Origin: Trebouxia sp. TZW2008
Lineage: Eukaryota > Chlorophyta > Trebouxiophyceae > Trebouxiales > Trebouxiaceae
Length of the DNA: 64,000 nucleotides
NCBI GenBank assembly: GCA_002118135.1
Contig: BDIU01000008.1
Location: forward strand, 248,001 to 312,000
Direction: 5' to 3'
How positions within the stretch are numbered: position 1 is the first letter of the stretch; each line of letters opens with the position of its first letter. The translations under genes were made by a program, and so were the position numbers. A model generated the notes under the pieces. That model ran no database searches, was not told where the DNA came from, and saw only the letters and a list, made by a program, of their open reading frames with translations. Below are positions 1 to 64,000 of this stretch, one piece after another.

Positions 1-622
1 GTATCATGCAATGTAGTGTAATGCGACAGCCTTGAAATAAGGCTTACCTGTAATGCCTTAGTGCATGAGAAGATTATGTACACAATGCCTGGCTATGGTG
101 TATTAACTTCTGACTGACTGGCTGCTTTCTGTTCAGATTTCTGCCACTCATATCCATATTGTAACAAACTCAATCTGTTTGGGTGTCCCATCTGCACTAC
201 TGTGCGATATGCACTTCAAGATTCGCACACAAAGTCAATGCAAGGACCACTGTGTCTCCAAGCTTCTCTTAAGACTTCAGTACAGTTATGGGACTCACTG
301 CCAGCTCAAATCTTATTCAAACAGTCAATTGATCTAGCACAGCTAGTGAGTGTCTGATGCTTTACCTGGAGCAGCACTGCTGCGGCAGCACTGAGTTGCC
401 TCTGGCTACAGAAAGTCTTGTCAAATAATGCCTGAATTTGTCTGATTCTGTGCAAAGTAGTGCAGCGTATGCCTCAGCTTGGGTGTGAGTGGTCTCACAA
501 ATTCTCTCATGGCCAAGTGGCCTTAGAGTCTCAAACAGGGCCTGAGAAAGCCAACTATTCTGTCCTAGCTCATCAAGCTCTGCTGTGATGGTAATGATTG
601 GCAGCCTTGAATCAAGAAACTG
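1..622. other. 3' flank of the CcdA gene, no gene supported
   Basis: No reading frame here matches a family I recognise and there is no convincing exon chain. It lies just downstream of the CcdA stop codon on the minus strand, so part of it is probably 3' UTR. A minus-strand donor-like site near 49-54 could belong to an exon of a gene mostly outside the window, but I cannot support it. Confidence 0.4.
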
Positions 623-3600
623 TCAAAAAGCTATTCTAGATAAAAGGGCATAGGTACCGCCTGCAAGCATAAGTACTCCACTGGCTGGTGTTACAATTGA
701 ACTGTACTGCCTCAGCGCCAGAATGTTCTTGAGAGCCCCAGTGAACGTTGCAGCAACCAGCAGCGGCGCAACGTACCTGCATCAACAAAACTCAACATCA
801 TGATTCTGACACACCAGCTGTGAATGACAGTGCAAAACATACATGCACGCGCTAAGCTGCAAGGACGCTGGGTCTTGCAATATGCTGGCAGAATTTAGAC
901 AGAGAAGAACATTTCCAACAGCAACGCAACATACCACAGACAGAGAAGCTAGCATGCCCAAGTGACCATCTATTTTCTATATACAGCGATGTGCTGGCCT
1001 TGACACGGTCAGCTGTGCTTTATAGTACAAGACATGCATGCATATATATTTGCATATTACATTAATTGCCTTTGTCACATCGCTTGTCCCGTGCTCGAGC
1101 TAGGGATCCGCCCTTCGTGTCCAGTATGATTGGTATGGGCTAGCACATGATCGAACTGTTTGGAGACAGTTGATTGCTTCTGTACGTACCTAGTTGGGCC
1201 TGCTGAGCCTGCCTAGCCCATCTTTTGAGTGAATGAGTGAGTGAGTGAGTGAGTGAGTGAGTGAGTGAGTGAGTGAGTGAGTGAGTGAGTGAGTGAGTGA
1301 GTGAGTGAGTGAGTGAGTGAGTGAGTGAGTGAGCGAGCGAGCTAGAGAATGAATGAATGAATGAGCTAGAGAATGAATGAATGAATGAATGAATGAGCTA
1401 GAGATCATTGCTGCTGACCTGGCAGATGCTAGGCTGGGAAGCAGTTCAGTGTTGCAATGCACTGACAGAACTAAACAAAAGGAGACAATGCCATGAAGGC
1501 CCTTGCAAAACAAGCTTGCAAAGCCATGCTTTGACAGCTCTTGTCAACGTCACAAAGAGCGGAGATTCAACAGCGGCCAAAATACTGCTCATCAGATACA
1601 ATACTCTTTTCAGGCTATGTGTGATTGTACGACTCACCCAGAGGTGTAGGCTAGCAGCAGGCCGCCACCTTCAAGGGGTCTGTGTGCTGTAGACACGTAA
1701 GCCAGCAAGGTGGCCAAGACTGGTGTGCTGCATGGTGACGCCGCCAGGGCGAATGTGAGACCAGCTGCATATGCCTGCAACACAAGCACACTGCTGAGCA
1801 TGCACAATGCATGCAGTGATTAATGTACGGCATGATGACGCTGCCAGGGCAAATGTGAGACCAGCTACATATGCTTGCATCGCAATGTTGTCATCCTATG
1901 TGCTGTATTACCACATTGTGTACTGCATGGCAATGTTGTCAAGGCAAAGGTGAAAGCAGCTGCATATGCCTGCACTTCAAGCAAGGTCGTCGACACTGAT
2001 ATGCTTCAGGGTGATGCTGCTAGGGCAAATGTGAGACCAGCTGCATATGCCTAAGCAGTGTGATGCTATCAGGGCAAGCACTGTGCTTCTGCATGGAGCT
2101 CTGACAACTGACGCGAAGCGCGACAAAGCCAACATTGCACTAGTGCTGCATGGTGAAGCTGCCAGGGCAGATGTGAGATCAGCTGCATGTGCCTGCAGCT
2201 CAAGCAATCTGCAGGTGCAGACGCCTTGACAAAGTGTGATGCATGTCATGACTAACATTGCACCAATGCGCAATGGTGCTGCCGAAGCAAAGGTGAGACC
2301 AGCTGTCTACGCCTGCAGCTTAAGCAGCATAGGCAACACCAATTGCATAGTGTTGCTGCATAGTGAAGCAAAGGTGAAACCAGCTGTGTATGCCTGAGCT
2401 GGAAAATGGGAGGGCCCTTGAGTGTGCGCACATCATTATCGAGGAAGAGCAGTCACAGGATACTGACGGTGTGTTTGTTTCTCTTGGAAACTAAAAGAGA
2501 TGGTGCAGTATGCTGACCTGTAGAATTGGAGGTGCTTTGAGGGTGCGCACATCCACGTCAAGGGAGGGCAGGCGCAGCGGCAGCACCTCCAACAGATTCA
2601 GCCCCATCACAATGGCCACCAAGCTCACACCTGTAGCCCATGCTTTCTTCTTGAAACATGGTCCGATTCTGACGCGGACGCTAGGCTAGGGTTGAGGGCT
2701 CTGCCAAGGTTGGTATCACCAGTTTGCTGTTAGTGTGATATCGAGTGTAGCCTTGTCAGATTATCCTTGGTAAGGTTTGCATTATAGTGGGAGCCTGACA
2801 GGGTCTTAGTCTCAAGGCACACAATGCGCAACCATATGTAATTAATTGATTTTGTGATATATTATGATGATTAACATCAGCATCATCATTACAACCATTA
2901 TCGTCATTGTGATGACTGGAATCATCATGATCACTAGCATTGTTCTGATTGTTACTACCACTGTTTCTCCTTGAATCACTCACCAAGAGGCAAAATCTCT
3001 CCTATCTGACCATATGCATTACCCACAGTTGTGGACACCACTCCAAGCGCAGCCAGAGTGGTAGCCAGCCCCAGAGCAAAGGCACCAGCCCTGGAAAGCA
3101 GCAAAAACAAGCAATCATCAAGCACATGAGAACATCAAGCAGCACCAGAAACAGAGATTGTGACAACAGGAATTCGTTATGAGGATACTCGGCGTAAGCC
3201 CATGCTTGATGCAAGCACAATGCAGTTGGACGGATTAATCACTATGTTCCAACTGCAATAGTACCTATGAGTAAGGACAGTTTGGTATAAGGGCATTTGT
3301 CTTGATGACCAAAGCAATTTTGATAAACAGAAATCACTATACTGCATCATGTGCAAAATTGCGCAGCCCAGGCAGCAGCTTATGCGTGAGTTGCAGTGTA
3401 GATGCCTCATGCTCAAGTGACCGTTGAGTCTGAAACTGCAATAGATTGAGGTACACTGGCGTTGCCTGCATGAGCTCCTGCTTGGGTCTAGGACAGATTT
3501 TCCCCTGATTGAATAGAATTGGGTGCAAGCAAGGCGCCTGAAGAGCTACCTGCCAACCAGCACTGAATTCTGGCTTGGTTTGTCAGCTTGATACCCTCCA

Positions 3601-4440
3601 ATGTAGCCAATAGTGAGAGGAAGCACGCTCAATGTACAAGGGGATAGGCTGGTCAGCAGGCCTGCTGCTAGCACCACAGCATACGTTGCTGGTGTAACAC
3701 CTGAATGCAAGCAAGGCATTATTCAGCTTTGATTCATTCACTTGTCAAAATTGCATGCTAGGCAGGCTCAGGGGGCTCATCTAGCTATGTACAGGAGCAA
3801 TCCAGTGTCCCCAAGCTTTGCACACCAGAACATGCGCATCACTGCATGCATGCATGTTCCAGAAGGGCTTGCAGTTTGGCTTGGCATACCAAAAGATGGG
3901 TAGCACTGAATGCATGCATGTTGTAATCGGGCTAGCAATTCAGCTTAGTATGCCAGAAAGAAGGAACCACTGAATGCGTGCACATGTCAAAAGGGCGTGC
4001 ACTTTGGCTGAGCGTAGAAACATGGGCGTCGGTGAATGCCTGTAGGCTACAGGTAGCAGTACCAGCAAGTTGACGCTGGACCAGCTGATCAGCCTGCTGG
4101 CCTATGCCATACAGGCCTTGTGACCATGACACGTCTGCCTGAAGTAGGCTGAGATTCAGTGGGGAGCTAGCAGACAAGGCCAACAAAGTCTTTGTCGGTG
4201 CCGAAAGCGATGGGAGGCAGTGAGATGGTACAAAAGCTGCGCGCTGAACAAGGTCAAGGGTGTTTGCTTGCCAGACAGCCGTGCACCTCTTTGGCCTGAA
4301 TCCACATAGATTGTCATTGTGGGTTTGAACGTTGAGAATCTGGTTCAGGCCGTGATATACCTGATACGGGTGCTATGCCTTGCGCTGACGGAAACGCAAG
4401 GACAGAAGTGACTATACGAGGGTGACAAGGTGCGGAGCAT
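623..4440 (-). CDS. ccdA: Plastid cytochrome c biogenesis protein CcdA (thiol-disulfide transporter)
   Basis: Seven exons on the minus strand: 4361-4440, 4063-4295, 3550-3700, 2984-3090, 2518-2630, 1638-1774, 623-776. All junction phases agree and total 324 aa. CcdA is a polytopic thylakoid membrane protein that carries reducing equivalents from stroma to lumen for haem attachment to c-type cytochromes (family knowledge). Seen: an Arg/Ser-rich N terminus starting [12 protein letters not shown] that fits a transit peptide, about six hydrophobic segments, and the two redox cysteines in [11 protein letters not shown] (about C126) and [14 protein letters not shown] (about C243). Also seen are MGLNLLE, and GYVAPLL followed by [12 protein letters not shown] near the C terminus, ending LLSRIAF. 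The ATG at 4440 is chosen because exon 1 ends in phase 2 and joins exon 2 perfectly; exon 2 has no in-frame ATG. Introns 4-5 hold decayed copies of exon edges. Confidence 0.93.
1136..1212. mobile_element. Dispersed repeat copy (possible tRNA-derived SINE)
   Basis: Shares a block (GATTGCTTCTGTACGTACCT... GAGCCTGCCTAGC) with 3750-3815, 27945-28010, 28120-28190, 53685-53740 and, inverted, 61800-61885. It sits directly beside a TGAG microsatellite. See 61800-61885 for the tRNA-like boxes. Confidence 0.5.
1225..1404. repeat. (TGAG)n / (TGAA)n microsatellite
   Basis: About 27 near-perfect TGAG units followed by mixed GAAT and GAGC units with two interspersed GCTAGAGA blocks. It lies in the last intron of CcdA. 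Long reading frames across it, such as the His/Ser/Leu/Thr repeat on the minus strand, are artefacts. Confidence 0.97.
1775..2455 (-). repeat. Decayed tandem copies of CcdA exon edges in an intron
   Basis: Six degraded copies of the 5' edge of exon 6 (1638-1774), each with its CTGCA acceptor complement, occur at about 1827-1874, 1929-1975, 2006-2051, 2147-2203, 2268-2312 and 2355-2399. The nearest still reads [16 protein letters not shown] on the minus strand. At 2400-2455 there is also one copy of the 3' edge of exon 5. Later copies carry indels and stops, so I read them as pseudo-exons. Confidence 0.85.
3190..3345. mobile_element. Degraded pogo/Tigger-like MITE
   Basis: Shares the internal motifs GAGTAAGGACA, TAAGGGCA and CTTGATGACCAAAG with better copies at 39634-39807 and 53310-53483. 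Its ends are eroded. It lies in a CcdA intron. Confidence 0.5.
3750..3815. mobile_element. Dispersed repeat copy (possible tRNA-derived SINE)
   Basis: The block GCATGCTAGGCAGGCTCAGG followed by CTATGTACAGGAGCAATC is the reverse complement of the unit at 1136-1212. It resembles an RNA polymerase III A box at AGGCTCAGGGGG. Confidence 0.45.
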
Positions 4441-5242
4441 GCGCTTCAGACCGGCACGACCTTCGGGGACAAGACTTCACCGGTTAGATCAAGCTAGCAG
4501 CGGGGCTGGTGCCAAGTCAGTCGTTTGCGTTGCCGCTGATGCGCTCACGGGTGTGGCCAACGGCACTGTGCCATGCTCCGAAACCAGCTTGGTATCAACC
4601 CACGTGCTGGCAAACATTGCATTGAATGTAGGCCTGCTGACAGCTTGAGGCTCGAAGGTCACCTGCGCATAAAAGTATCTGTGGCACCACTCACACCAAG
4701 CTGATGCATATGCCGCAGAATTTGCTGATAGCTTCCCAGCTGATCCTGTGCAAGCCTGAATCCTGGTACGTACACTAGCAGCTGAAGGCGTAGTTTCAGC
4801 AAACTTTGCTCTACAAGAAGCTTGTTGAAACTCGATAGCTCGCACTTCAAGCCAATCATGCTTGGATCTGTGTTGCTGCATGTTTTGTCAATAGCTGAAG
4901 TTGTGCTCAGCTAGCAAACACTGTCAGGTGGAACGGATCATGTGTCTGATGCCAAATAGCTACAACCACATGTACAGCTGGATTGCGCTAACAGGGTCGA
5001 CAGACGCGCTCATGCGAGTGATTGGCATCATAGCAATTCAAATATATCATAGCACAGTAGTTAGTGATGTCTGCTTGGTTGGTGATGTGGAAGCAGACTC
5101 CCAGAACTGCACTGACGAGCAAGTGACTGATGTTATCTCCATTGCCAAGTTTCGACTGTGCCTACTGCATCTCCGGCCACCATGAGGCCGCCGGAAACAG
5201 CAGCAAGAAACAGGGTCAAATGACATGCTCATGCAAGTAATG
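4441..5242. other. Intergenic: CcdA 5' region and WD40 gene 3' region
   Basis: Between the CcdA start and the stop of the upstream WD40 gene. A plus-strand frame 4439-4648 begins [15 protein letters not shown] and looks transit-peptide-like. It overlaps the CcdA start inside a GCATGC palindrome, and I found no downstream exon, so I do not call it a gene. At about 5127-5206 there is a degraded copy of the last 75 bp of the WD40 terminal exon (5243-5318). Confidence 0.5.
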
Positions 5243-8200
5243 TCATCTCCATTGCCAAGTTTTGACTGTGCCTGCTGCATCTCCAGCCACTATGAGGCCG
5301 CCAGGGACAGCAGCAAGAGCTCTTGCATCTTTCATAGCGGACAGCTGCCCTCGATCTTCAAAATCGGGCAAGCCGTGTAATCTGATTATGTTCTCCTGTG
5401 AGTGGGATGTGAGGACAACAGCTGCCTGCTTAGCATCAGAAGTGCCACACATGGCTAGCACAGCCCCATACTCCTCTTGCTGCAAGCATGGAGCTCTGTT
5501 AGATGCAAGCTTTTAGAGTAAACAGAAAAAACGTCAAAATTATGCCTCTGGCATCATAACTTGCGTCTTCCTTCAGTGTAGTGTACTCTTCCCTGAAACC
5601 CTGAACCCTGAAACTGGGCTTCTAAACCCTGATGGATGGGCCTAATATAAAAAAACTCGACAAATTAGTAAAACGAATTTTCCAAAAACCCTAAGCCCAC
5701 CCTAAGCGTTGAGTGTACACTACAATGAAGGAAATGCATAACCTGAGCCTGTATGAGCAGAGGCAGCCTGGAACAAGCTTGCGCTACCACACTTCAACAC
5801 AGGATGACTTGCAGGCAGGAAGCGCAAGGAGTGCTGCACAGACTTGTAGATCTGCACAATAGCATGAATATGCAGTGCAATTTGCTGCAAACAAGCGTAT
5901 CAGCAGTGGCCAGCTGCGGGTGCAGAAGTCAATTCAGCAAAGCGTGCTTGCTGGTCTGTATACAGCCTATAGTGTGCATTGTTGGCAGCAATGCATGTAT
6001 TGGCAATCTGACATGTCGTAACATATTTCGCAGTAGCAAGCAACACGAAGGAAGGTTTGATAGTGCATACCTGACCAGAGTCAGATGTAGATGGATGACT
6101 GTAGTTGGGTGATGTCTCAAGGATTGCATTTGGCTGGGGGTTTTCTGTAGGGCTCCACACTTTGACGCTGCCGTCTAGAGCACAGCTGAGCAAGTAACCC
6201 TGCATAGGCAGTGTTGCCCTCAGTTCTGGCTGCAGCCTTACAGCCAAAAGATCACCTGGAGTCGTTCTAAGAACATGGTACCTCGCCTGAGATTCATTGT
6301 CTGTGCATTCTCACTGGTGACCAACAACGGCAGCAGAACCGTCAGCGACGCATATCCCAGCTGACACATGTATTTTGAAATGCAGACAGGCTCAAATCAA
6401 CTCATGTCAAAATCTGAGGCATATAATTGCTTGCTCCTGACACCACAGGATGCCATCAAACATCTCTGTCTGCTTCACCAGGATAAGGATGCGGCACAGT
6501 TGCACATGACACGCTGATGCTTGCCTGGTATGGGACCAGTCCCATGACTATGCCAGAATAGTTGGGCGCAGCTGAAGGACCATGCGCACTGGGCAGTGTC
6601 TGTAAGCACTGCCCCAGCTGCATACTCCAAATCTGCAATGCAGTACACCATCACCGCGAATCGTCATTGTCATGCGTTCCAGTGAGGATCTTTGACCTAG
6701 CTAAGTGCATACAGAGCATTGAACTGCCTCTAGATAACACAGTACAGTTAGGTTTGTCAGCATGTACACCCATGGCATGCTACAATTTGGTGTTCACACA
6801 ACAGAACAACAAGACAGGTGCTTCAAATCTGCAATACAGAGTAAAAGACCTCTGATTCTGCATGGCGCGCTAGGTGCTGATGAGGATACGACGTGACAAT
6901 GCAACAAATATAGCAGCAGCCAATGCATACTGAAGTTGCAGGGTCGCAGATTGGGCCGCAATGACTACAGACTAGAATGCTTGTTGGATGGCAAAGTCCT
7001 GACGCGATTGTTGTTCATGACAATGTTGCATTAATGTGGCATTGATGTTGTGTGACATAAACCGCAAGCAATCATAAGCCTCAGATGTTCAGTTGAGTGA
7101 ATGTGAGGATGCATGTTGCAGACTGTGAGAGATGGACTGGCTAAGCAGCTTTATGTCCAACCTTGATGTTGCCGTGCCAGTCTGCAGAGAAAAGATACTG
7201 CTGGTCCACTGTGAGACACTGGACTGCACTATCATGACCCCCTGACGCCTGGTTTAGCTCTACCTGCATGCATGCCAAGGGCTTTCAGTGCAATGATACA
7301 CTTTGTGTATCAATCAATCAATACAATTTACAGTTTGGGGCAGGGAGCCAGATGTGACTCATCGGACTTCCTGGCTTGAAAGCACAGGTGAATGTGTCTG
7401 GCAACCAAAGGCAGCTGATCAGTGTTTGCCTTTGTTGCAGAGCTGTTCTGCATGCTGCAACCCAAGTCTGTGAGGAAGCTTAGTACATCATTTGCTTTCT
7501 CTCTGATTGGCAGCCGAACGCTTATACTTTTATTTTGCCTTTTCTCCTAGAGGTCATGTGACTGGTTCATGACACTGACAAGCCACGCAGCATTGAAGGA
7601 ATCTCACAATGCAAGACAGAGCATCGGCTGTGAAATGAGACGTTCATATGTAAGATCAGCATGATTGCAAATAGCGACTTGCAACGTGAAGTCGCTCGCA
7701 TGTTTTGCAGATGTTAAGCAGAAATAAGAAATGCTTACCAAAGCCTGGAACGCTTGACTTGTTGCATCAAACTGCCATACTTTGATGGTAGTGTCCTGAC
7801 CTCCACTGAACAAGAACTGCGCTGCCTGTGCTAGACATAACACAGCACCCTGCACAAGACACCCAGACTTGAAGCTGATATCTTGACCTCTAATGAACCA
7901 TAACTGCGCTGCCTGTGCTAGACAGCCACAGCATCCTGCACAAGACACGCAGTCAACTCCAGTCCAGTTTTACCCATGCATAATGGACCAAAACATATCA
8001 CAGGGATGGAGAAGTATGCAATGATGAGCTACTCACAAGTGAGCAAAAGCGCACATGGCACAAAAGGAGTCCACAAAGAAGTGATGCTACCAGTCATCAC
8101 AGGTGCTGAATGTGTGTGGCGCAAGTCTCGCTAAGATCACAGTACGCTGGAAGACCAGGGCATGCAGATAGCATATGGTGCACGCAGCAGCACTTGACAT

Positions 8201-9552
8201 CATTGTTGCAAGACAGAAGCCAAGCACAAAGCTTCCATGCAAGACAGCAATAGCACAGCCAGTATACAGCATTCCAGACTATTTCTGCAGAACAAAGGAA
8301 AAGCATTGCATGCAGAGCATTGAGGCGTACCCTATGGCGTCCTGGCAAGATCAGGTCTGTCCCAAGGTCTACATGCCACGCACGCACCATTCCTTCCTCA
8401 GGACTGCTATGCAAGCCAACTACGAGCATCTTGCCAGACAGCAGCATGCTGTCAACTTCCCCACCAGCATCTATAGTTTGTATACACTGCATCACACAAA
8501 CGCAACACTAGAGTTTAGTACACTTGGTACACTACTCACGCAGACACAACAAGAGTGTTTGCTCATGTCAATCAAGTCTTAGTGCTTGCTGTTGCCAAAC
8601 AACATTTGCATTTGCTCACGCCACTCAACAATTGTGTTTGCTCGTGCCAATCAACAGTCGTGTTTGCTTAGGCTCACCTGATCAAGCACTAAGTGTTGTA
8701 AGACTGAAATTGCATTGGAAAAAACACAGCAGAGTTGGTAATGAGAGTCTGATCACCTGGCCAGTTTCCATGTGCCATATTCGCAATGTCTTGTCTGCTG
8801 ACCCCGTGTATATCTGCAGCAGCATTGAAGCACAGCTGCATGAGCACATTGACATTGATACATGAATAAGATGTGTTACAAGACATATGCAACAGGCTGG
8901 GTAGCTAAGCAATGCAGCATACACCTCTCATGAGCATGCACACTTTTGCTGATGCTAGCATGACTGCATTGCAAACGAGTCATGTGCCTGGCGGGAGAGC
9001 TGTGCAGACCTGCTGAGCATCTGGATTGATGGCAATTGATGTTACTTTTTTGCTGTGCCCTTTCATGACTTTCAGGAACTTTATATCATCAGGGTCAGGG
9101 AAATGCGACCCCGCCCCACTTCTGCCCCTACCCCTCCCCCTGCCTCTACCTTCAGGCATCAAAGTCAGCGTTGAAGGAAGTAGCATTCAAGCAAGTATCA
9201 TTGAAGGAGCAATGAAGCAAGATATGACAGAGCAGGGAGCATGTTTGGCAACATTGAAGGCTTGTGAAACGAGAAGATTGGGAGGGTGCCTAAAGGCGCA
9301 TGCAATGCGATTCTAAAGCACTCAAGGAGCTGCACCTCTTACACCCCATGCCTGCCTCCCATACGCCTGGTTGTTATTGTAACCACGGGCATTGTAGTTG
9401 TCATTATAGCCACCTCTGTTGCTGTTGTATGCACCTCGGTTTCCGCCTCTATTGCTGTTATAGTTGTTGTATGCACCCCCTCTGTTGTTTTGCCAGTGTC
9501 CGCTGCCTCTGCCACTGCGTGATGGACCTTCTCCTGTGTCCATCGAAGCCAT
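5243..9552 (-). CDS. WD40-repeat protein, ZFWD-like, with RGG/Asn-rich N terminus
   Basis: Nine minus-strand exons: 9345-9552, 9010-9149, 8757-8813, 8331-8486, 7739-7849, 7162-7263, 6537-6632, 6071-6229, 5243-5479; 421 aa, all phases consistent. The C-terminal 300 residues form a beta propeller with WD40 signatures such as YTGSADKTLRIWHMETG, FSGGQDTTIKVWQF, FSADWHGNIK, SCALDGSVKVW and VAGDAAGTVKTWQW. Order and sequence resemble plant ZFWD (CCCH zinc finger plus WD40) proteins. Oddly, no CCCH finger is visible. The N terminus is instead rich in Arg, Gly, Asn and Tyr, then has an RGRGRGRGR run, which suggests RNA association (inference). The start MASMDTGEG is the first ATG in the open exon. 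A partial copy of exon 5 lies in intron 4. Confidence 0.88.
5568..5733. mobile_element. Small element with terminal inverted repeats and telomere-like core
   Basis: TTCCTTCAGTGTAGTGTACTC at 5568-5588 is mirrored by GAGTGTACACTACAATGAAGGAA at 5711-5733. The interior carries several AAACCCTGAACCCTGAAA-type and AAACCCTAAGCCC units plus an AT-rich centre. It fits a MITE or a captured telomere-like patch and lies in the last intron of the WD40 gene. Confidence 0.6.
7850..7948 (-). repeat. Decayed copy of WD40 gene exon 5 edge
   Basis: On the minus strand this reads CLAQAAQLWFIRGQDI, parallel to CLAQAAQFLFSGGQDT in exon 5 (7739-7849), and is preceded by the same TCTTGTGCAG acceptor context. Frame and codons have decayed. 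Confidence 0.8.
8515..8690. repeat. Short tandem repeat, GTGTTTGCTC...CAATCAA units
   Basis: Four degraded units of about 36 bp resembling GTGTTTGCTCATGYCAATCAA lie in intron 3 of the WD40 gene. Confidence 0.6.
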
Positions 9553-10977
9553 CAAGCCTCAAGACGCAGCCTGTACTTCAGAAGCCTTCGTTACGGCAGA
9601 CGCGGGGACAAACAGAGTTACATGCTTAGAGCTGATCAGCAAGGCGATGTGCTGTTTGCTGCCTGCGGTAAGGAGAGGCGGTTGAAAGGTGGCACGCAAA
9701 TCTTTTGCGGTCCAACACTTGCTTGCTTGCTTCGCTACTGGCTTTGATGACCGTCACAGCGCAAGGCAAGCGCTCTCGAGTTCCAGCAGGTGCAGCAAAG
9801 TCGCTCTCTGTGGCATGAGTCATAATCAGGTGGCAGCCCCGTGATCAGGGTTTTGCTGTCAACTCTGATGCTGTTGAGGAAGCTGGCATGTCATGCTTGA
9901 GACTGAGGCCCTTTCTACACCTGGTGAACGTAGGCTCCTAGGGGGGGCCCTGCACAGACAGTCTTGAGCAGTGTGAAGTCGCAGTCGTGTTAGATCGCTG
10001 CTGGCCTTCGGACTTGTCAAGCAAGCAGCTAGTGCAGTGCACTTGCTGGCAACAGGCACATCAAAAGTCGCTGCAGTCAGAAACGGCCAGCGTGCATTCA
10101 TGGCTGCACGACATGATCAAGCACAGCACTGCTCAACACTCAAATCTTTGCAGAGCACTGGTGTGATGTCATAGGACAAGCACATTCTGTGACTTCAGCA
10201 GGCAATGAGATTGAGCTCATCAGCAGTATATTACATGCATATAACTAAATGGCACCTACAGAGCTACCAAGCCTGCAGTTGAGCAAGCAGCCATGGATGC
10301 AAGTAGCTTTTATGACATACTCATGACCCCCTTGTCATATGCATGCTTCATGTGTCTTTATGACTGCAAGCAAACACCTGGTGCACACAAAACTTTAAGG
10401 CCTTATGACCCCAGGTACAGGTCCATTCATCCTAACAAAGCGTGAACTAAGCTCACAGCGCTCTACGGCATCAACTGATTTCGATCTAACAAGTTGCACA
10501 GAACTTGCTGCAACCCTGCAGGAGTTCTGCCCTGCTTGCCTGTAATGAGGTTAGTTGTTGCAATGATGTAAAGGCTGAGGGAAACATACTGGCTGTCATG
10601 GCAACTCATCAAATTGCAAAGTGTTCCTGCATCATTATTAAAGATTGGCAAGCCACGGCAGCATCAAACCAGCTGGAGCTGAAGTCTGCACAGTCTGTTC
10701 AAAGGGACAGATGAGACCAACCTCTGAAACGCTTGACAAAGGTCCATGTTGAGCTTGAATCCAGCGAGACCTCTGGGCGTCATTCCAATACAAAATGCAA
10801 TTTTTCAAAGCTCAGGCCATGCTGCTTTTGCATTCTGCCAGCATCAAAGCCAGCATAGGTGAACGCTGCTTGCTTGCTGCAGAACTGGCCTTAGCATGTG
10901 TGGCGTGGTCCCCTCAAGTGAGAGAATGCCGGTCATCAAAATTGGTCTGTTCTGCTTTCGTAATCAGCAACGAGATT
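9553..10977. other. Intergenic region upstream of the WD40 gene
   Basis: No complete gene supported. Possible coding patches on the minus strand are at 10720-10783 (reads TPRGLAGFKLNMDLCQAF, ends at a GT) and about 10398-10500 (reads QLVRSKSVDAVERCELS). I could not link them into a phased model or a family. Part of 9553-9860 is GC-rich and is probably the WD40 promoter and 5' UTR. Confidence 0.4.
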
Positions 10978-13900
10978 TCAATACAAGAGAAGCTGACGCT
11001 CAAGCGATGATGTGGCCTTGGGCGGCTCTGTTGAACTCCCCAATGCGCGCTGTTCAGCTGAAAGTGGCACATAATGATGCAAGATGTTGGATGCTACAAG
11101 CTCCACATATTCATCAAAGTCAGAGCAGCTTTTTGTGAACATGGGGGTCTCTGCTTCTGCACGCATAGACACCAGCAAAGCTTCCTTGTTTGGCTCTTGA
11201 TGTACCTCAGACAGGTGCTCGAGAAAATCCTCTGTACAGAGTATGTTTGGGTAGCCGTACACAATGACAACAGCATGCTGTTTTGTGGAAAACACCTGCA
11301 AGCCAGCCAAGAAGGCTGAAATGCTCTTGCGATATGCTCTCTGTCTACACGTTTCATAGTACTGTATGCTTGATGCTAGAACACAGTATGATGTGTTGTG
11401 TCTGAAACTGAGGCTGCGCTAAGGAATGCATCCACGTCAAGAGCATACTGTGTGTGTGGTCCCACAGCTTCTGCACTTGCCTGCATTGTGCTGCTTTGCG
11501 GTGCTGCATTGCGGTGCTGCAACCACGCTCAGATGCATAGAATTGCATTCATCAGCAAATATGCACAAACATTGTGCATGTGCTGCATTCTTTGTGCAGC
11601 ATACCATGCATGTTTCGACACAAAATCTGACCAAAGGAAACAGGCACACAGTCTGTTCAAATCACAATATCTGCAATGCTCAGCACTCACTCAACAAGCC
11701 AGACTTGCAAGCATGAGACACTTCCTGGAAGCAATATTGCACACAACAAGTATTGTTGGGCTGCCCGCATTGAACAAGGCTTTCGTTATGACACCTGACG
11801 GTATACACCTTTTTTTTTACGCACAATGAGCAGAGTTACTTACCCCTCTGAGAAGAGCACATACAGTTCTGTTATACACTCTGTAGTTTTCCGCTGCGTT
11901 TTCTTTCAGAGCAGTTGCCAGGCGTGACATGCTGGTCATGACATGGCCAGGATGCTGTGACATGTCAGCGCTGTTAGTCATCTGCTGCAGCAAGTGATCT
12001 CGCTGAAGGGACAACTGTGCAACCTTTGCAAGCCAGATTCTTCTGAGCTGCAGCAAATCGCTGACTTGCGCATCAGACAGTTCCAGAGTTCTCTGCAGCA
12101 GGGGAAACACAGTCTAAGCACCAGCACTCTTCTGACATTACACGCGCAGAACTTGTGCATACAGGCTGTATGCAGACGCCGATCTTTTGGATTGTGAGAC
12201 AAATTTCAAGAGCTTTCAGGCAGTCTGAATTTTCCGTGGAAAGGCAACAGCTTTGGCTTTGAGGCATAAGCTGTTGCAGGAAGAGCACTATGGTGCTCAC
12301 CAGCAGCATAGAATACATGGCTGGTCCAGGGTGCTCATCTCGGGGCTTGCCTTCATCCATTTTGCCAGCCACGAAGGCATTCTGAGCTTCAGGATTATAA
12401 AGCTTCAAGCAGAATACAAGGGCAGAAGCCTCAACTGTCAACTGCTGCAGTTGCTCGGTGACTTCCTCATCGTTGTCGTAGAGCTGCATCATACAGTGAG
12501 CACCATTCAAAGCCAAGCCTCAATTTAAATGAAGGCACAGAGTGCAAGGGCAGAAGCCTGAATTGTCAATTGCTGCAGTTGCTCAGTGCCTTCCTCATCG
12601 TTGTCGAAGAGCTGCATCATGCAGTCAGCACCATTCAAAGCCAAGCCGCATTCTGCATAGAGGCACAGAATGCAAGGGCAAAACCCTCAACTGTCAGCTG
12701 CTGCATTCGTTCAGTGACTTCTTCATCGTTGTCATAAAGCTGCATCATGCCAAAAGCACACCATTGTCTTAAATGTGTGCCGTGCAGCAAGCACATCATT
12801 GTTGTAAATGTGTGCCATGCAGCAAGCCCATTATGGTCATATTGTCATAAAGCTGCATCATGCCAGAAGCACATCATTGTCTTAAATGTGTGCCATGCAG
12901 CAAGCATTTTATGGTGATAAAGCTGCATTATAAAGTCAGCACACCATTGTTTGAAAGCTGCGCCATGCAGTGAGCAGATCATTGTCATGAAACTGCGTCA
13001 TGCAGTGAGCACAACATAGAGGTTAGCTTCAGTCCTCGCAGTCATAAGGACAAGCAACAGTACCAATAACAGAGCAGCAAGTGACGAGTGCGATGCTGCA
13101 ATGATTCTTGGTTGCAACCGCCACTCATTTGCACGACTACTCAGACAACCATGCGAACACCATCACATTATATGGCTTGCCGAGGTCTTTGCTTGTGCAC
13201 CAAGAGGTTGTGTGCCTACACAACATTGAGGAACACATGTGCCAGATGTAGGCTGACCTGCAGCAGGTATTCTGCCAACTTGCGGACATAGTCTGTCCAC
13301 AGTGTGCAGAACTCTTTGAGTGACAGCTTGGCGACTTCGTGGACCCCTGAAGACAAGACAAGCTTGTGATTAGTGGAAGGTTCTTTGGTGAAGATATGAA
13401 TGGAACGCCGATCAGGCTTGAAAGCAACTTGTGAGCGTTTGTGCCGAAACTTTGCCAGAGGTCTAGCAGATGCACTGTGACTTAGACCTAAATGCCAGCA
13501 TGTGTGCATTGCGTAAATGAGTCACTGTGAAGGAACCAGTTAGGGCAGTGGGGCATAGACAATGCTAAAAACAAGCAACACAGGATGCATGGTTGCATCT
13601 TACCCATTGTATACTGTTCGCCCCACACAGAGACGGCGAGAGCAGGACCCTTGTCTGAGGCCTTAGTGTCGCATGCAGTGAAGAGGCGCTCATACTCTTT
13701 ATCCTGAACACAGCACACATGTATGCTTGCATTCTGGTGATTCAAAGCTGTGCATCAAGAAAGCTAATGCAGATCATTATCCAGGCATGCAGTGAAAGCT
13801 GCTCACACTCTGTTTCCTGAATACGGCACGTGCATTGGAGCACCTGCACTTTGGCATTCATGCACTCAAGATGTCAATGCAGATCTAAGTGCGGACATGC

Positions 13901-14759
13901 AGCAGACACAGCGTTAACACATGAAAGTTGACAACCATGTGCTGGGCAAGCTAATACAGTTCATTGTCTAGGCATGTGGCACATGTACAGATACAAAATC
14001 TTACTGCAGCCACAGTTTCCGCTTCAGTCTGGTTAGGGTTTAACGAGGCAAGCTTTTCAAGCAGAGCATTTCGGCTCTCCAGCTGCTGCTGACGCGCCTT
14101 AGACTCCCGCAGTGCTGCAGTAGTGCTGGCAAGCTGAGATTCGATCGAAAGGGACTTGGCCTGCAAACGTATTGACACTGAGCGAACTGGCACGCTGTTG
14201 CGGCAGACGCTGAGCAAGCACGGCAAGGGACTGCAGAGGTGACGAGTCGATGCCTTTTTATGAACAACAATGCTGGGCGGTGGTCTACTTTGTGGCGTTG
14301 GCGGAAGCGACGTTGAGCCTCGCGAGCTGTTGCAAGCCTGCTCTCCGAAGCAACACTCCTGCTTTCCGGCCTTGCGGCTCTGAGATCTGGCACAAAGCCC
14401 GGCAGCATGTTATCGCAGGCGTCCCGCAAGGGGTCTGCGTCTGTGATACGCCCGTCGAAGGGTCCGTTCGCCTGACATTCAGGAAGATCCAGCTGAGAGC
14501 AGGACGATACAGTGGGTGTGCTCTGCAGCTGTTGACCGTTGGTGCGTTGCCATTCATCCTCGTTGTCGAGATCGCCCAATAGCGCTGACAGACTGTCGGC
14601 GTCCATCATAGAATCGTAACTCGACGATGAAAGAGCTGAGGAGTTCAAGCTTAACCTCGAGGGACCTCTTTGCAGGGTCAATTGACTTTGAGGGGCCTCG
14701 GCAAAGTCATGAAGCAACACGCACGACATGGACGGCAGATTGCTGCTCGACTCCTCCAT
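10978..14759 (-). CDS. bZIP transcription factor A (basic region lacks the usual Asn)
   Basis: Seven minus-strand exons: 14289-14759, 14005-14160, 13604-13703, 13258-13346, 12301-12483, 11844-12092, 10978-11295; 521 aa. The acidic, Ser-rich N terminus (MEESSSNLPSMSC...) is followed by a basic region TAREAQRRFRQRHK at about residues 144-157 and a leucine zipper in exon 2. A C-terminal region of about 310 residues is shared exon for exon with bZIP B. Basic-leucine-zipper proteins bind DNA as dimers. Here the position of the invariant Asn is Ala (AREAQRRFR against NRVHQKRFR in B), so DNA contact may differ. The start ATG at 14759 is the first in frame after an upstream TAA. Targets are unknown. 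Confidence 0.87.
12484..13010 (-). repeat. Tandem decayed copies of bZIP A exon 5 edge
   Basis: The block containing the acceptor and codons for LYDNDEEV (12450-12540) recurs at about 12575-12660 and 12700-12775. It then shortens to the GTCATAAAGCTGCATCATG core at 12843-12863, 12911-12932 and 12984-13005. The first period is about 126 bp. Confidence 0.85.
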
Positions 14760-15448
14760 GCTGCTTGAAAGCACATGCTGGTATTGCGACGCAGTCGAGC
14801 CATCTTACGCTCCGCGGATGCAGCATCCACTCTTGCATACGTCGTCTGCTGTTGTCTCGTTCGTCTGTTTACGTTGACATCGATGCTGCTTACACAAGCC
14901 ACTTCTTCTTCTTCTTAGAACTGTAAAAACAGCCAAAGAGCTGAAAGGATGCATATACAATGAGCAACACACTGTGTAAAATCCTACAGCCTACAGTGAT
15001 ACCCTCCAGAAACTTGCCACAAGGTAGCCTGCGTCAATACTAGAAACCGCAGTGCAAAGCAGCATTTCTGCTATTATAGCTAAAATTATAATAGTATGTG
15101 CTAATCAGGACACATTTGTTTCAGTTGATGCCGAACAGTACCCCTGACCCAGCGACTTGACACAGGACACAGAAAAACCTGACAGCCCCGACAACCCGTC
15201 AGCTTGGCCTGAAACCTGGTCACATACGTGAACACATCACGCAAGATCCTACTACAGAGCAATCAAATCCACACGCCATTCATAGATGCTGAACAAATAA
15301 AAAAATGACTGCAATACAGAGGTTCACGTGCCTCAAGCCTTTGAAGACCATAAGGTACCCATATGGAGGACCCATGCATGCTGCAAGTGATAGTGACTAC
15401 TGATCACAGAAATAGCACATCAAGCTGCTGAGGTCTTTTGGACAAGCG
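14760..15448. other. Intergenic: bZIP A promoter and bZIP B 3' region
   Basis: Between the two tandem bZIP genes. The stretch beside 14760-14920 is GC-rich and presumably the 5' UTR and promoter of bZIP A. 15060-15120 is AT-rich. No further gene seen. Confidence 0.5.
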
Positions 15449-18400
15449 TCAGGTCATGGGTACTGCTGGGATTGGCACATAGTCATAGCTCAAACGTACA
15501 TACGGATTGATAATTTCTGTGTACTGCCAGAATCGATTCCAGTCCTGCATTTTCAAACGCTCATGAGCGCTTCTGAGGATAGTTTGCTTGCCAGGCAGTC
15601 CTTGCTGCTCCGCAATCTGATGCAATATGGTCTCTGCTAGAATGGAGTCTATGTCACTGTGTATCAGAACCTGTGCAGCTTGTTTCATTGTGAAGACCTG
15701 CAAAGCAAGAAGCCATATATTTCAGTCAAGAAAAAGCATAAACATAGACATCAAAATCAGGTAAACAAATACAAATCCATGTCAGGACCAACAATTGATG
15801 TCAGGACAAGTGAGGTAGGCTGCCACATGCGGGAAGCATTCACATACGCACAGACTGCATGAACATTGTTGTGCAGTGCATAGTTCTTGAGTTTGAAGTC
15901 AACTTCTGCTGCTGCTCATAAGCTTGTAAGCTTCTGCTGCACGTAAGTTTGAACAGAACAGGCTAGGGCACGCATCAATATGCAGACACCGTTTTGGGGG
16001 TCTAAAGAAGTGATTGCTGCAATGAGTGCATGTGTACAGTCTGCATGCAGCACCCAGCTAAAAGATAGGAAGGATGCACAACAGGAGTATCAGGACACTG
16101 AATGTAAGAACATTTTGTATGCAAGGACAATGCAGTCAGGAACCAGTCACTGTGTTCTGACTGCAACAGCACCTTTAAGTAAGGACAACTTGTTTCAAGG
16201 ACAATTTCTTGGAAACCAAAGGAGGTACAAAGAGAAGTCACTGTAGCTTACTCCTAAATAAATAGCCCAACACAGTCTCTGCACCAGCAGGTGGCATTGG
16301 GCGGCGTTCAGCCTCAGCTGGTTGGCAAGATTTGCCACTCTGGTAACGTCACCAAGCAAGGCAGCGCTTTTGTTTTGCACTTTGCCCACAAGAGCTGCTT
16401 GCTGTAGCTTGAGTTCATGCTGCTTGAGAAGAAACACCCTCCGCAGAAACATGAGGTCTTGGATCTGTCTGTCTGTCAAGTTGAAGATACTCTGCAGCAG
16501 ACAGCAACTGAGTTGAGTTTGAATTTGTCATGACCAAGCAAAGCAGCGCTTTTGTTTTGTTCTTTGCCTACAAGAGCAGCTTGCTGTAGCTTGAGCTCAT
16601 GCTGCTTGAGAAGAAACACCCCCCCGGAGAAACATGAGGTGTTGGATCTGCCTGTCTGTCAAGTCGAAAATGCTCTGCATCAGGCAGTCACGAGTTGCAG
16701 ACCTTTGTCATGACCAAGCAAAGCAGCGCTTTTGTTTTGTACTTTGCCTACAAGCGCTGCTTGCTGTAGCTTGAGCTCATGCATTTTGAGCAGAAACACC
16801 CTCCGCAGAAACATGAGGTCTTGGATCTGCCTGTCTGTCAAGTTGAAGATGCTCTGCAGCAGGCAGCAACTGAGACTGGGTGGAGGGTGAAGTTGGCTTG
16901 GCACAAAATGTCACCGAACACAATTGAGTGCAGACAGACGTGATTGAGGACTGATCACTCCAACCTGACAGCAATAATGCTGGTGCATAGTGACTCTTTG
17001 TTTTAAGGGCAGTCTCAAACAAATACAGCAGTTTTCACGACAACAAAACACTGTAGACTTACAATGAGTTACAGTGCTCAGTTCTCAGTCGTACGAGGAC
17101 ACTTTGGACAGGAACAAACATGTTCTTTACATGAACAAAACACTGTTGACTTACAAATGCTGTACAGATACAGTGCTGACTTGTCAATGATGTAAGAACA
17201 GTTTTGATGGGAACAGAGACAGTCACAACATTGACAGAACACTGTAGACTTACGATAAGGTACAGAGCTGGGTTGTCTGTGATGTCTGGGCGGGACAGCA
17301 GACTCTGCTGGACATGCGTGAGCAGATGCTGGCACTTGAGGCGCATGGCTTCCCACACCAGCTGACCTAGTCGGCTGCCTGCTTTGCCACAGACGTGCAG
17401 TTGGCCTTGCACAACATCTGTACAGCTCTGCAGCTCCCTCACATAGTCCTGCACCAAAGCAAGATATGCCTTGAGTTTGCACTTAGCCTTGTTGGCTTGA
17501 TATTTGGCTGGCTGCTTTGCTGCAGATGTGCAGTTGGCCTTGCACGACGTCTGTACAGCTCTGTAGCTCCCTCACATACTCCTGCACCAAAGCAAGCTGC
17601 CCTTGGTTCGGCTTGATCAATCATCAGGTTGCTGCTATGTCATGGTCATCGTGTTGGTGCTATGTTAAGTTAGCTTTGCACAGCTATACTGAAAGCTTTG
17701 CCGCACACATGCACTTGGCCTTGCACAACATCTGTACAACCCTGCAGCTCCCTCGCAGCGTCCTGCATCACAGATGAGCAATTGAGCAACACAGACGTGC
17801 ATTCAGCCTTGCACAACAGCTGTACAGCTCTGTAGCTCGCTGGCATAGTTCTGCACCACAGACACTCACTTGGTCTTGCACGACGTTTGTACAGCTCTGC
17901 AGTCCCCTGACCTAAAGCTGCACCAACGCAAGCTAAGCTTTGAGCATACACTTAGCCTTACACAGCACCTGCACAGCTCTTTAGACTCTTCCTGACATAG
18001 TCTTGCGCCGCAAACACAGCAAGCCTCACTTGGTGTCGGCTCAGCACAGCTATTCTGAAAGCTTTGCCACACACATTCATTTGGCCTTGCATAAAGTCCG
18101 TACAGCTCTGCAGCTCCCTCACATAGTCCCGCACCAAGCAAGCTCTTCAGATTGACTGTATTGTCAGCAAACCACCTCCCAATCACTACTCCCTTTTGCA
18201 AGGCTCCAGCATTTCAATTGCTGACCAATGCTTCGCAAGACTAGTCGATGCATTCTCACTGCAGTGCTTCTGACTACCAGGTTCTGAGTTTGATGTAGGG
18301 CTGTTGCTGTGGCTACCTATTCCAATTGTCAGGCAAATAAACACTTGTACAGCAGTTGCTTGACACACCTGCCACAAGGCCTTGAACTCCTGAGCAGGCA

Positions 18401-19520
18401 TATTGCCGACGTCTGCCACAGTCAGCTGGCACTCTCGCCCGGGTAGGGTCACATTCAGTGGCGGGCCCTCCACTACTTCCCTGTCCATCTGAGCCATGTC
18501 TGCCTCATGCTTACCTGGCTGCAGACAGATGGCAGTGCACATGAGTGGTAGCAGCCAGATAATCTTCTTATTGACTTATGGCTGAAGCATTTATCATCAA
18601 AGTACAGAATCATTGGGTTTGACTGAGAAAAGCAGCAAGCAGACAATTGAAAAGCGCGCATGACGTGCAGTAGCTATGTATTGAAAGCAGCAGTGAGCAG
18701 ACAAATGCAAGTGCGCGCAAGTTTCAGCAGCTAGGTAGTGAGGACAGCAGCAAGCAGACAAACGCAACGGCACACAAGTTACAGCAGCTAGACAGCACCA
18801 ACTGAATGGGCATCTGAGCGCAGGTTGCAGCAAAGTGTGCAGCAAGGTTGCTGCTTTGCTCAGCAAAGCAGCTAAGCATAGCAAAGTTGCATTCCTAACT
18901 TAGCAGTTAGGAATGCGCACCTCTGGGCTGAGCAGGGCCTGCACTGCAGCTGGGACCAGCCTGTTCTGCAATTCCTGCTGCTGTAGCTTAAGCCTCTCCA
19001 ACTCCTCGGTTGTCTTAGCCAGCTGCAACTCTATTGCTTGAGCTCTGACCTTCTGTCTCTCACGAAATCTGCAAGGGGCAGCCTTGCAGCTCGAGGCCGA
19101 GGTGCAGGCCGAGGCGCAACTAGACTCGATCAGCATGAGCATTCTGACAAACCTTTTCTGATGAACGCGATTGGACTGTCTCTTGTCAACGCTGCCGTTT
19201 ATCGGTTGACGGGGCAGTGGCACGTTGCGGGAAGTAGCGCCAGGTTGCTCCGTTTGCTGCCCATCTGCTAGCAGCGCTGTGATGCCGGCGGGCAAATCAG
19301 AATGTTGCATAGGTGGTGAGCCATTTGCACTTGTGTGCTGTACTCCCAGCGGCACAGATCCAGTGAGCAAGCAACAACTTGAGTCGGGCAGGAGACCAGC
19401 CTGGACAAACTCGTCCTCCAAGAAGTCAATGTTCGACGAGATGCCATTCACGCTACATGGTGTACCAAAGACTGCGTCCAGACTGCCTGCTCGTGAGTCT
19501 GCTTCAGAACAGATATCCAT
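15449..19520 (-). CDS. bZIP transcription factor B (paralogue of A)
   Basis: Six minus-strand exons: 19153-19520, 18921-19068, 18369-18518, 17254-17448, 16252-16491, 15449-15697; 449 aa. The N terminus (MDICSEADSRAG...) is acidic and Ser-rich. The basic region SNRVHQKRFRERQKVR spans the exon 1/2 junction and has the canonical N-x7-R spacing, followed by a heptad zipper (IELQLAKTTEELERLKLQQQ). The C-terminal half aligns with bZIP A: TDRQIQDLMFLRRVFLLKQH against SDAQVSDLLQLRRIWLAK, and VFTMKQAAQVL against VFSTKQHAVVI. This implies a tandem duplication followed by divergence. The C-terminal region is helical and may be a regulatory or ligand-binding domain (inference). Introns 3 and 4 are dominated by copies of exon 4 and exon 5 edges. 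Confidence 0.88.
16070..16243. mobile_element. Degraded pogo/Tigger-like MITE beside an exon
   Basis: Contains GTAAGGACAACTTG, CAAGGACAATTTCTT and a right end AAAGAGAAGTCACTG followed by TA, as in the copy at 39634-39807. The right end is 8 bp from the donor side of bZIP B exon 5. Confidence 0.65.
16500..16875 (-). repeat. Two copies of bZIP B exon 5 edge
   Basis: The segment coding for IFNLTDRQIQDLMFLRRVF in exon 5 recurs at about 16540-16685 (degraded) and 16705-16870 (nearly intact, with acceptor). Neither copy contains the second half of the exon or its donor. Confidence 0.9.
17449..18150 (-). repeat. About six decayed copies of bZIP B exon 4 edge
   Basis: The 5' edge of exon 4 (CTGCACCAAAGC acceptor side and codons for YVRELQSCTDVVQGQLHVCGKA) recurs at about 17510-17600, 17690-17775, 17795-17860, 17870-17935, 17950-18015 and 18060-18145. 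These fill most of the intron between exons 3 and 4. Confidence 0.88.
18611..18800. repeat. Tandem repeat of about 58 bp, three units
   Basis: Units share AGCAGCAAGCAGACAAA..CG and GTTNCAGCAGCTA. The array lies in the intron between bZIP B exons 2 and 3. Confidence 0.7.
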
Positions 19521-20317
19521 TTGCAGGCTGTCCAGACCAGTAGATGTTCCAACAGATCTATAGCTGAGCAGTCTTGGCCAGCAGCCTCCTGACGCGGACG
19601 ATGTCAGAGCCTGCTTTGTGCCTTACTGATTGGCTTCACCGAAGTTACTAGGATACTCGAGGCAGCACTGATCAGTGATCTTGCCTGAGAGCTTCTGGGA
19701 ATGATCCTGAATGACAAAGGATGAAATCTGCCGTTCAAAGGGCCCAGTTTCTGCCTGCTTCCTACAAAGTTGGTCTGTGAAGCTTCGACACCTACCAGAC
19801 GGCTTGGATGGAGCAGCGACTGCAGCAAACTATACTTGTGCCGCACAGCCAGCTGATGCTGCGTTGAGGACAGCCATCGTGCCATCAGCACAGCACAGAG
19901 CAATGAGTTCAGATCTGGAACTGTTACATGTAAAGGGCTTTTATGCGTTTGCCATTCGAAAATGCCTAGGCCTGTATTTCTGCATTCAAAAACATTCATA
20001 TCATGCAGACTGATCAATTGAAGCAAGACTTTGCACTAACATTCGTTGCCCACGGCCTTGTAGTCACCTCCACCTGGTAGTCGCTCTCATGATTTTGTCC
20101 ACAAATGGACGCATGGCAACGGCACATAATTCAGCACTAGCTGCACAATCCGCGAGACGCCTTTACAAATCAACAATACAAGCTGACTTAGTGCCAGCTT
20201 TGTACTGTGTTCAGCTAGTTTTAGTTGAGTGGATGCAAAATTGGGCAAATGCTCCAGGGTCTCAAACTTAATGCAGTATCAGTCGCCACTGTTGCCACAG
20301 AGAACCACTTGTGCTTA
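19521..20317. promoter_or_regulatory. Divergent upstream region of bZIP B and PDE12-YRDC
   Basis: The 797 bp between a minus-strand start at 19520 and a plus-strand start at 20318 must hold both promoters. Frames of up to 140 codons occur but none matches a family or ends at phased splice sites. No specific motif can be assigned. Confidence 0.5.
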
Positions 20318-23300
20318 ATGAGGGTCGGGCTGCAGCGCTTTGGCATTGCAGTCCCGCACCTCAGGTTCCTTGCAATCAGCAGAAGCAAGACCCGCGTGCT
20401 GAGAATGAGCCTGCCCGGGCCGAGGCCGCAGCAGGTTGAGAAGGTGCCAGGGCTGATCTGTCACACAAAGTACTCGAACACGGCAAATCAACTGTCTGTG
20501 TCTGCTGTGCTCAGGCTGTCGTACGCTGCCCCGATCATGAGGACAAGCTCACGATCTCCTTGTTTCTGGCAGGCCGTGTCAGGAACCTGGACAGGTATGC
20601 AACTGGTTCGTTTGCCCAACCTTCTTGTCGAACATCACTGAGCCAAAAACCTGCTGCACCATGGCAATGTCCCTTCAGGCCGAAATCTGAGGCTCTTGAG
20701 AAAGCGCTAGGCCGCCTGCATACAAATGCTGTGCCCAAGCCAGGTAGCTGCTTCTGACATGCAGCATTTAGCTTTTAAGCCATCTGTCATGAAGGTCAGC
20801 GTTTGATGTAGACAAGAAGAAGAAACAGAAGCAGGACACAGCAACAGCTGCTGCTGCTCAGCAGGAGGTCTTTGTGGGGTTATACTCAGGCACAACTGAT
20901 GACAGGTCAGTGTATGCCAAACTCTTGCCTGCATGATATGCTAGTCCATTCTTGACTGTCAGTCAGGCAATCATGCATCAATGGAGTCCTGTTGAGTGTT
21001 GATGCAGTGCATTGGTGGACAGAAGTGTCAGTAATCAGGAGGCTTGGCAGCATGGCAGACTGCTTGTTGTCGGTCAACAGCAGTATGTGATTGAGCTGAA
21101 CCCTCCGCTTGTGGACAAGGTATGTATAGCTATCCTGTTTACTGCATTCGGCCAAATCACTGGCTTCTAGATCACGACTGCATGCAACAGACAAACAGCT
21201 GTGATGAATTTGACATCTGACAACATAGACAGATTCTTATGATAGCTAACCTGTTTGCTGCAATCAGCAATCAGCAAGATCATCGGCTGCTAGATCACTA
21301 CTGCAGCCAATAAGTGACCGCCTCAGATGCTCAACTCACCACGTCATAGATTAAATTGCTGCAACAAAGGCTTGATTGGGTCCGTCATTCGCCTGAAATG
21401 CAGGTGGACCTACCCTGTCTGCCAATGGTGGGCTACCCAATTTGTCCAATCCCAGCGGTAAGCCCCTTCCACGCAAGGAACATTATGCTGCCATGCGATG
21501 TGCCAAGCACAGCACACCAATTGCACAGTATCGTCGCAGAGATTGCTGCATTACACTCACATCAACAAACATAATGCTGCCATGCAAGGTGCCAAGCACA
21601 GCACACCCTTTGCACAGTATCGCTTCAGGAATTGTTGCACTTCACAGAAACTCAGGTTTGCATCAGCTAAGGCACGTGGCATGTATCCTTGCATAGGCTA
21701 AGCTGCACAGCTTGCCATTGCCGGCAGGAAAATGATGCTGGTTTCTCTTTGCAGCTGTTGTTTGCTGATGAGAATCTGTGCCAGTGGCAATGGTATCGCA
21801 GCACAGCGGGCCAAACTTCAGGCCAGCAATCACACCAAGCAACAAGTCAGTCAGCTACCACAAGCACACAGGCTTCTGCAGACTTGGATGGCTTCACTGC
21901 CATTCACGCTGCAAACAGCCGATTGTATGCGCCGAGCAGTGATGACCATGGACACTTCCTCAGAGTCCAATGCACCCCAGCAAGCAGGTGTGGTCAATGC
22001 ACAAAGTGCAGCTTAAGCAGCTATCACTAAGCACAGACCTGCTAATAGAAGCAGCTCATCACTGTCTTTCCCTTATTGCGAGCTGCTGAGAAGTTTTGGG
22101 CATACCCTACTGCGCCGTACAACTTGTACAGGAAATCTTTGACCACTTGTTTCTACAAGATCATGCCTGCAGCTGACTTCACACAGCCAGCATCGTTGCA
22201 CTAAGAGTTTCTGCACGTTTGAAACAAAATCTGCAGCACCTGCTTGCTGTTGTTTATGTAAGACAGGATCACGTCGCTGCAATTGCAGAGCGTCAGAGGG
22301 AGGACTTAGGTTGCACACACCATGCTGTGCTGGCACTGGGGCTGTTCAAAGCGCCCTACCCTGAAAGCATCTACACATGCGTTGTCCATGACTTTTGCAG
22401 CTCCTGCTTGCTGTTGTTGGTGTCAGAAGGAATATGTCCCTGTGATTGCAGAGACTCAGTGGGAGGACTCAGGCTGGGCAAAGCAGGCTATGCCGACTGT
22501 GGGGTTGTTCAGAATGGTCCTGAACTGCCTGCAGCAGCCCACCGCCATCCCCTGACCCCCCAACCCCTCACCAGGCCAGGTCTCAGGGTGGTGACATACA
22601 ACATCCTGGCAGACCAGTATGCATCTCGGGAGCATTCCAAGAAAATCCTGTTCAATTACTGCCCAACGCAGTGAGTTACACACTGCAAAGCCTGGCAGGC
22701 CAGTACGCATCTTGAGAGCATTCTGCAACAGTACGCTTCGGTCTCTGCCCAGCACAGTGAGTCATGCAATGCACTTGCCAAAATCACCTCCACTAGCGCT
22801 TGTCATCACACATAGTAGTTGCAGAGGGTCGTGCGACATTGACCTGGCCAAGGAAAGGAGTGCATCAAGCCCATGTTATCTATCAGTGAGGCTGAGCTTG
22901 CCATGTAGTAGTAGCAAATGATGGATGAATGAATAGCTGCATTCAGGTATCTTGATCCTGACTACCGGAGACCGCTCATTCTGCAAGAGCTGCTGGGCTT
23001 CCATGCAGACATCATATGCCTTCAGGAAATGGATGAAAAGGCTTTTGCAGAGTACTTCCTCCCTCAGCTGCAGCAAGCAGGTGAGCTTCAGCTAGCTTTC
23101 ACTCCCTTCTACACAATCATTCTCTCACCAGCAAGGTGTCCTGCTTGCAGCTGTCTCATGCCACAATGACTCAGTTTCCCGGCGCATTCCTGCCGACCCT
23201 CTCTATGGCTATCACCAATTGAGAAAAGTTGGTAGCGCTGCAGTGCGCTACTGTCCTGTGCAGGCTGTTTCTGTCAAACCTGGACGAGGCTGCTTGCAAA

Positions 23301-26300
23301 GATACAGTCCAGCTATACAATGCAACAAGACCTTTAGATTGCGTACTGCCTGCCAGACTTGGCCATTATGAGCTGAGCATGTGCAAAGGTCAATATTCCC
23401 CCTTGCCCATACCACTGACCACTTCAAGGTCACAGCTTGTTGCATGCTGCGTAAGCAGCTGCTTGCCAAACAGCCTTGTTGCAACAGCAGTATGAGCTGT
23501 TTCAAAGCTTAAGGTGGAAGAGCATGGTGAAACCTCCGGCGTTGTTATTGCAAGCTGTCTCAGCTCGCAGGGGTGCTTGTCATGAGGCTTGTCATGCCTC
23601 ACGGTGCAGAGTTTTCTCTTCTTTTTATTGCGTTCAGTGTCCTTATCAAGGCTATTGCTCACTAATGTGCAGGCTTTGAGGGACATTACACCAACAAAGC
23701 CAGCTCTACTAGGGAAGGAGAAGCCACCTTCTACCGCAGTAGTAGATTTAGAGTGGTTGCGAGGCACGACATCGCGTTGAAGGACTGCTTCAAGGACCTG
23801 CTGCAGGCCCCAGCAGACAGCGCTGCAGCTCAGCATGCACAGCGTCACGCAAAGTTTGAACCGATGCTGCGGTCTTCCCCACAGCTGCAGCAGGTGCTTC
23901 AGGGCGTTGCCACCATAGCTCAAATGACACTGTTACAGCCAGTGCCACAGAATGAACATGCCACTCAGCAGTCCAGTGCAACGTCAACCTCCCAACATGA
24001 CAACAGCAGCTCGCTGTCACAGGAAGGCCATTCTACACAGCAATCAGCAGCGTCAAACTCTCAGCATGACAGCAGCTCTTTGTCACAGAATGAGCGTGCC
24101 ACACAGCAGTCAGCACAGTCGTCACCCCAACTAGATAACAGCAGTCCAATGTATGCAGCAGTTCCATCTGAGACAGTATCAGATGGCAATGATGAGGCAG
24201 AAGGTAGCGTATGCGTAGTGAACAGCCACTTCTTCTTCCATCCTCATGCAAGCCATGTGCGCAACATACATGCTGCGGCGTTAATGTCAGAAGTGGAGGC
24301 TTTCATTTCTGCGCCTCACAGCGGCCACTCAAGCTCCACCAATGAGATCTCCACAGCTGCCACAGCTGCGGATGCTGGCACCGCAGCTATGGACGGCACT
24401 ACGCAGGCCACAGCTAGCGACGAGAGTCCTGCCTTTCATCAACAGGCCAAGCCTGCACAAGAACCTGCCTTGCTGTTCTGTGGAGACTTGAACAGCGATT
24501 TCAATGACGGCACGCCAGGTGATGACACATGATGTCCTGAGATACTGGACTAGCCACTGCAAGTGCTCAGCTCCAATACTTGCATTCTCTGTTGACTTGT
24601 GCGTATGAGCAGGCTTGCATATGCCTGTGTGCAGCATAATAATAAAAACCTTATCTAACATTAGGCTTATCAGCCTCTTCAAGATATTTTGACCGCTTTC
24701 TTGTGTGCTTGCTGCCCTTGTGAGCTGTTGACAGCCAAACACCCTTGATACAGGTATGCCTGCTGACACAAGGTCCAGTGACTTCAAACACCCTTTTTGA
24801 CCAGTATAGCTTGCACATGCTTGTGTGCAGCAGGTTTGTCAGCCATTGACAGCAGATCATCCCTGATACAGGTATGCCTGCTGACACAAAGTCCAGCGAC
24901 TCTCTGCATCCTGCTTTGATAGAAAAGGGGCTCTGCCAGCAGCCAGCTAGCCAACATACTGTTTTGTGGTGACCTCAATTGTGGACTCAATCACCGCACT
25001 CCAGGTATTTAGAGATTCTGTTCCGTGCCAATGAGCTTGCGCTCATGCCTAGCTTTGCGCATGCTTGCATAGCTTTGTTGGGTGCAGTTATTCTCCAAAA
25101 CGCCATGCACAATGTCTGCATGCTTGACTGTAGACTCTGTCTTGATCAATGAGCTGCTGATCCACCGCACAACAGGCTTGTGCATGCTTGCATACCGTCT
25201 GTTCTGTGCCGATCATGCATGAAGCACTAACCAAAGACCTGACGTCTTGCTTGCTGTATCTTGCACAGTGCAAAACATCTGACTCCAATCTCAATTGAGA
25301 AAGCTGTTGTTCACATGCAATGTCTTATCAAGCGGCTCAACGTCTCTCCCCATATTCTGGTTTCGGCAGGTTCAGAGTGTCAGTGTTCATGAGTTCATGT
25401 CTCTTGTAGGCTGTTGGTATGACCAAAGTGACACTGCAGGTGTGGTGCAGCTGCTGAATTCCAGGAAGCTACCAAATGACTTTTGGGATTGGGACTTCTC
25501 AGCTGGTTTCAGTTGGGGCCCGGATGCTGAAGAAGAGGGAGAGGCAGCCCCTGCAGCAGGTCAGTCATCTGCTCCCAAGCAAACAATCAGCCAATGACTT
25601 CATCAATTCATTGATGGATCAATTGGCTAAACCAATCAACAAGCCGACCAAACGACCTATCAATCAGTTGATCAAGCAATTTACCAGTCCGTCGATCAAG
25701 TAATCATGCAATCAATCAATCGATTAATTGATCGATCAATCAATCAGTCATACAGCCACTGCTGCTGACTCTGCATTATGTTCAGGACTGACATCGTCTC
25801 TTGACACCCCTGTTGAGTCACAAGGACAGTCCAGTGGCTTTCGTCTGCCTCAACTGAACCAGCCATGTTTGTCTCTGCAGAAGGCATACAAGCCGCTCAA
25901 CTTCAGCAAGCAGCAGCCCAGGAGATAGCAAGCACAAGCAGCAGCCATAGCACACCCCAAGTCAACGGCATTGATGTTAGTATTCCCTTCAAGCTGCGCA
26001 GCGCAGATGAATTGCAGAGCCCCTTCACAAACTATGTGCGCGGCTACTCCGGCCTGTTGGACTACATTTGGTATGAGCCAAACCGCCTGAAGGTTGATAG
26101 GGCTATCCCTCTTCCAGGATTGGCTGAGGTGCAAGAGTTCATCCCTTCACAGCGCTTTCCATCAGACCACCTGTCGGTAGGTAAAAGGGCACACTGCTCA
26201 TGCTCGCATTGCAGCGCGCTCATGCATCTGGCTTGAGCCAAATAGGCTATAGGTCGACAGGGCTGTCCCTCTTCCAAGATTGGCTGAGGTGCAGGAATTC

Positions 26301-29016
26301 ATCACATCACAGCGCTTCCCATCAGACCACTTGTTGGTAAGCCGGCACTGACAGTGTTGCAGTTGCATGCTGCTGCTCAGCTTTTGTCTGTCCAGCCCTC
26401 AAACGTTGCAACCAACACTCAGCCTCAGACAGCACACATATGAGTCATGTTGACAACGCTGTTGCTGTTAATGTAAGCCAGCGCATACTTCTGCTGTCCA
26501 TCAGCCGTGGACCTTACCTTCACAACAGCAGGCTTGAGTACCCAAGTCTGGCACTCTGGCTGTCTGCAGTTCCGCTTAAACAGCATGCATGGCATGGCTG
26601 CCCATCTGACTATTTGCTGCTTTGCATTGCTGTGGTTTGGTTTGTTCATGAGTGATTTGCTGCTGGATTCCTTGCCTGCAGTCCTTGTGAATCTGCCCAG
26701 TACCTCACTGTAGCCCTTTGACAGCTTATGCACGCTGACCATCAGCATCTGCAGCACTTTGTTATCAATGCATGACAGGCCTGTGCATGCTGCAAGGCAT
26801 TCACTTTAGCAACCTTACCACTCATGCACGTTGTATTGCGTTCTGCAGGTTGTGTATGACTTCAGCTGGAGGCAGCCTTCAACAGGCTCAGACCAACCCA
26901 AACTACCAGACTCTGTATTGCCTATCGCAGGTTGAGTGCATGATTGCAGCTGGCGGCAGTTTGCAACATGCTCAGACCAACCCAAACCATCAGACTCTGC
27001 AGCGCCATCAGCTATGCATCACCTGCACATTCAGCATCAGAGGCCGTCACCCCATCAGGGTCAGCCCATCCCATTGCTGATTCTGTATTGCATTTTGCAG
27101 GTTGTGTATGACTTCAGCTGGAGGCAGCCTTCAACAGGCTCAAACCAACCCAAATCGTCAGCCTCTGCAAGGCCATCAGCTGTTGCTGCAGCACCTGCAC
27201 AGTTGGCATCAGATGTCGTTACCTCCTCGGGGTCAGCTTACCGTATTGCTGACTCTGTATAGCATGTTGCAGGTTGTGTATGACCTCAGCTGGCGGCAGC
27301 CATCAACAGGCTCAGACCAACCCGAAGCATCAGCCTCTGCAAGGCCATCAGCTGTTGCTGCATCACCTGCACAGTCAGCATCAGATGCCATCACCCCATT
27401 GGGGTCAGCTTACCCTATTGCTGACTCTGTATTGCATGTTGCAGGTTGTGTATGACTTCAGCTGGCGGCAGCCGTCAACAGGCTCAGACCAACCCAGATC
27501 ATCAGACTCTGCAGCGCCATCAGCTATGTATGCATCACCTGCACAGTCAGCATCAGATGCCATGACCCCGTTAGGGTCAGCCTACCCCATTGCTGCCCTA
27601 CCCCAAAATGTGCAGCAAGCAATTTCAGCCCTTAGTGATGGGCAGGTCATTGCAGTGCCAACTGACACGCTGTATGGGCTAGCAGCAGATGCAAACAGCT
27701 CAGCAGGCATACAGCGCATCTACAGCATCAAGAACAGACAAGCCCACGCTCCTCTGGCGATCTGTATTGCTGATGTGGACAACCTGCATAGGTACTGGCT
27801 AATAGTAACAATCATCATCATTGTCATCGTCATTGTCAACAATTTCTAGCATGCATTGTGACATGTGAGTCACAAGTCCTGCCAAGCAGGCTTGTTTTGA
27901 GCGTCATCATGATGTCTGATGTTCAACTGTTGCAACTGTCAGTGGAAGTCGATTGCCCTTATATGCACCCGGCTGGGTCCCCTGAGCCTGCCTAGCATGC
28001 TTCTGCTTTGTTTGCATTAGCTGCAAACAGATACTGATCTACAGCATCAAGAACAGACAAGGCCACAGTCTCTTGGCAATCTGCATTGCTGATGTGCACA
28101 ACCTTCATAGGTACTGGTTGGTGGCATTTGATTGCTCCTGTACTGTACGCACCTGGCCGGGTGCCTAGAGCCTACCTAGCATGTGTCTTTGATAAACACT
28201 GGATGAACGTATAGGTACTGTGATGCGCAGCACCTTCCTCAACAGCTTATGCAGCAGCTGCTGCCTGGCCCAGTGACTCTGATTTTGAGCAGGAGGCAGG
28301 AAGCACCCTTGTGTGCTGAGCTCAATCCTGGCCTGCCAACCATTGGTGCGTGTCCCCCACTAATGCCCTTCTGCATGATGCACTTCTACACAATGCATTG
28401 CTGCATGAGGAGAGTACATGCATGACTTGGGTCAACTGAGCTACACACCAGGGTCAAGACGTTTGGTCACTTGCAGTGATGACCTGCTTCTGCTCACACA
28501 ACTTCAAGGCGAGCAGCAAGCATGACAGCTAGGCTGGATGGTAGTCATAAGGCTGTTTTGCAATCTTGCATGACTTGCAAGTCATGCAGAGCCCTGTGCC
28601 ATCCTGACTGCAAGCACTGCTCCACCCTCAGACAAGAGTCAAAAGCATCGCTATCCACCTGCATGCTATGAGGGCCGCTCAACATCTGCATAACGCGGTG
28701 TGGCATTGACCTTGCAGGTGTGCGCATCCCAGAGTCAGACTTTATCAGGGATGTGTGCCGACAGCATGGTGGTGCAATTGCATTGACAAGCGCCAACCTG
28801 AGTGGCGCAAGCAGCCCCTTGTCTGTGAACGACTTTGCTCATTTGTGGCCCGCCTGTGCAGCTGTCTTCAATGGCTTGCGCATAGACGCTGATAGAGCAG
28901 GTTCCACTGTTGTTGACTTGTCACAGAAGGGGCAGTTCAGAATCGTGCGACCAGGTGTCAGCCTGTCAGATGTCAAGACTTTGTTGCTGAAACACAATGT
29001 GCATGAACAGACATGA
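20318..29016 (+). CDS. PDE12-type 2'-phosphodiesterase fused to YrdC/Sua5 tRNA t6A synthase
   Basis: Fourteen plus-strand exons: 20318-20443, 20515-20743, 20812-20905, 21023-21119, 21404-21457, 21755-21987, 22452-22670, 22947-23080, 23673-24518, 25440-25559, 25881-26176, 27445-27791, 28215-28345, 28718-29016; 1074 aa, all phases fit. An Arg-rich N terminus (MRVGLQRFGIAV...) suggests mitochondrial import. The PDE12 part matches the metazoan enzyme that trims mitochondrial poly(A) and cleaves 2',5'-oligoadenylate: AVVRC, VTYNILADQYA, catalytic LQEMDE (about E378), NSHFFFHP, FCGDLNSDFNDGTP, GLLDYIW and FPSDH. A Gln/Ser-rich insert (about 487-575) has three 24-residue repeats. The YRDC part (from about 817) follows. 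A shorter PDE12 protein would result if the terminal exon 26849-26935 is used (844 aa). Two adjacent genes remain possible. Confidence 0.85.
21481..21645. repeat. Tandem duplication of about 90 bp in PDE12 intron 5
   Basis: The block AACATTATGCTGCCATGC...GTGCCAAGCACAGCACACC...TTGCACAGTATCG occurs twice, at about 21480-21545 and 21570-21635. Confidence 0.8.
22215..22335 (+). repeat. Decayed copy of PDE12 exon 7 edge
   Basis: AATTGCAGAG..TCAG.GGGAGGACTNAGG at about 22278 matches the start of exon 7 (22452). The upstream CTGCAGCACCTGCTTGCTGTTGTT is also duplicated at about 22398. The period is about 170 bp. Confidence 0.8.
24690..25010 (+). repeat. Direct repeats and decayed copy of PDE12 exon 9 3' edge
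   Basis: CTTGATACAGGTATGCCTGC with TGACACAA.GTCCAG.GACT occurs at about 24744 and 24865. At 24945-25005 there is a copy of the FCGDLNSDFNDGTP-coding 3' edge of exon 9 with its CCAGGT donor (TACTGTTTTGTGGTGACCTC...). All lie downstream of the true exon end at 24518. Confidence 0.8.
25600..25750. repeat. Degenerate AATC-type tetranucleotide repeat
   Basis: Loosely periodic ATCAATCA and GATCAATT units lie in the intron between PDE12 exons 10 and 11. Confidence 0.8.
26231..26341 (+). repeat. Decayed copy of PDE12 exon 11 3' edge
   Basis: Repeats the last 100 bp of exon 11 (codons for EPNRLKVDRAIPLPGLAEVQ to FPSDHL) with its TTGGTAAG donor. It lies 60 bp downstream of the real exon end at 26176. 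Confidence 0.88.
26849..27444 (+). repeat. Four tandem copies of the PDE12 terminal exon (possible alternative exons)
   Basis: TGCAG acceptors precede copies starting at 26849, 26931, 27101 and 27273, and the fifth at 27445 continues into YRDC. The last three starts are spaced exactly 172 bp. Copies 1, 3 and 4 open with VVYDFSWRQPSTGS (or VVYDLSWRQP) in the right phase to follow exon 11 at 26176. They run to stops at 26935, 27262 and 27455. Copy 2 has drifted (VECMIAAGGS). The C terminus of PDE12 relatives requires such a strand after the SDH motif, so at least one copy must be used. Confidence 0.85.
27445..29016 (+). other. YRDC (threonylcarbamoyl-AMP synthase) module, exons 12-14 of the fused model
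   Basis: Exons 27445-27791, 28215-28345 and 28718-29016. YrdC/Sua5 proteins make threonylcarbamoyl-AMP from Thr, bicarbonate and ATP for the t6A37 modification of ANN-decoding tRNAs. Visible motifs are VIAVPTDTLYGLA, the KxR-type SIKNRQAHAPLAIC, LLPGPVTLIL, VRIPESDF, ALTSANLSG, GSTVVDLS and FRIVRPG. If this were a separate gene, candidate starts are the two in-frame ATGs in the linker (before YASPAQSASD, and within DAMTPLG). The linker itself looks repeat-derived, not like a targeting peptide. Confidence 0.93.
27945..28190. mobile_element. Two copies of the dispersed GAGCCTGCCTAGC repeat flanking a copied exon edge
   Basis: Copies at 27945-28010 and 28120-28190 resemble 1136-1212. Between them, 28023-28118 is a degraded copy of the 3' edge of the first YRDC exon (codons for IYSIKNRQAH to LHR plus donor). 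They lie in the intron between YRDC exons 1 and 2. Confidence 0.7.
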
Positions 29017-29966
29017 TGGACGTTTGACTTTGAGGAGTGCCTCTTTAGAGCCAGCCAGCTTGTCCAGATTGCTGCAATTTTCTTCACTGACACACATCTT
29101 TTGCGAATGAGAAGGCAGAAAACATGAGCATCCCTGATATAATATCGCCCTTTTAGACGTACACCATCCTCTTGCTTGTTGCACCACCAACAACGCACCC
29201 GGCGCAAGCACCAGCAGATTGCAAAATCACGACCCTGATGCTGCGGCAGACCTTCGAACGTGAATGCTGCCACGAGTAACAGTACTATCAGTGCAGACCC
29301 CTGCTATAAATGCAAGTGTCCAATGCAAATTGGCTTGCCATGATTTGTATTCTTGGCAATACATGTCGATAATGTAGTGAATAATGTGATATGTGGACTC
29401 AGCCTACAGTGTGCTGTGTCATGCATTGTGATTGTGCAGAGGCGCTTGCAATGCCATCAGTGATGGCAGCATTTGCTTCAACCATAATGTGCAATGACTG
29501 CCAAAACACCAAGATCAATCGCTCAGAACAGATTCTCTTCTAGTGTTTGACCTGCAGCAGGAATACATTTCGATGTACAGCACGGCATTATAATAGGTCG
29601 ATGGGGGGTTGGCAAGCGCCTAGCCTTCACGAAGCATGCAGTCAAATTAGATGATGCTTAGGAAATTCTGACGGCAGACGATTTGACGCCACTGATGCGT
29701 CCAAGGGGATCGGCGTGGGGACCGAAACAAAAGCAGAGCTGGTTACGTGATGACTATACCAGCTGCTTGCAGCAGGCCAGTGAGGTCACGATCCGATCCG
29801 ACGCGCAGCCCGGCACGTCTAGCAACGCCGATGCGTATTGGAATATCGGCCGATGAGGCATTTGTACTGTCGCATCGGTGAAGCAAGCGCGTTCTGGATT
29901 TGATAAGTCCTGTGACTTTGATCTTGTCACTCGACATCTGTGCAGCTGCGCGTGAGCGTAAGCAGC
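29017..29966. other. Intergenic: YRDC 3' region and flippase promoter
   Basis: No gene supported. 29640-29960 is GC-richer and probably holds the flippase promoter and 5' UTR. A minus-strand frame at 29743-29982 has coding-like composition but no family match and no splice context. Confidence 0.5.
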
Positions 29967-32900
29967 ATGGAGAAACCAACATTTGACGGTCCTGAATTCC
30001 AGGACATCAACATGGAGGACGATACTGCTGGAGCCAGCGTTCCTTCGGCCATGACAGGGCGCACAGGCCCCACTCAGAATATTGGGCCTGCTGCAGCCAA
30101 CGAGCTGCAGTCTGTTAAAAAGAAGAAGCGAAAGACTATAGCTCAGAGGCTGGCACCAAAGCGTATCATGAGACAAACACTGACTGGGGTCAAAGGGGCT
30201 GCAGACAAGGTTGAGTCAATAGTCAGAGGCGATAGTTGGACTCGCAAGCACAGAGCACGCAGAGAAAGCGTCGATCCTGTCAAAATGGCAGCAGACACAG
30301 CATACAGGCGCCGCACCAAGGACCTTGAGACATTGGTCAGTTATCACTGTTTCTGCCAATGCTGCTGTGCTGTGTTTCAAGTCAAATTTGGTCTGCATTG
30401 CTCATGTTTTGCAACACTTGATTGCCGTCTTCCTGCATGACTGTGCATGGTTAAACAGCCTGCTGCAACGTGCCCAAAGCTGCTCTCTGTAAATCTTGAG
30501 AATTGTAGTACAGTCAGCATGTACTGACGCCTTCAGCATCTCTGTAGGTGTATACTGACAATGCATGCATGCTGGTCATGCAGACAGAAGAAGATGCAGA
30601 GAAGCATGCAGCAGCAAGCAGCTCAAGGACTGTCAACCTGGCTGGTGGTGTGCCAGCAGACAAGACTGCAGGTTTTGCTAAAAACAACATCAAGACAGCA
30701 AAATACAATCTCATCACGTTCTTCCCGATCTTTTTATTTGAGATGTTTTCCAGAGCAGCGTATCTGTACTTTTTGGCACAGGTAATGCACATCTGCTTGT
30801 GCTCATTGCCCTTTCATCCGCGCATTGCCTTTTTATCCTGCTCGTTGTCCCTTGATCTTGCTCATATGCAAAGCGCTTTCAGCATCTTTGCTTGTGCATG
30901 CCTTTGATTTGCGCTCAAGGGTTTGCTGAAATTATCAAGCGTGTTACTGCTTCCCTATACTTACAGTAAATATCGAAAGGTGTTTGCGCTCTGCAAAATG
31001 AAAGAACAGCAATCATTGTTTTGTCAGGCTTGCCTGGCATGGTGGAACGTGGTTTCCCCTTTTGGTGGCTTTGGGTCCACAGCTGCTCTGGCGTTTGTGC
31101 TGATTGTGGCTGCTGTGAAAGCTATCTTTGAGGACAAAAAGCGGCATCAAGAGGATCACAGAACCAACAAGAGCATTGCTCATGTGGTTCACGGTGATGG
31201 TGAGTGATCAAAGCACCACAATTAATTGCATCATGCCATCTGACCCTTGATATCACCTTGTGTTTGCCAGATTGGTTGTGCATAGCCAGTTCCCCATCTT
31301 TCCCAATTCATACTTGTGTGCCCTTTTCAGCATCTACTCTAAGCATGCCCTTTGAGGGCTTGATCTTGCAGATTTGCTTCATCCGCACGCTGACATGGCT
31401 CCTCTTTACCTGCTTGGCGTAACACATATTGTGGTGTGCTGCTGGCATTGTATGGGGGTCCTATAGACAAATGCTTCTCTGCCATCATATATCATGCGTG
31501 TGGCATGTGTCATGCATTTCCAATCTGACAAATGGATCATGAGGCGTGCAGCCTGATAGACAAAGCTGAAGCCATGAGGCTTGCTGGCAAACAGCTTCCT
31601 TGCAATGGTGCAGGCAGTACAGAGGTTACCAAATGGGAGAGATTACAAGTGGGGCAGGTGTTGTAGGTCAAGAACAATGAGCTGCTCCCAGTTGACCTCA
31701 TAAGCACGCTGGCGAACAACAGTTTGATGAGTGTGCAGGCAGTACAGAGGATGTCAAGTGGGAGAGCGTACAAGTGGGGCAGGTGTTGCAGGTCAAGGAC
31801 GACGAGCTGTTCCCAGCTGACCTGCTGTGCCTCTACACAGCTCTCCCAGACAAGGTCAGTCTATGCATCACGCCCTACTTGCTGATTGGCAGTCAGTCAT
31901 GCGTTTATCCTGGGCAAAGGAGTGTCTGCAGACATTAACCAATGCCAAAGTCAATGCATATGGATAGGGCCGTAGCAATTTGTTACAAAGTTGATAATAT
32001 CTGTGGATGCTGCTGTCGCTGAAGCTGAAGCTGCAGCGTGTGTGCAGTCAGTCCTGCTTTGGGACTCCATGCATTGCTTGCTGATGACCAGTCACTCCTG
32101 CTTGCCAGAAAATTGCTCTTGATACTGCAAGCATTCCGCCTCAATCAAGTGTGGCATGTTCTCTGAACTCCAGCACAGGATGCACAGTCATCAGATTGTT
32201 AACAAGATGCAATGTGGGCGCACAAGGCAGACATGGAAGCATGCAAAGTGAAAGGAAACAAACCGTGAAATTGTCACTGGTGTTGCTGGTGCACAAGTAA
32301 AGACCAAATCCTTGTAAAGCGAAAGGAACACAAAAGTGGAGTTGATGTATGTAATCAGTGTGTGTTGGATCTGCAGGTTTGCTTCATCAAGACCACCAAT
32401 CTGGATGGTGAGTCCAACCTCAAGATCAGGCGGCCCGTGGACCTCAAGGGCGATGCTCCTGACAACATCAATGAGGTGTGCATCTGCGCTTGAAATATCA
32501 TCAGTCTGGCTTCATACAGCATTGAATGGTTCGTTTGCAGAGCGGCAGCAAGTGGGGCCCTGATAGTACCATCCTGCTGCTGCTTGCTTGATGCTGTGCA
32601 ACCCTTTGCGAGATGTCTGTTAAGTCATCCTTGTGGTGGTGCAAATTGTTCTGCTGGTGCCTTGTTTGGCAACGATGCATACAGCATGCCAAGCTGAAAA
32701 TGGGCACCACCTGTCCACAGTTGTTGATCTCAAGCTTTCACATGAAAATACACTTGCATATGAGGCTGCAGTCATTGCATTGAAGCAAGATCCAGTCTTG
32801 TTTCTGAAACAGTCAGACTTGACTGGCCATTTGGCGTCTTTGCGTGCTTGAACAGTTTGCACAGCCTATATGAGGCGCCTCTTGGATGTCTGTATGCTTG

Positions 32901-35900
32901 CACCTCACACACCAAGCTGGTGTTTTGCAGGTGATGCAGACAACAGGACAGCTGCAGTGTGAAGTCCCCAACGCCAACTTGCATCACTTCAAGGGCAGAT
33001 TTCAGTTCCTTTCAGAGGAAGACAGTAAGCATCCAATTGATCTTCACTTTGCTGCATGCTGTGAACACATCTGGGCTGCCCAGCTAACATCGGCAAGTGC
33101 TTTACAAGCCGTGTTACAAGATTTGCACTTGAGCATACTTGGGTAGCAGGGCCTCTGCATGTCACAGATCATCAATTTGCAAGACTGAGCATTGCCAACT
33201 TTCTGATGCTCAATGCAAGATTGAGCATCAGAAAGTTGGCAATTTGTGGGATCAACTCATCACCGTAGCACACCATCAACCTCCATGATTGTCTGCAAGA
33301 AGGCTTGACTGTTGAATTCAAGCACCAGGTCTGCAACTTCTGATCAAGTTTTGAAGGGTCAACCTTGTTGCGGAGGGGATCAGCAGACCAGTGCAGTGCC
33401 TGTTTCAATGCATGAGTTGCAAATTCTGATTCGAAGCATGTGAACTTGTCAGCTGTGCTATGCAGGGGACCAGCAAGCCAAGGTAGTGTCTGTAACAATA
33501 CATGAGGTGCTACTTCTGATGCAACCCATGTCAACTTGTCAACTGCGTTGTGTGGGGGATCAACAGGCCAAGGCAGTCTCTGTAAAACGAATGAGATGCT
33601 ATTACTGATTCAAAGCATGTTGAGTTGATCATGATCCCCAAACCGCGCACGGCCACAGGCATCCCACACAAAAGTGTCTTGTTGTGAATACACTACTAAT
33701 GTAGCCCACACAAGATGCCCTGCAACCCTCACAAAACTGCGCACATATTGTGGGCAGTCCCCAAATTTTCAGAGCCCCTGTGGACACCTGATGTCAGCTT
33801 GTCCACTGTGCTGTGTAGGGGACCAGCAGGCCAAGGAAGCCCCCATAACAATGAATAGGATGCTACTTCTGATGCAAGCCATGTCCACTTGTCAACTGTA
33901 TTGCGCAGGGGACCACCAGGCCAAGGCAGTCCCTGTAACAATGAATGAGATGCTGCTGCGTGGCTGCACTCTGAAGAACACAGGCTACATCCTGGGCCTG
34001 GCTGTCTACACTGGCAATGAGACGCGAATTCAGAAGAACTCAGCCAAGACGCCCAACAAGATAGGCATGTTCCTTGACACTCTGTGCCTTGCAGTCTTGG
34101 AACAACTTCAGTGAAGTCCACCTGCACTGCGCTTTGTATACTTGGCATGGCCCTTTGTGGTTTCCTGCTGCTTGCTACTGCTTTGCACCTTGCTGTTTGC
34201 TGCTGCTGCTTGCTGCTTTGCTGCTGAATTTGCTGCTGCACCTGGCAGGACTCAGCAGAAATTGCTGCTACACCCAGTAGGACTCAGCAGAAACTGTATA
34301 ACGGTGCTCTTCTCCTGCAGCTGTTTGAAATTGAAGTAGCCAAATATGATTGTGATTGTATGTGTCTGTTACCCCTGCATGCTTGTGTCATCGCTTTCTG
34401 AACCTCCAGATTGCCTTCATCAATGCAAAGCCCTGGCTTATCTTTGGTGTCTCTGTTACTTGCATGCTTGTGTGATTGCTTTCCAAACCTCCTTATTCGC
34501 TTCATCAATGCAAGCTTCTGACTTGACTTTGGTGCTTCTGCTACCTGCTTGCTTGTAGTATTGCTTTCTGATGGCTTCATCAACGCAAGGCTCTGACTTA
34601 GCTTTGGTGTTTCTGCTGCCTGCAGGCTCATATGACCGCTTTCTGAACCTCCAAATTGGCTTGAGCAATGCAATGTCCTGACTTGACTTGGGTGTTTCTG
34701 CCGCCTGTGTGCTTGCAGGATTGCTTTCAGATGGCTTCAACAAGGCAAGGTCCTGACTTGCCTTTGGTGTTTCTGCTGCCTGCAGGCTCATATGACCGCT
34801 TCCTGAACCTTCAAACTGGCTTCAACAATGCAAAGTTCTGACTTGACTTTCGTGTGTTTGCTGCCTGCAGGCTCATATGACCGCTTTCTGAACCTTCAGA
34901 TCGGCTTGATCATTGGTATGCAGCTGCTGATGTGCCTCTTCTGCTCCATCGCCTCCTACATCTGGCGTGAGCACTCTGGCAAGGAGCGCTACTACCTTGG
35001 CCTGACTTCCTACGTGCAGGTACGGTCGACGCACCACTGTGCAAGCATTTCTGCACAAGTTTGCCAGAGTCTTCGACTGTGAACCACCATATGTAACACT
35101 CGACATGCAATGCGTGACACACAATATGTGGTTTTGGAGAGTACGAATCATTGAGATGCAATGCAAAGTCTGAAATACACAATACGTTGGCGCCAATACG
35201 CGATATGCAAGACCTAAGTGTGTCGCAGTTGTGGTCATTGAACATAAGAGTATGGTGATCACTGGTCTGAGTCCTGACTGAATAAGTGCCAGTGCTGTAT
35301 GAGCCACGTGCAAAGACTGGGCAGAACAGCGTGGTATCGACATCACGTCAGCCCAGTCATGCTGTTGGCAAACACAACAGCACATGCTCTTGGTTTTGAC
35401 GATGTATGTGCGAAGACTTGTGAGGTCAGCTGCATTGCTCTTGTTGGTGTCCTGTGACTTGATCTGCAAGCAAACGTACGCCTCAGCTAGTGAGTCAAGT
35501 GGATCTGAGGCTGTCTGCAGCTGAGATTGTGCTGAAGCTTTCTGAAGGGCTGCATTGATCTGCAAAGTCTTTGATATGAGGTCTGCAATTTGCTGCCTCG
35601 CAGCTGTTGTTGCATTGCTGGATGTGTCATGATAGCATGCATTGCTGCATGTATGCAACAATCATGTCAAGGCTCAAGTCTGAGTTTGCTGTCTGGTGCT
35701 GAAATTCTTGGGTCCTTGCAGGGTAACTACAAGAGCGGGTTTGTATACTGGATCATATTGATGATCACATTCTGGATCCTGTACTCCTACCTGGTACCCA
35801 TCTCTTTGTTTGTGTCCCTGGAGATTGTCAAGTTCTGGCAAGGCTTCCTTTACATCAACCATGACAGGGAAATGAAGGTATGGCGCCGCCCATCAAGCGC

Positions 35901-38900
35901 TCGTTTGCAGTCATACAGACATCACAATTCAACTTGAAGGCCTCACTAAAGTCATGAGCACTTACCTTACTACAAGCACAGAGTTTGATCCAACAAGCCA
36001 AGTGTCTTGTGTATGACGGTGGTCACATTGTCTTTGTTGTGGTATTGCAATACATGTGACGTTCAGTGCTATGCTCTTGTGCATCATCTGCACTGCCAAA
36101 TCTCAAGGGGGGCTGATCATCAGGCTATTTGGCCTAGAACAGTCAGTGATTTGGCGAGGGGAAAGGTTACCCAAGGACAACAAATGAGCATGCACAATGC
36201 AGGATCCTGTAAGTGGAGAGTATGCAAAGGCACGTAATAGCAATCTGAATGAGGACTTGGGCAAGGTGGAGTACGTCTTCAGTGATAAGACCGGCACTCT
36301 GACCAGCAATGAGATGCAACTCAGAGAGGTGGCCGTCAAGACACTGCCATTGGGCACTGCTGAGTTCAAGTAAGCTGCAGATCAAGACCTTTGTCATTGC
36401 CATGCAACACGCGAGCCAGCATGTGATGCAACAAAAGGTTTTTAAGTCAATCGTTGCGCGCCTAGCATGGATTGCAACAGCAAGCTGCAAGGCAGACACT
36501 GTACCTCCAATTTGTGATAGAAGAGCAAGCTGCTAACGCCTTGTCACCTCAGCACATGTTGCAGCAGCAGGCTGCCAGTCAACAAGTGCACCTGCAGCAT
36601 GCATTGCAACAGTCAGCTGCATGTTGAACGGTGTACATCCAGCATGCGTGCATCAGCTCAAGCTGCTGCTTAGGCCTTGTCACTCCAGCATCTGTGTCAA
36701 AATCACGGCGCTGCTCAAGCATTGTTCCTTCAGCATAAATTGCAGCAGCAAGCTGCAGCTTGAGCACCATACCTCTAGCATTTGTTGCAGTAAGCAAGAT
36801 GCAAGTCACGCTTGTACTCCAGCAACTATTGTAACAGCAAGCTGCTCCAGCACTGTTCAACCAGCAGCTGTAGCAACAGTCAGCTGTTCATCGACCAGTC
36901 TGACCTGCAGCATTTCCAGTAGCAGTAAGTTGCGGGCACTGCTGCTGTATAGTAGCAAACATTATTGTACCTAGGGTCAAAGCACTTCATAGCTTGCAGC
37001 TGCAGGTTGCTGGCTGCAGCATGCTTCTTCATCATTGTGCGGCTGTTTGGTGCTTGTAGTATGCTGGCGGGTATCAGTGCAGCATGAAGCGCTATGCTGT
37101 CTTCATGCTGGCGGGTATCAGTGCAGCATGAAGCGCTATGCTGTCTTCATGCTGGCAGACTGTCATGCTGTCATCGTGCTGACAATACTGCGCTTCATTT
37201 TGCATACCTCACCCCTTGGTACTGCATCTTGAAGCAGAGTGACTTCCACCTAACAAAGTACAGCCTCAACGCATGTAGCACAGAACCCAGCCACCCAGTA
37301 TGCTGTTCCCTGGCGCTAGTGCTTTTACTGAATCCTCCAACACCCGAGAACAATGCGCACAAGCCCCTGCTGGTCCAGAACCAGGTTTTGGCAATGTCAG
37401 CAACGGTAACATCAATTGACAACGCTTTCTGCTTGACTTAACCAGCTTGGCCAGATACATGTTGAATACACGGCGCTCGCTCAAATCTTCTTATACAATG
37501 TACTCCAATTTGCTCAGTATTTCATGTTTAATTTTGCTCTTCTGCCTTATGCTGAAAAGCATACAAGAACTTGCTATATTGATGCGCAGGTTGGAGGATC
37601 ATGTGGAGTGGTCAGGACCTGAGACCCTGAGAAAATTTGATAAGCGCATGGCAGCCGCCACTGATGGTTTGAAGGAGGGGCTGGAGTGGGGCGATATCAT
37701 CAATGCTGGGGGTAGCCCTGCACCCCTGCTGGGCCTGCACACCAGCCACCCTACTGAGCAGGTCTGCAAATAGCTGAACTTCATTGCGTACAGCGTGCCA
37801 CTGATGCATTATGTGTTGCATGCGTTCCATGTGTACTTGCTTGTCATTTGCAAGCAGTGCTGTGAGAATTGCAGTTGTAGCCAAGCCGTAAGCCCCATTG
37901 ACAGACTTGTTGTGTACATGGCGATAGACTCATTGCAACACAGCTGTAAGCTGATTCTCAGCTCAAAGATGAGCCTATGTACATCAGAGAAGTTACCTGA
38001 GCATGCAAGTTTGTCATGACATGCATGATTTGCTTGACACACATTTTTCACACGACAGCTGTGTAGGACCATGCAAAATAAAAGCTAAATGTTTTCTTCT
38101 TGCGGTGTAGATGCTTGAGGAGCTGGACTTGGGGGACATGGCTCCCTCTGGGGGCCCCACCCCTCAGCCCAGCACTGTCTGGAGCAGGGGTGCCCATGCA
38201 CACAGCCATGCACACCATGAGCATGCTGATCATGATGTGGACGCCACTGATGACGAAGGTACACTGTCAATCGTTGTCATTTGTCGTGTGCTGACGAAGG
38301 TACACTGTCGATCGATATCATTTGTTGCGTGCTGGGCACCTGAAGAGCTTTTATTGTGTTTGCTTGAGCTGTGCCAGTAGGCACTGTCATGGACTGGTAC
38401 CAAAGCGCATCTGCTGCTTTGCTCTCAACTATGCTTGACTTGAAGCTAGGCTCAAGGATGAGGGGCCAATTGAAATGTGTTGACATGACCATGGCCACTT
38501 CCGCATGCATCGAGTTGTTGTCATCTCTTGTTATGGCATTTTTGCGCATAAGCAACCATGCCTGAGCTGAACATGCCAATGCTGGATTTGCAGCAAGAAT
38601 TGGTGCAAATAATGTGCCACAAAGCAAAGTCATGCATGCACTAGGGCTTGACCACAATCATGCACATGTCTGGATCATTGATGCCTGGGTCATTGATGCC
38701 TGGATCATTGATGCCTGGGTCATTGATGCCTGGATCATTGATGCCTGGATCATGCTGCAACAGGCAGCACTTTGGATGCATCCAACTCAGGCTGTTGTTG
38801 CCTTGCAGATGGGACTGATGACACTGTGCTGGGCTTCCACACAGCGGACTTCTGGCTCAATATCTGTGTCTGCCACTCTCTCATTGTGGAGCACAAGGAG

Positions 38901-41900
38901 GGCGCACCCAGACCTACCTTTCAGGTGGGGCCTGCCCTCAAACTCCTTTCTTGACTTGTGTTCCTTCTTGCGCCATCAGCGCCCGTCATTTCGTTTTACA
39001 ACTTTGTGATTCGTGATGCTGCGAAGGCTTGCGTGCTGTATCCTGCTGTGGCCTGAGTTTCCATCGCCTAGTACTAACACAACATCTTTTGCAGTGCATG
39101 ATGCAAGCTCCATTTTGCTGCATCCCTGACAGTGGTCAGGCCGCCTCTGTCAGTTCAGCTTCAGAGAGTTGTGTATGTTGTATAAGCACCTGCTTCATTT
39201 GTGGTGCGTTCTGGCTGACTAGCCTGCACATGTCCATGCACATCCACCGCTGTCCTTCACTGAGCAACTCGAGTCTGTCTTTTGGTAGGCAACTGAACGT
39301 CCTACTTCTGCTTACCATCCCTGTTGCTGCGCCTTTTGCATGCTGTACTTTTGTTACGTAGGAAATTCAAGTCATCTGGCATGAAGGTTCTTCATGCAAG
39401 TACAGCGGCAAATGCTTCCCAAACCTTGTGTTTGGATGCCTCTTAAAAGAGGGAGCCTGGGTGATTGCACCAGCATGCACCCCATGCAAAGCCTGTGCAT
39501 TTCTTCTTTATGCACACTCAATAACTCATACTGCATGAGTGGGACAGCATGCTTTCGCTGCTGCTACTGCTGTAGTATGAGCTGTTCAGCGTGCACAGAG
39601 GCAGAAGTGCGCAGACTCTGCATGATGTACATACAGTAAACTCTCTTCAGAAAGACACTTGATGTAAGGACAATGTCGATGTAAAGACAGCGCCATTGGT
39701 AACCAATCACTGCATTCTGGCTGCAGTGGTCCCTCTAAGTAAGGACAATTTGATGTAAGGAGAAATTTCTTAGTAACCAAAGCAGTAGCCACAAAGAGAT
39801 TTTACTGTAGTGGCAAATTTGCCCATGCTTGAATTCCTGAGCAATGTCTTCACTTGAGATGCTGCTGCTGTCATTGCTGCTGGAGTGCATTACCCTCATT
39901 GCAGCAGAGATATACAAGGTGGCTGCTGCATTGTTCAGGCCCTCGCCAGGTGAGTTGGCTTTAGCGTAGGACGGTCGCCAGCTTGAGTTCAAAATCTTGA
40001 GCCAACTCTGCATGTGCGCATGCCACGCGTATTGTGCAACTTTTGCATGCTTTGCAGCCAATGTTCCATCAGAATGTACAGAAAGCTTCTGCCACTTGCT
40101 GCAGGAGCTTTCTGTACATTCTGCTGTTGTGATGGCTTGACAGCATGCAAAGAAGCAGGCTGCTTGATTTGCATACATGACAGTTGGCCCAAGGATTGAG
40201 AGCCCCAGCAGGCAGCCACCTTCTACTGTAGCTACCTCAGCATGCAAAGAAGCAGGCTGTCAAGCCATCACAACAGCAGAATGTACAGAAAGGTTCTGCC
40301 ACTTGCTGCAGGGACCATCACCAGATGAGGTGGCTCTCGTCGAGGGCGGCCGCCAGCTGGGATTTGAATTTCTGAGCCGCACCATGCAAGGCGTCACGCT
40401 GCGCATGCTGGGTCACGAGGCCACCTTTGACGTGCTCAACATGATGGAGTTCAGCAGCGAGAGGGGCCGTATGAGTGTCATTGCCCGCAGCCCAGACGGC
40501 ATCATCAGGCTGTATGCCAAGGGGGCTGACAGCAAGATGCTGGCGACCCTCAGCAAGGACACCAAGCCAGAGCTTTTGGAGCAGACTGCCCGCAACCTGC
40601 ACCTGTTTGCTACTCAGGTCAGTACTCCTGGTCTACAGCACAGTTGATACTGCTTGTGCACATGATGGCAGCACTGAGCTGTATACCAAGCAAGATGCTG
40701 GCAACCCTCAGCAAGGACACCAGGCCAGAGTTGCTGGAACAGACTGCCCGCAATCTGCACCTCTTCGCCACCCAGGTCAGCGCTCCTAAAAGGCAGCACA
40801 GTTTGACTGCTGCTTGTATGCCTGACAACAGCAGTCTTGGCGGAGCTTTGATATCCTGTTGCACCAAGCAATCTGCACACGGAAGCCTGCGCAATCCTAA
40901 GCTTGCAGCGATACAGCCTCAGCAAGTTACTACAATCTGCATCAGCTATCAGAGACAAGGCACCAGATTCAAGACATCACAGCTCATGCTGAAGCCATTT
41001 GGTGCACAAAGTGATTATAATCAGGATCTATGCACACTGGTGCTTGGTACAAAGGTTCTTTCAGAGGAGGAATGGGCAGACTGGGACAGGCGCTACCAAG
41101 CCTGCTGCATTGAGCCAATTTGCCCCCATGCATAACGACAGTGCTGGCTTCCGCAGGGTCCACAGCACACTGTCAAGTAACTCACTCTATACCTTAGTGT
41201 GTTTTGGTGCTCTCAGGGACTGCGTACTTTGGTGCTGGGCACAAAGGTGCTGTCAGAGGAGGAGTGGGCGGACTGGGATGCGCGATATCAGGACGCCGCA
41301 GCTCAGCTGGACAACCGAGATGAAGCCTTGGCTGCCCTGGCTGTGGAAATTGAAGCTGACTTGGAGATGGTGGGCGTGACCGCTATCGAGGATAAATTGC
41401 AAGAGGGCGTGCCTGCTGCCATCCAGTCTCTGCTAGATGCTGGCATGAAGGTCAGTCAAGGCATGATGATACATGTATGTTTTGATGCTGGGTTGCAGGG
41501 CTGCAATGAGTCCAAGTTTGTTGCTGGCGCATAGCAAGCTCATTAGTCTCTGCCAGACGCTGGCATGAAGGTCCGCCAATGGACTCATTCGTGTTTTGCT
41601 TTGTGGGGTGTCTGCATCTATTACGTCCCAAATGAGTGCTTGCACACAGATAAGCCAGTAGCAAGCACCCTTTATGCATTGTAGAGCGCGCAACAGGCTT
41701 CATGGCTATGTCAGTAACGCTCAAATTTAAGTAGGTGTCATTTTGCACCAATGACATCGGCACTTGGTCCAGCTGTGCTGCATTCTTGTCCCTGCTAGCT
41801 GTTGACGCAGAAACTATGAAAGTGCAAGGACCCCAGTTGCTGGAAAAGCATGATGTGTGGTTGCATCCTGTACATTCCATTGATAAGATTGTGCAGTTTG

Positions 41901-44900
41901 TTCACGCAGTCAGTAGGAGGACCTGTTTGATTTCGCACCACAACCTCATCTCAAAATGAGCTGTGTTCAGGTGTGGGTGATCACGGGAGATAAGCAGGAG
42001 ACAGCCATCAACATTGCCATCAGCTGCAAGCTCATCCGCCACCCGGATTCCCTGCTCATCTGCAACGCTGACACCCCAGAAGCTGCAGCGCAGCGCATTT
42101 CTGACCTCACAGCACAGGCAAGCTTTCTGCTCACAATGTATTGCCAATGTGTGTAGACAGCCCTGCAGTCTTCATGTTGACATGCTGTTGTGCAATGTGC
42201 ACTGCTATTGGTATGCATAATGTCAACCTGTGAAGGAGGGGTTAGCGGTGCAGATATCCAAAGCATCTTGCGTCAGGTCTTCCACAGGCTGTGAAAGCAT
42301 GCGCTGGCATTGGGAGCCCAAGCAATACCATGTGTTTGATGCTGAGCTTCATGCAGCGTTACCCGCTTGCAAAGAACAGGCCATGTTTCCCGTCCTGGTA
42401 GCCTGCATTTTATGAGATTTCATGACTCACAGGCCCAAAGCTAGTAGCACTTGCAAGCTGATGATAAGTTAAGCAGATGCTTCGGTTGCAGGTTGGGCAG
42501 ACAAGAGGGGTGCCCAAGGGTGCAGGGGCCCACCACACGCACACCAAGCGCAAGCCTGGCATCTTTGCCCGCCTGTCGAGGATGTCAGGAAACTTGAATC
42601 CATTTGAGGAGGAAGAGGCAAATCCTCGGCACAAGCGCAATCTTCACATGACAGTGGGCAAAGTTGGTGAGCTTTCTGCATTGTATGTACAGGCGTTTGT
42701 GACTCTTATCTGCTTTCATACCTTGCAACTCATGCACAACCTTGAGCAGCATCCACTTTTGCGCATCAAGTATGCTGGCACACACAGACACTCTTTTGTC
42801 ACATGCACATGGGGCTCAGCTGCTTCAAATTGCATATTGTCTTCTGCTGTGCCTGAACTGAGCATCCCACTCTGTGCGTATAGGTGAGCTGGTGATTGAT
42901 GGCAAGACCCTAGAGCATGTGCTGGGCAGCCCCCAGGAGCCCCTGCTGGCCCAGCTGGGCTCCCAGTGCGGCTCTGTAGTTATCTGCAGAGCATCCCCCT
43001 CCCAGAAGGCAGCCATTGTCAGGATGATGGCTGAATTTGAGGTGCTTATCTTTCCCACTGCTGCCTGTCTACACCACATATGTATTTAGGAGAAAAGTCA
43101 GCGTCAAGTGCATCTGTAGAGGGTCCCCATCCCAGAAGGCGGCCATTGCCAGGCTGATGGCTGAGTTTGAGGTGCCTCCATGTCTTGCTAGTGCCTGATC
43201 ATATCAGTGACACAGTCAGAGAGAAAGTCGACTTTTGAGTCCTCCTGTTCTGTCACCTTCCGGGGCACACTCCTCCAAAAGCCCGCCATTGTCATGATGA
43301 TGGTCAGAATTGAGGTGCACACCATTTAGCACATGTCTTTTTGTTCCAGTGACACAGCCAGAATTGTCAGGGTGAAGCTGAAATCAAAAATGGCTCAATT
43401 CTTTGGAGCTCAGGTGAAGAGTTCACACGCATCCGTACAGTTGTTCTGTGCAATTCTGGGTTCTTATGCAAGACGTCTGCCTGCTATGTTGCATGACGAG
43501 GCTAAGTGGTGCTGACATGTCTGGTGGCGACTAAATACTCACCTTTGTCAGTTATCTCTGTTTTTTTCACCTTTGTTTTTGTAGAGGATACAAACAGACA
43601 TGACTGACAAAGGTGAGTAGTTGGTCGAGAACAGACATGTCAGCACCACTTAGCCTTGTCATGCAACATAGCAGGCAGATGTCTTGCATAAGAACCCAGA
43701 ATTGTACAGAGTAACTGTATGGATGCATGTGAACTTTTGACATTTAACCATGTCAATACCACTCAATCCTGTTGTGCATCTGTACAGCGCACACCCTCTG
43801 GTACATGATCAAGAAATTGACAATAAGAGTCATCATCTTCTTTGATTGTGTACTGGAGGTCATAGGCTGTACAGATGCACAACAAGGTTGCGTGGTGTTG
43901 ACATGCTTGGTTGTTGGTATGGGCGATGCACATGCAGAAAATAGAGGAGAAGGGCTTTCAGCGCTGTTGTTGGGTAACATGTGTGCACTTGAGTTCTGAT
44001 GTCTGTTCATATGTCTTGAGCTTGCAGATGCACAAGGCAGTGGATGAGTGCAACGATCAAACTGTGCGGTACAGGTGCGCAAGGCAATGGGCAGGTCTCT
44101 CCATCTGTACCTCTGTCTTTCATGTGTTGTTTCTTCAGCATGTATCCAAAGATATGGGTTGTGCAGATGCACAAGGCAGAGGGCGGGTCCAAGGGCATCA
44201 ACCGCTGGCTGAAGAGACAGCAGCGCCGCCTCAGTGGCAAGATGTTGGGCATTGGCGATGGAGCCAATGACGTGGCCATGATCCAGGCTGCTGATGTAGG
44301 CATTGGCATCATGGGCAAAGAGGGTCGTCAGGTGTGACAAACTTCCTGCTGGGTCTTGCATTGAGATTATGTTGTACCTTGCAGTGCTCTGGTGTACATT
44401 GGATGGTGCCAATAATGTGGCCATGATACAAGCTGCTGATGTGAGCATTGGGATCATAAGCAAGGAAGGCTGCGTTCCTTAGCGCTGTGCAGCAGCACTG
44501 CTGAGCCATGCTGTAAATGCTGCATGTTGTGTTCTTGTGAGCTCTGCACGCCACAGGGCAGTTCCGTTTCTTGATTGCTCAAATGCCCATTTGATTGCAG
44601 GTGGTGAACGATTTGCACTACGCCATTGGGCAGTTCCAGTCCCTGGTGCTGCTGCTGCTGGTGCATGGCAACCTGTGTATGAGCTGAGGCTTTGTCAGTG
44701 AACAGTTTACTTCCAGGTCACTGAGAGGGTTGCGATGCTGGTATGTGCAGGCAGTAAACAACTCGGACTATGCCATAGGGCAATTCCGCTTCCTGGTGCG
44801 GCTGCTGCTGGTACACGGCAGCCTCTCCAGCTACCGCCTCTCCCGCCTCATCAAGTACTCCTTCTACAAGAACATCTGCTTCGCCTTCGTGCTGTTCTTC

Positions 44901-46402
44901 TATCAGTTCTACAACGGCTTTAGTGGGCAGGCCCTGGTGGACGACATCAGTGCAGCTGCCTACAACGTGGTGTTCACCAGCATTCCCATCCTGCTGTTTG
45001 CTGTGCTGGACCGGCCAGTCATCAACTTCTCATCACTCATACGCTACCCTCAGGTAAATTGCTGTGTGCCTGCCTGCTGCAATACAACACTTTCCAGAGC
45101 AGCAATACCAGTAAGCTTGTCTTGCAAGGATGCTATTAGCACATCTGGCATGCACCGATCATGCCCAGACGGCTGTGTGTGTTCAACCTGCAGCTGCTTC
45201 AACTGGGCAATGCAGTAAATGAAAAGCCTGGCTTTCGATTGCAGCGCACACAACACTTCTGTTGGTTGATTGAGGCATTTGCTGGGTGGTTGCAGACGCG
45301 GTGCATTGCATTCTGGTCAAGATTGCCTGAAGCAGCCACTACACAGTGCACACAGCGCAAGAGGCCTTCTGTCCAGCGTGCAAGCCCTGCACCCCCTGGT
45401 GACAAGCTGCTGCCCCTGCTGCAGGTGTACAATAATCAGAAGAGTCTGACCACCCGGGTGTTCTGGAAGTCAGGAGTAGGCATGGCTCTGCTAGATGCAG
45501 CCATAGCCTTCTTCATCCCCTACTACAGCATAGTCGAGGCAGGCCAAGACTCCATCACAGACGTCTACTCAGTCGGCAAGGTCGTCTTCATCTGTTTGCT
45601 CAGCGCTGTGACTTTGGAGATTTGCGTCATTGCACGCTACTGGACCTGGCTGTTCCTGGTCTTCGTCTTCCTCAGCTACTGGCTAGTGTACCCCTTCGAG
45701 GTGGTCTTTCCGGCCATTGAAAGGGGCATCAACTACTACGACCCCGGCCAGTGGGGGGTGGGTGAGAGGGTGTTCCGCTCCCCCACCTTCTGGTTTGTGC
45801 AAATCACCGTGGCGCTCACTTGCTTTGGTCACCGTTACTTGGAGCGTGCGGTGGTGTGGCTGTTCCACCCTCAGGACAACATGATCCTCGAGGAAATGGA
45901 GACACTTGACGGCGGTGCTGCTGACATGGGTTGGCAAACCAAGCAGCGCATGAACATGCTGGGAGTAGGTGCTCCTACTGTCAAAGCAGACCCAGAGAAC
46001 CCAGAAGCTGTGCATGGACTCATGAACGGCCATTCGCACTCAGACGCAGCCGAGTTCACTCAACCCGTGGCAGAACTCAACGGCAAAAGCCCCTACAGCT
46101 CCCCAGAGGGCAGCGCCATGAGTAGCCCCCGCCCCCCCATTGCCCCTGGGACCCTGCCTAAGTCGAAATCCAACAGGTCCAGCAGGGATGCAGTACAACC
46201 TTTCCCTGATGAAAGGCAGCGGCAGGCAGGCATAGCAAGTCAAGCTTTCTTTGCACAGCAGCAGCCTGGAAATGGCAACATACATGATCAGCCACAAGTG
46301 GCCCCAAGAGATGGGCCAGCTGAGCTAGAAATGACACATCAGCCATCGTCGGGAAATCCGTTTGGTCAAAGCTCTGTCCCTCCATCTCGTGCTTGGCTTT
46401 AG
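29967..46402 (+). CDS. P4-type ATPase (phospholipid flippase)
   Basis: Twenty-one plus-strand exons: 29967-30335, 30548-30781, 31028-31199, 31739-31854, 32377-32475, 32931-33024, 33909-34064, 34871-35019, 35722-35877, 36203-36369, 37590-37761, 38111-38258, 38809-38924, 40312-40617, 41217-41450, 41971-42117, 42492-42666, 42884-43041, 44167-44331, 44751-45053, 45425-46402; 1537 aa. P4-ATPases flip aminophospholipids to the cytosolic leaflet, usually with a CDC50 partner. Seen: NLDGESNLK (DGET-like actuator loop), [12 protein letters not shown] (P4-specific M4), [12 protein letters not shown] with the phosphorylated Asp near 543, [34 protein letters not shown] and six C-terminal membrane segments. 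Odd points are a His-rich insert ([13 protein letters not shown]) in exon 12, GC donors after exons 7 and 16, and a 160-residue low-complexity tail. The exact 5' edge of exon 2 is the least certain boundary. Confidence 0.93.
31600..31705 (+). repeat. Decayed copy of flippase exon 4
   Basis: GGTGCAGGCAGTACAGAGG...TGGGAGAG...CAAGTGGGGCAGGTGTTG matches exon 4 (31739-31854) and lies about 130 bp upstream of it. It carries substitutions and a stop. Confidence 0.88.
33191..33243. repeat. Perfect 23-bp inverted repeat with 7-nt loop
   Basis: Arms 33191-33213 and 33221-33243 (ATTGCCAACTTTCTGATGCT...) are exact reverse complements. They lie in flippase intron 6. Confidence 0.95.
33350..33890 (+). repeat. 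Four decayed copies of flippase exon 7 5' edge
   Basis: GGGGACCAGCAGGCCAAGG with upstream TGTCAACTGTNTTG context (acceptor plus first codons of exon 7, 33909) recurs at about 33360-33430, 33450-33520, 33540-33600 and 33800-33880, all upstream of the true exon. Confidence 0.85.
34360..34860 (+). repeat. About six copies of flippase exon 8 5' edge
   Basis: The acceptor and first codons of exon 8 (GCAGGCTCATATGACCGCTT) recur with a period near 84 bp through 34360-34860. The copies at about 34620-34660 and 34780-34825 are almost intact, including CTGCCTGCAG. The last occurrence, 34871, is the real exon. Confidence 0.9.
37066..37165. repeat. Two exact 44-bp tandem units
   Basis: GCTGGCGGGTATCAGTGCAG followed by CATGAAGCGCTATGCTGTCTTCAT occurs twice head to tail, then a partial unit. 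It lies in flippase intron 10. Confidence 0.9.
38667..38757. repeat. 15-bp minisatellite, six units
   Basis: TGGATCATTGATGCC and TGGGTCATTGATGCC units alternate 52 bp upstream of flippase exon 13. Confidence 0.95.
39634..39807. mobile_element. pogo/Tigger-like MITE, best copy
   Basis: 174 bp bounded by CAGTAAACTCTCTTC and its imperfect inverse AAAGAGATTTTACTG, flanked on both sides by TA as a target duplication. The interior has GATGTAAGGACAATG and AAGTAAGGACAATTTGATG motifs and no coding capacity. The ends resemble the widespread CAGTA...CTCT termini of pogo/Tigger elements (family knowledge). It lies in flippase intron 13. Confidence 0.85.
39940..40010 (+). repeat. Decayed copy of flippase exon 14 5' part
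   Basis: CGCCAGGTGAGTTGGCTTTA...GGTCGCCAGCTTGAGTTCAAA parallels the exon 14 segment coding for [18 protein letters not shown] (40318-40375), with a TAG interrupting it. Confidence 0.85.
40108..40292. repeat. Perfect 36-bp inverted repeat abutting exon 14
   Basis: Arm 40108-40143 (CTTTCTGTACATTCTGCTGT...) is an exact inverse of 40257-40292. The direct repeat GCATGCAAAGAAGCAGGCTG also occurs at 40143 and about 40240. The right arm ends 20 bp before the exon 14 start. Confidence 0.93.
40676..40790 (+). repeat. Near-intact copy of flippase exon 14 3' edge with donor
   Basis: Repeats the last 98 bp of exon 14 (codons for [11 protein letters not shown] to LHLFATQ) with a usable CAGGTCAGCG donor, about 50 bp after the real exon end. 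Confidence 0.92.
41035..41110 (+). repeat. Copy of flippase exon 15 5' edge
   Basis: Codes for [21 protein letters not shown], near-identical to exon 15 (41217), about 185 bp upstream. A short degraded copy of the exon 15 3' edge (CCAGACGCTGGCATGAAGGT) is at about 41556-41577. Confidence 0.9.
43105..43320 (+). repeat. Two decayed copies of flippase exon 18 3' edge
   Basis: CCCATCCCAGAAGGCGGCCA...ATGGCTGAGTTTGAGGTGC at about 43120-43175, and a more eroded copy at about 43255-43320, both follow exon 18 (ends 43041). Confidence 0.88.
43421..43734. repeat. Long inverted repeat, 131-bp arms, 52-bp loop
   Basis: GTTCACACGCATCC... at 43421-43551 is mirrored by ...GGATGCATGTGAAC at 43604-43734 with few mismatches. 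It could form a large hairpin in the flippase transcript (intron 18). Confidence 0.92.
43748..44115 (+). repeat. Inverted and direct copies of flippase exon 19 5' edge
   Basis: GTGCAGATGCACAAGGCAG, the acceptor and start of exon 19 (44167), recurs at about 43867, 44024 and 44070. The copy near 43770 is inverted, forming arms 43748-43787 and 43867-43906. Confidence 0.8.
44395..44690 (+). repeat. Copies of flippase exon 19 3' edge and exon 20 5' edge
   Basis: 44400-44470 repeats the [18 protein letters not shown] 3' part of exon 19. 44597-44685 repeats the start of exon 20 (acceptor, then codons like [21 protein letters not shown]). Each lies on the side of its parent exon. Confidence 0.9.
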
Positions 46403-47352
46403 ACAGTCTGATACACCCTGCCAGTGACAATAGTGTTTGTGGTGTAATATGTGTAATTTGATTGGTGCTTGTTTGCTTACATTTTGCTGTCCTAGGTGCC
46501 TCAAGATTCCCCGGGAACGGCCCGGGGCCCGTTGTCAATTGTAAACATCATTGCTTGTTGTCAAAGCTGTGTTTGCATCCGTTAGCTGTACTATAATTTC
46601 TACTCAGTTGCAAGTTGCAAACGTGCACAGCGCTTGGCAGTTGCACATCAATTTGATGATCAAACCTGAAATGAGCTCGCAAGGAGGCCAGCGCGCTGAG
46701 ATGCAATGGCCTTAAACTGAGATAAACGTGACAAGAGGGCCAACAGTCCTGTATCTTCAAGATGACTGCATGCTGAACTAGTGCTGCAACTTTCCATTAG
46801 CAGAACATGGGCCGCCCAGTGGGTGCAAGCAGTCCATCTGGGCCAGCTTCTTGTGGCACACACACAGACAGAAGTGGCTGGGTTTTAACATGAGGCCGCA
46901 GTTCCACGCCATGTACGAAACACTGCGGTGGACACTCAACAGACACAGCGAGGCGCTTGCGCATGCACCAGTTCCTTATGCATAAAATTTGGAAAAGTAT
47001 GCAGGTTTGCACCTTCCACATCACTGTTGCAGGCACTTGCTGACCCTTACAGGAAAGAACCAGATGCTTGTGAAAAGCAGCCTAGCACACAACTCAAGCA
47101 GTGCTTGCAATTGAATAACACTGACAGTACACAGTCCTCGACACAAAACTTGATACAATTTGTATCTGCCAAAACTCATGTGGGACCACCCAATGACCTA
47201 CAAGCAATCTAGGGCAACTATACTGGGATGACAGCTAGTTGCCACAGTGCCTGCAGCATGTGCTACAAAGACAGCATGTTGCCACAAAAGGTGTGGCCTT
47301 ATTCGTCGCGGACTATCAGAAACAATCATAAACAATACTTGGTACAAAGTGA
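46403..47352. other. Convergent 3' regions of flippase and GGP genes
   Basis: No gene or family match. It presumably contains both 3' UTRs. Confidence 0.55.
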
Positions 47353-50300
47353 TCAGTAGTCCAAAGCAAGATGGCTGAACTTGATGAAAGCTTCCTCTGA
47401 GAAGGAGGCGTAGGACAGCAGATCCCAGATGCCGTCTTGAGTCAGTTCGTCATAGTCTTGCTGGCGCTTCATGATGACATGTCCACTGATTTCAAATGAG
47501 GCAGGATCAACCTGGCTGTCCAACACTGTTGAAGGCACACGACCCTGCACAAAGCACTCTTGCATTGGAAAAGGAGTGCATGAAGGCTGTGTGATAGTGA
47601 CAATCAGAGTCCTGACAACATACAAGCAAAACAGCATATACGCAGGGCTCCAACGTGTCTGCCAATCACAATGTACAACAATGCATCAATGTAGCTCCAG
47701 GCTTGATATCATGCACCTTTTCAGTCGTTTCAGTCCATGTATGAGCTTGGCAACAGATGCAATGCAACATGCAGATGCTTAGCAACACACCATGAACATG
47801 CTTTTTGCCCCTGTGAAACAGCTGTACACTGTGTCACGAGAAAAGAATGATTACCTCAGCTTTGGCTGCTGCAAACCCATTTGGGTACAGGAACACCCTC
47901 ATGCCACAGTCCACAATGAACAAATTGTGAGGGACATTTGCTTCCTGGAGACGCACGCACACTTCTGCCACAAAGTCAGCCATGTCAGGCAGGTTTTGAC
48001 CACACTCGAACACCAAGCCCCTGACAGGGTATTCTGCCAGTTGATACACACGCACATCCTTGAAGCGGCGGCTGCCTGCATAGCCTGGCAGGGGCTCTGT
48101 GGGGGCCCGCTCCACTGCAAAGGGGGCTTGCAAGAAGTAGCCCTGCAATATGTTGTACAGATTCAGTCCATGACTTTTGAGGTTGCAGCTAGTCAAGATG
48201 CAAAATTGAGGTGCAGCATGATGTTAGCATTGGCCAGGCAGCCAGCAGATCATTACAAGTGTAGCATGATGTGGGCATGCGACAGGCAGCCAAGCTGTCA
48301 GAACTGTCAATCTTGAAGGCTGGCAAAGCGGTGCAATGTTTGCATCCTGAGCTAGGCTGATACTCAGTATCTGTGCACAATCACAGTAAACAAGGAGCGT
48401 CACCCTTAGTATTGAGACTGCCAGCAAAAGCGCAGGCAAATCTACAAGCTACATGGCTACACACTTTGCCTGAAGGCATGTGCAAGGTGGCATTAGCCTT
48501 CCAAGCTGAAAAGTTTCGCAAAGATGAAGGTGTTGCTCAGAGAAGGATTGAGGACGAAAGAAGGATTGAGACTGCAGTCACCTGGAAGTGCAAGTGGTTG
48601 ATGGTGCCATACGCTCCCAGTGAGTTGTAGCACAGCCTGAAGTATGGGTTGTTGCTGTTCTTGCAGAACTGCAGAGCCAGGCGCATGGAGGTTTGGTCCA
48701 CCAGCTGAGTTAAACCATCCAAGACCCTAGGCACCAGCAGCACATGCCCATACTCGATGGGGCTGACATTGATGAACACCAAGTTTGGGCTTGCGTTTGC
48801 TGGGGATGCTGGAATGAACTTGACCCCGTCACCTCCAGGTAAACCTGCTTCATACTGGAAGAGGACCTCCTGCTGCAGCGCCTTCTGAAAGTTGAACTTT
48901 TTGGCATCCCAAGGCTGGCACACCTGCAGAAGCAATCGCCAATTGTAAGTCATGCCACATCTGTATGTAAATAAGTGTAAGATTTGTGCTGAGTGTGAAT
49001 CATGTGAGAATGAAAACGTATGATGATTGCCTTGGGCCTGTTTGGGTCGAACATGCTCCCTGCATAACTATGCAACCAAGACATGCAGCAAGGCAGTGGA
49101 TCCCATAAAAGCAAGAAGGATGCACAATGCAATTGCATAGGCGTATGCTGCATGCTCACTTCAACTCAGCTTGTCTCTAGCAGCAAACAAGGTCTTGACT
49201 GCTACGACGAGTGAAATGCATTCAAGCAGCTGCCTCAATGTCCAATGGCTTCAGACAGATTCACAGCAGTTGCACACAGCAATATGAACCTTTGCTGCAT
49301 ACCGCTTCTGGAAGACAGCACAGTCAAAGGTAGACAGCCTAGACACCATGGCAAATAATAGACAGAATTTTGTACAGCTGTTACCTGATCAACCCGAAAT
49401 TCAGTGGCGCGCTTCTTGGAGGCTCTTCCTTCGTTACATTGAGCAATGAACCCGTATGCACCTGGCACTAGCTGTGTCGGGCAAGCAGTAACATCGTATC
49501 TGAACAAGCCCTGCTCAGCGCGGTCTTCCCACTCGGCCAGCAGCACAGATTCCATGAGGTTGTCTTCACCAGCTGCTGGGGCGTCATGCAGCGCTGGCAC
49601 TTGAGCATCGCCAACACTGTCTGTGTCGCTGCCAGACAGAAGAAAGCTGCAGGCAAACTCAGGGTCTGAGAATAACGGTTTGAACTGCTTTCTATCAAAA
49701 GTGGTCAATATGTAGACAACTGGCTACGACTATGACAATGTATCAAACAGCAACAGACTGAATGTATCCCTCCCGGACAGGAGAAAGCTGCAACACACAA
49801 GGTCTGACAACACGAGGTCTGAGATCCAACATAAAGTCAAGCATGTCCAGCCATGCCTGGATCAATGACCAGCAATAGACAAGAGCGCCATCAGACTCAG
49901 ACTTTGAAAAAGCGTCAGGCATCAGGGTGATGTCTGTGTGAGTCCCAGACAGGAGAAAGCTGTGGGCAAAGGCATGATCTGAATACGCCACCTCAGATAT
50001 ACAGTACACAGGTGGTGCAGACTTCAGACGAAACTTCAGTACAGAGCTGCTGCAGCCTTTGAGGACAAATTTCAATCGGAGGCAGGACTGCTGTACTCAC
50101 CTAGCAGGCTCATGTGCACTCATTGGCAAGCACGATGATCATGACAAACTTCATGCATGATTGGATGAATCTCCAAGTGCTTTACGGGGTCTGCACATGC
50201 AATGCAACGATGCAATGCTTCAATGGAATACAAGTGTGGCTATGAGAACAAGGGAGCTGTTACCTTGGCTCATCTAGATCAGGCACAATGTGAGCCTGCA

Positions 50301-50493
50301 GATTGCCAAATGATCTGACACGTTTGGAGGTTCTCCCAGCAGCCAGCGAGTAAAACATCTTAGGCAGCAGCTGTCCAACAATCTCTGATACTGGATTGTA
50401 TGGTGTGGGATTCAGACCCTTGGCGGGGATATCGCCGTCAAGCTGATGCATGCTATAGACTGAAGGCACTTTGGTAACATAGAGTGGAGGCAT
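47353..50493 (-). CDS. VTC2: GDP-L-galactose phosphorylase (ascorbate biosynthesis)
   Basis: Five minus-strand exons: 50264-50493, 49385-49646, 48582-48923, 47855-48142, 47353-47544; 437 aa, close to plant VTC2 length. The enzyme phosphorolyses GDP-L-galactose to L-galactose-1-phosphate, the committed, flux-controlling step of the plant-type ascorbate pathway. Seen: KVPSVYSMHQLDGD near the start, LLAEWEDRAEQGLFRYDVTA, YGFIAQCNEGRASKKR, NVSPIEYGHVLLVPRV, the HIT-like triad NHLHFQ at about H274-Q278, EYPVRGLVFE and FEISGHVIMKR. The ATG at 50493 is the first in this frame. An upstream reading frame overlaps it (50412-50642). Intron 1 carries degraded copies of the exon 2 edge. Confidence 0.95.
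48180..48260. repeat. Short tandem repeat in GGP intron 3
   Basis: GTGCAGCATGATGTTAGCAT...GGCCAGGCAGCCA and GTGTAGCATGATGTGGGCAT...GACAGGCAGCCA form two units of about 50 bp. Confidence 0.7.
49745..49990 (-). repeat. Decayed copies of GGP exon 2 5' edge
   Basis: CCNGACAGGAGAAAGCTG, the acceptor and first codons of exon 2 (49646), recurs at about 49770 and 49950, upstream of the real exon on the minus strand. Confidence 0.8.
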
Positions 50494-50642
50494 AATGCTG
50501 GTGGAATAAAGAATCGGAGGCTGTAAGAAGTTTCTGCACGAACGCAGCGGGCTGCTAGTATACAGGCAAATCTGAAACGCTTTTGCCTTACTGTCCGCCC
50601 CCGGCAAGATGCAATACGTCCTGCAGAGGTAGGCGGAAACAT
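50412..50642 (-). other. Upstream reading frame overlapping the GGP start
   Basis: An ATG at 50642 opens 76 codons (MFPPTSAGRIASCRG...) that end at 50412, past the GGP start at 50493 in another frame. If both lie on one mRNA it would suppress downstream initiation. Plant GGP leaders carry a regulatory upstream frame for ascorbate feedback (family knowledge). Homology to that one is not shown. A GTAAGG at about 50591 could instead begin a leader intron. Confidence 0.35.
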
Positions 50643-51543
50643 CGTTTTCGAACGAATCTGACTGAACGACCGGCTAAGACCTCGTGCAGCCTGCAACGCG
50701 CACCGATGGACAGCCGCCTAGTGAAGGTCTAACACCGCGCCCGCCTGCAGAATGTAGTACGCGGGGGAAAGTCACTGCAGCCCTAAGGCCTGGTGGGCTG
50801 CTCCCACGCTCCGTCTTGACGTTTTGTATCAAACCCGCGACGCTGGGTATCGTCCGCAGAGGCTAGCTGGTCCAGTTCGACTTGCTGAGAGATCAATCGA
50901 CGCAAGCGCGTTCGCCGCTTAATGCGCACAGCAAAGCATGCGAGGATCAATCGCGACTAAACCACGGGCTGCCACAAGCGCTGCCACATCGTGTGCCACT
51001 AGCGAGATTCCCATCCGCATATACCGTCAGTAATGGTAGTAATGGCTGACATACACCGGATGTCACGCTCTCTAGAACCAGCAACTCTTCGCACAGCCGT
51101 TCCTTTTTGCTCAACTGAGGTCAGGTCAAACTGGGCAGGCATCGCTATGTCTTTGGGCCGAATTTGAGGAGGCAAAGGTTGGGAAGTCATCAAGGGCTGT
51201 CTGTATGTTGTGTCACGCATGCTACCTTCCGCATGAGCAACAAATAGACAGACGACTGCACAAGCTTGAATTGATGCCGTGTGATGATGATGTTGATGAA
51301 GCTCGCGCTGCATGAATGCGCTGTGCACAGAGGCTTAATGCCGCCTGTCGAACACAAGCTGCTTGGGCAGGCATGCAGCAATGCAACCGATAACTGAGCT
51401 ATAGACAAGTTCGAGTTGAACTCAAAGGTGGTCATGAACGGCAGCTTGCACAGCAAGTGAAGCTCAAGAGCAACGGGTTCATTTTAAGGAGTCCGGCATG
51501 TGGCTGGGACTCTGTTTCAGACACAAACGCATCTCCGGGGGGT
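50494..51543. other. GGP upstream region and AAMP-like gene 3' region
   Basis: GC-rich at 50640-51000, consistent with a promoter. A minus-strand frame 50999-51313 begins MQRELHQHHHHTAS, runs 104 codons and has coding-like composition. It has no recognised family and could be an unrelated small gene or chance. Confidence 0.4.
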
Positions 51544-54500
51544 TCAGGAGTGCTGAAAGGCATAGATGCAAGCACTGGAGTCATCAGATCCAGCAACCAC
51601 ATGACTGGCATCTGGGCTGAGGGCTATGCTCTGAATGCCCTTGGTGTTGCCTGTCCTGGTCTGTATACATACCCCTGCCAACCACACATGCAGTGAGTCA
51701 TGCTTCTGTGCATGAGAGGTTCAAAGGCAGGTTGACTGTGCAATAAGCATGTCTGATAAGCTTGACTTAAATTGTATACACTGCTGCATGGGCCATGACA
51801 TGAGACAGCCAAAACAGAAAAAGCAGAGCGCTGTACATGGACTGGTCCTCAGAACTTGACATAATTGGCAAGGTATTTGCACACCCTCAGCAACAGTCTT
51901 GGTGAATGGCAAATTTGCATACCTGTGCGTAGATCCCAGCATCTGACCGCACCATCTAGGCAGCCTGTGAAGATCAATGGCTGGGTGGGATGACATTGCA
52001 ATGCCACCACTGCCTGCAAGTCAGCCGAATCGACTTCTTGACAGGCTTTTGAAATGAACTCATACAGCATCATAAGCAACATGAATAACATCCAGCATGA
52101 GCAACGCTTTCCTTATTGCATACTGCGCATCGTGCAAACTCTGTTGGAGCTTTGTGAACGATGAAGAGCCTGGAATTGTATAGTCACAACGTTGCATGCA
52201 GAAGTCCTGCAATGCCAGGAATACCTCTGGATGTTCACACGTGCCTCTGACTGATAAGGTGGCATTGTCCCACACCAACACCTTGCCATCAATGCTAGCT
52301 GTGGCAGCAACAGGGAATGCTGAGGAGAGGGCAACAGCTTCCACAGAGTCAGTGTGACCTGCAAACAGCGACAAGTCAGGCTACATCGCTCAGCAAAGAT
52401 GTAAGCGCTGAACTCATCAAAGACCGAAATGTAGAATGCAGCTTCACAGTGCTTGCACTGTCACTTGAGAGGACATAAGTTCTGTTGGCTGCTGAGCTTG
52501 TGCAGCATTAGCAGGTTCAGTGCAGACATGCGGATGCTAGCTTTGATATAGAAAACCTGCCATGTATTTGCTTGTGCATGTCAAAATTGTTCAACAACAT
52601 GACGCCTGCTTGGGTTTGCCAACAAGCAGCAGCGGAGATCAAGAAATTCAGCGTGAATATCCTGTCACATCAGCAGGCAAGCTGGGATGAAATGATGAGG
52701 AAAGCACTTGCCTGCAAAGGTGCCCAAGATTTTGCCAGTGTGTAGGTTGCTGATCCTGGCAGTGGTATCTTCAGAGCCAGTGATGGCCACTGTTGAGTCA
52801 GCGCTGACCGCCACTGATGTCAAGCCTGCACCGTGACCGTGCTCAATATAGATTGACGAGCACCTTCATGAACACCGTGATAAACATGCATAGAAAATCA
52901 ACTTGCCAAGCGCCTGACAGCCACTGATGTCAAGCCTGCACCGTGACATTGCTTAATGTAGATTTACAAGCAGCTTCCACTGACGCATGGACAGACATGC
53001 TTTATGCTTCAAGTCATGGCATGATGCATCGACACACTTTGAGTCAGAAGCTGCAGCTCCAGGCAGATCCTACACAGTAAGCAGCTTCTGGCATTGATGC
53101 ATGCACTGATGCATGGACAGACATGCTTCATGGCTGTAGTCATGGTATGATGCATTGCTAGACTTTGAGTCACAAGCACCTTCATGACCACCGTGATCAG
53201 CGTGCACAGAAAAGCAGCTTGCCAAGCACCTGACCAGCACCTTCACGAGCACCTTGACATTCATTTATTACATTCATTCTGATCTTGAGAAGCATGACAG
53301 TATGTAATTCAGTAATCTCTCAACATAAGGGCACTCAATATAAGGACATTTTTGATGTAAGGACAATGCAAATGGGCACCAAGCCCTGCGTGCTGACTAC
53401 AGTGGTACTTCTGAATAAGGACAATTTGATGTAAGGACACTTTTCTTGATGACCAATGCAGACATTAAACCAACAGATTTCTGTGTAGTAGATCATGTCT
53501 GTATGCACATGACAGAAGACATGCATGCATTTGGTATTGCGATGCTGAGGAGCAAACAGCTATGAAACGCAGCACCTGGAACAGGTTGTGACAGTGCTAA
53601 GGCAACACAACCATTAATGGCACGGGAGTGATGACCTTGAGATTAGCAGAAAGCTGGCAATTGCAGGCCTTTTTTTTGCACTGATACAGACCTAGGTGGC
53701 CCCACCGAGCCTGCCTAGTATGATTGTCACATGGTGACCGTTTTCATGATCACATGCACCGTATTTCTGTTCAACAGCTGCTTAATCAGTTCTTCCATGC
53801 ATTTTGCGTCTTCTTCTTGCGATGTTTGTTGTGTATACAGCGGTTTCAACTCCAAAGGGGTGACCAGTGTTGGAAAGCTCAATGGCAACGTGACAATTGG
53901 TTTCAGAGCCCACGGCATGGTCTGCTGGTGCTGACATAAGTGTGGTGAGAAATTTGCCACCTAAAGCAGGGTATGTAGCAGCATCATCTGCCAGAGCTTC
54001 AAGTAGCAGATTCTGCACCGCACGCATGTCAGCACCAGCAGACCATGCTGTGGGCTCTGAAACCAATTTTCAAGTTGCTCTAGAAATGTCTATCAAAACA
54101 GCTTAATTTAATTATCAAGACAACTGTCTGGAACCACGGCTGGCCTTCTGAGTTCAACAAATGTGCTGTGATGTAGCCTGTGCTTGCTACTTTTCATGTC
54201 TGCGGATGGAATGCAAGTGCACCTGCTTCATGGAAGCAAGCCATAACTTTAGATAGTGCCTGTGCAGCAATGCACCGTTCGCTTGCTGTTCTAAATGTCT
54301 GTACATTGCATGCAAGCGCACCTGCTTCATGAAAACCGTGACCTTGGACGGTGCCTGTGCAGCTGCCTGACTTGGGGTCCCAGATCTTGAGGGTGGCATC
54401 CCCCTCCCCACCCCCGGTCACAACTGCTTTGCCGTCGGGCGTGAATTGGCCACAGCGCACTGCCCCAGTATGCCCATAGAAGACCTGCAGCTCTGAAAAG

Positions 54501-56572
54501 GCAATCTGTGAGCTTTTAGCTAGTACTGTGCAAATTTGCATCATTCTGCACCTCCTAAACTGCTGAAGAGATTTCAGGTCTAGACTCTGCATTTACAAAA
54601 CAGTTAAGAGTGCACAGTTTGCGCTGATACCATTGCGCAGGCACTTGCAGTACTGGCTGAGCTGATCTGCATCATGTCGCCAGTTTGAGCATTCAACATC
54701 CATGCAGTGAAGTCCTCAGAAGCTGCCAGGACTACATGTTCCTTAGGGCATGAAGCAGCCTGAGATCACTGCCTATCGACCTGGCAAATGCAGTCATCTG
54801 ACCTGCATCATGTCTCCAGCCTGAGCTTTTCACATCCATGCAAAGAAGAGCTCAGAGTTTGCTAGGAGTGCATGTTCCCTAAGGCTTGAAGCAGCCGGAG
54901 ATCACTGACTATTGACCTGACAAATGCATTATTTTCTGACCTGCATCATGTCTCCACTTTGAGCAAACCACATCCATGCAGTGAGGTGCTCAGAGCCTGC
55001 TAGGAGCACTCGTTCCTAAGGCATGAAGCAGCTTGAGATCACTGGCTATGAACCTGGCAAAAGCAGTATTGCCTGACCTGCATCATGTCTCCGCTTTGTG
55101 CATTCCACATCCATGCAGTGAAGTCCTCAGAGCCTGCTAGGACCACGTTCCCTCTGGGGTGCCAGTTCACCCACTCTATACCCTCCCCAGGCCCCTCAAG
55201 GCTATGTATGCACCGCCCGCTTGTGCTTTCCCATATTGACACCCTGCCTGACACAAGCACAGCTGAATCACATGCTGAGAAAGAGCTTTTTGTGTCTTGA
55301 GCAAGAGAAAGACTGAAGACTTAAAGCAAGGCTGAAGTTGATGCATGCGAACAGGATGGAGCAGCTTGACACAAGCACAGCTTGATCACGCGCTGACGAT
55401 GGGCCTTGTGCAGGCATTCTGTATGGTGTGACTCACAAGCTTGGCAATAGCGTTGTTCTTTGCAGACATGGGTCTGAAACATGGCCGCAGGCATCACAAG
55501 CACTGCAGGTATGACATTTCACTTTCTGCTGTAATGTGAATCAAGAAGCGTCAGTGCTCCTTGGGTTCATCCAGCCATGCATGACTTGCTCATGTGTGTT
55601 TGTGGTCCTTTGAGCTCACAGCAGCCAGCATGCTTGCCGATCATATGCTGGCAAGCATCTGATGCAAGCAACCTGTATGATCTTACTCACAAGCTTGACG
55701 ATAGCATTGTTCATTGCCAAGACATGGGTCTGAAACATGGCCGCAGGCATTACAAGCGTCACAGTTATGACATCTTGGTTTCTTCTGTGATATGAGTCAA
55801 GAAGCAACAGGGCTCCCTGGGTTCATTCAGACGTGCATGACTCGCCAGTGCTGTCGTGGCACTTTGTGTGTGCTTTTAACCTTTTGGGCTCACAGCAGCC
55901 AGCATGCTTGCTATGACAAAGATAGTCATGAACTGCTGCACATATACCTAATGGCATGCAGGCAAAGAATGCGTTTGAAGACTCACTATCTAGACTTCCG
56001 GAAGCTAGCAACGTTCCTGCGCTGTTGAAAGCCAGTGCAGCAACCTGCAGCAGCGGGATATCTGTGGTGAGCACACCCACCACTCAATAATCAGCAAACA
56101 TCTCAAAAGTGGCCCAAAATGATCATACCGAGTCTGTGTGGCCCTTGAGTGCATGGTGCCCTTCTTGTCCCACCTGCACAACATGCAAATTGACCCTCAG
56201 AGACTGAACACCAATCATGGTTGGGCACACACCTCTGTGCTTCATTTCTTTCAAATTGTTACTGCACCTTCCATATGTATGCCATGTCATCACCGCCTCC
56301 TGACGCTAACATATCGCTCTGAGAGGGGTTCCAAGCAACAGCAAATACAGCATCTGCAGAGGAGATTACAGTGTCAGGGACGTTCATTTGCACATAAACG
56401 AGGCAAATGGTGTCATTGGCACTGGCTGTTGACCTGTGTGCTGAGTAAATTTGTGTATCGAGTCATCAGTAACCTCGTTTGTGCTTGCTTCGGCGTCTTG
56501 CCCCTCTTCTGAGTCACTCTCGTAGCCTCCATCTGGGGATAGCGAACAGTGTTTGGTTGAGCTGGCAGGCAT
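51544..56572 (-). CDS. AAMP/Sqt1-like WD40 protein
   Basis: Ten minus-strand exons: 56434-56572, 56268-56353, 56129-56173, 55987-56044, 55078-55247, 54343-54484, 52712-52825, 52225-52358, 51923-52013, 51544-51674; 369 aa. The acidic N terminus (GYESDSEEGQDAE) and WD repeats match angio-associated migratory cell protein. Its yeast relative Sqt1 chaperones ribosomal protein uL16 (family knowledge). Seen: FAVAWNPSQSDMLASGGGDD, LAFNSAGTLLASGSLD, IEWVNWHPRGNVVLAGSEDF, FTPDGKAVVTGGGEGDATLK, VAITGSEDTTARI, GCLDGAVRCWDLRTG and SPDASHVVAGSDDS. The donor after 52712 is GC (GCAAGT). The acceptor of the 55247 exon was chosen over one 4 nt away because only it keeps frame. Start ATG 56572 begins MPASSTKHCS. 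Confidence 0.92.
52910..53275. repeat. Decayed copies of AAMP-like exon 7 edge and tandem repeats
   Basis: GCCACTGATGTCAAGCCTGCACCGTGAC at about 52919 copies the 5' edge of exon 7 (52825). Then a unit containing ACTGACGCATGGACAGACATGCTT...TCATGGCATGATGCAT...TTTGAGTCA occurs at 52978-53050 and 53105-53175. Confidence 0.8.
53310..53483. mobile_element. pogo/Tigger-like MITE
   Basis: Again 174 bp: CAGTAATCTCTCAACATAAGG at the left, TAAGGACAATTTGATGTAAGG inside, ACAGATTTCTG at the right. Ends have drifted relative to 39634-39807. It lies in AAMP-like intron 6. Confidence 0.75.
53685..53740. mobile_element. Fragment of the GAGCCTGCCTAGC dispersed repeat
   Basis: ACCTAGGTGGCCCCACCGAGCCTGCCTAGTATGATTG matches the unit at 1136-1212. 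Confidence 0.45.
53896..54068. repeat. 43-bp inverted repeat in AAMP-like intron 6
   Basis: AATTGGTTTCAGAGCCCACG... at 53896-53938 is mirrored at 54026-54068 with one or two mismatches. Weaker similarity extends outward, so both strands read MVSEPTAWSAGAD. It may be a foldback element. Confidence 0.9.
54190..54342 (-). repeat. Decayed copies of AAMP-like exon 6 3' edge
   Basis: GGTGCCTGTGCAGC with flanking CTGCTTCATG context repeats at about 54215-54275 as a degraded version of the donor side of exon 6 (54343 onward). Confidence 0.7.
54655..55077 (-). repeat. Three tandem copies of AAMP-like exon 5 3' edge
   Basis: CTGCATCATGTCTCC...CATCCATGCAGTGAAGTCCTCAGA marks copies beginning at about 54667, 54803 and 54941. 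The real exon end is at 55078. The period is 136-138 bp. All copies lie downstream of the exon and keep the donor. Confidence 0.93.
55400..55915. repeat. Tandem duplication of about 255 bp in AAMP-like intron 4
   Basis: GACATGGGTCTGAAACATGG CCGCAGGCAT and CTCACAGCAGCCAGCATGCTTGC both occur twice in the same order, at 55405-55650 and 55670-55910. Confidence 0.9.
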
Positions 56573-57052
56573 GACGACCGGTCAAAGCCCCCAAATCAGT
56601 TGCACATGGATATATGCTTGCAGCTTGCACCTGCTTCCGGTCCATTCAGATCAGCAACTTCTTGATCTTGCTGATCGAGCTGCCCGTCATCGTCCCCCAG
56701 GTATGCCTCAGACTCTACATCACTTACATCGCCTTGCTGGTCCATTTGACCGCCTTTACAAGCACGCAGAAAGGCGCAACAGATGCTTCAAAACTCAGTG
56801 CGTTGAGCCTCGGAATGTGCAGGTCGTGACGCCGTGCAGCGAAGCAGTTCTCTCTGCATGCAGCCATGCATGCGCAGTTGGAATGCCCGCAATTCTGGGA
56901 TTGTATCGATCCCAGGAAATTGTGATGACTCAAAGGTCTATCCTGCGGCAGCCTTCGTGAGGGCCTGTACTATTGTTCCGGGTTCCGGTGCTGAAGTGGG
57001 GCTATCGCATCGACCGCAGCGCATGGCCGGAGCTTGCTGATCGTTAAAGCAG
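56573..57052. promoter_or_regulatory. Divergent upstream region of AAMP-like and uL18c genes
   Basis: 480 bp between opposed start codons must hold two promoters and leaders. The AAMP family acts in ribosome assembly and uL18c is a ribosomal protein, so a shared promoter would make sense (inference). No motif identified. Confidence 0.5.
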
Positions 57053-58738
57053 ATGCAGGCCCTCGGATCGACGTTTGTTCGCGGAGGTCCACTTCAACGG
57101 CCTAGCCCGTCGGCTGCTTTCACACAAACAGCTTGTAGAACGCACAGAACAGGTATTGCACGAGGCAGCAAGCCATATTTGCCTGCATGTTCAGGATGTA
57201 CATGGCGGCCACGCAACATCATGCCAGTGCAGCTGCAAATGCAGTAATACATGCTGTTGTGCAGCTGGGGCTCCATTGCGAATAGAAGCCAAGACTATTA
57301 CAAGGAAGGAAAAGACGCAGTTGAGGCACAAGTCCATCAGGAGAAAGGTACGTGCCTGAAAATTGCGTCATGATTCCTGTATCAGCTGTATGCCCAACTT
57401 TATGATCAATTAGCTCATGCCTGCAGGTCAGTGGCACTGCAGAGCGACCCAGACTTGCTGTGTACAGATCCAACATCCACATATATGCTCAAGTAAGCCG
57501 TGCTGCTGTATACACAGCATCTGAGCTGCATTGTTCATGCTGGATACATACACCAGCAAGCCAGCTATGAGGCATGCATTTTGGCTTTGCTTGCCTGCCA
57601 AGACATTCTTCACCAACCCATCTTGAAAAATTTGGCTGCCTTGTTCCTGCTTGTTTCACTTGCACTGGAAATGCAGCTGTCAGGCATACATTCTAGTTTT
57701 GCATGCTATCTGTAGACATTCTGTATGTGCACAAGCTCTGCATCTAAGCTCTTGTTGCATAAGTGCAGGTAATTGATGATGTAGCGCAGAACACGCTAGC
57801 AGCAGCATCGACATTGATGCCAGCCATAAGAGAGCAGATAGAAAAAGATGCAGGTGCCAGCGGCAACAAGGTACAATGCAAACGTCGCAGTCATTGGTGA
57901 TGCGTCTGCGTTCATGCGTTCTGAGCATGTTGTCCACTCATGCATTGTACGTCTGCCCAAACACCGGTGTCAATGGTTGATCTGTCTGCAATACATGATG
58001 TCGTCAAACAAAGCAACGCACATCTGCCAAGAGCCACACCCCGCTGTTCTTGCTGCTGTCATGTGCAACATGACAATTTCACCTGTGAATGCAGGACGCT
58101 GCTCAGATTTCTATGCTTGATTGTGTCATCAAATCATGCATTGCACATCCTGCCAATGGGCATATTCTGCTGCTGTCATGTGCAATGTGCTGTAAGTGCA
58201 GGACGCTGCTCAGATGGTGGGCAAGAAGATTGCAGAGCTTTGTTTACAGCAAAACATAAGTTCAGTGTGCTTTGACAGAGGTGGCAATGTTTACCACGGA
58301 CGAGTAGAGGTATGTCAATCAATGCTGCATCGCCATCATCACCACCATTACTGTCAACATCACCAGTATCATCAGCAGGCAGATTAGTCGGGACCTGTGA
58401 CCCAGGTAGATGCATACAGAAGCAATGCATGCTGCAGCTTGATGACATTGCACAAAATCTTGCTCACTGAGTTGTTCTTTTGCTGTGGGTTTTGTTCGCT
58501 GGCTGGCAGACTTCATATTTTGCGCAGATTTTCAGGTGTCATGCCTGTTCCGCATAGTTTGTTTACATGTTCCAGCACAAGTGTCAGGTGTGTATGGCCC
58601 AGGCTGGCTGGTCTTGAGCATTATGAGCAGGGCGTTTGACTTTTTGTACGGGATAGCTCAATTTTCATGATACATGACACATAATGTGCAATGCAGGCAT
58701 TGGCTGAGGCAGCTAGAGAGGTTGGGCTGGTGTTCTGA
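57053..58738 (+). CDS. rpl18: Plastid ribosomal protein uL18c (nuclear-encoded)
   Basis: Six plus-strand exons: 57053-57152, 57265-57347, 57427-57492, 57769-57870, 58202-58309, 58697-58738; 166 aa. uL18 binds 5S rRNA in the large subunit central protuberance. The first 35 residues ([15 protein letters not shown]..., Arg/Ser/Thr-rich, no acids) look like a plastid transit peptide. The mature part has the bacterial-type signature [50 protein letters not shown] and the C-terminal [12 protein letters not shown], as in chloroplast L18. Exon phases fit throughout and the last exon codes for only 13 residues. A short copy of the exon 5 acceptor (GCAGGACGCTGCTCAGAT) lies at 58088-58107. Confidence 0.96.
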
Positions 58739-59969
58739 TTGGCAATGATACACCAAGACCGTTCTTGCCGCATTGCAGCACTCATGCAGTTCAATTTTGC
58801 AGCCCCAGAAAGCTAGGAGTGAGTGGCAGAAGCCTTGATGGAGTTCTGCTGTCCATATAGTTTGACGGCTGTTCCATGTTGTCACAACAGCCTAGCAGAT
58901 ACTGATCATAATTGAGTCTTTGGCAGCAACAATAGGATTGAGTGTTCTGTCTGTTGTCTCATAATTTGCCATGGACAAACATATGACTTTGACACCAATC
59001 AAGCTTCATATGGAGCATCCTGCATGCGATGTGAGTCAACCCAGCAGCAGCACATCGTGCGTGTAGCGTTGCGGCCCTGCAACATGGTCAGTGTTCTGCA
59101 GTGCCATTCTGCACCCGTTTTGCAGGCTTGCTTTTCCAGCTGACTGCATTTTGCATGTCATGTCTGAATGCCGCACATGCTGCTGGAGACTCTCACATGC
59201 TGGAATGACGAATTGTATTTACCTGTATCTCCTCCACAACGGCACTGAAGCATCAAGCGACAGAAGGCATCAAACCAGTGGTGTCACACCTTCAGGCATA
59301 AGCTGCCAATTTGACAGTGTTATAAGCTATCATGGCTTGATTCCTGGAAAAATGCTCAAGTCAAGTGGCAAACCACTTCAGCGCCTTATAAGCACGCTAA
59401 GCCGTACTCACAACAGGCGCTGCCATCATGTGCATTCAACCATACTTTTACTTATCTGGTCCCTCTAATTGCTTTGCCATTTGGCAGAACGTCAATGTCA
59501 GCAACAATCTCAGGCATGGTCACACTTACTGTGCCCTTTTCAAGAGTGTGTTGACTGAGAAATGACGCATTGTCATGTTGCTCACAATAATGGACCCCGG
59601 GTAGCCATAACCATTGCATGTGTTTGCAACCAGCTTCATCTGTTCCATGCATATCTAGTAGGCACTTTGTCAGGACAGAGTAGTATGTGTGACTCAACCC
59701 AATATGCTGATGCTGACTCAAGAATACTGTGTGTGGAATCAGAGCCCAGGGCAGAGCAGTATGTGATCAACCCAATACTGATGCTTACAATCATCCTTAG
59801 CAGTGGTGAGTGGACGAATTACGAGTGAGCGACGCGCCAGCGTTCCATTCTTAGGCCTTATCATGTCAGCCCAGACTAGACCAGGCTGTTGCCACTTATG
59901 GAGACCCTCGTCATGATGCCAGCTTACACGGCACCTAGTTGCGTAGACGTCTCCTTCTTTCAGGTTCAG
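58739..59969. other. Convergent 3' regions of uL18c and coiled-coil gene
   Basis: No gene supported. A minus-strand tail near 59460-59545 reads VSVTMPEIVADIDVLPNG and could be a lost exon, but I find no partner exons. Otherwise nothing stands out. Confidence 0.45.
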
Positions 59970-62867
59970 TCATGGCAGTGTGAAAGCTCCAGTGCATAGG
60001 CCCATAGACAATGCAGCTTGTTCTTCTGCTTTGTTCTTTTCCTTCGTCAACAGCGCCCGCAACTGCCGCTCCAGATCCAGCTGCATCAACATGAATTCAG
60101 TGTCACAAAGCGATATCTCATGGTGGTGCTTCAGACCAAATGCACAAACTAAATCTGCCAATATGGCACAATCAGTCGGCCAGCACAACAACCTCTTTTT
60201 AAGTGCTAAATACAGTAGAAGCCCACTACCAGTTTGACTTGTGCAAGCTATCCTATTCGAGCATGCTATTGACAATTTTGAGGAACTTTAGAGGATGCAT
60301 TGCAAAAAGGGCATACCTCTTCCCTGAGGGTGCTGACTGTCTGGTCTTTGTCCAGCAGTTCCTTCTCCCTTTCTAACAGCTGCACCTGCTTCTCTGCTAA
60401 CTCTGCCCTGCAGCACGAGCAAACCCTGTTACACAGAGAGCAATTTGGATAACGCTCTTACTTCTTTGCACCAAAGGAGTGCTGGTCCTGTGCTTGCCCC
60501 GCTCTGCAGAATGCTTCAACACCTAAGAGCTGAAACTCAGGGCTTTCAAGCTTGAAAGTCATTGCTGAGACTGTACAAAGGTCATGACATGGCAGCTCCC
60601 ATTTGACAGCATTCACCAGCACAAAAAACCAAATCTTGCCCATTCAGACCAGATCTTGGAGACCTGCTGTGGGTGTTTAGAGTCACCATCACAATGCGTC
60701 ACCCAGAGCACAGGTCTCAACATAGAGGCCTACTTATGCAGAAGCGGGGAAGCGCAAGTGCACAGGCTGGCTGTGTCATGCAAGCAGTCAATATCTGTGT
60801 CTGTTCCAGTTGCTACAAACTTGGTGTGTCATGACAGAGGCAGACAATATGCATGCAGCACTGCGAATGGCGTGACAGGAGTGATTCAGCACAGGTCTGG
60901 ACAGCAGCAAAACCTTAAGACACATGCTTGACCTTGATACAGGCAGACAATAGGGGGGCCGTGATTTAAACTTCATAGATGAAGCAACTCAGCAGTACTA
61001 CAACACGCATGCTTGAGTTGCATGCTGACAATCAGACAGGAAGCTGACCTGATGTCTTCCAGTTCTTTTATACGGCTCTTCCTGGTTTTTCTGAGGGATT
61101 TACGCTGCTCTTCTTCAGCCTTCTGAGTCTCTTCAGGAGTGGGAGCAGGCGGTGTGGGGGCTGAGAGGGGTGCAGGGAAACTTGCCGAGGGGGTGGCAGG
61201 AGGGTTAGCAACTCCTGAGGGTCCAGGCTCAGGCGTTGATGCAGCACTTGTGCTTCGCTGCTCCTGCAGCGTTGATAACAAATCATCGTTACAATCATCG
61301 CTACAATCATCGTTACCAATCATCGTAACAATCATCGTTCCAGCATACATTGCTAGTTGTGAGTGGCACAAGTCCTGTCCTGCCGGGCAAAGTTGTTGCT
61401 TGAGCGTCACCGAGCATTGGTTGCACCCACGAGACAAGAAAAAGAAAGTCGAAAAGGAAGAAAAGTGTATCCCACCAGCTGTCATTGTGGGAGCCTCTGC
61501 AAACACAAGCAGCCCTGAATTCTCCAGCCATGACTTGAAGCAATGAATCTGAGGCAGTCAACTTCAGCACTTGAGTCACGAAAGTGACAGGCGGCTTGTG
61601 ATAGAATGCTGAAGTCATGCACGGTTCGTGTTTGGCAGCTTGAACATAAGCTGTAAAACTTTGCTGCAGAACAAGTCTGCATCACTGAATGGTTTCCAAG
61701 TTGCCTATGTGCAGCAAGCAGCATATGCATGCATGCATTCATTCATTCATTCATTCATTCATTCATTCATTCATTCATTCATTCATTCATTGCATTGTAA
61801 ATGTGGGCTAGGCAGGGTCAGCACGTAGGTACGTACAGAAGCAATCAACTGTCTCCAACCAGTTCGATCATGTGCTAACCTAAACATATGTATTTAGTGA
61901 CTGCAAGACTGCAGGTGCCTCAAGCAGTGCAACTCATGTGCCTTTGGGTGTTTGCTTGACGCTGCAAGCACAGTTGCATATGCTGAGTGTCTTTGCTTCC
62001 TGACAGCATTGGCGACTGATGCTTTGCAGTGTAGCAAATCTGCCCATTGCAAATGCCATACCTCCGTCATGAATCACTCTGTAGTTTGCTGTTGCATGCT
62101 GCTACAAACATCTTGTATCACCATTGGCTTTGGGCAGGCTCTGACTGCTGTATGCCATCTAGTAGTACACAGCAATGATGACATGCACGGCTATCGTTTT
62201 GCAGTCTAATTGCAGTCTAATGTGATGAGCCTTACCTGTGCAGTGGAAGGAACTGTTGACGATGATGAAGCTGGTGGCAATGATGCAGCCTGCTGGCCAT
62301 TGCTTTGTGCTTGCTGAGCTTCAGTGGAGCCACTTTCGCTGAGTTGGAATGCAAGGCTTGGCGCTGTCCTTACAGTGCCGTACAAGGTATGCAAGTCTGC
62401 AAATTGGCACACACGATGAGATTTGCAATGCTTGGAACAGGGAAGCGCTTTGGACTTACTGCTGCAATGTCAAGCAGGCTGCTATCAGGTGCAGATGTTT
62501 CGATGGGCACCTGAGTGTTGTGAGATAGACGTCTGTTGCAGGCCTGCTATGCCTGCTGAGGCATCAGGAAGGGAATAAGCTGAGGCTGCTGGCAGCAACA
62601 GGAACTGAGCGCCTGCAAGGGCATGCACCACCGTCAGTAAGTGATCAAGTGACCGTTGTACAGTGTATAGTAATGCATGAGCGCACCTAATGTCGCTGCA
62701 ACTGCTGCACGAGCAGACATGCCGCTGTGTTGGTTGCTGCAAGCCGACGGTCTAGGAGGCTCTACTTGGCTGACAGCGCGGCCAGGTGGATTGCGTGAAG
62801 TGTGCAGGCGTCTGCTGACCGGATTGCAAGTGCAGCTTTTGTTGACGCCAGTGCTCGAGCACAGCAT
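59970..62867 (-). CDS. Plastid-type coiled-coil protein, function unknown
   Basis: Six minus-strand exons: 62687-62867, 62511-62612, 62236-62396, 61049-61263, 60317-60407, 59970-60080; 286 aa with consistent phases. The N terminus (MLCSSTGVNKSCTC..., Arg/Ser-rich, no acidic residues for over 30 positions) resembles a transit peptide and is followed by an Ala-rich stretch (SARAAVAATLG, FLLLPAASAYSLPD) that could be a thylakoid or membrane signal. The middle is Pro/Ser/Ala-rich. The C-terminal 100 residues form a charged coiled coil (EEQRKSLRKTRKSRIKELED, QLLEREKELLDKDQ, LERQLRALLTKEKNKAEEQ) ending ALSMGLCTGAFTLP. I do not recognise the family. The exon 2/3 junction is the weakest: a frame coding VPIETSAPDSSLLDIAA beside exon 2 may be an alternative. 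Confidence 0.75.
61270..61345. repeat. ACAATCATCGTT short tandem repeat
   Basis: Five units of 12-14 bp (ACAATCATCGTT and variants) lie just upstream (minus strand) of the exon starting at 61263. Confidence 0.9.
61736..61792. repeat. (ATTC)n microsatellite
   Basis: About 14 perfect ATTC units, following GCATGCATGC. They adjoin a repeat copy at 61800-61885, the same arrangement as at 1136-1404. Confidence 0.97.
61800..61885 (+). mobile_element. Dispersed repeat, longest copy (possible tRNA-derived SINE)
   Basis: Inverse of 1136-1212 over its whole length. Read on the plus strand it has GGGCTAGGCAGGGTCAGCAC, loosely like a polymerase III A box, and about 40 bp later CCAGTTCGATCATG, close to the B box GGTTCGANNCC. 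No full cloverleaf is evident, so it is not a tRNA gene. Confidence 0.5.
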
Positions 62868-63186
62868 GGGATTAGCTGCTGTGCAATCAACGGTGCGTTC
62901 TTGCGAACTTTGCCGTGGCCAATAGAGCTGCCTCTAAGTGACTATAAGCGCGCGATGACAAGAATGCCGGTCTGGACACAAGGCGAGAGCAAACCGCAAA
63001 TACGCTGCACTCGACATGCGCATCGATTGTGCACGATCAGGTGTCGCAGAATTCCTCCGAGAAAGGTCAAGTCTGAAGTCGAGTTGACTTTCACGTCAAG
63101 CAAAAGCCCGTGACGCGTTGTGGTCGCAACAGCGCACCTTGTTGCATTGTAGCGCCTGGTGTCGCACGGCGCAAGTGTCGTGTCGT
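62868..63186. promoter_or_regulatory. Divergent upstream region of coiled-coil and GNAT genes
   Basis: 319 bp, relatively GC-rich, between opposed start codons at 62867 (minus) and 63187 (plus). No specific sites assigned. Confidence 0.5.
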
Positions 63187-63561
63187 ATGCTTTCGGTCAA
63201 GCCTTCACCTACAAGTGTATCTGCAGCAAAACCCAGCCAGGCGTTACTCAGAACTGTCGGCAGTAGCGCCCCAGCGCGGCATCACTTACGACTTTTTCAA
63301 GACCCTGCTCTGTCAGCAAACCCGCGATCACCCGCTGCGCCCCTTTTATGCAAGTGCGTCCGCAGAAGCCGAGAGCGAAGTGTATCTGACCTGCAAATAC
63401 CTCGAGGCGCACACGGTCTTGGGTATCAACGGCGCCTGCTCATTGCCTTGAAGACAGCTGAGAGTCAGCAAGCGTCGACGCAGCAGCTCGTTTTCAGAAG
63501 CGCCACTTCGCCTGAAGACCTGCACCAAGCATCTGCACTCAGGGCTGAGGCATATTATGAG
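63187..63561 (+). CDS. GNAT N-acetyltransferase, first exon (gene cut by window end)
   Basis: One open exon of 125 codons from ATG 63187 to a GTATTG donor at 63562. It begins MLSVKPSPTSVSAAKPSQAL, an Arg/Ser/Ala-rich presequence that fits plastid import, and ends VFRSATSPEDLHQASALRAE then AYYE. This matches the start of the GNAT fold (FRxA...LRAxAFYE) in plant plastid acetyltransferases. The acetyl-CoA-binding motif must lie in later exons, and I could not find those in the remaining 440 bases. Family assignment rests on a short segment. Confidence 0.6.
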
Positions 63562-64000
63562 GTATTGCCAATACATAGTCGGCATCCATAACAGCTTCTT
63601 ACATCTGCTTGTGACTTCATTGCACACTTGCAGCAACACTATCGCATATTGCCAGTGGTTGTCATAGTTGCTTTGTCTGTTTTTTGCAGTGTACTAGATA
63701 AGCAGTATCACGACTGAGCGCCTGTTTATACACTGCTAGCATTGCACACCACCAAGGCATGAATTTGTTGCCCATATGAGGCAATGCGGTGCCTCTGACT
63801 CAGGGATTGAGACCTGCATCAGACAGCCTGTCACTTGTGCCTCAAGCGCCTCAGGCAGACATTGCAACAGATTGCTACAACCTCATTCAAATGCATCTAC
63901 TGTGGCATTGGTGAACGCCTTTGGACACACTACTAAAATGCTGACATGCCGTTCAGCCATTATCCGCCTAGTAAGCACTACTGACTACAATGAACAAAGC
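63562..64000. other. Probably intron of the GNAT gene
   Basis: No second exon with a convincing acetyltransferase match. TTTTTTGCAG at about 63683-63692 is a possible acceptor but the following frame stops quickly. Confidence 0.4.

What the first reader, a model, noticed from the sequence alone, without database searches (positions are those of the whole stretch)
1..64000. Window-wide 'exon echoes': introns built from decaying tandem copies of their own exon edges
Seen directly in at least eight of the genes here: CcdA, the ZFWD-like WD40 gene, both bZIPs, PDE12-YRDC, the flippase, GGP, the AAMP-like gene and, briefly, uL18c. Segments of about 40-170 bp spanning an exon/intron boundary are copied one to seven times into the adjoining intron. 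Copies of acceptor-side edges lie upstream and copies of donor-side edges lie downstream. Copies nearest the exon are usually the most intact, and distant ones carry indels and stops. This suggests recurrent outward tandem duplication anchored at exon boundaries, which lengthens introns and multiplies splice sites. I know of no named process that predicts this polarity.
Basis: partly seen in the sequence, partly recalled or inferred. Interest (0 to 1): 0.88.

Follow-up and report, generated by a model that had tools for sequence, protein, structure and literature searches.

The report
Exon-edge tandem duplication debris in introns
In this lichen alga (likely Trebouxia or a close relative) many introns hold decaying copies of the neighbouring exon's edge; they are likely leftovers of ordinary small tandem duplications, whose striking polarity follows from simple geometry, although DNA overlapping exons appears to be duplicated a few times more often than pure intron for a reason still unknown.

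Summary
The echoes are real and not confined to this window. In 264 kb (window plus 200 kb of the same genome) there are 213 local direct repeat pairs against 2 inverted, in 94 arrays. All 35 assignable edge copies lie on the intron side. That polarity needs no new process: a tandem duplication crossing a boundary always leaves the intact exon on its own side and the spare edge in the intron. Same-exon duplications are in frame in 7 of 8 cases, and echoes evolve nearly neutrally beside a constrained exon. Homology runs on past the splice site. What random placement does not explain is abundance: counting only arrays visible by their intronic part, 16 of 34 touch exons against 25% expected, an excess that lies in multi-copy arrays and fades with looser exon sets. 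Simulations fit if exon-overlapping units are 2-4 times over-represented. 'Outward from the exon' is a modest trend. No long-period array is 95% identical or more, so activity looks old or episodic. A known kind of event on an unusual scale, with one open bias.

The parts
29967..46396 (+). P4-ATPase (flippase) gene, 21 exons, 20 introns; the best-supported gene model
   Evidence: spliced alignment of P0001; homology
31608..31698 (+). echo of acceptor edge of exon 31739-31854, period 125, 87% identical, in-frame stop
33358..33900 (+). multi-copy echo array upstream of exon 33909-34064
34361..34870 (+). multi-copy echo array (periods 75-170) upstream of exon 34871-35019
38251..38334 (+). 41-bp tandem duplication across the donor of exon 38111-38258
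   Evidence: TRF; exon
40689..40817 (+). echo of donor edge of exon 40312-40617; 9 synonymous and 2 nonsynonymous differences, one of the few that look constrained
41038..41086 (+). echo of 5' part of exon 41217-41450, upstream; 6 synonymous, 0 nonsynonymous
41545..41579 (+). echo of donor edge of exon 41217-41450
43112..43318 (+). two echoes of donor edge of exon 42884-43041
44397..44469 (+). echo of 3' part of exon 44167-44331, downstream
44596..44674 (+). echo of acceptor edge of exon 44751-45053, upstream
36464..36886 (.). wholly intronic tandem array in the same gene (contrast case)
37061..37156 (.). perfect 44-bp x 2.2 wholly intronic tandem duplication (young contrast case)
12538..12748 (-). 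two echoes of acceptor edge of predicted exon 12301-12483
17506..18142 (-). six echoes of acceptor edge of predicted exon 17254-17448; some with stops
17042..17193 (-). two echoes of donor edge of exon 17254-17448
26225..26339 (+). echo of donor edge of predicted exon 25881-26176 (PDE12-YRDC gene), with stop
26832..27444 (+). four echoes (period about 172) of acceptor edge of predicted exon 27445-27645; that exon lies in an ORF carrying the start of a YrdC domain
54182..54268 (-). echo of donor edge of predicted exon 54322-54484 (WD40 gene)
   Evidence: WD40
54662..55016 (-). three echoes of donor edge of predicted WD40 exon 55078-55194
5130..5208 (-). copy next to the 3' end of a WD40-like exon (ORF 5243-5512); edge not modelled in the strict set
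7881..7952 (-). copy upstream of a WD40-like exon (7781-7849 in the relaxed prediction)

Best explanation
The exon echoes are direct, local, decaying copies of exon edges, most likely left by ordinary small tandem duplications (periods mostly 60-230 bp; interquartile 131-185 bp at exon edges) and likely sorted afterwards by selection. Geometry (deduced): a unit crossing a donor or acceptor leaves the exon whole on its own side and puts the spare edge in the intron, so donor copies must lie downstream and acceptor copies upstream. Selection (shown for the survivors): duplications inside an exon persist almost only when a multiple of three, while boundary-crossing and intronic ones persist at any length. 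Decay (shown in aggregate): the spare edge accumulates stops, frameshifts and amino-acid changes at close to a neutral rate while the exon changes mainly at synonymous sites; the exon's constancy keeps old copies recognisable (inferred). Array growth by renewed duplication next to the exon is inferred from the modest near-to-far gradient and from the exon excess among multi-copy arrays. One step is descriptive only: units that overlap exons must be about 3 times (2-4) over-represented to fit the counts; whether that is a mutational preference for exonic DNA or unmodelled loss of intronic copies is untested.
For: Direct versus inverted 213:2 at 20-1500 bp, against 24:11 over the whole range 1.5-50 kb, and none in the shuffles. 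Polarity: 18 acceptor copies upstream, 17 donor copies downstream, 0 the wrong way; a simulation of tandem duplication with intact exons kept, which has this geometry built in, gives 221 right-way and 0 wrong-way of 230 exon-edge arrays (no exon bias). Period a multiple of 3: 7 of 8 same-exon pairs, 14 of 41 exon-edge, 5 of 19 intronic. 55 non-redundant echo sets: nonsynonymous fraction 0.524 against 0.566 (neutral echo, exon changing synonymously), 0.723 (both neutral), 0.207 (both constrained); 25 of 55 already carry a stop or frameshift. Homology past the splice site in the 48 short-alignment edges falls from 0.88 to 0.33 over 45 bp, ungapped, like simulated full tandem units (0.73 to 0.34; last three bins nearly equal); spacer similarity is higher in the direction tandem units predict (mean z 1.84 against 0.63, n = 27, p = 0.012). 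90 of 94 units match nothing else in the 264 kb; the other 4 each match one place. Two-copy arrays visible by their intronic part touch exons in 4 of 14 cases, as the unbiased simulations predict (0.20-0.28). Introns with a detected duplication have median 720 bp (n = 53), without 347 (n = 178). With a 3-fold exon weight, and in-frame exon duplications fully tolerated, the simulation gives 0.60, 0.45 and 0.35 for three ratios observed at 0.68, 0.47 and 0.42.
Against: Without the exon weight, simulations at the basic substitution rate mostly predict 0.34-0.46 of edge-plus-intron arrays at edges against 41 of 60 observed, and about 0.15-0.28 of those visible by their intronic part against 16 of 34. 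An older burst gave 0.62 and faster introns 0.39-0.59 (two-copy arrays), but the first makes edge copies too diverged (median 77% against 82%) and the second is at odds with echoes that change no faster than synonymous sites (my arithmetic). The corrected excess sits in multi-copy arrays (12 of 20 against 0.24-0.38), and these are far too common for the simple model (31 of 73 arrays against 4-8%); re-duplication driven by existing homology, as I simulated it, raised their number but not the exon share. The raw excess is weak among the most diverged pairs (10 of 19 against 0.43 below 78% identity), where visibility alone should make it largest. The nonsynonymous fraction is slightly below the neutral expectation (p = 0.037), and some echoes (40689-40817, 41038-41086) look constrained. 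Splice dinucleotides are kept in 80 of 91 aligned echoes, more than the roughly 0.72 expected, though 80 of 105 if unaligned ones count as lost. No young copies: 0 of 73 arrays with period of 100 bp or more reach 95% identity, against a steady process.
Confidence: 0.75

Rival explanations
1. Exon-targeted mutational process: duplication is directed to exonic DNA or its edges (for example by transcription, nucleosome phasing or repair at exons), and introns of this alga grow outward from their exons.
For: Edge excess replicates outside the flagged window (26 of 35 against 43%; corrected 9 of 18 against 27%, p = 0.037); same-exon duplications are also frequent (8, against 19 intronic); edge units have longer periods than intronic ones (median 153 against 117, p = 0.006) and exons are GC-richer (0.557 against 0.484); nearest copy tends to be most intact; the corrected exon share is highest in multi-copy arrays.
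Against: Corrected excess loses significance with the loosest exon set (6 of 18 in each half) and is absent in two-copy arrays (4 of 14); exonic extents show no significant pile-up at a fixed distance; homology does not stop at the edge.
Confidence: 0.3
2. Alternative (mutually exclusive or extended) exons: echoes are functional copies used in alternative splicing.
For: Splice dinucleotides kept in 80 of 91 aligned echoes; my gene finder called several echoes exons, e.g. 44601-44660 and 40695-40775; a few echoes show almost only synonymous change.
Against: In aggregate the echoes evolve near-neutrally and 25 of 55 carry a stop or frameshift; edge periods ignore the reading frame (14 of 41 multiples of three); in the flippase the homologue aligns end to end using one copy of each exon.
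Confidence: 0.06
3. Mobile element or introner copies inserted near exons.
For: Repeated units in many introns.
Against: Units are local and locus-specific: 90 of 94 have no other match in 264 kb; local orientation almost always direct. A whole-genome DNA search did not complete.
Confidence: 0.02
4. Assembly artefact.
For: Absence of young copies with period of 100 bp or more could mean that near-identical copies were collapsed.
Against: Collapse would remove copies, not create diverged ones; the differences fit age plus purifying selection on the exon.
Confidence: 0.02

Closest known systems
Tandem genomic duplication crossing an intron-exon boundary in a potato RdRp gene (Ma et al. 2016, PMC4974935; passages seen)
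   Same: [quoted passage not shown] the paper also notes an 83-bp tandem duplication inside an intron.
   Different: There the copied acceptor is used and a new intron arises; here the copies mostly decay inside an existing intron, in many genes and in arrays.
Partial tandem duplication of exons with intronisation in Drosophila (Lehmann et al. 2010, PMC2891723; passages seen)
   Same: Partial exon copies in tandem, one copy becoming intronic; the authors say such duplication may be commoner than their data suggest.
   Different: Acts through AG/GY motifs inside exons to make new intron positions; here existing boundaries are copied and, in the flippase, intron positions need no change.
Internal gene duplication (Gao and Lynch 2009; not read, cited in PMC4974935)
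   Same: Intragenic duplication as a common mutation.
   Different: The citing passages mention exonic segments and whole introns; whether it surveys decaying boundary fragments was not checked.
Intronic minisatellites (from general knowledge)
   Same: Tandem arrays in introns.
   Different: Units here often contain exon sequence and are long, few and diverged.

Membership tests
Local tandem (internal gene) duplication | Copies direct and close together | tested here: met
   213 direct against 2 inverted at 20-1500 bp
Local tandem (internal gene) duplication | Unit covers the whole period (true tandem, not a pasted fragment) | tested here: met
   Clear in arrays whose alignment fills the period; only in aggregate for the short pairs: homology past the splice site like simulated units, spacer similarity in the predicted direction, p = 0.012, 11 of 27 with z above 2
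Intron gain by tandem duplication | A new spliced intron is created | tested here: not met
   For the flippase, one exon copy is used per position and the echoes lie in introns; other genes rest on prediction; no RNA
Mutually exclusive or duplicated functional exons | Both copies keep a reading frame under constraint | tested here: not met
   In aggregate: nonsynonymous fraction 0.524 against 0.207 if both constrained; 25 of 55 broken; a few possible exceptions
Mutually exclusive or duplicated functional exons | Both copies found in mRNA | not testable with these tools
   No RNA reads
Introner elements | Many near-identical copies dispersed over genes | tested here: not met
   90 of 94 units without any other match in the 264 kb held; whole genome not searched
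   Excess in all raw counts (41 of 60 against 40%); corrected 16 of 34 against 25% with strict exons, not significant with the loosest set
   Exonic extents 12-151 bp, no significant departure from uniform (p = 0.066, n = 36); homology crosses the edge

The most novel reading that the evidence does not exclude
This alga has (or had, in a past burst) a duplication process that strikes exonic DNA about three times as often as intronic DNA; since only boundary-crossing or in-frame hits survive, it ratchets introns outward from their exons and seeds each intron with spare splice sites.
Probability: 0.3. Interest if true: 0.75.

Novelty: new variant of a known kind. Interest (0 to 1): 0.5.

Why it matters
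It shows how an apparent directional law can arise from undirected mutation plus geometry plus selection, and gives yardsticks (visibility correction, period modulo three, echo neutrality) for judging such claims. If the threefold exon bias is a property of mutation, it would be a new driver of intron length and of cryptic splice sites, testable by comparing strains. Practically, echoes fool gene finders: mine called several of them exons.

Tried and rejected
Echoes copying the exon alone (stopping at the splice site): rejected in aggregate by the anchored profile. Faster intron decay as the reason for the excess: would need introns changing about 3 times as fast as synonymous sites, but the echoes, which lie in introns, change no faster than synonymous sites (my arithmetic). 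Homology-driven re-duplication: no rise of the exon share in my simulation. Low-complexity masking hiding intronic repeats: edge and intronic counts identical with the filter off. GC of intronic arrays: not different from random intron (p = 0.145). Junction microhomology: only 12 near-perfect duplications, periods 15-60, too few to judge. Pfam scans for gene names: clear support for YrdC and, weakly, WD40 only. Literature: among the capped lists I saw no title on decaying exon-edge arrays in Trebouxia or on this polarity; the Trebouxia A48 genome paper (passages of PMC12712428) has the word intron once, in a reference title.

Limits. Apart from the flippase, exons come from my own gene finder (270 predicted; 19 of 21 flippase exons exact, with the flippase in its training); the strict set used has 260, with the curated flippase exons put in and scores under 6 dropped. 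The 200 kb come from two large contigs that I knew from the WD40 hits. The blastn set-up finds almost no periods under 60 bp. Of 94 arrays, 21 lay outside predicted gene territory and were left out of the placement tests. Each array is represented by its best pair. The simulations use idealised exons and a chosen burst window. The 'same exon' class includes one array (period 160, in the C62:100001-150000 run) that is probably an edge array.
Full report
What the sequence is. The window is contig 8, bases 248001-312000, of a 68.5-Mb genome in 527 contigs. A flippase drafted from the window is 82% identical to a protein of Trebouxia sp. C0005 and 78% to one of Trebouxia sp. C0010, so I take this to be a Trebouxia or close relative. 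Spliced alignment of the C0005 protein gives 21 exons at 29967-46396 with normal splice sites apart from two GC donors.

Noticed in passing
264 kb studied (window and L009-L028): No tandem array with period of 100 bp or more is at least 95% identical (0 of 73), which suggests an ended burst or collapse of young copies in the assembly.
   Followed up: partly
P0001 (Trebouxia sp. C0005 flippase): The 90% cluster of this protein holds 39 member sequences on 2 contigs, perhaps many predicted isoforms.
   Followed up: no
window 1226-1396: A (TGAG)n tract of about 29 units, followed by GAAT repeats, near the start of the window.
   Followed up: no
window 34064-34065 and 42117-42118: Two of the 20 flippase introns begin with GC rather than GT in the spliced alignment.
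   Followed up: no
window 40689-40817 and 41038-41086: Echoes with almost only synonymous differences from their exon; possible functional alternative exons or chance.
   Followed up: partly
window 23943-24144; L019-L023 run (C273:100001-150000) 25396-25912 and 26661-27310: In-frame tandem repeats inside predicted coding exons (periods 72, 132, 120).
   Followed up: partly
   Followed up: partly
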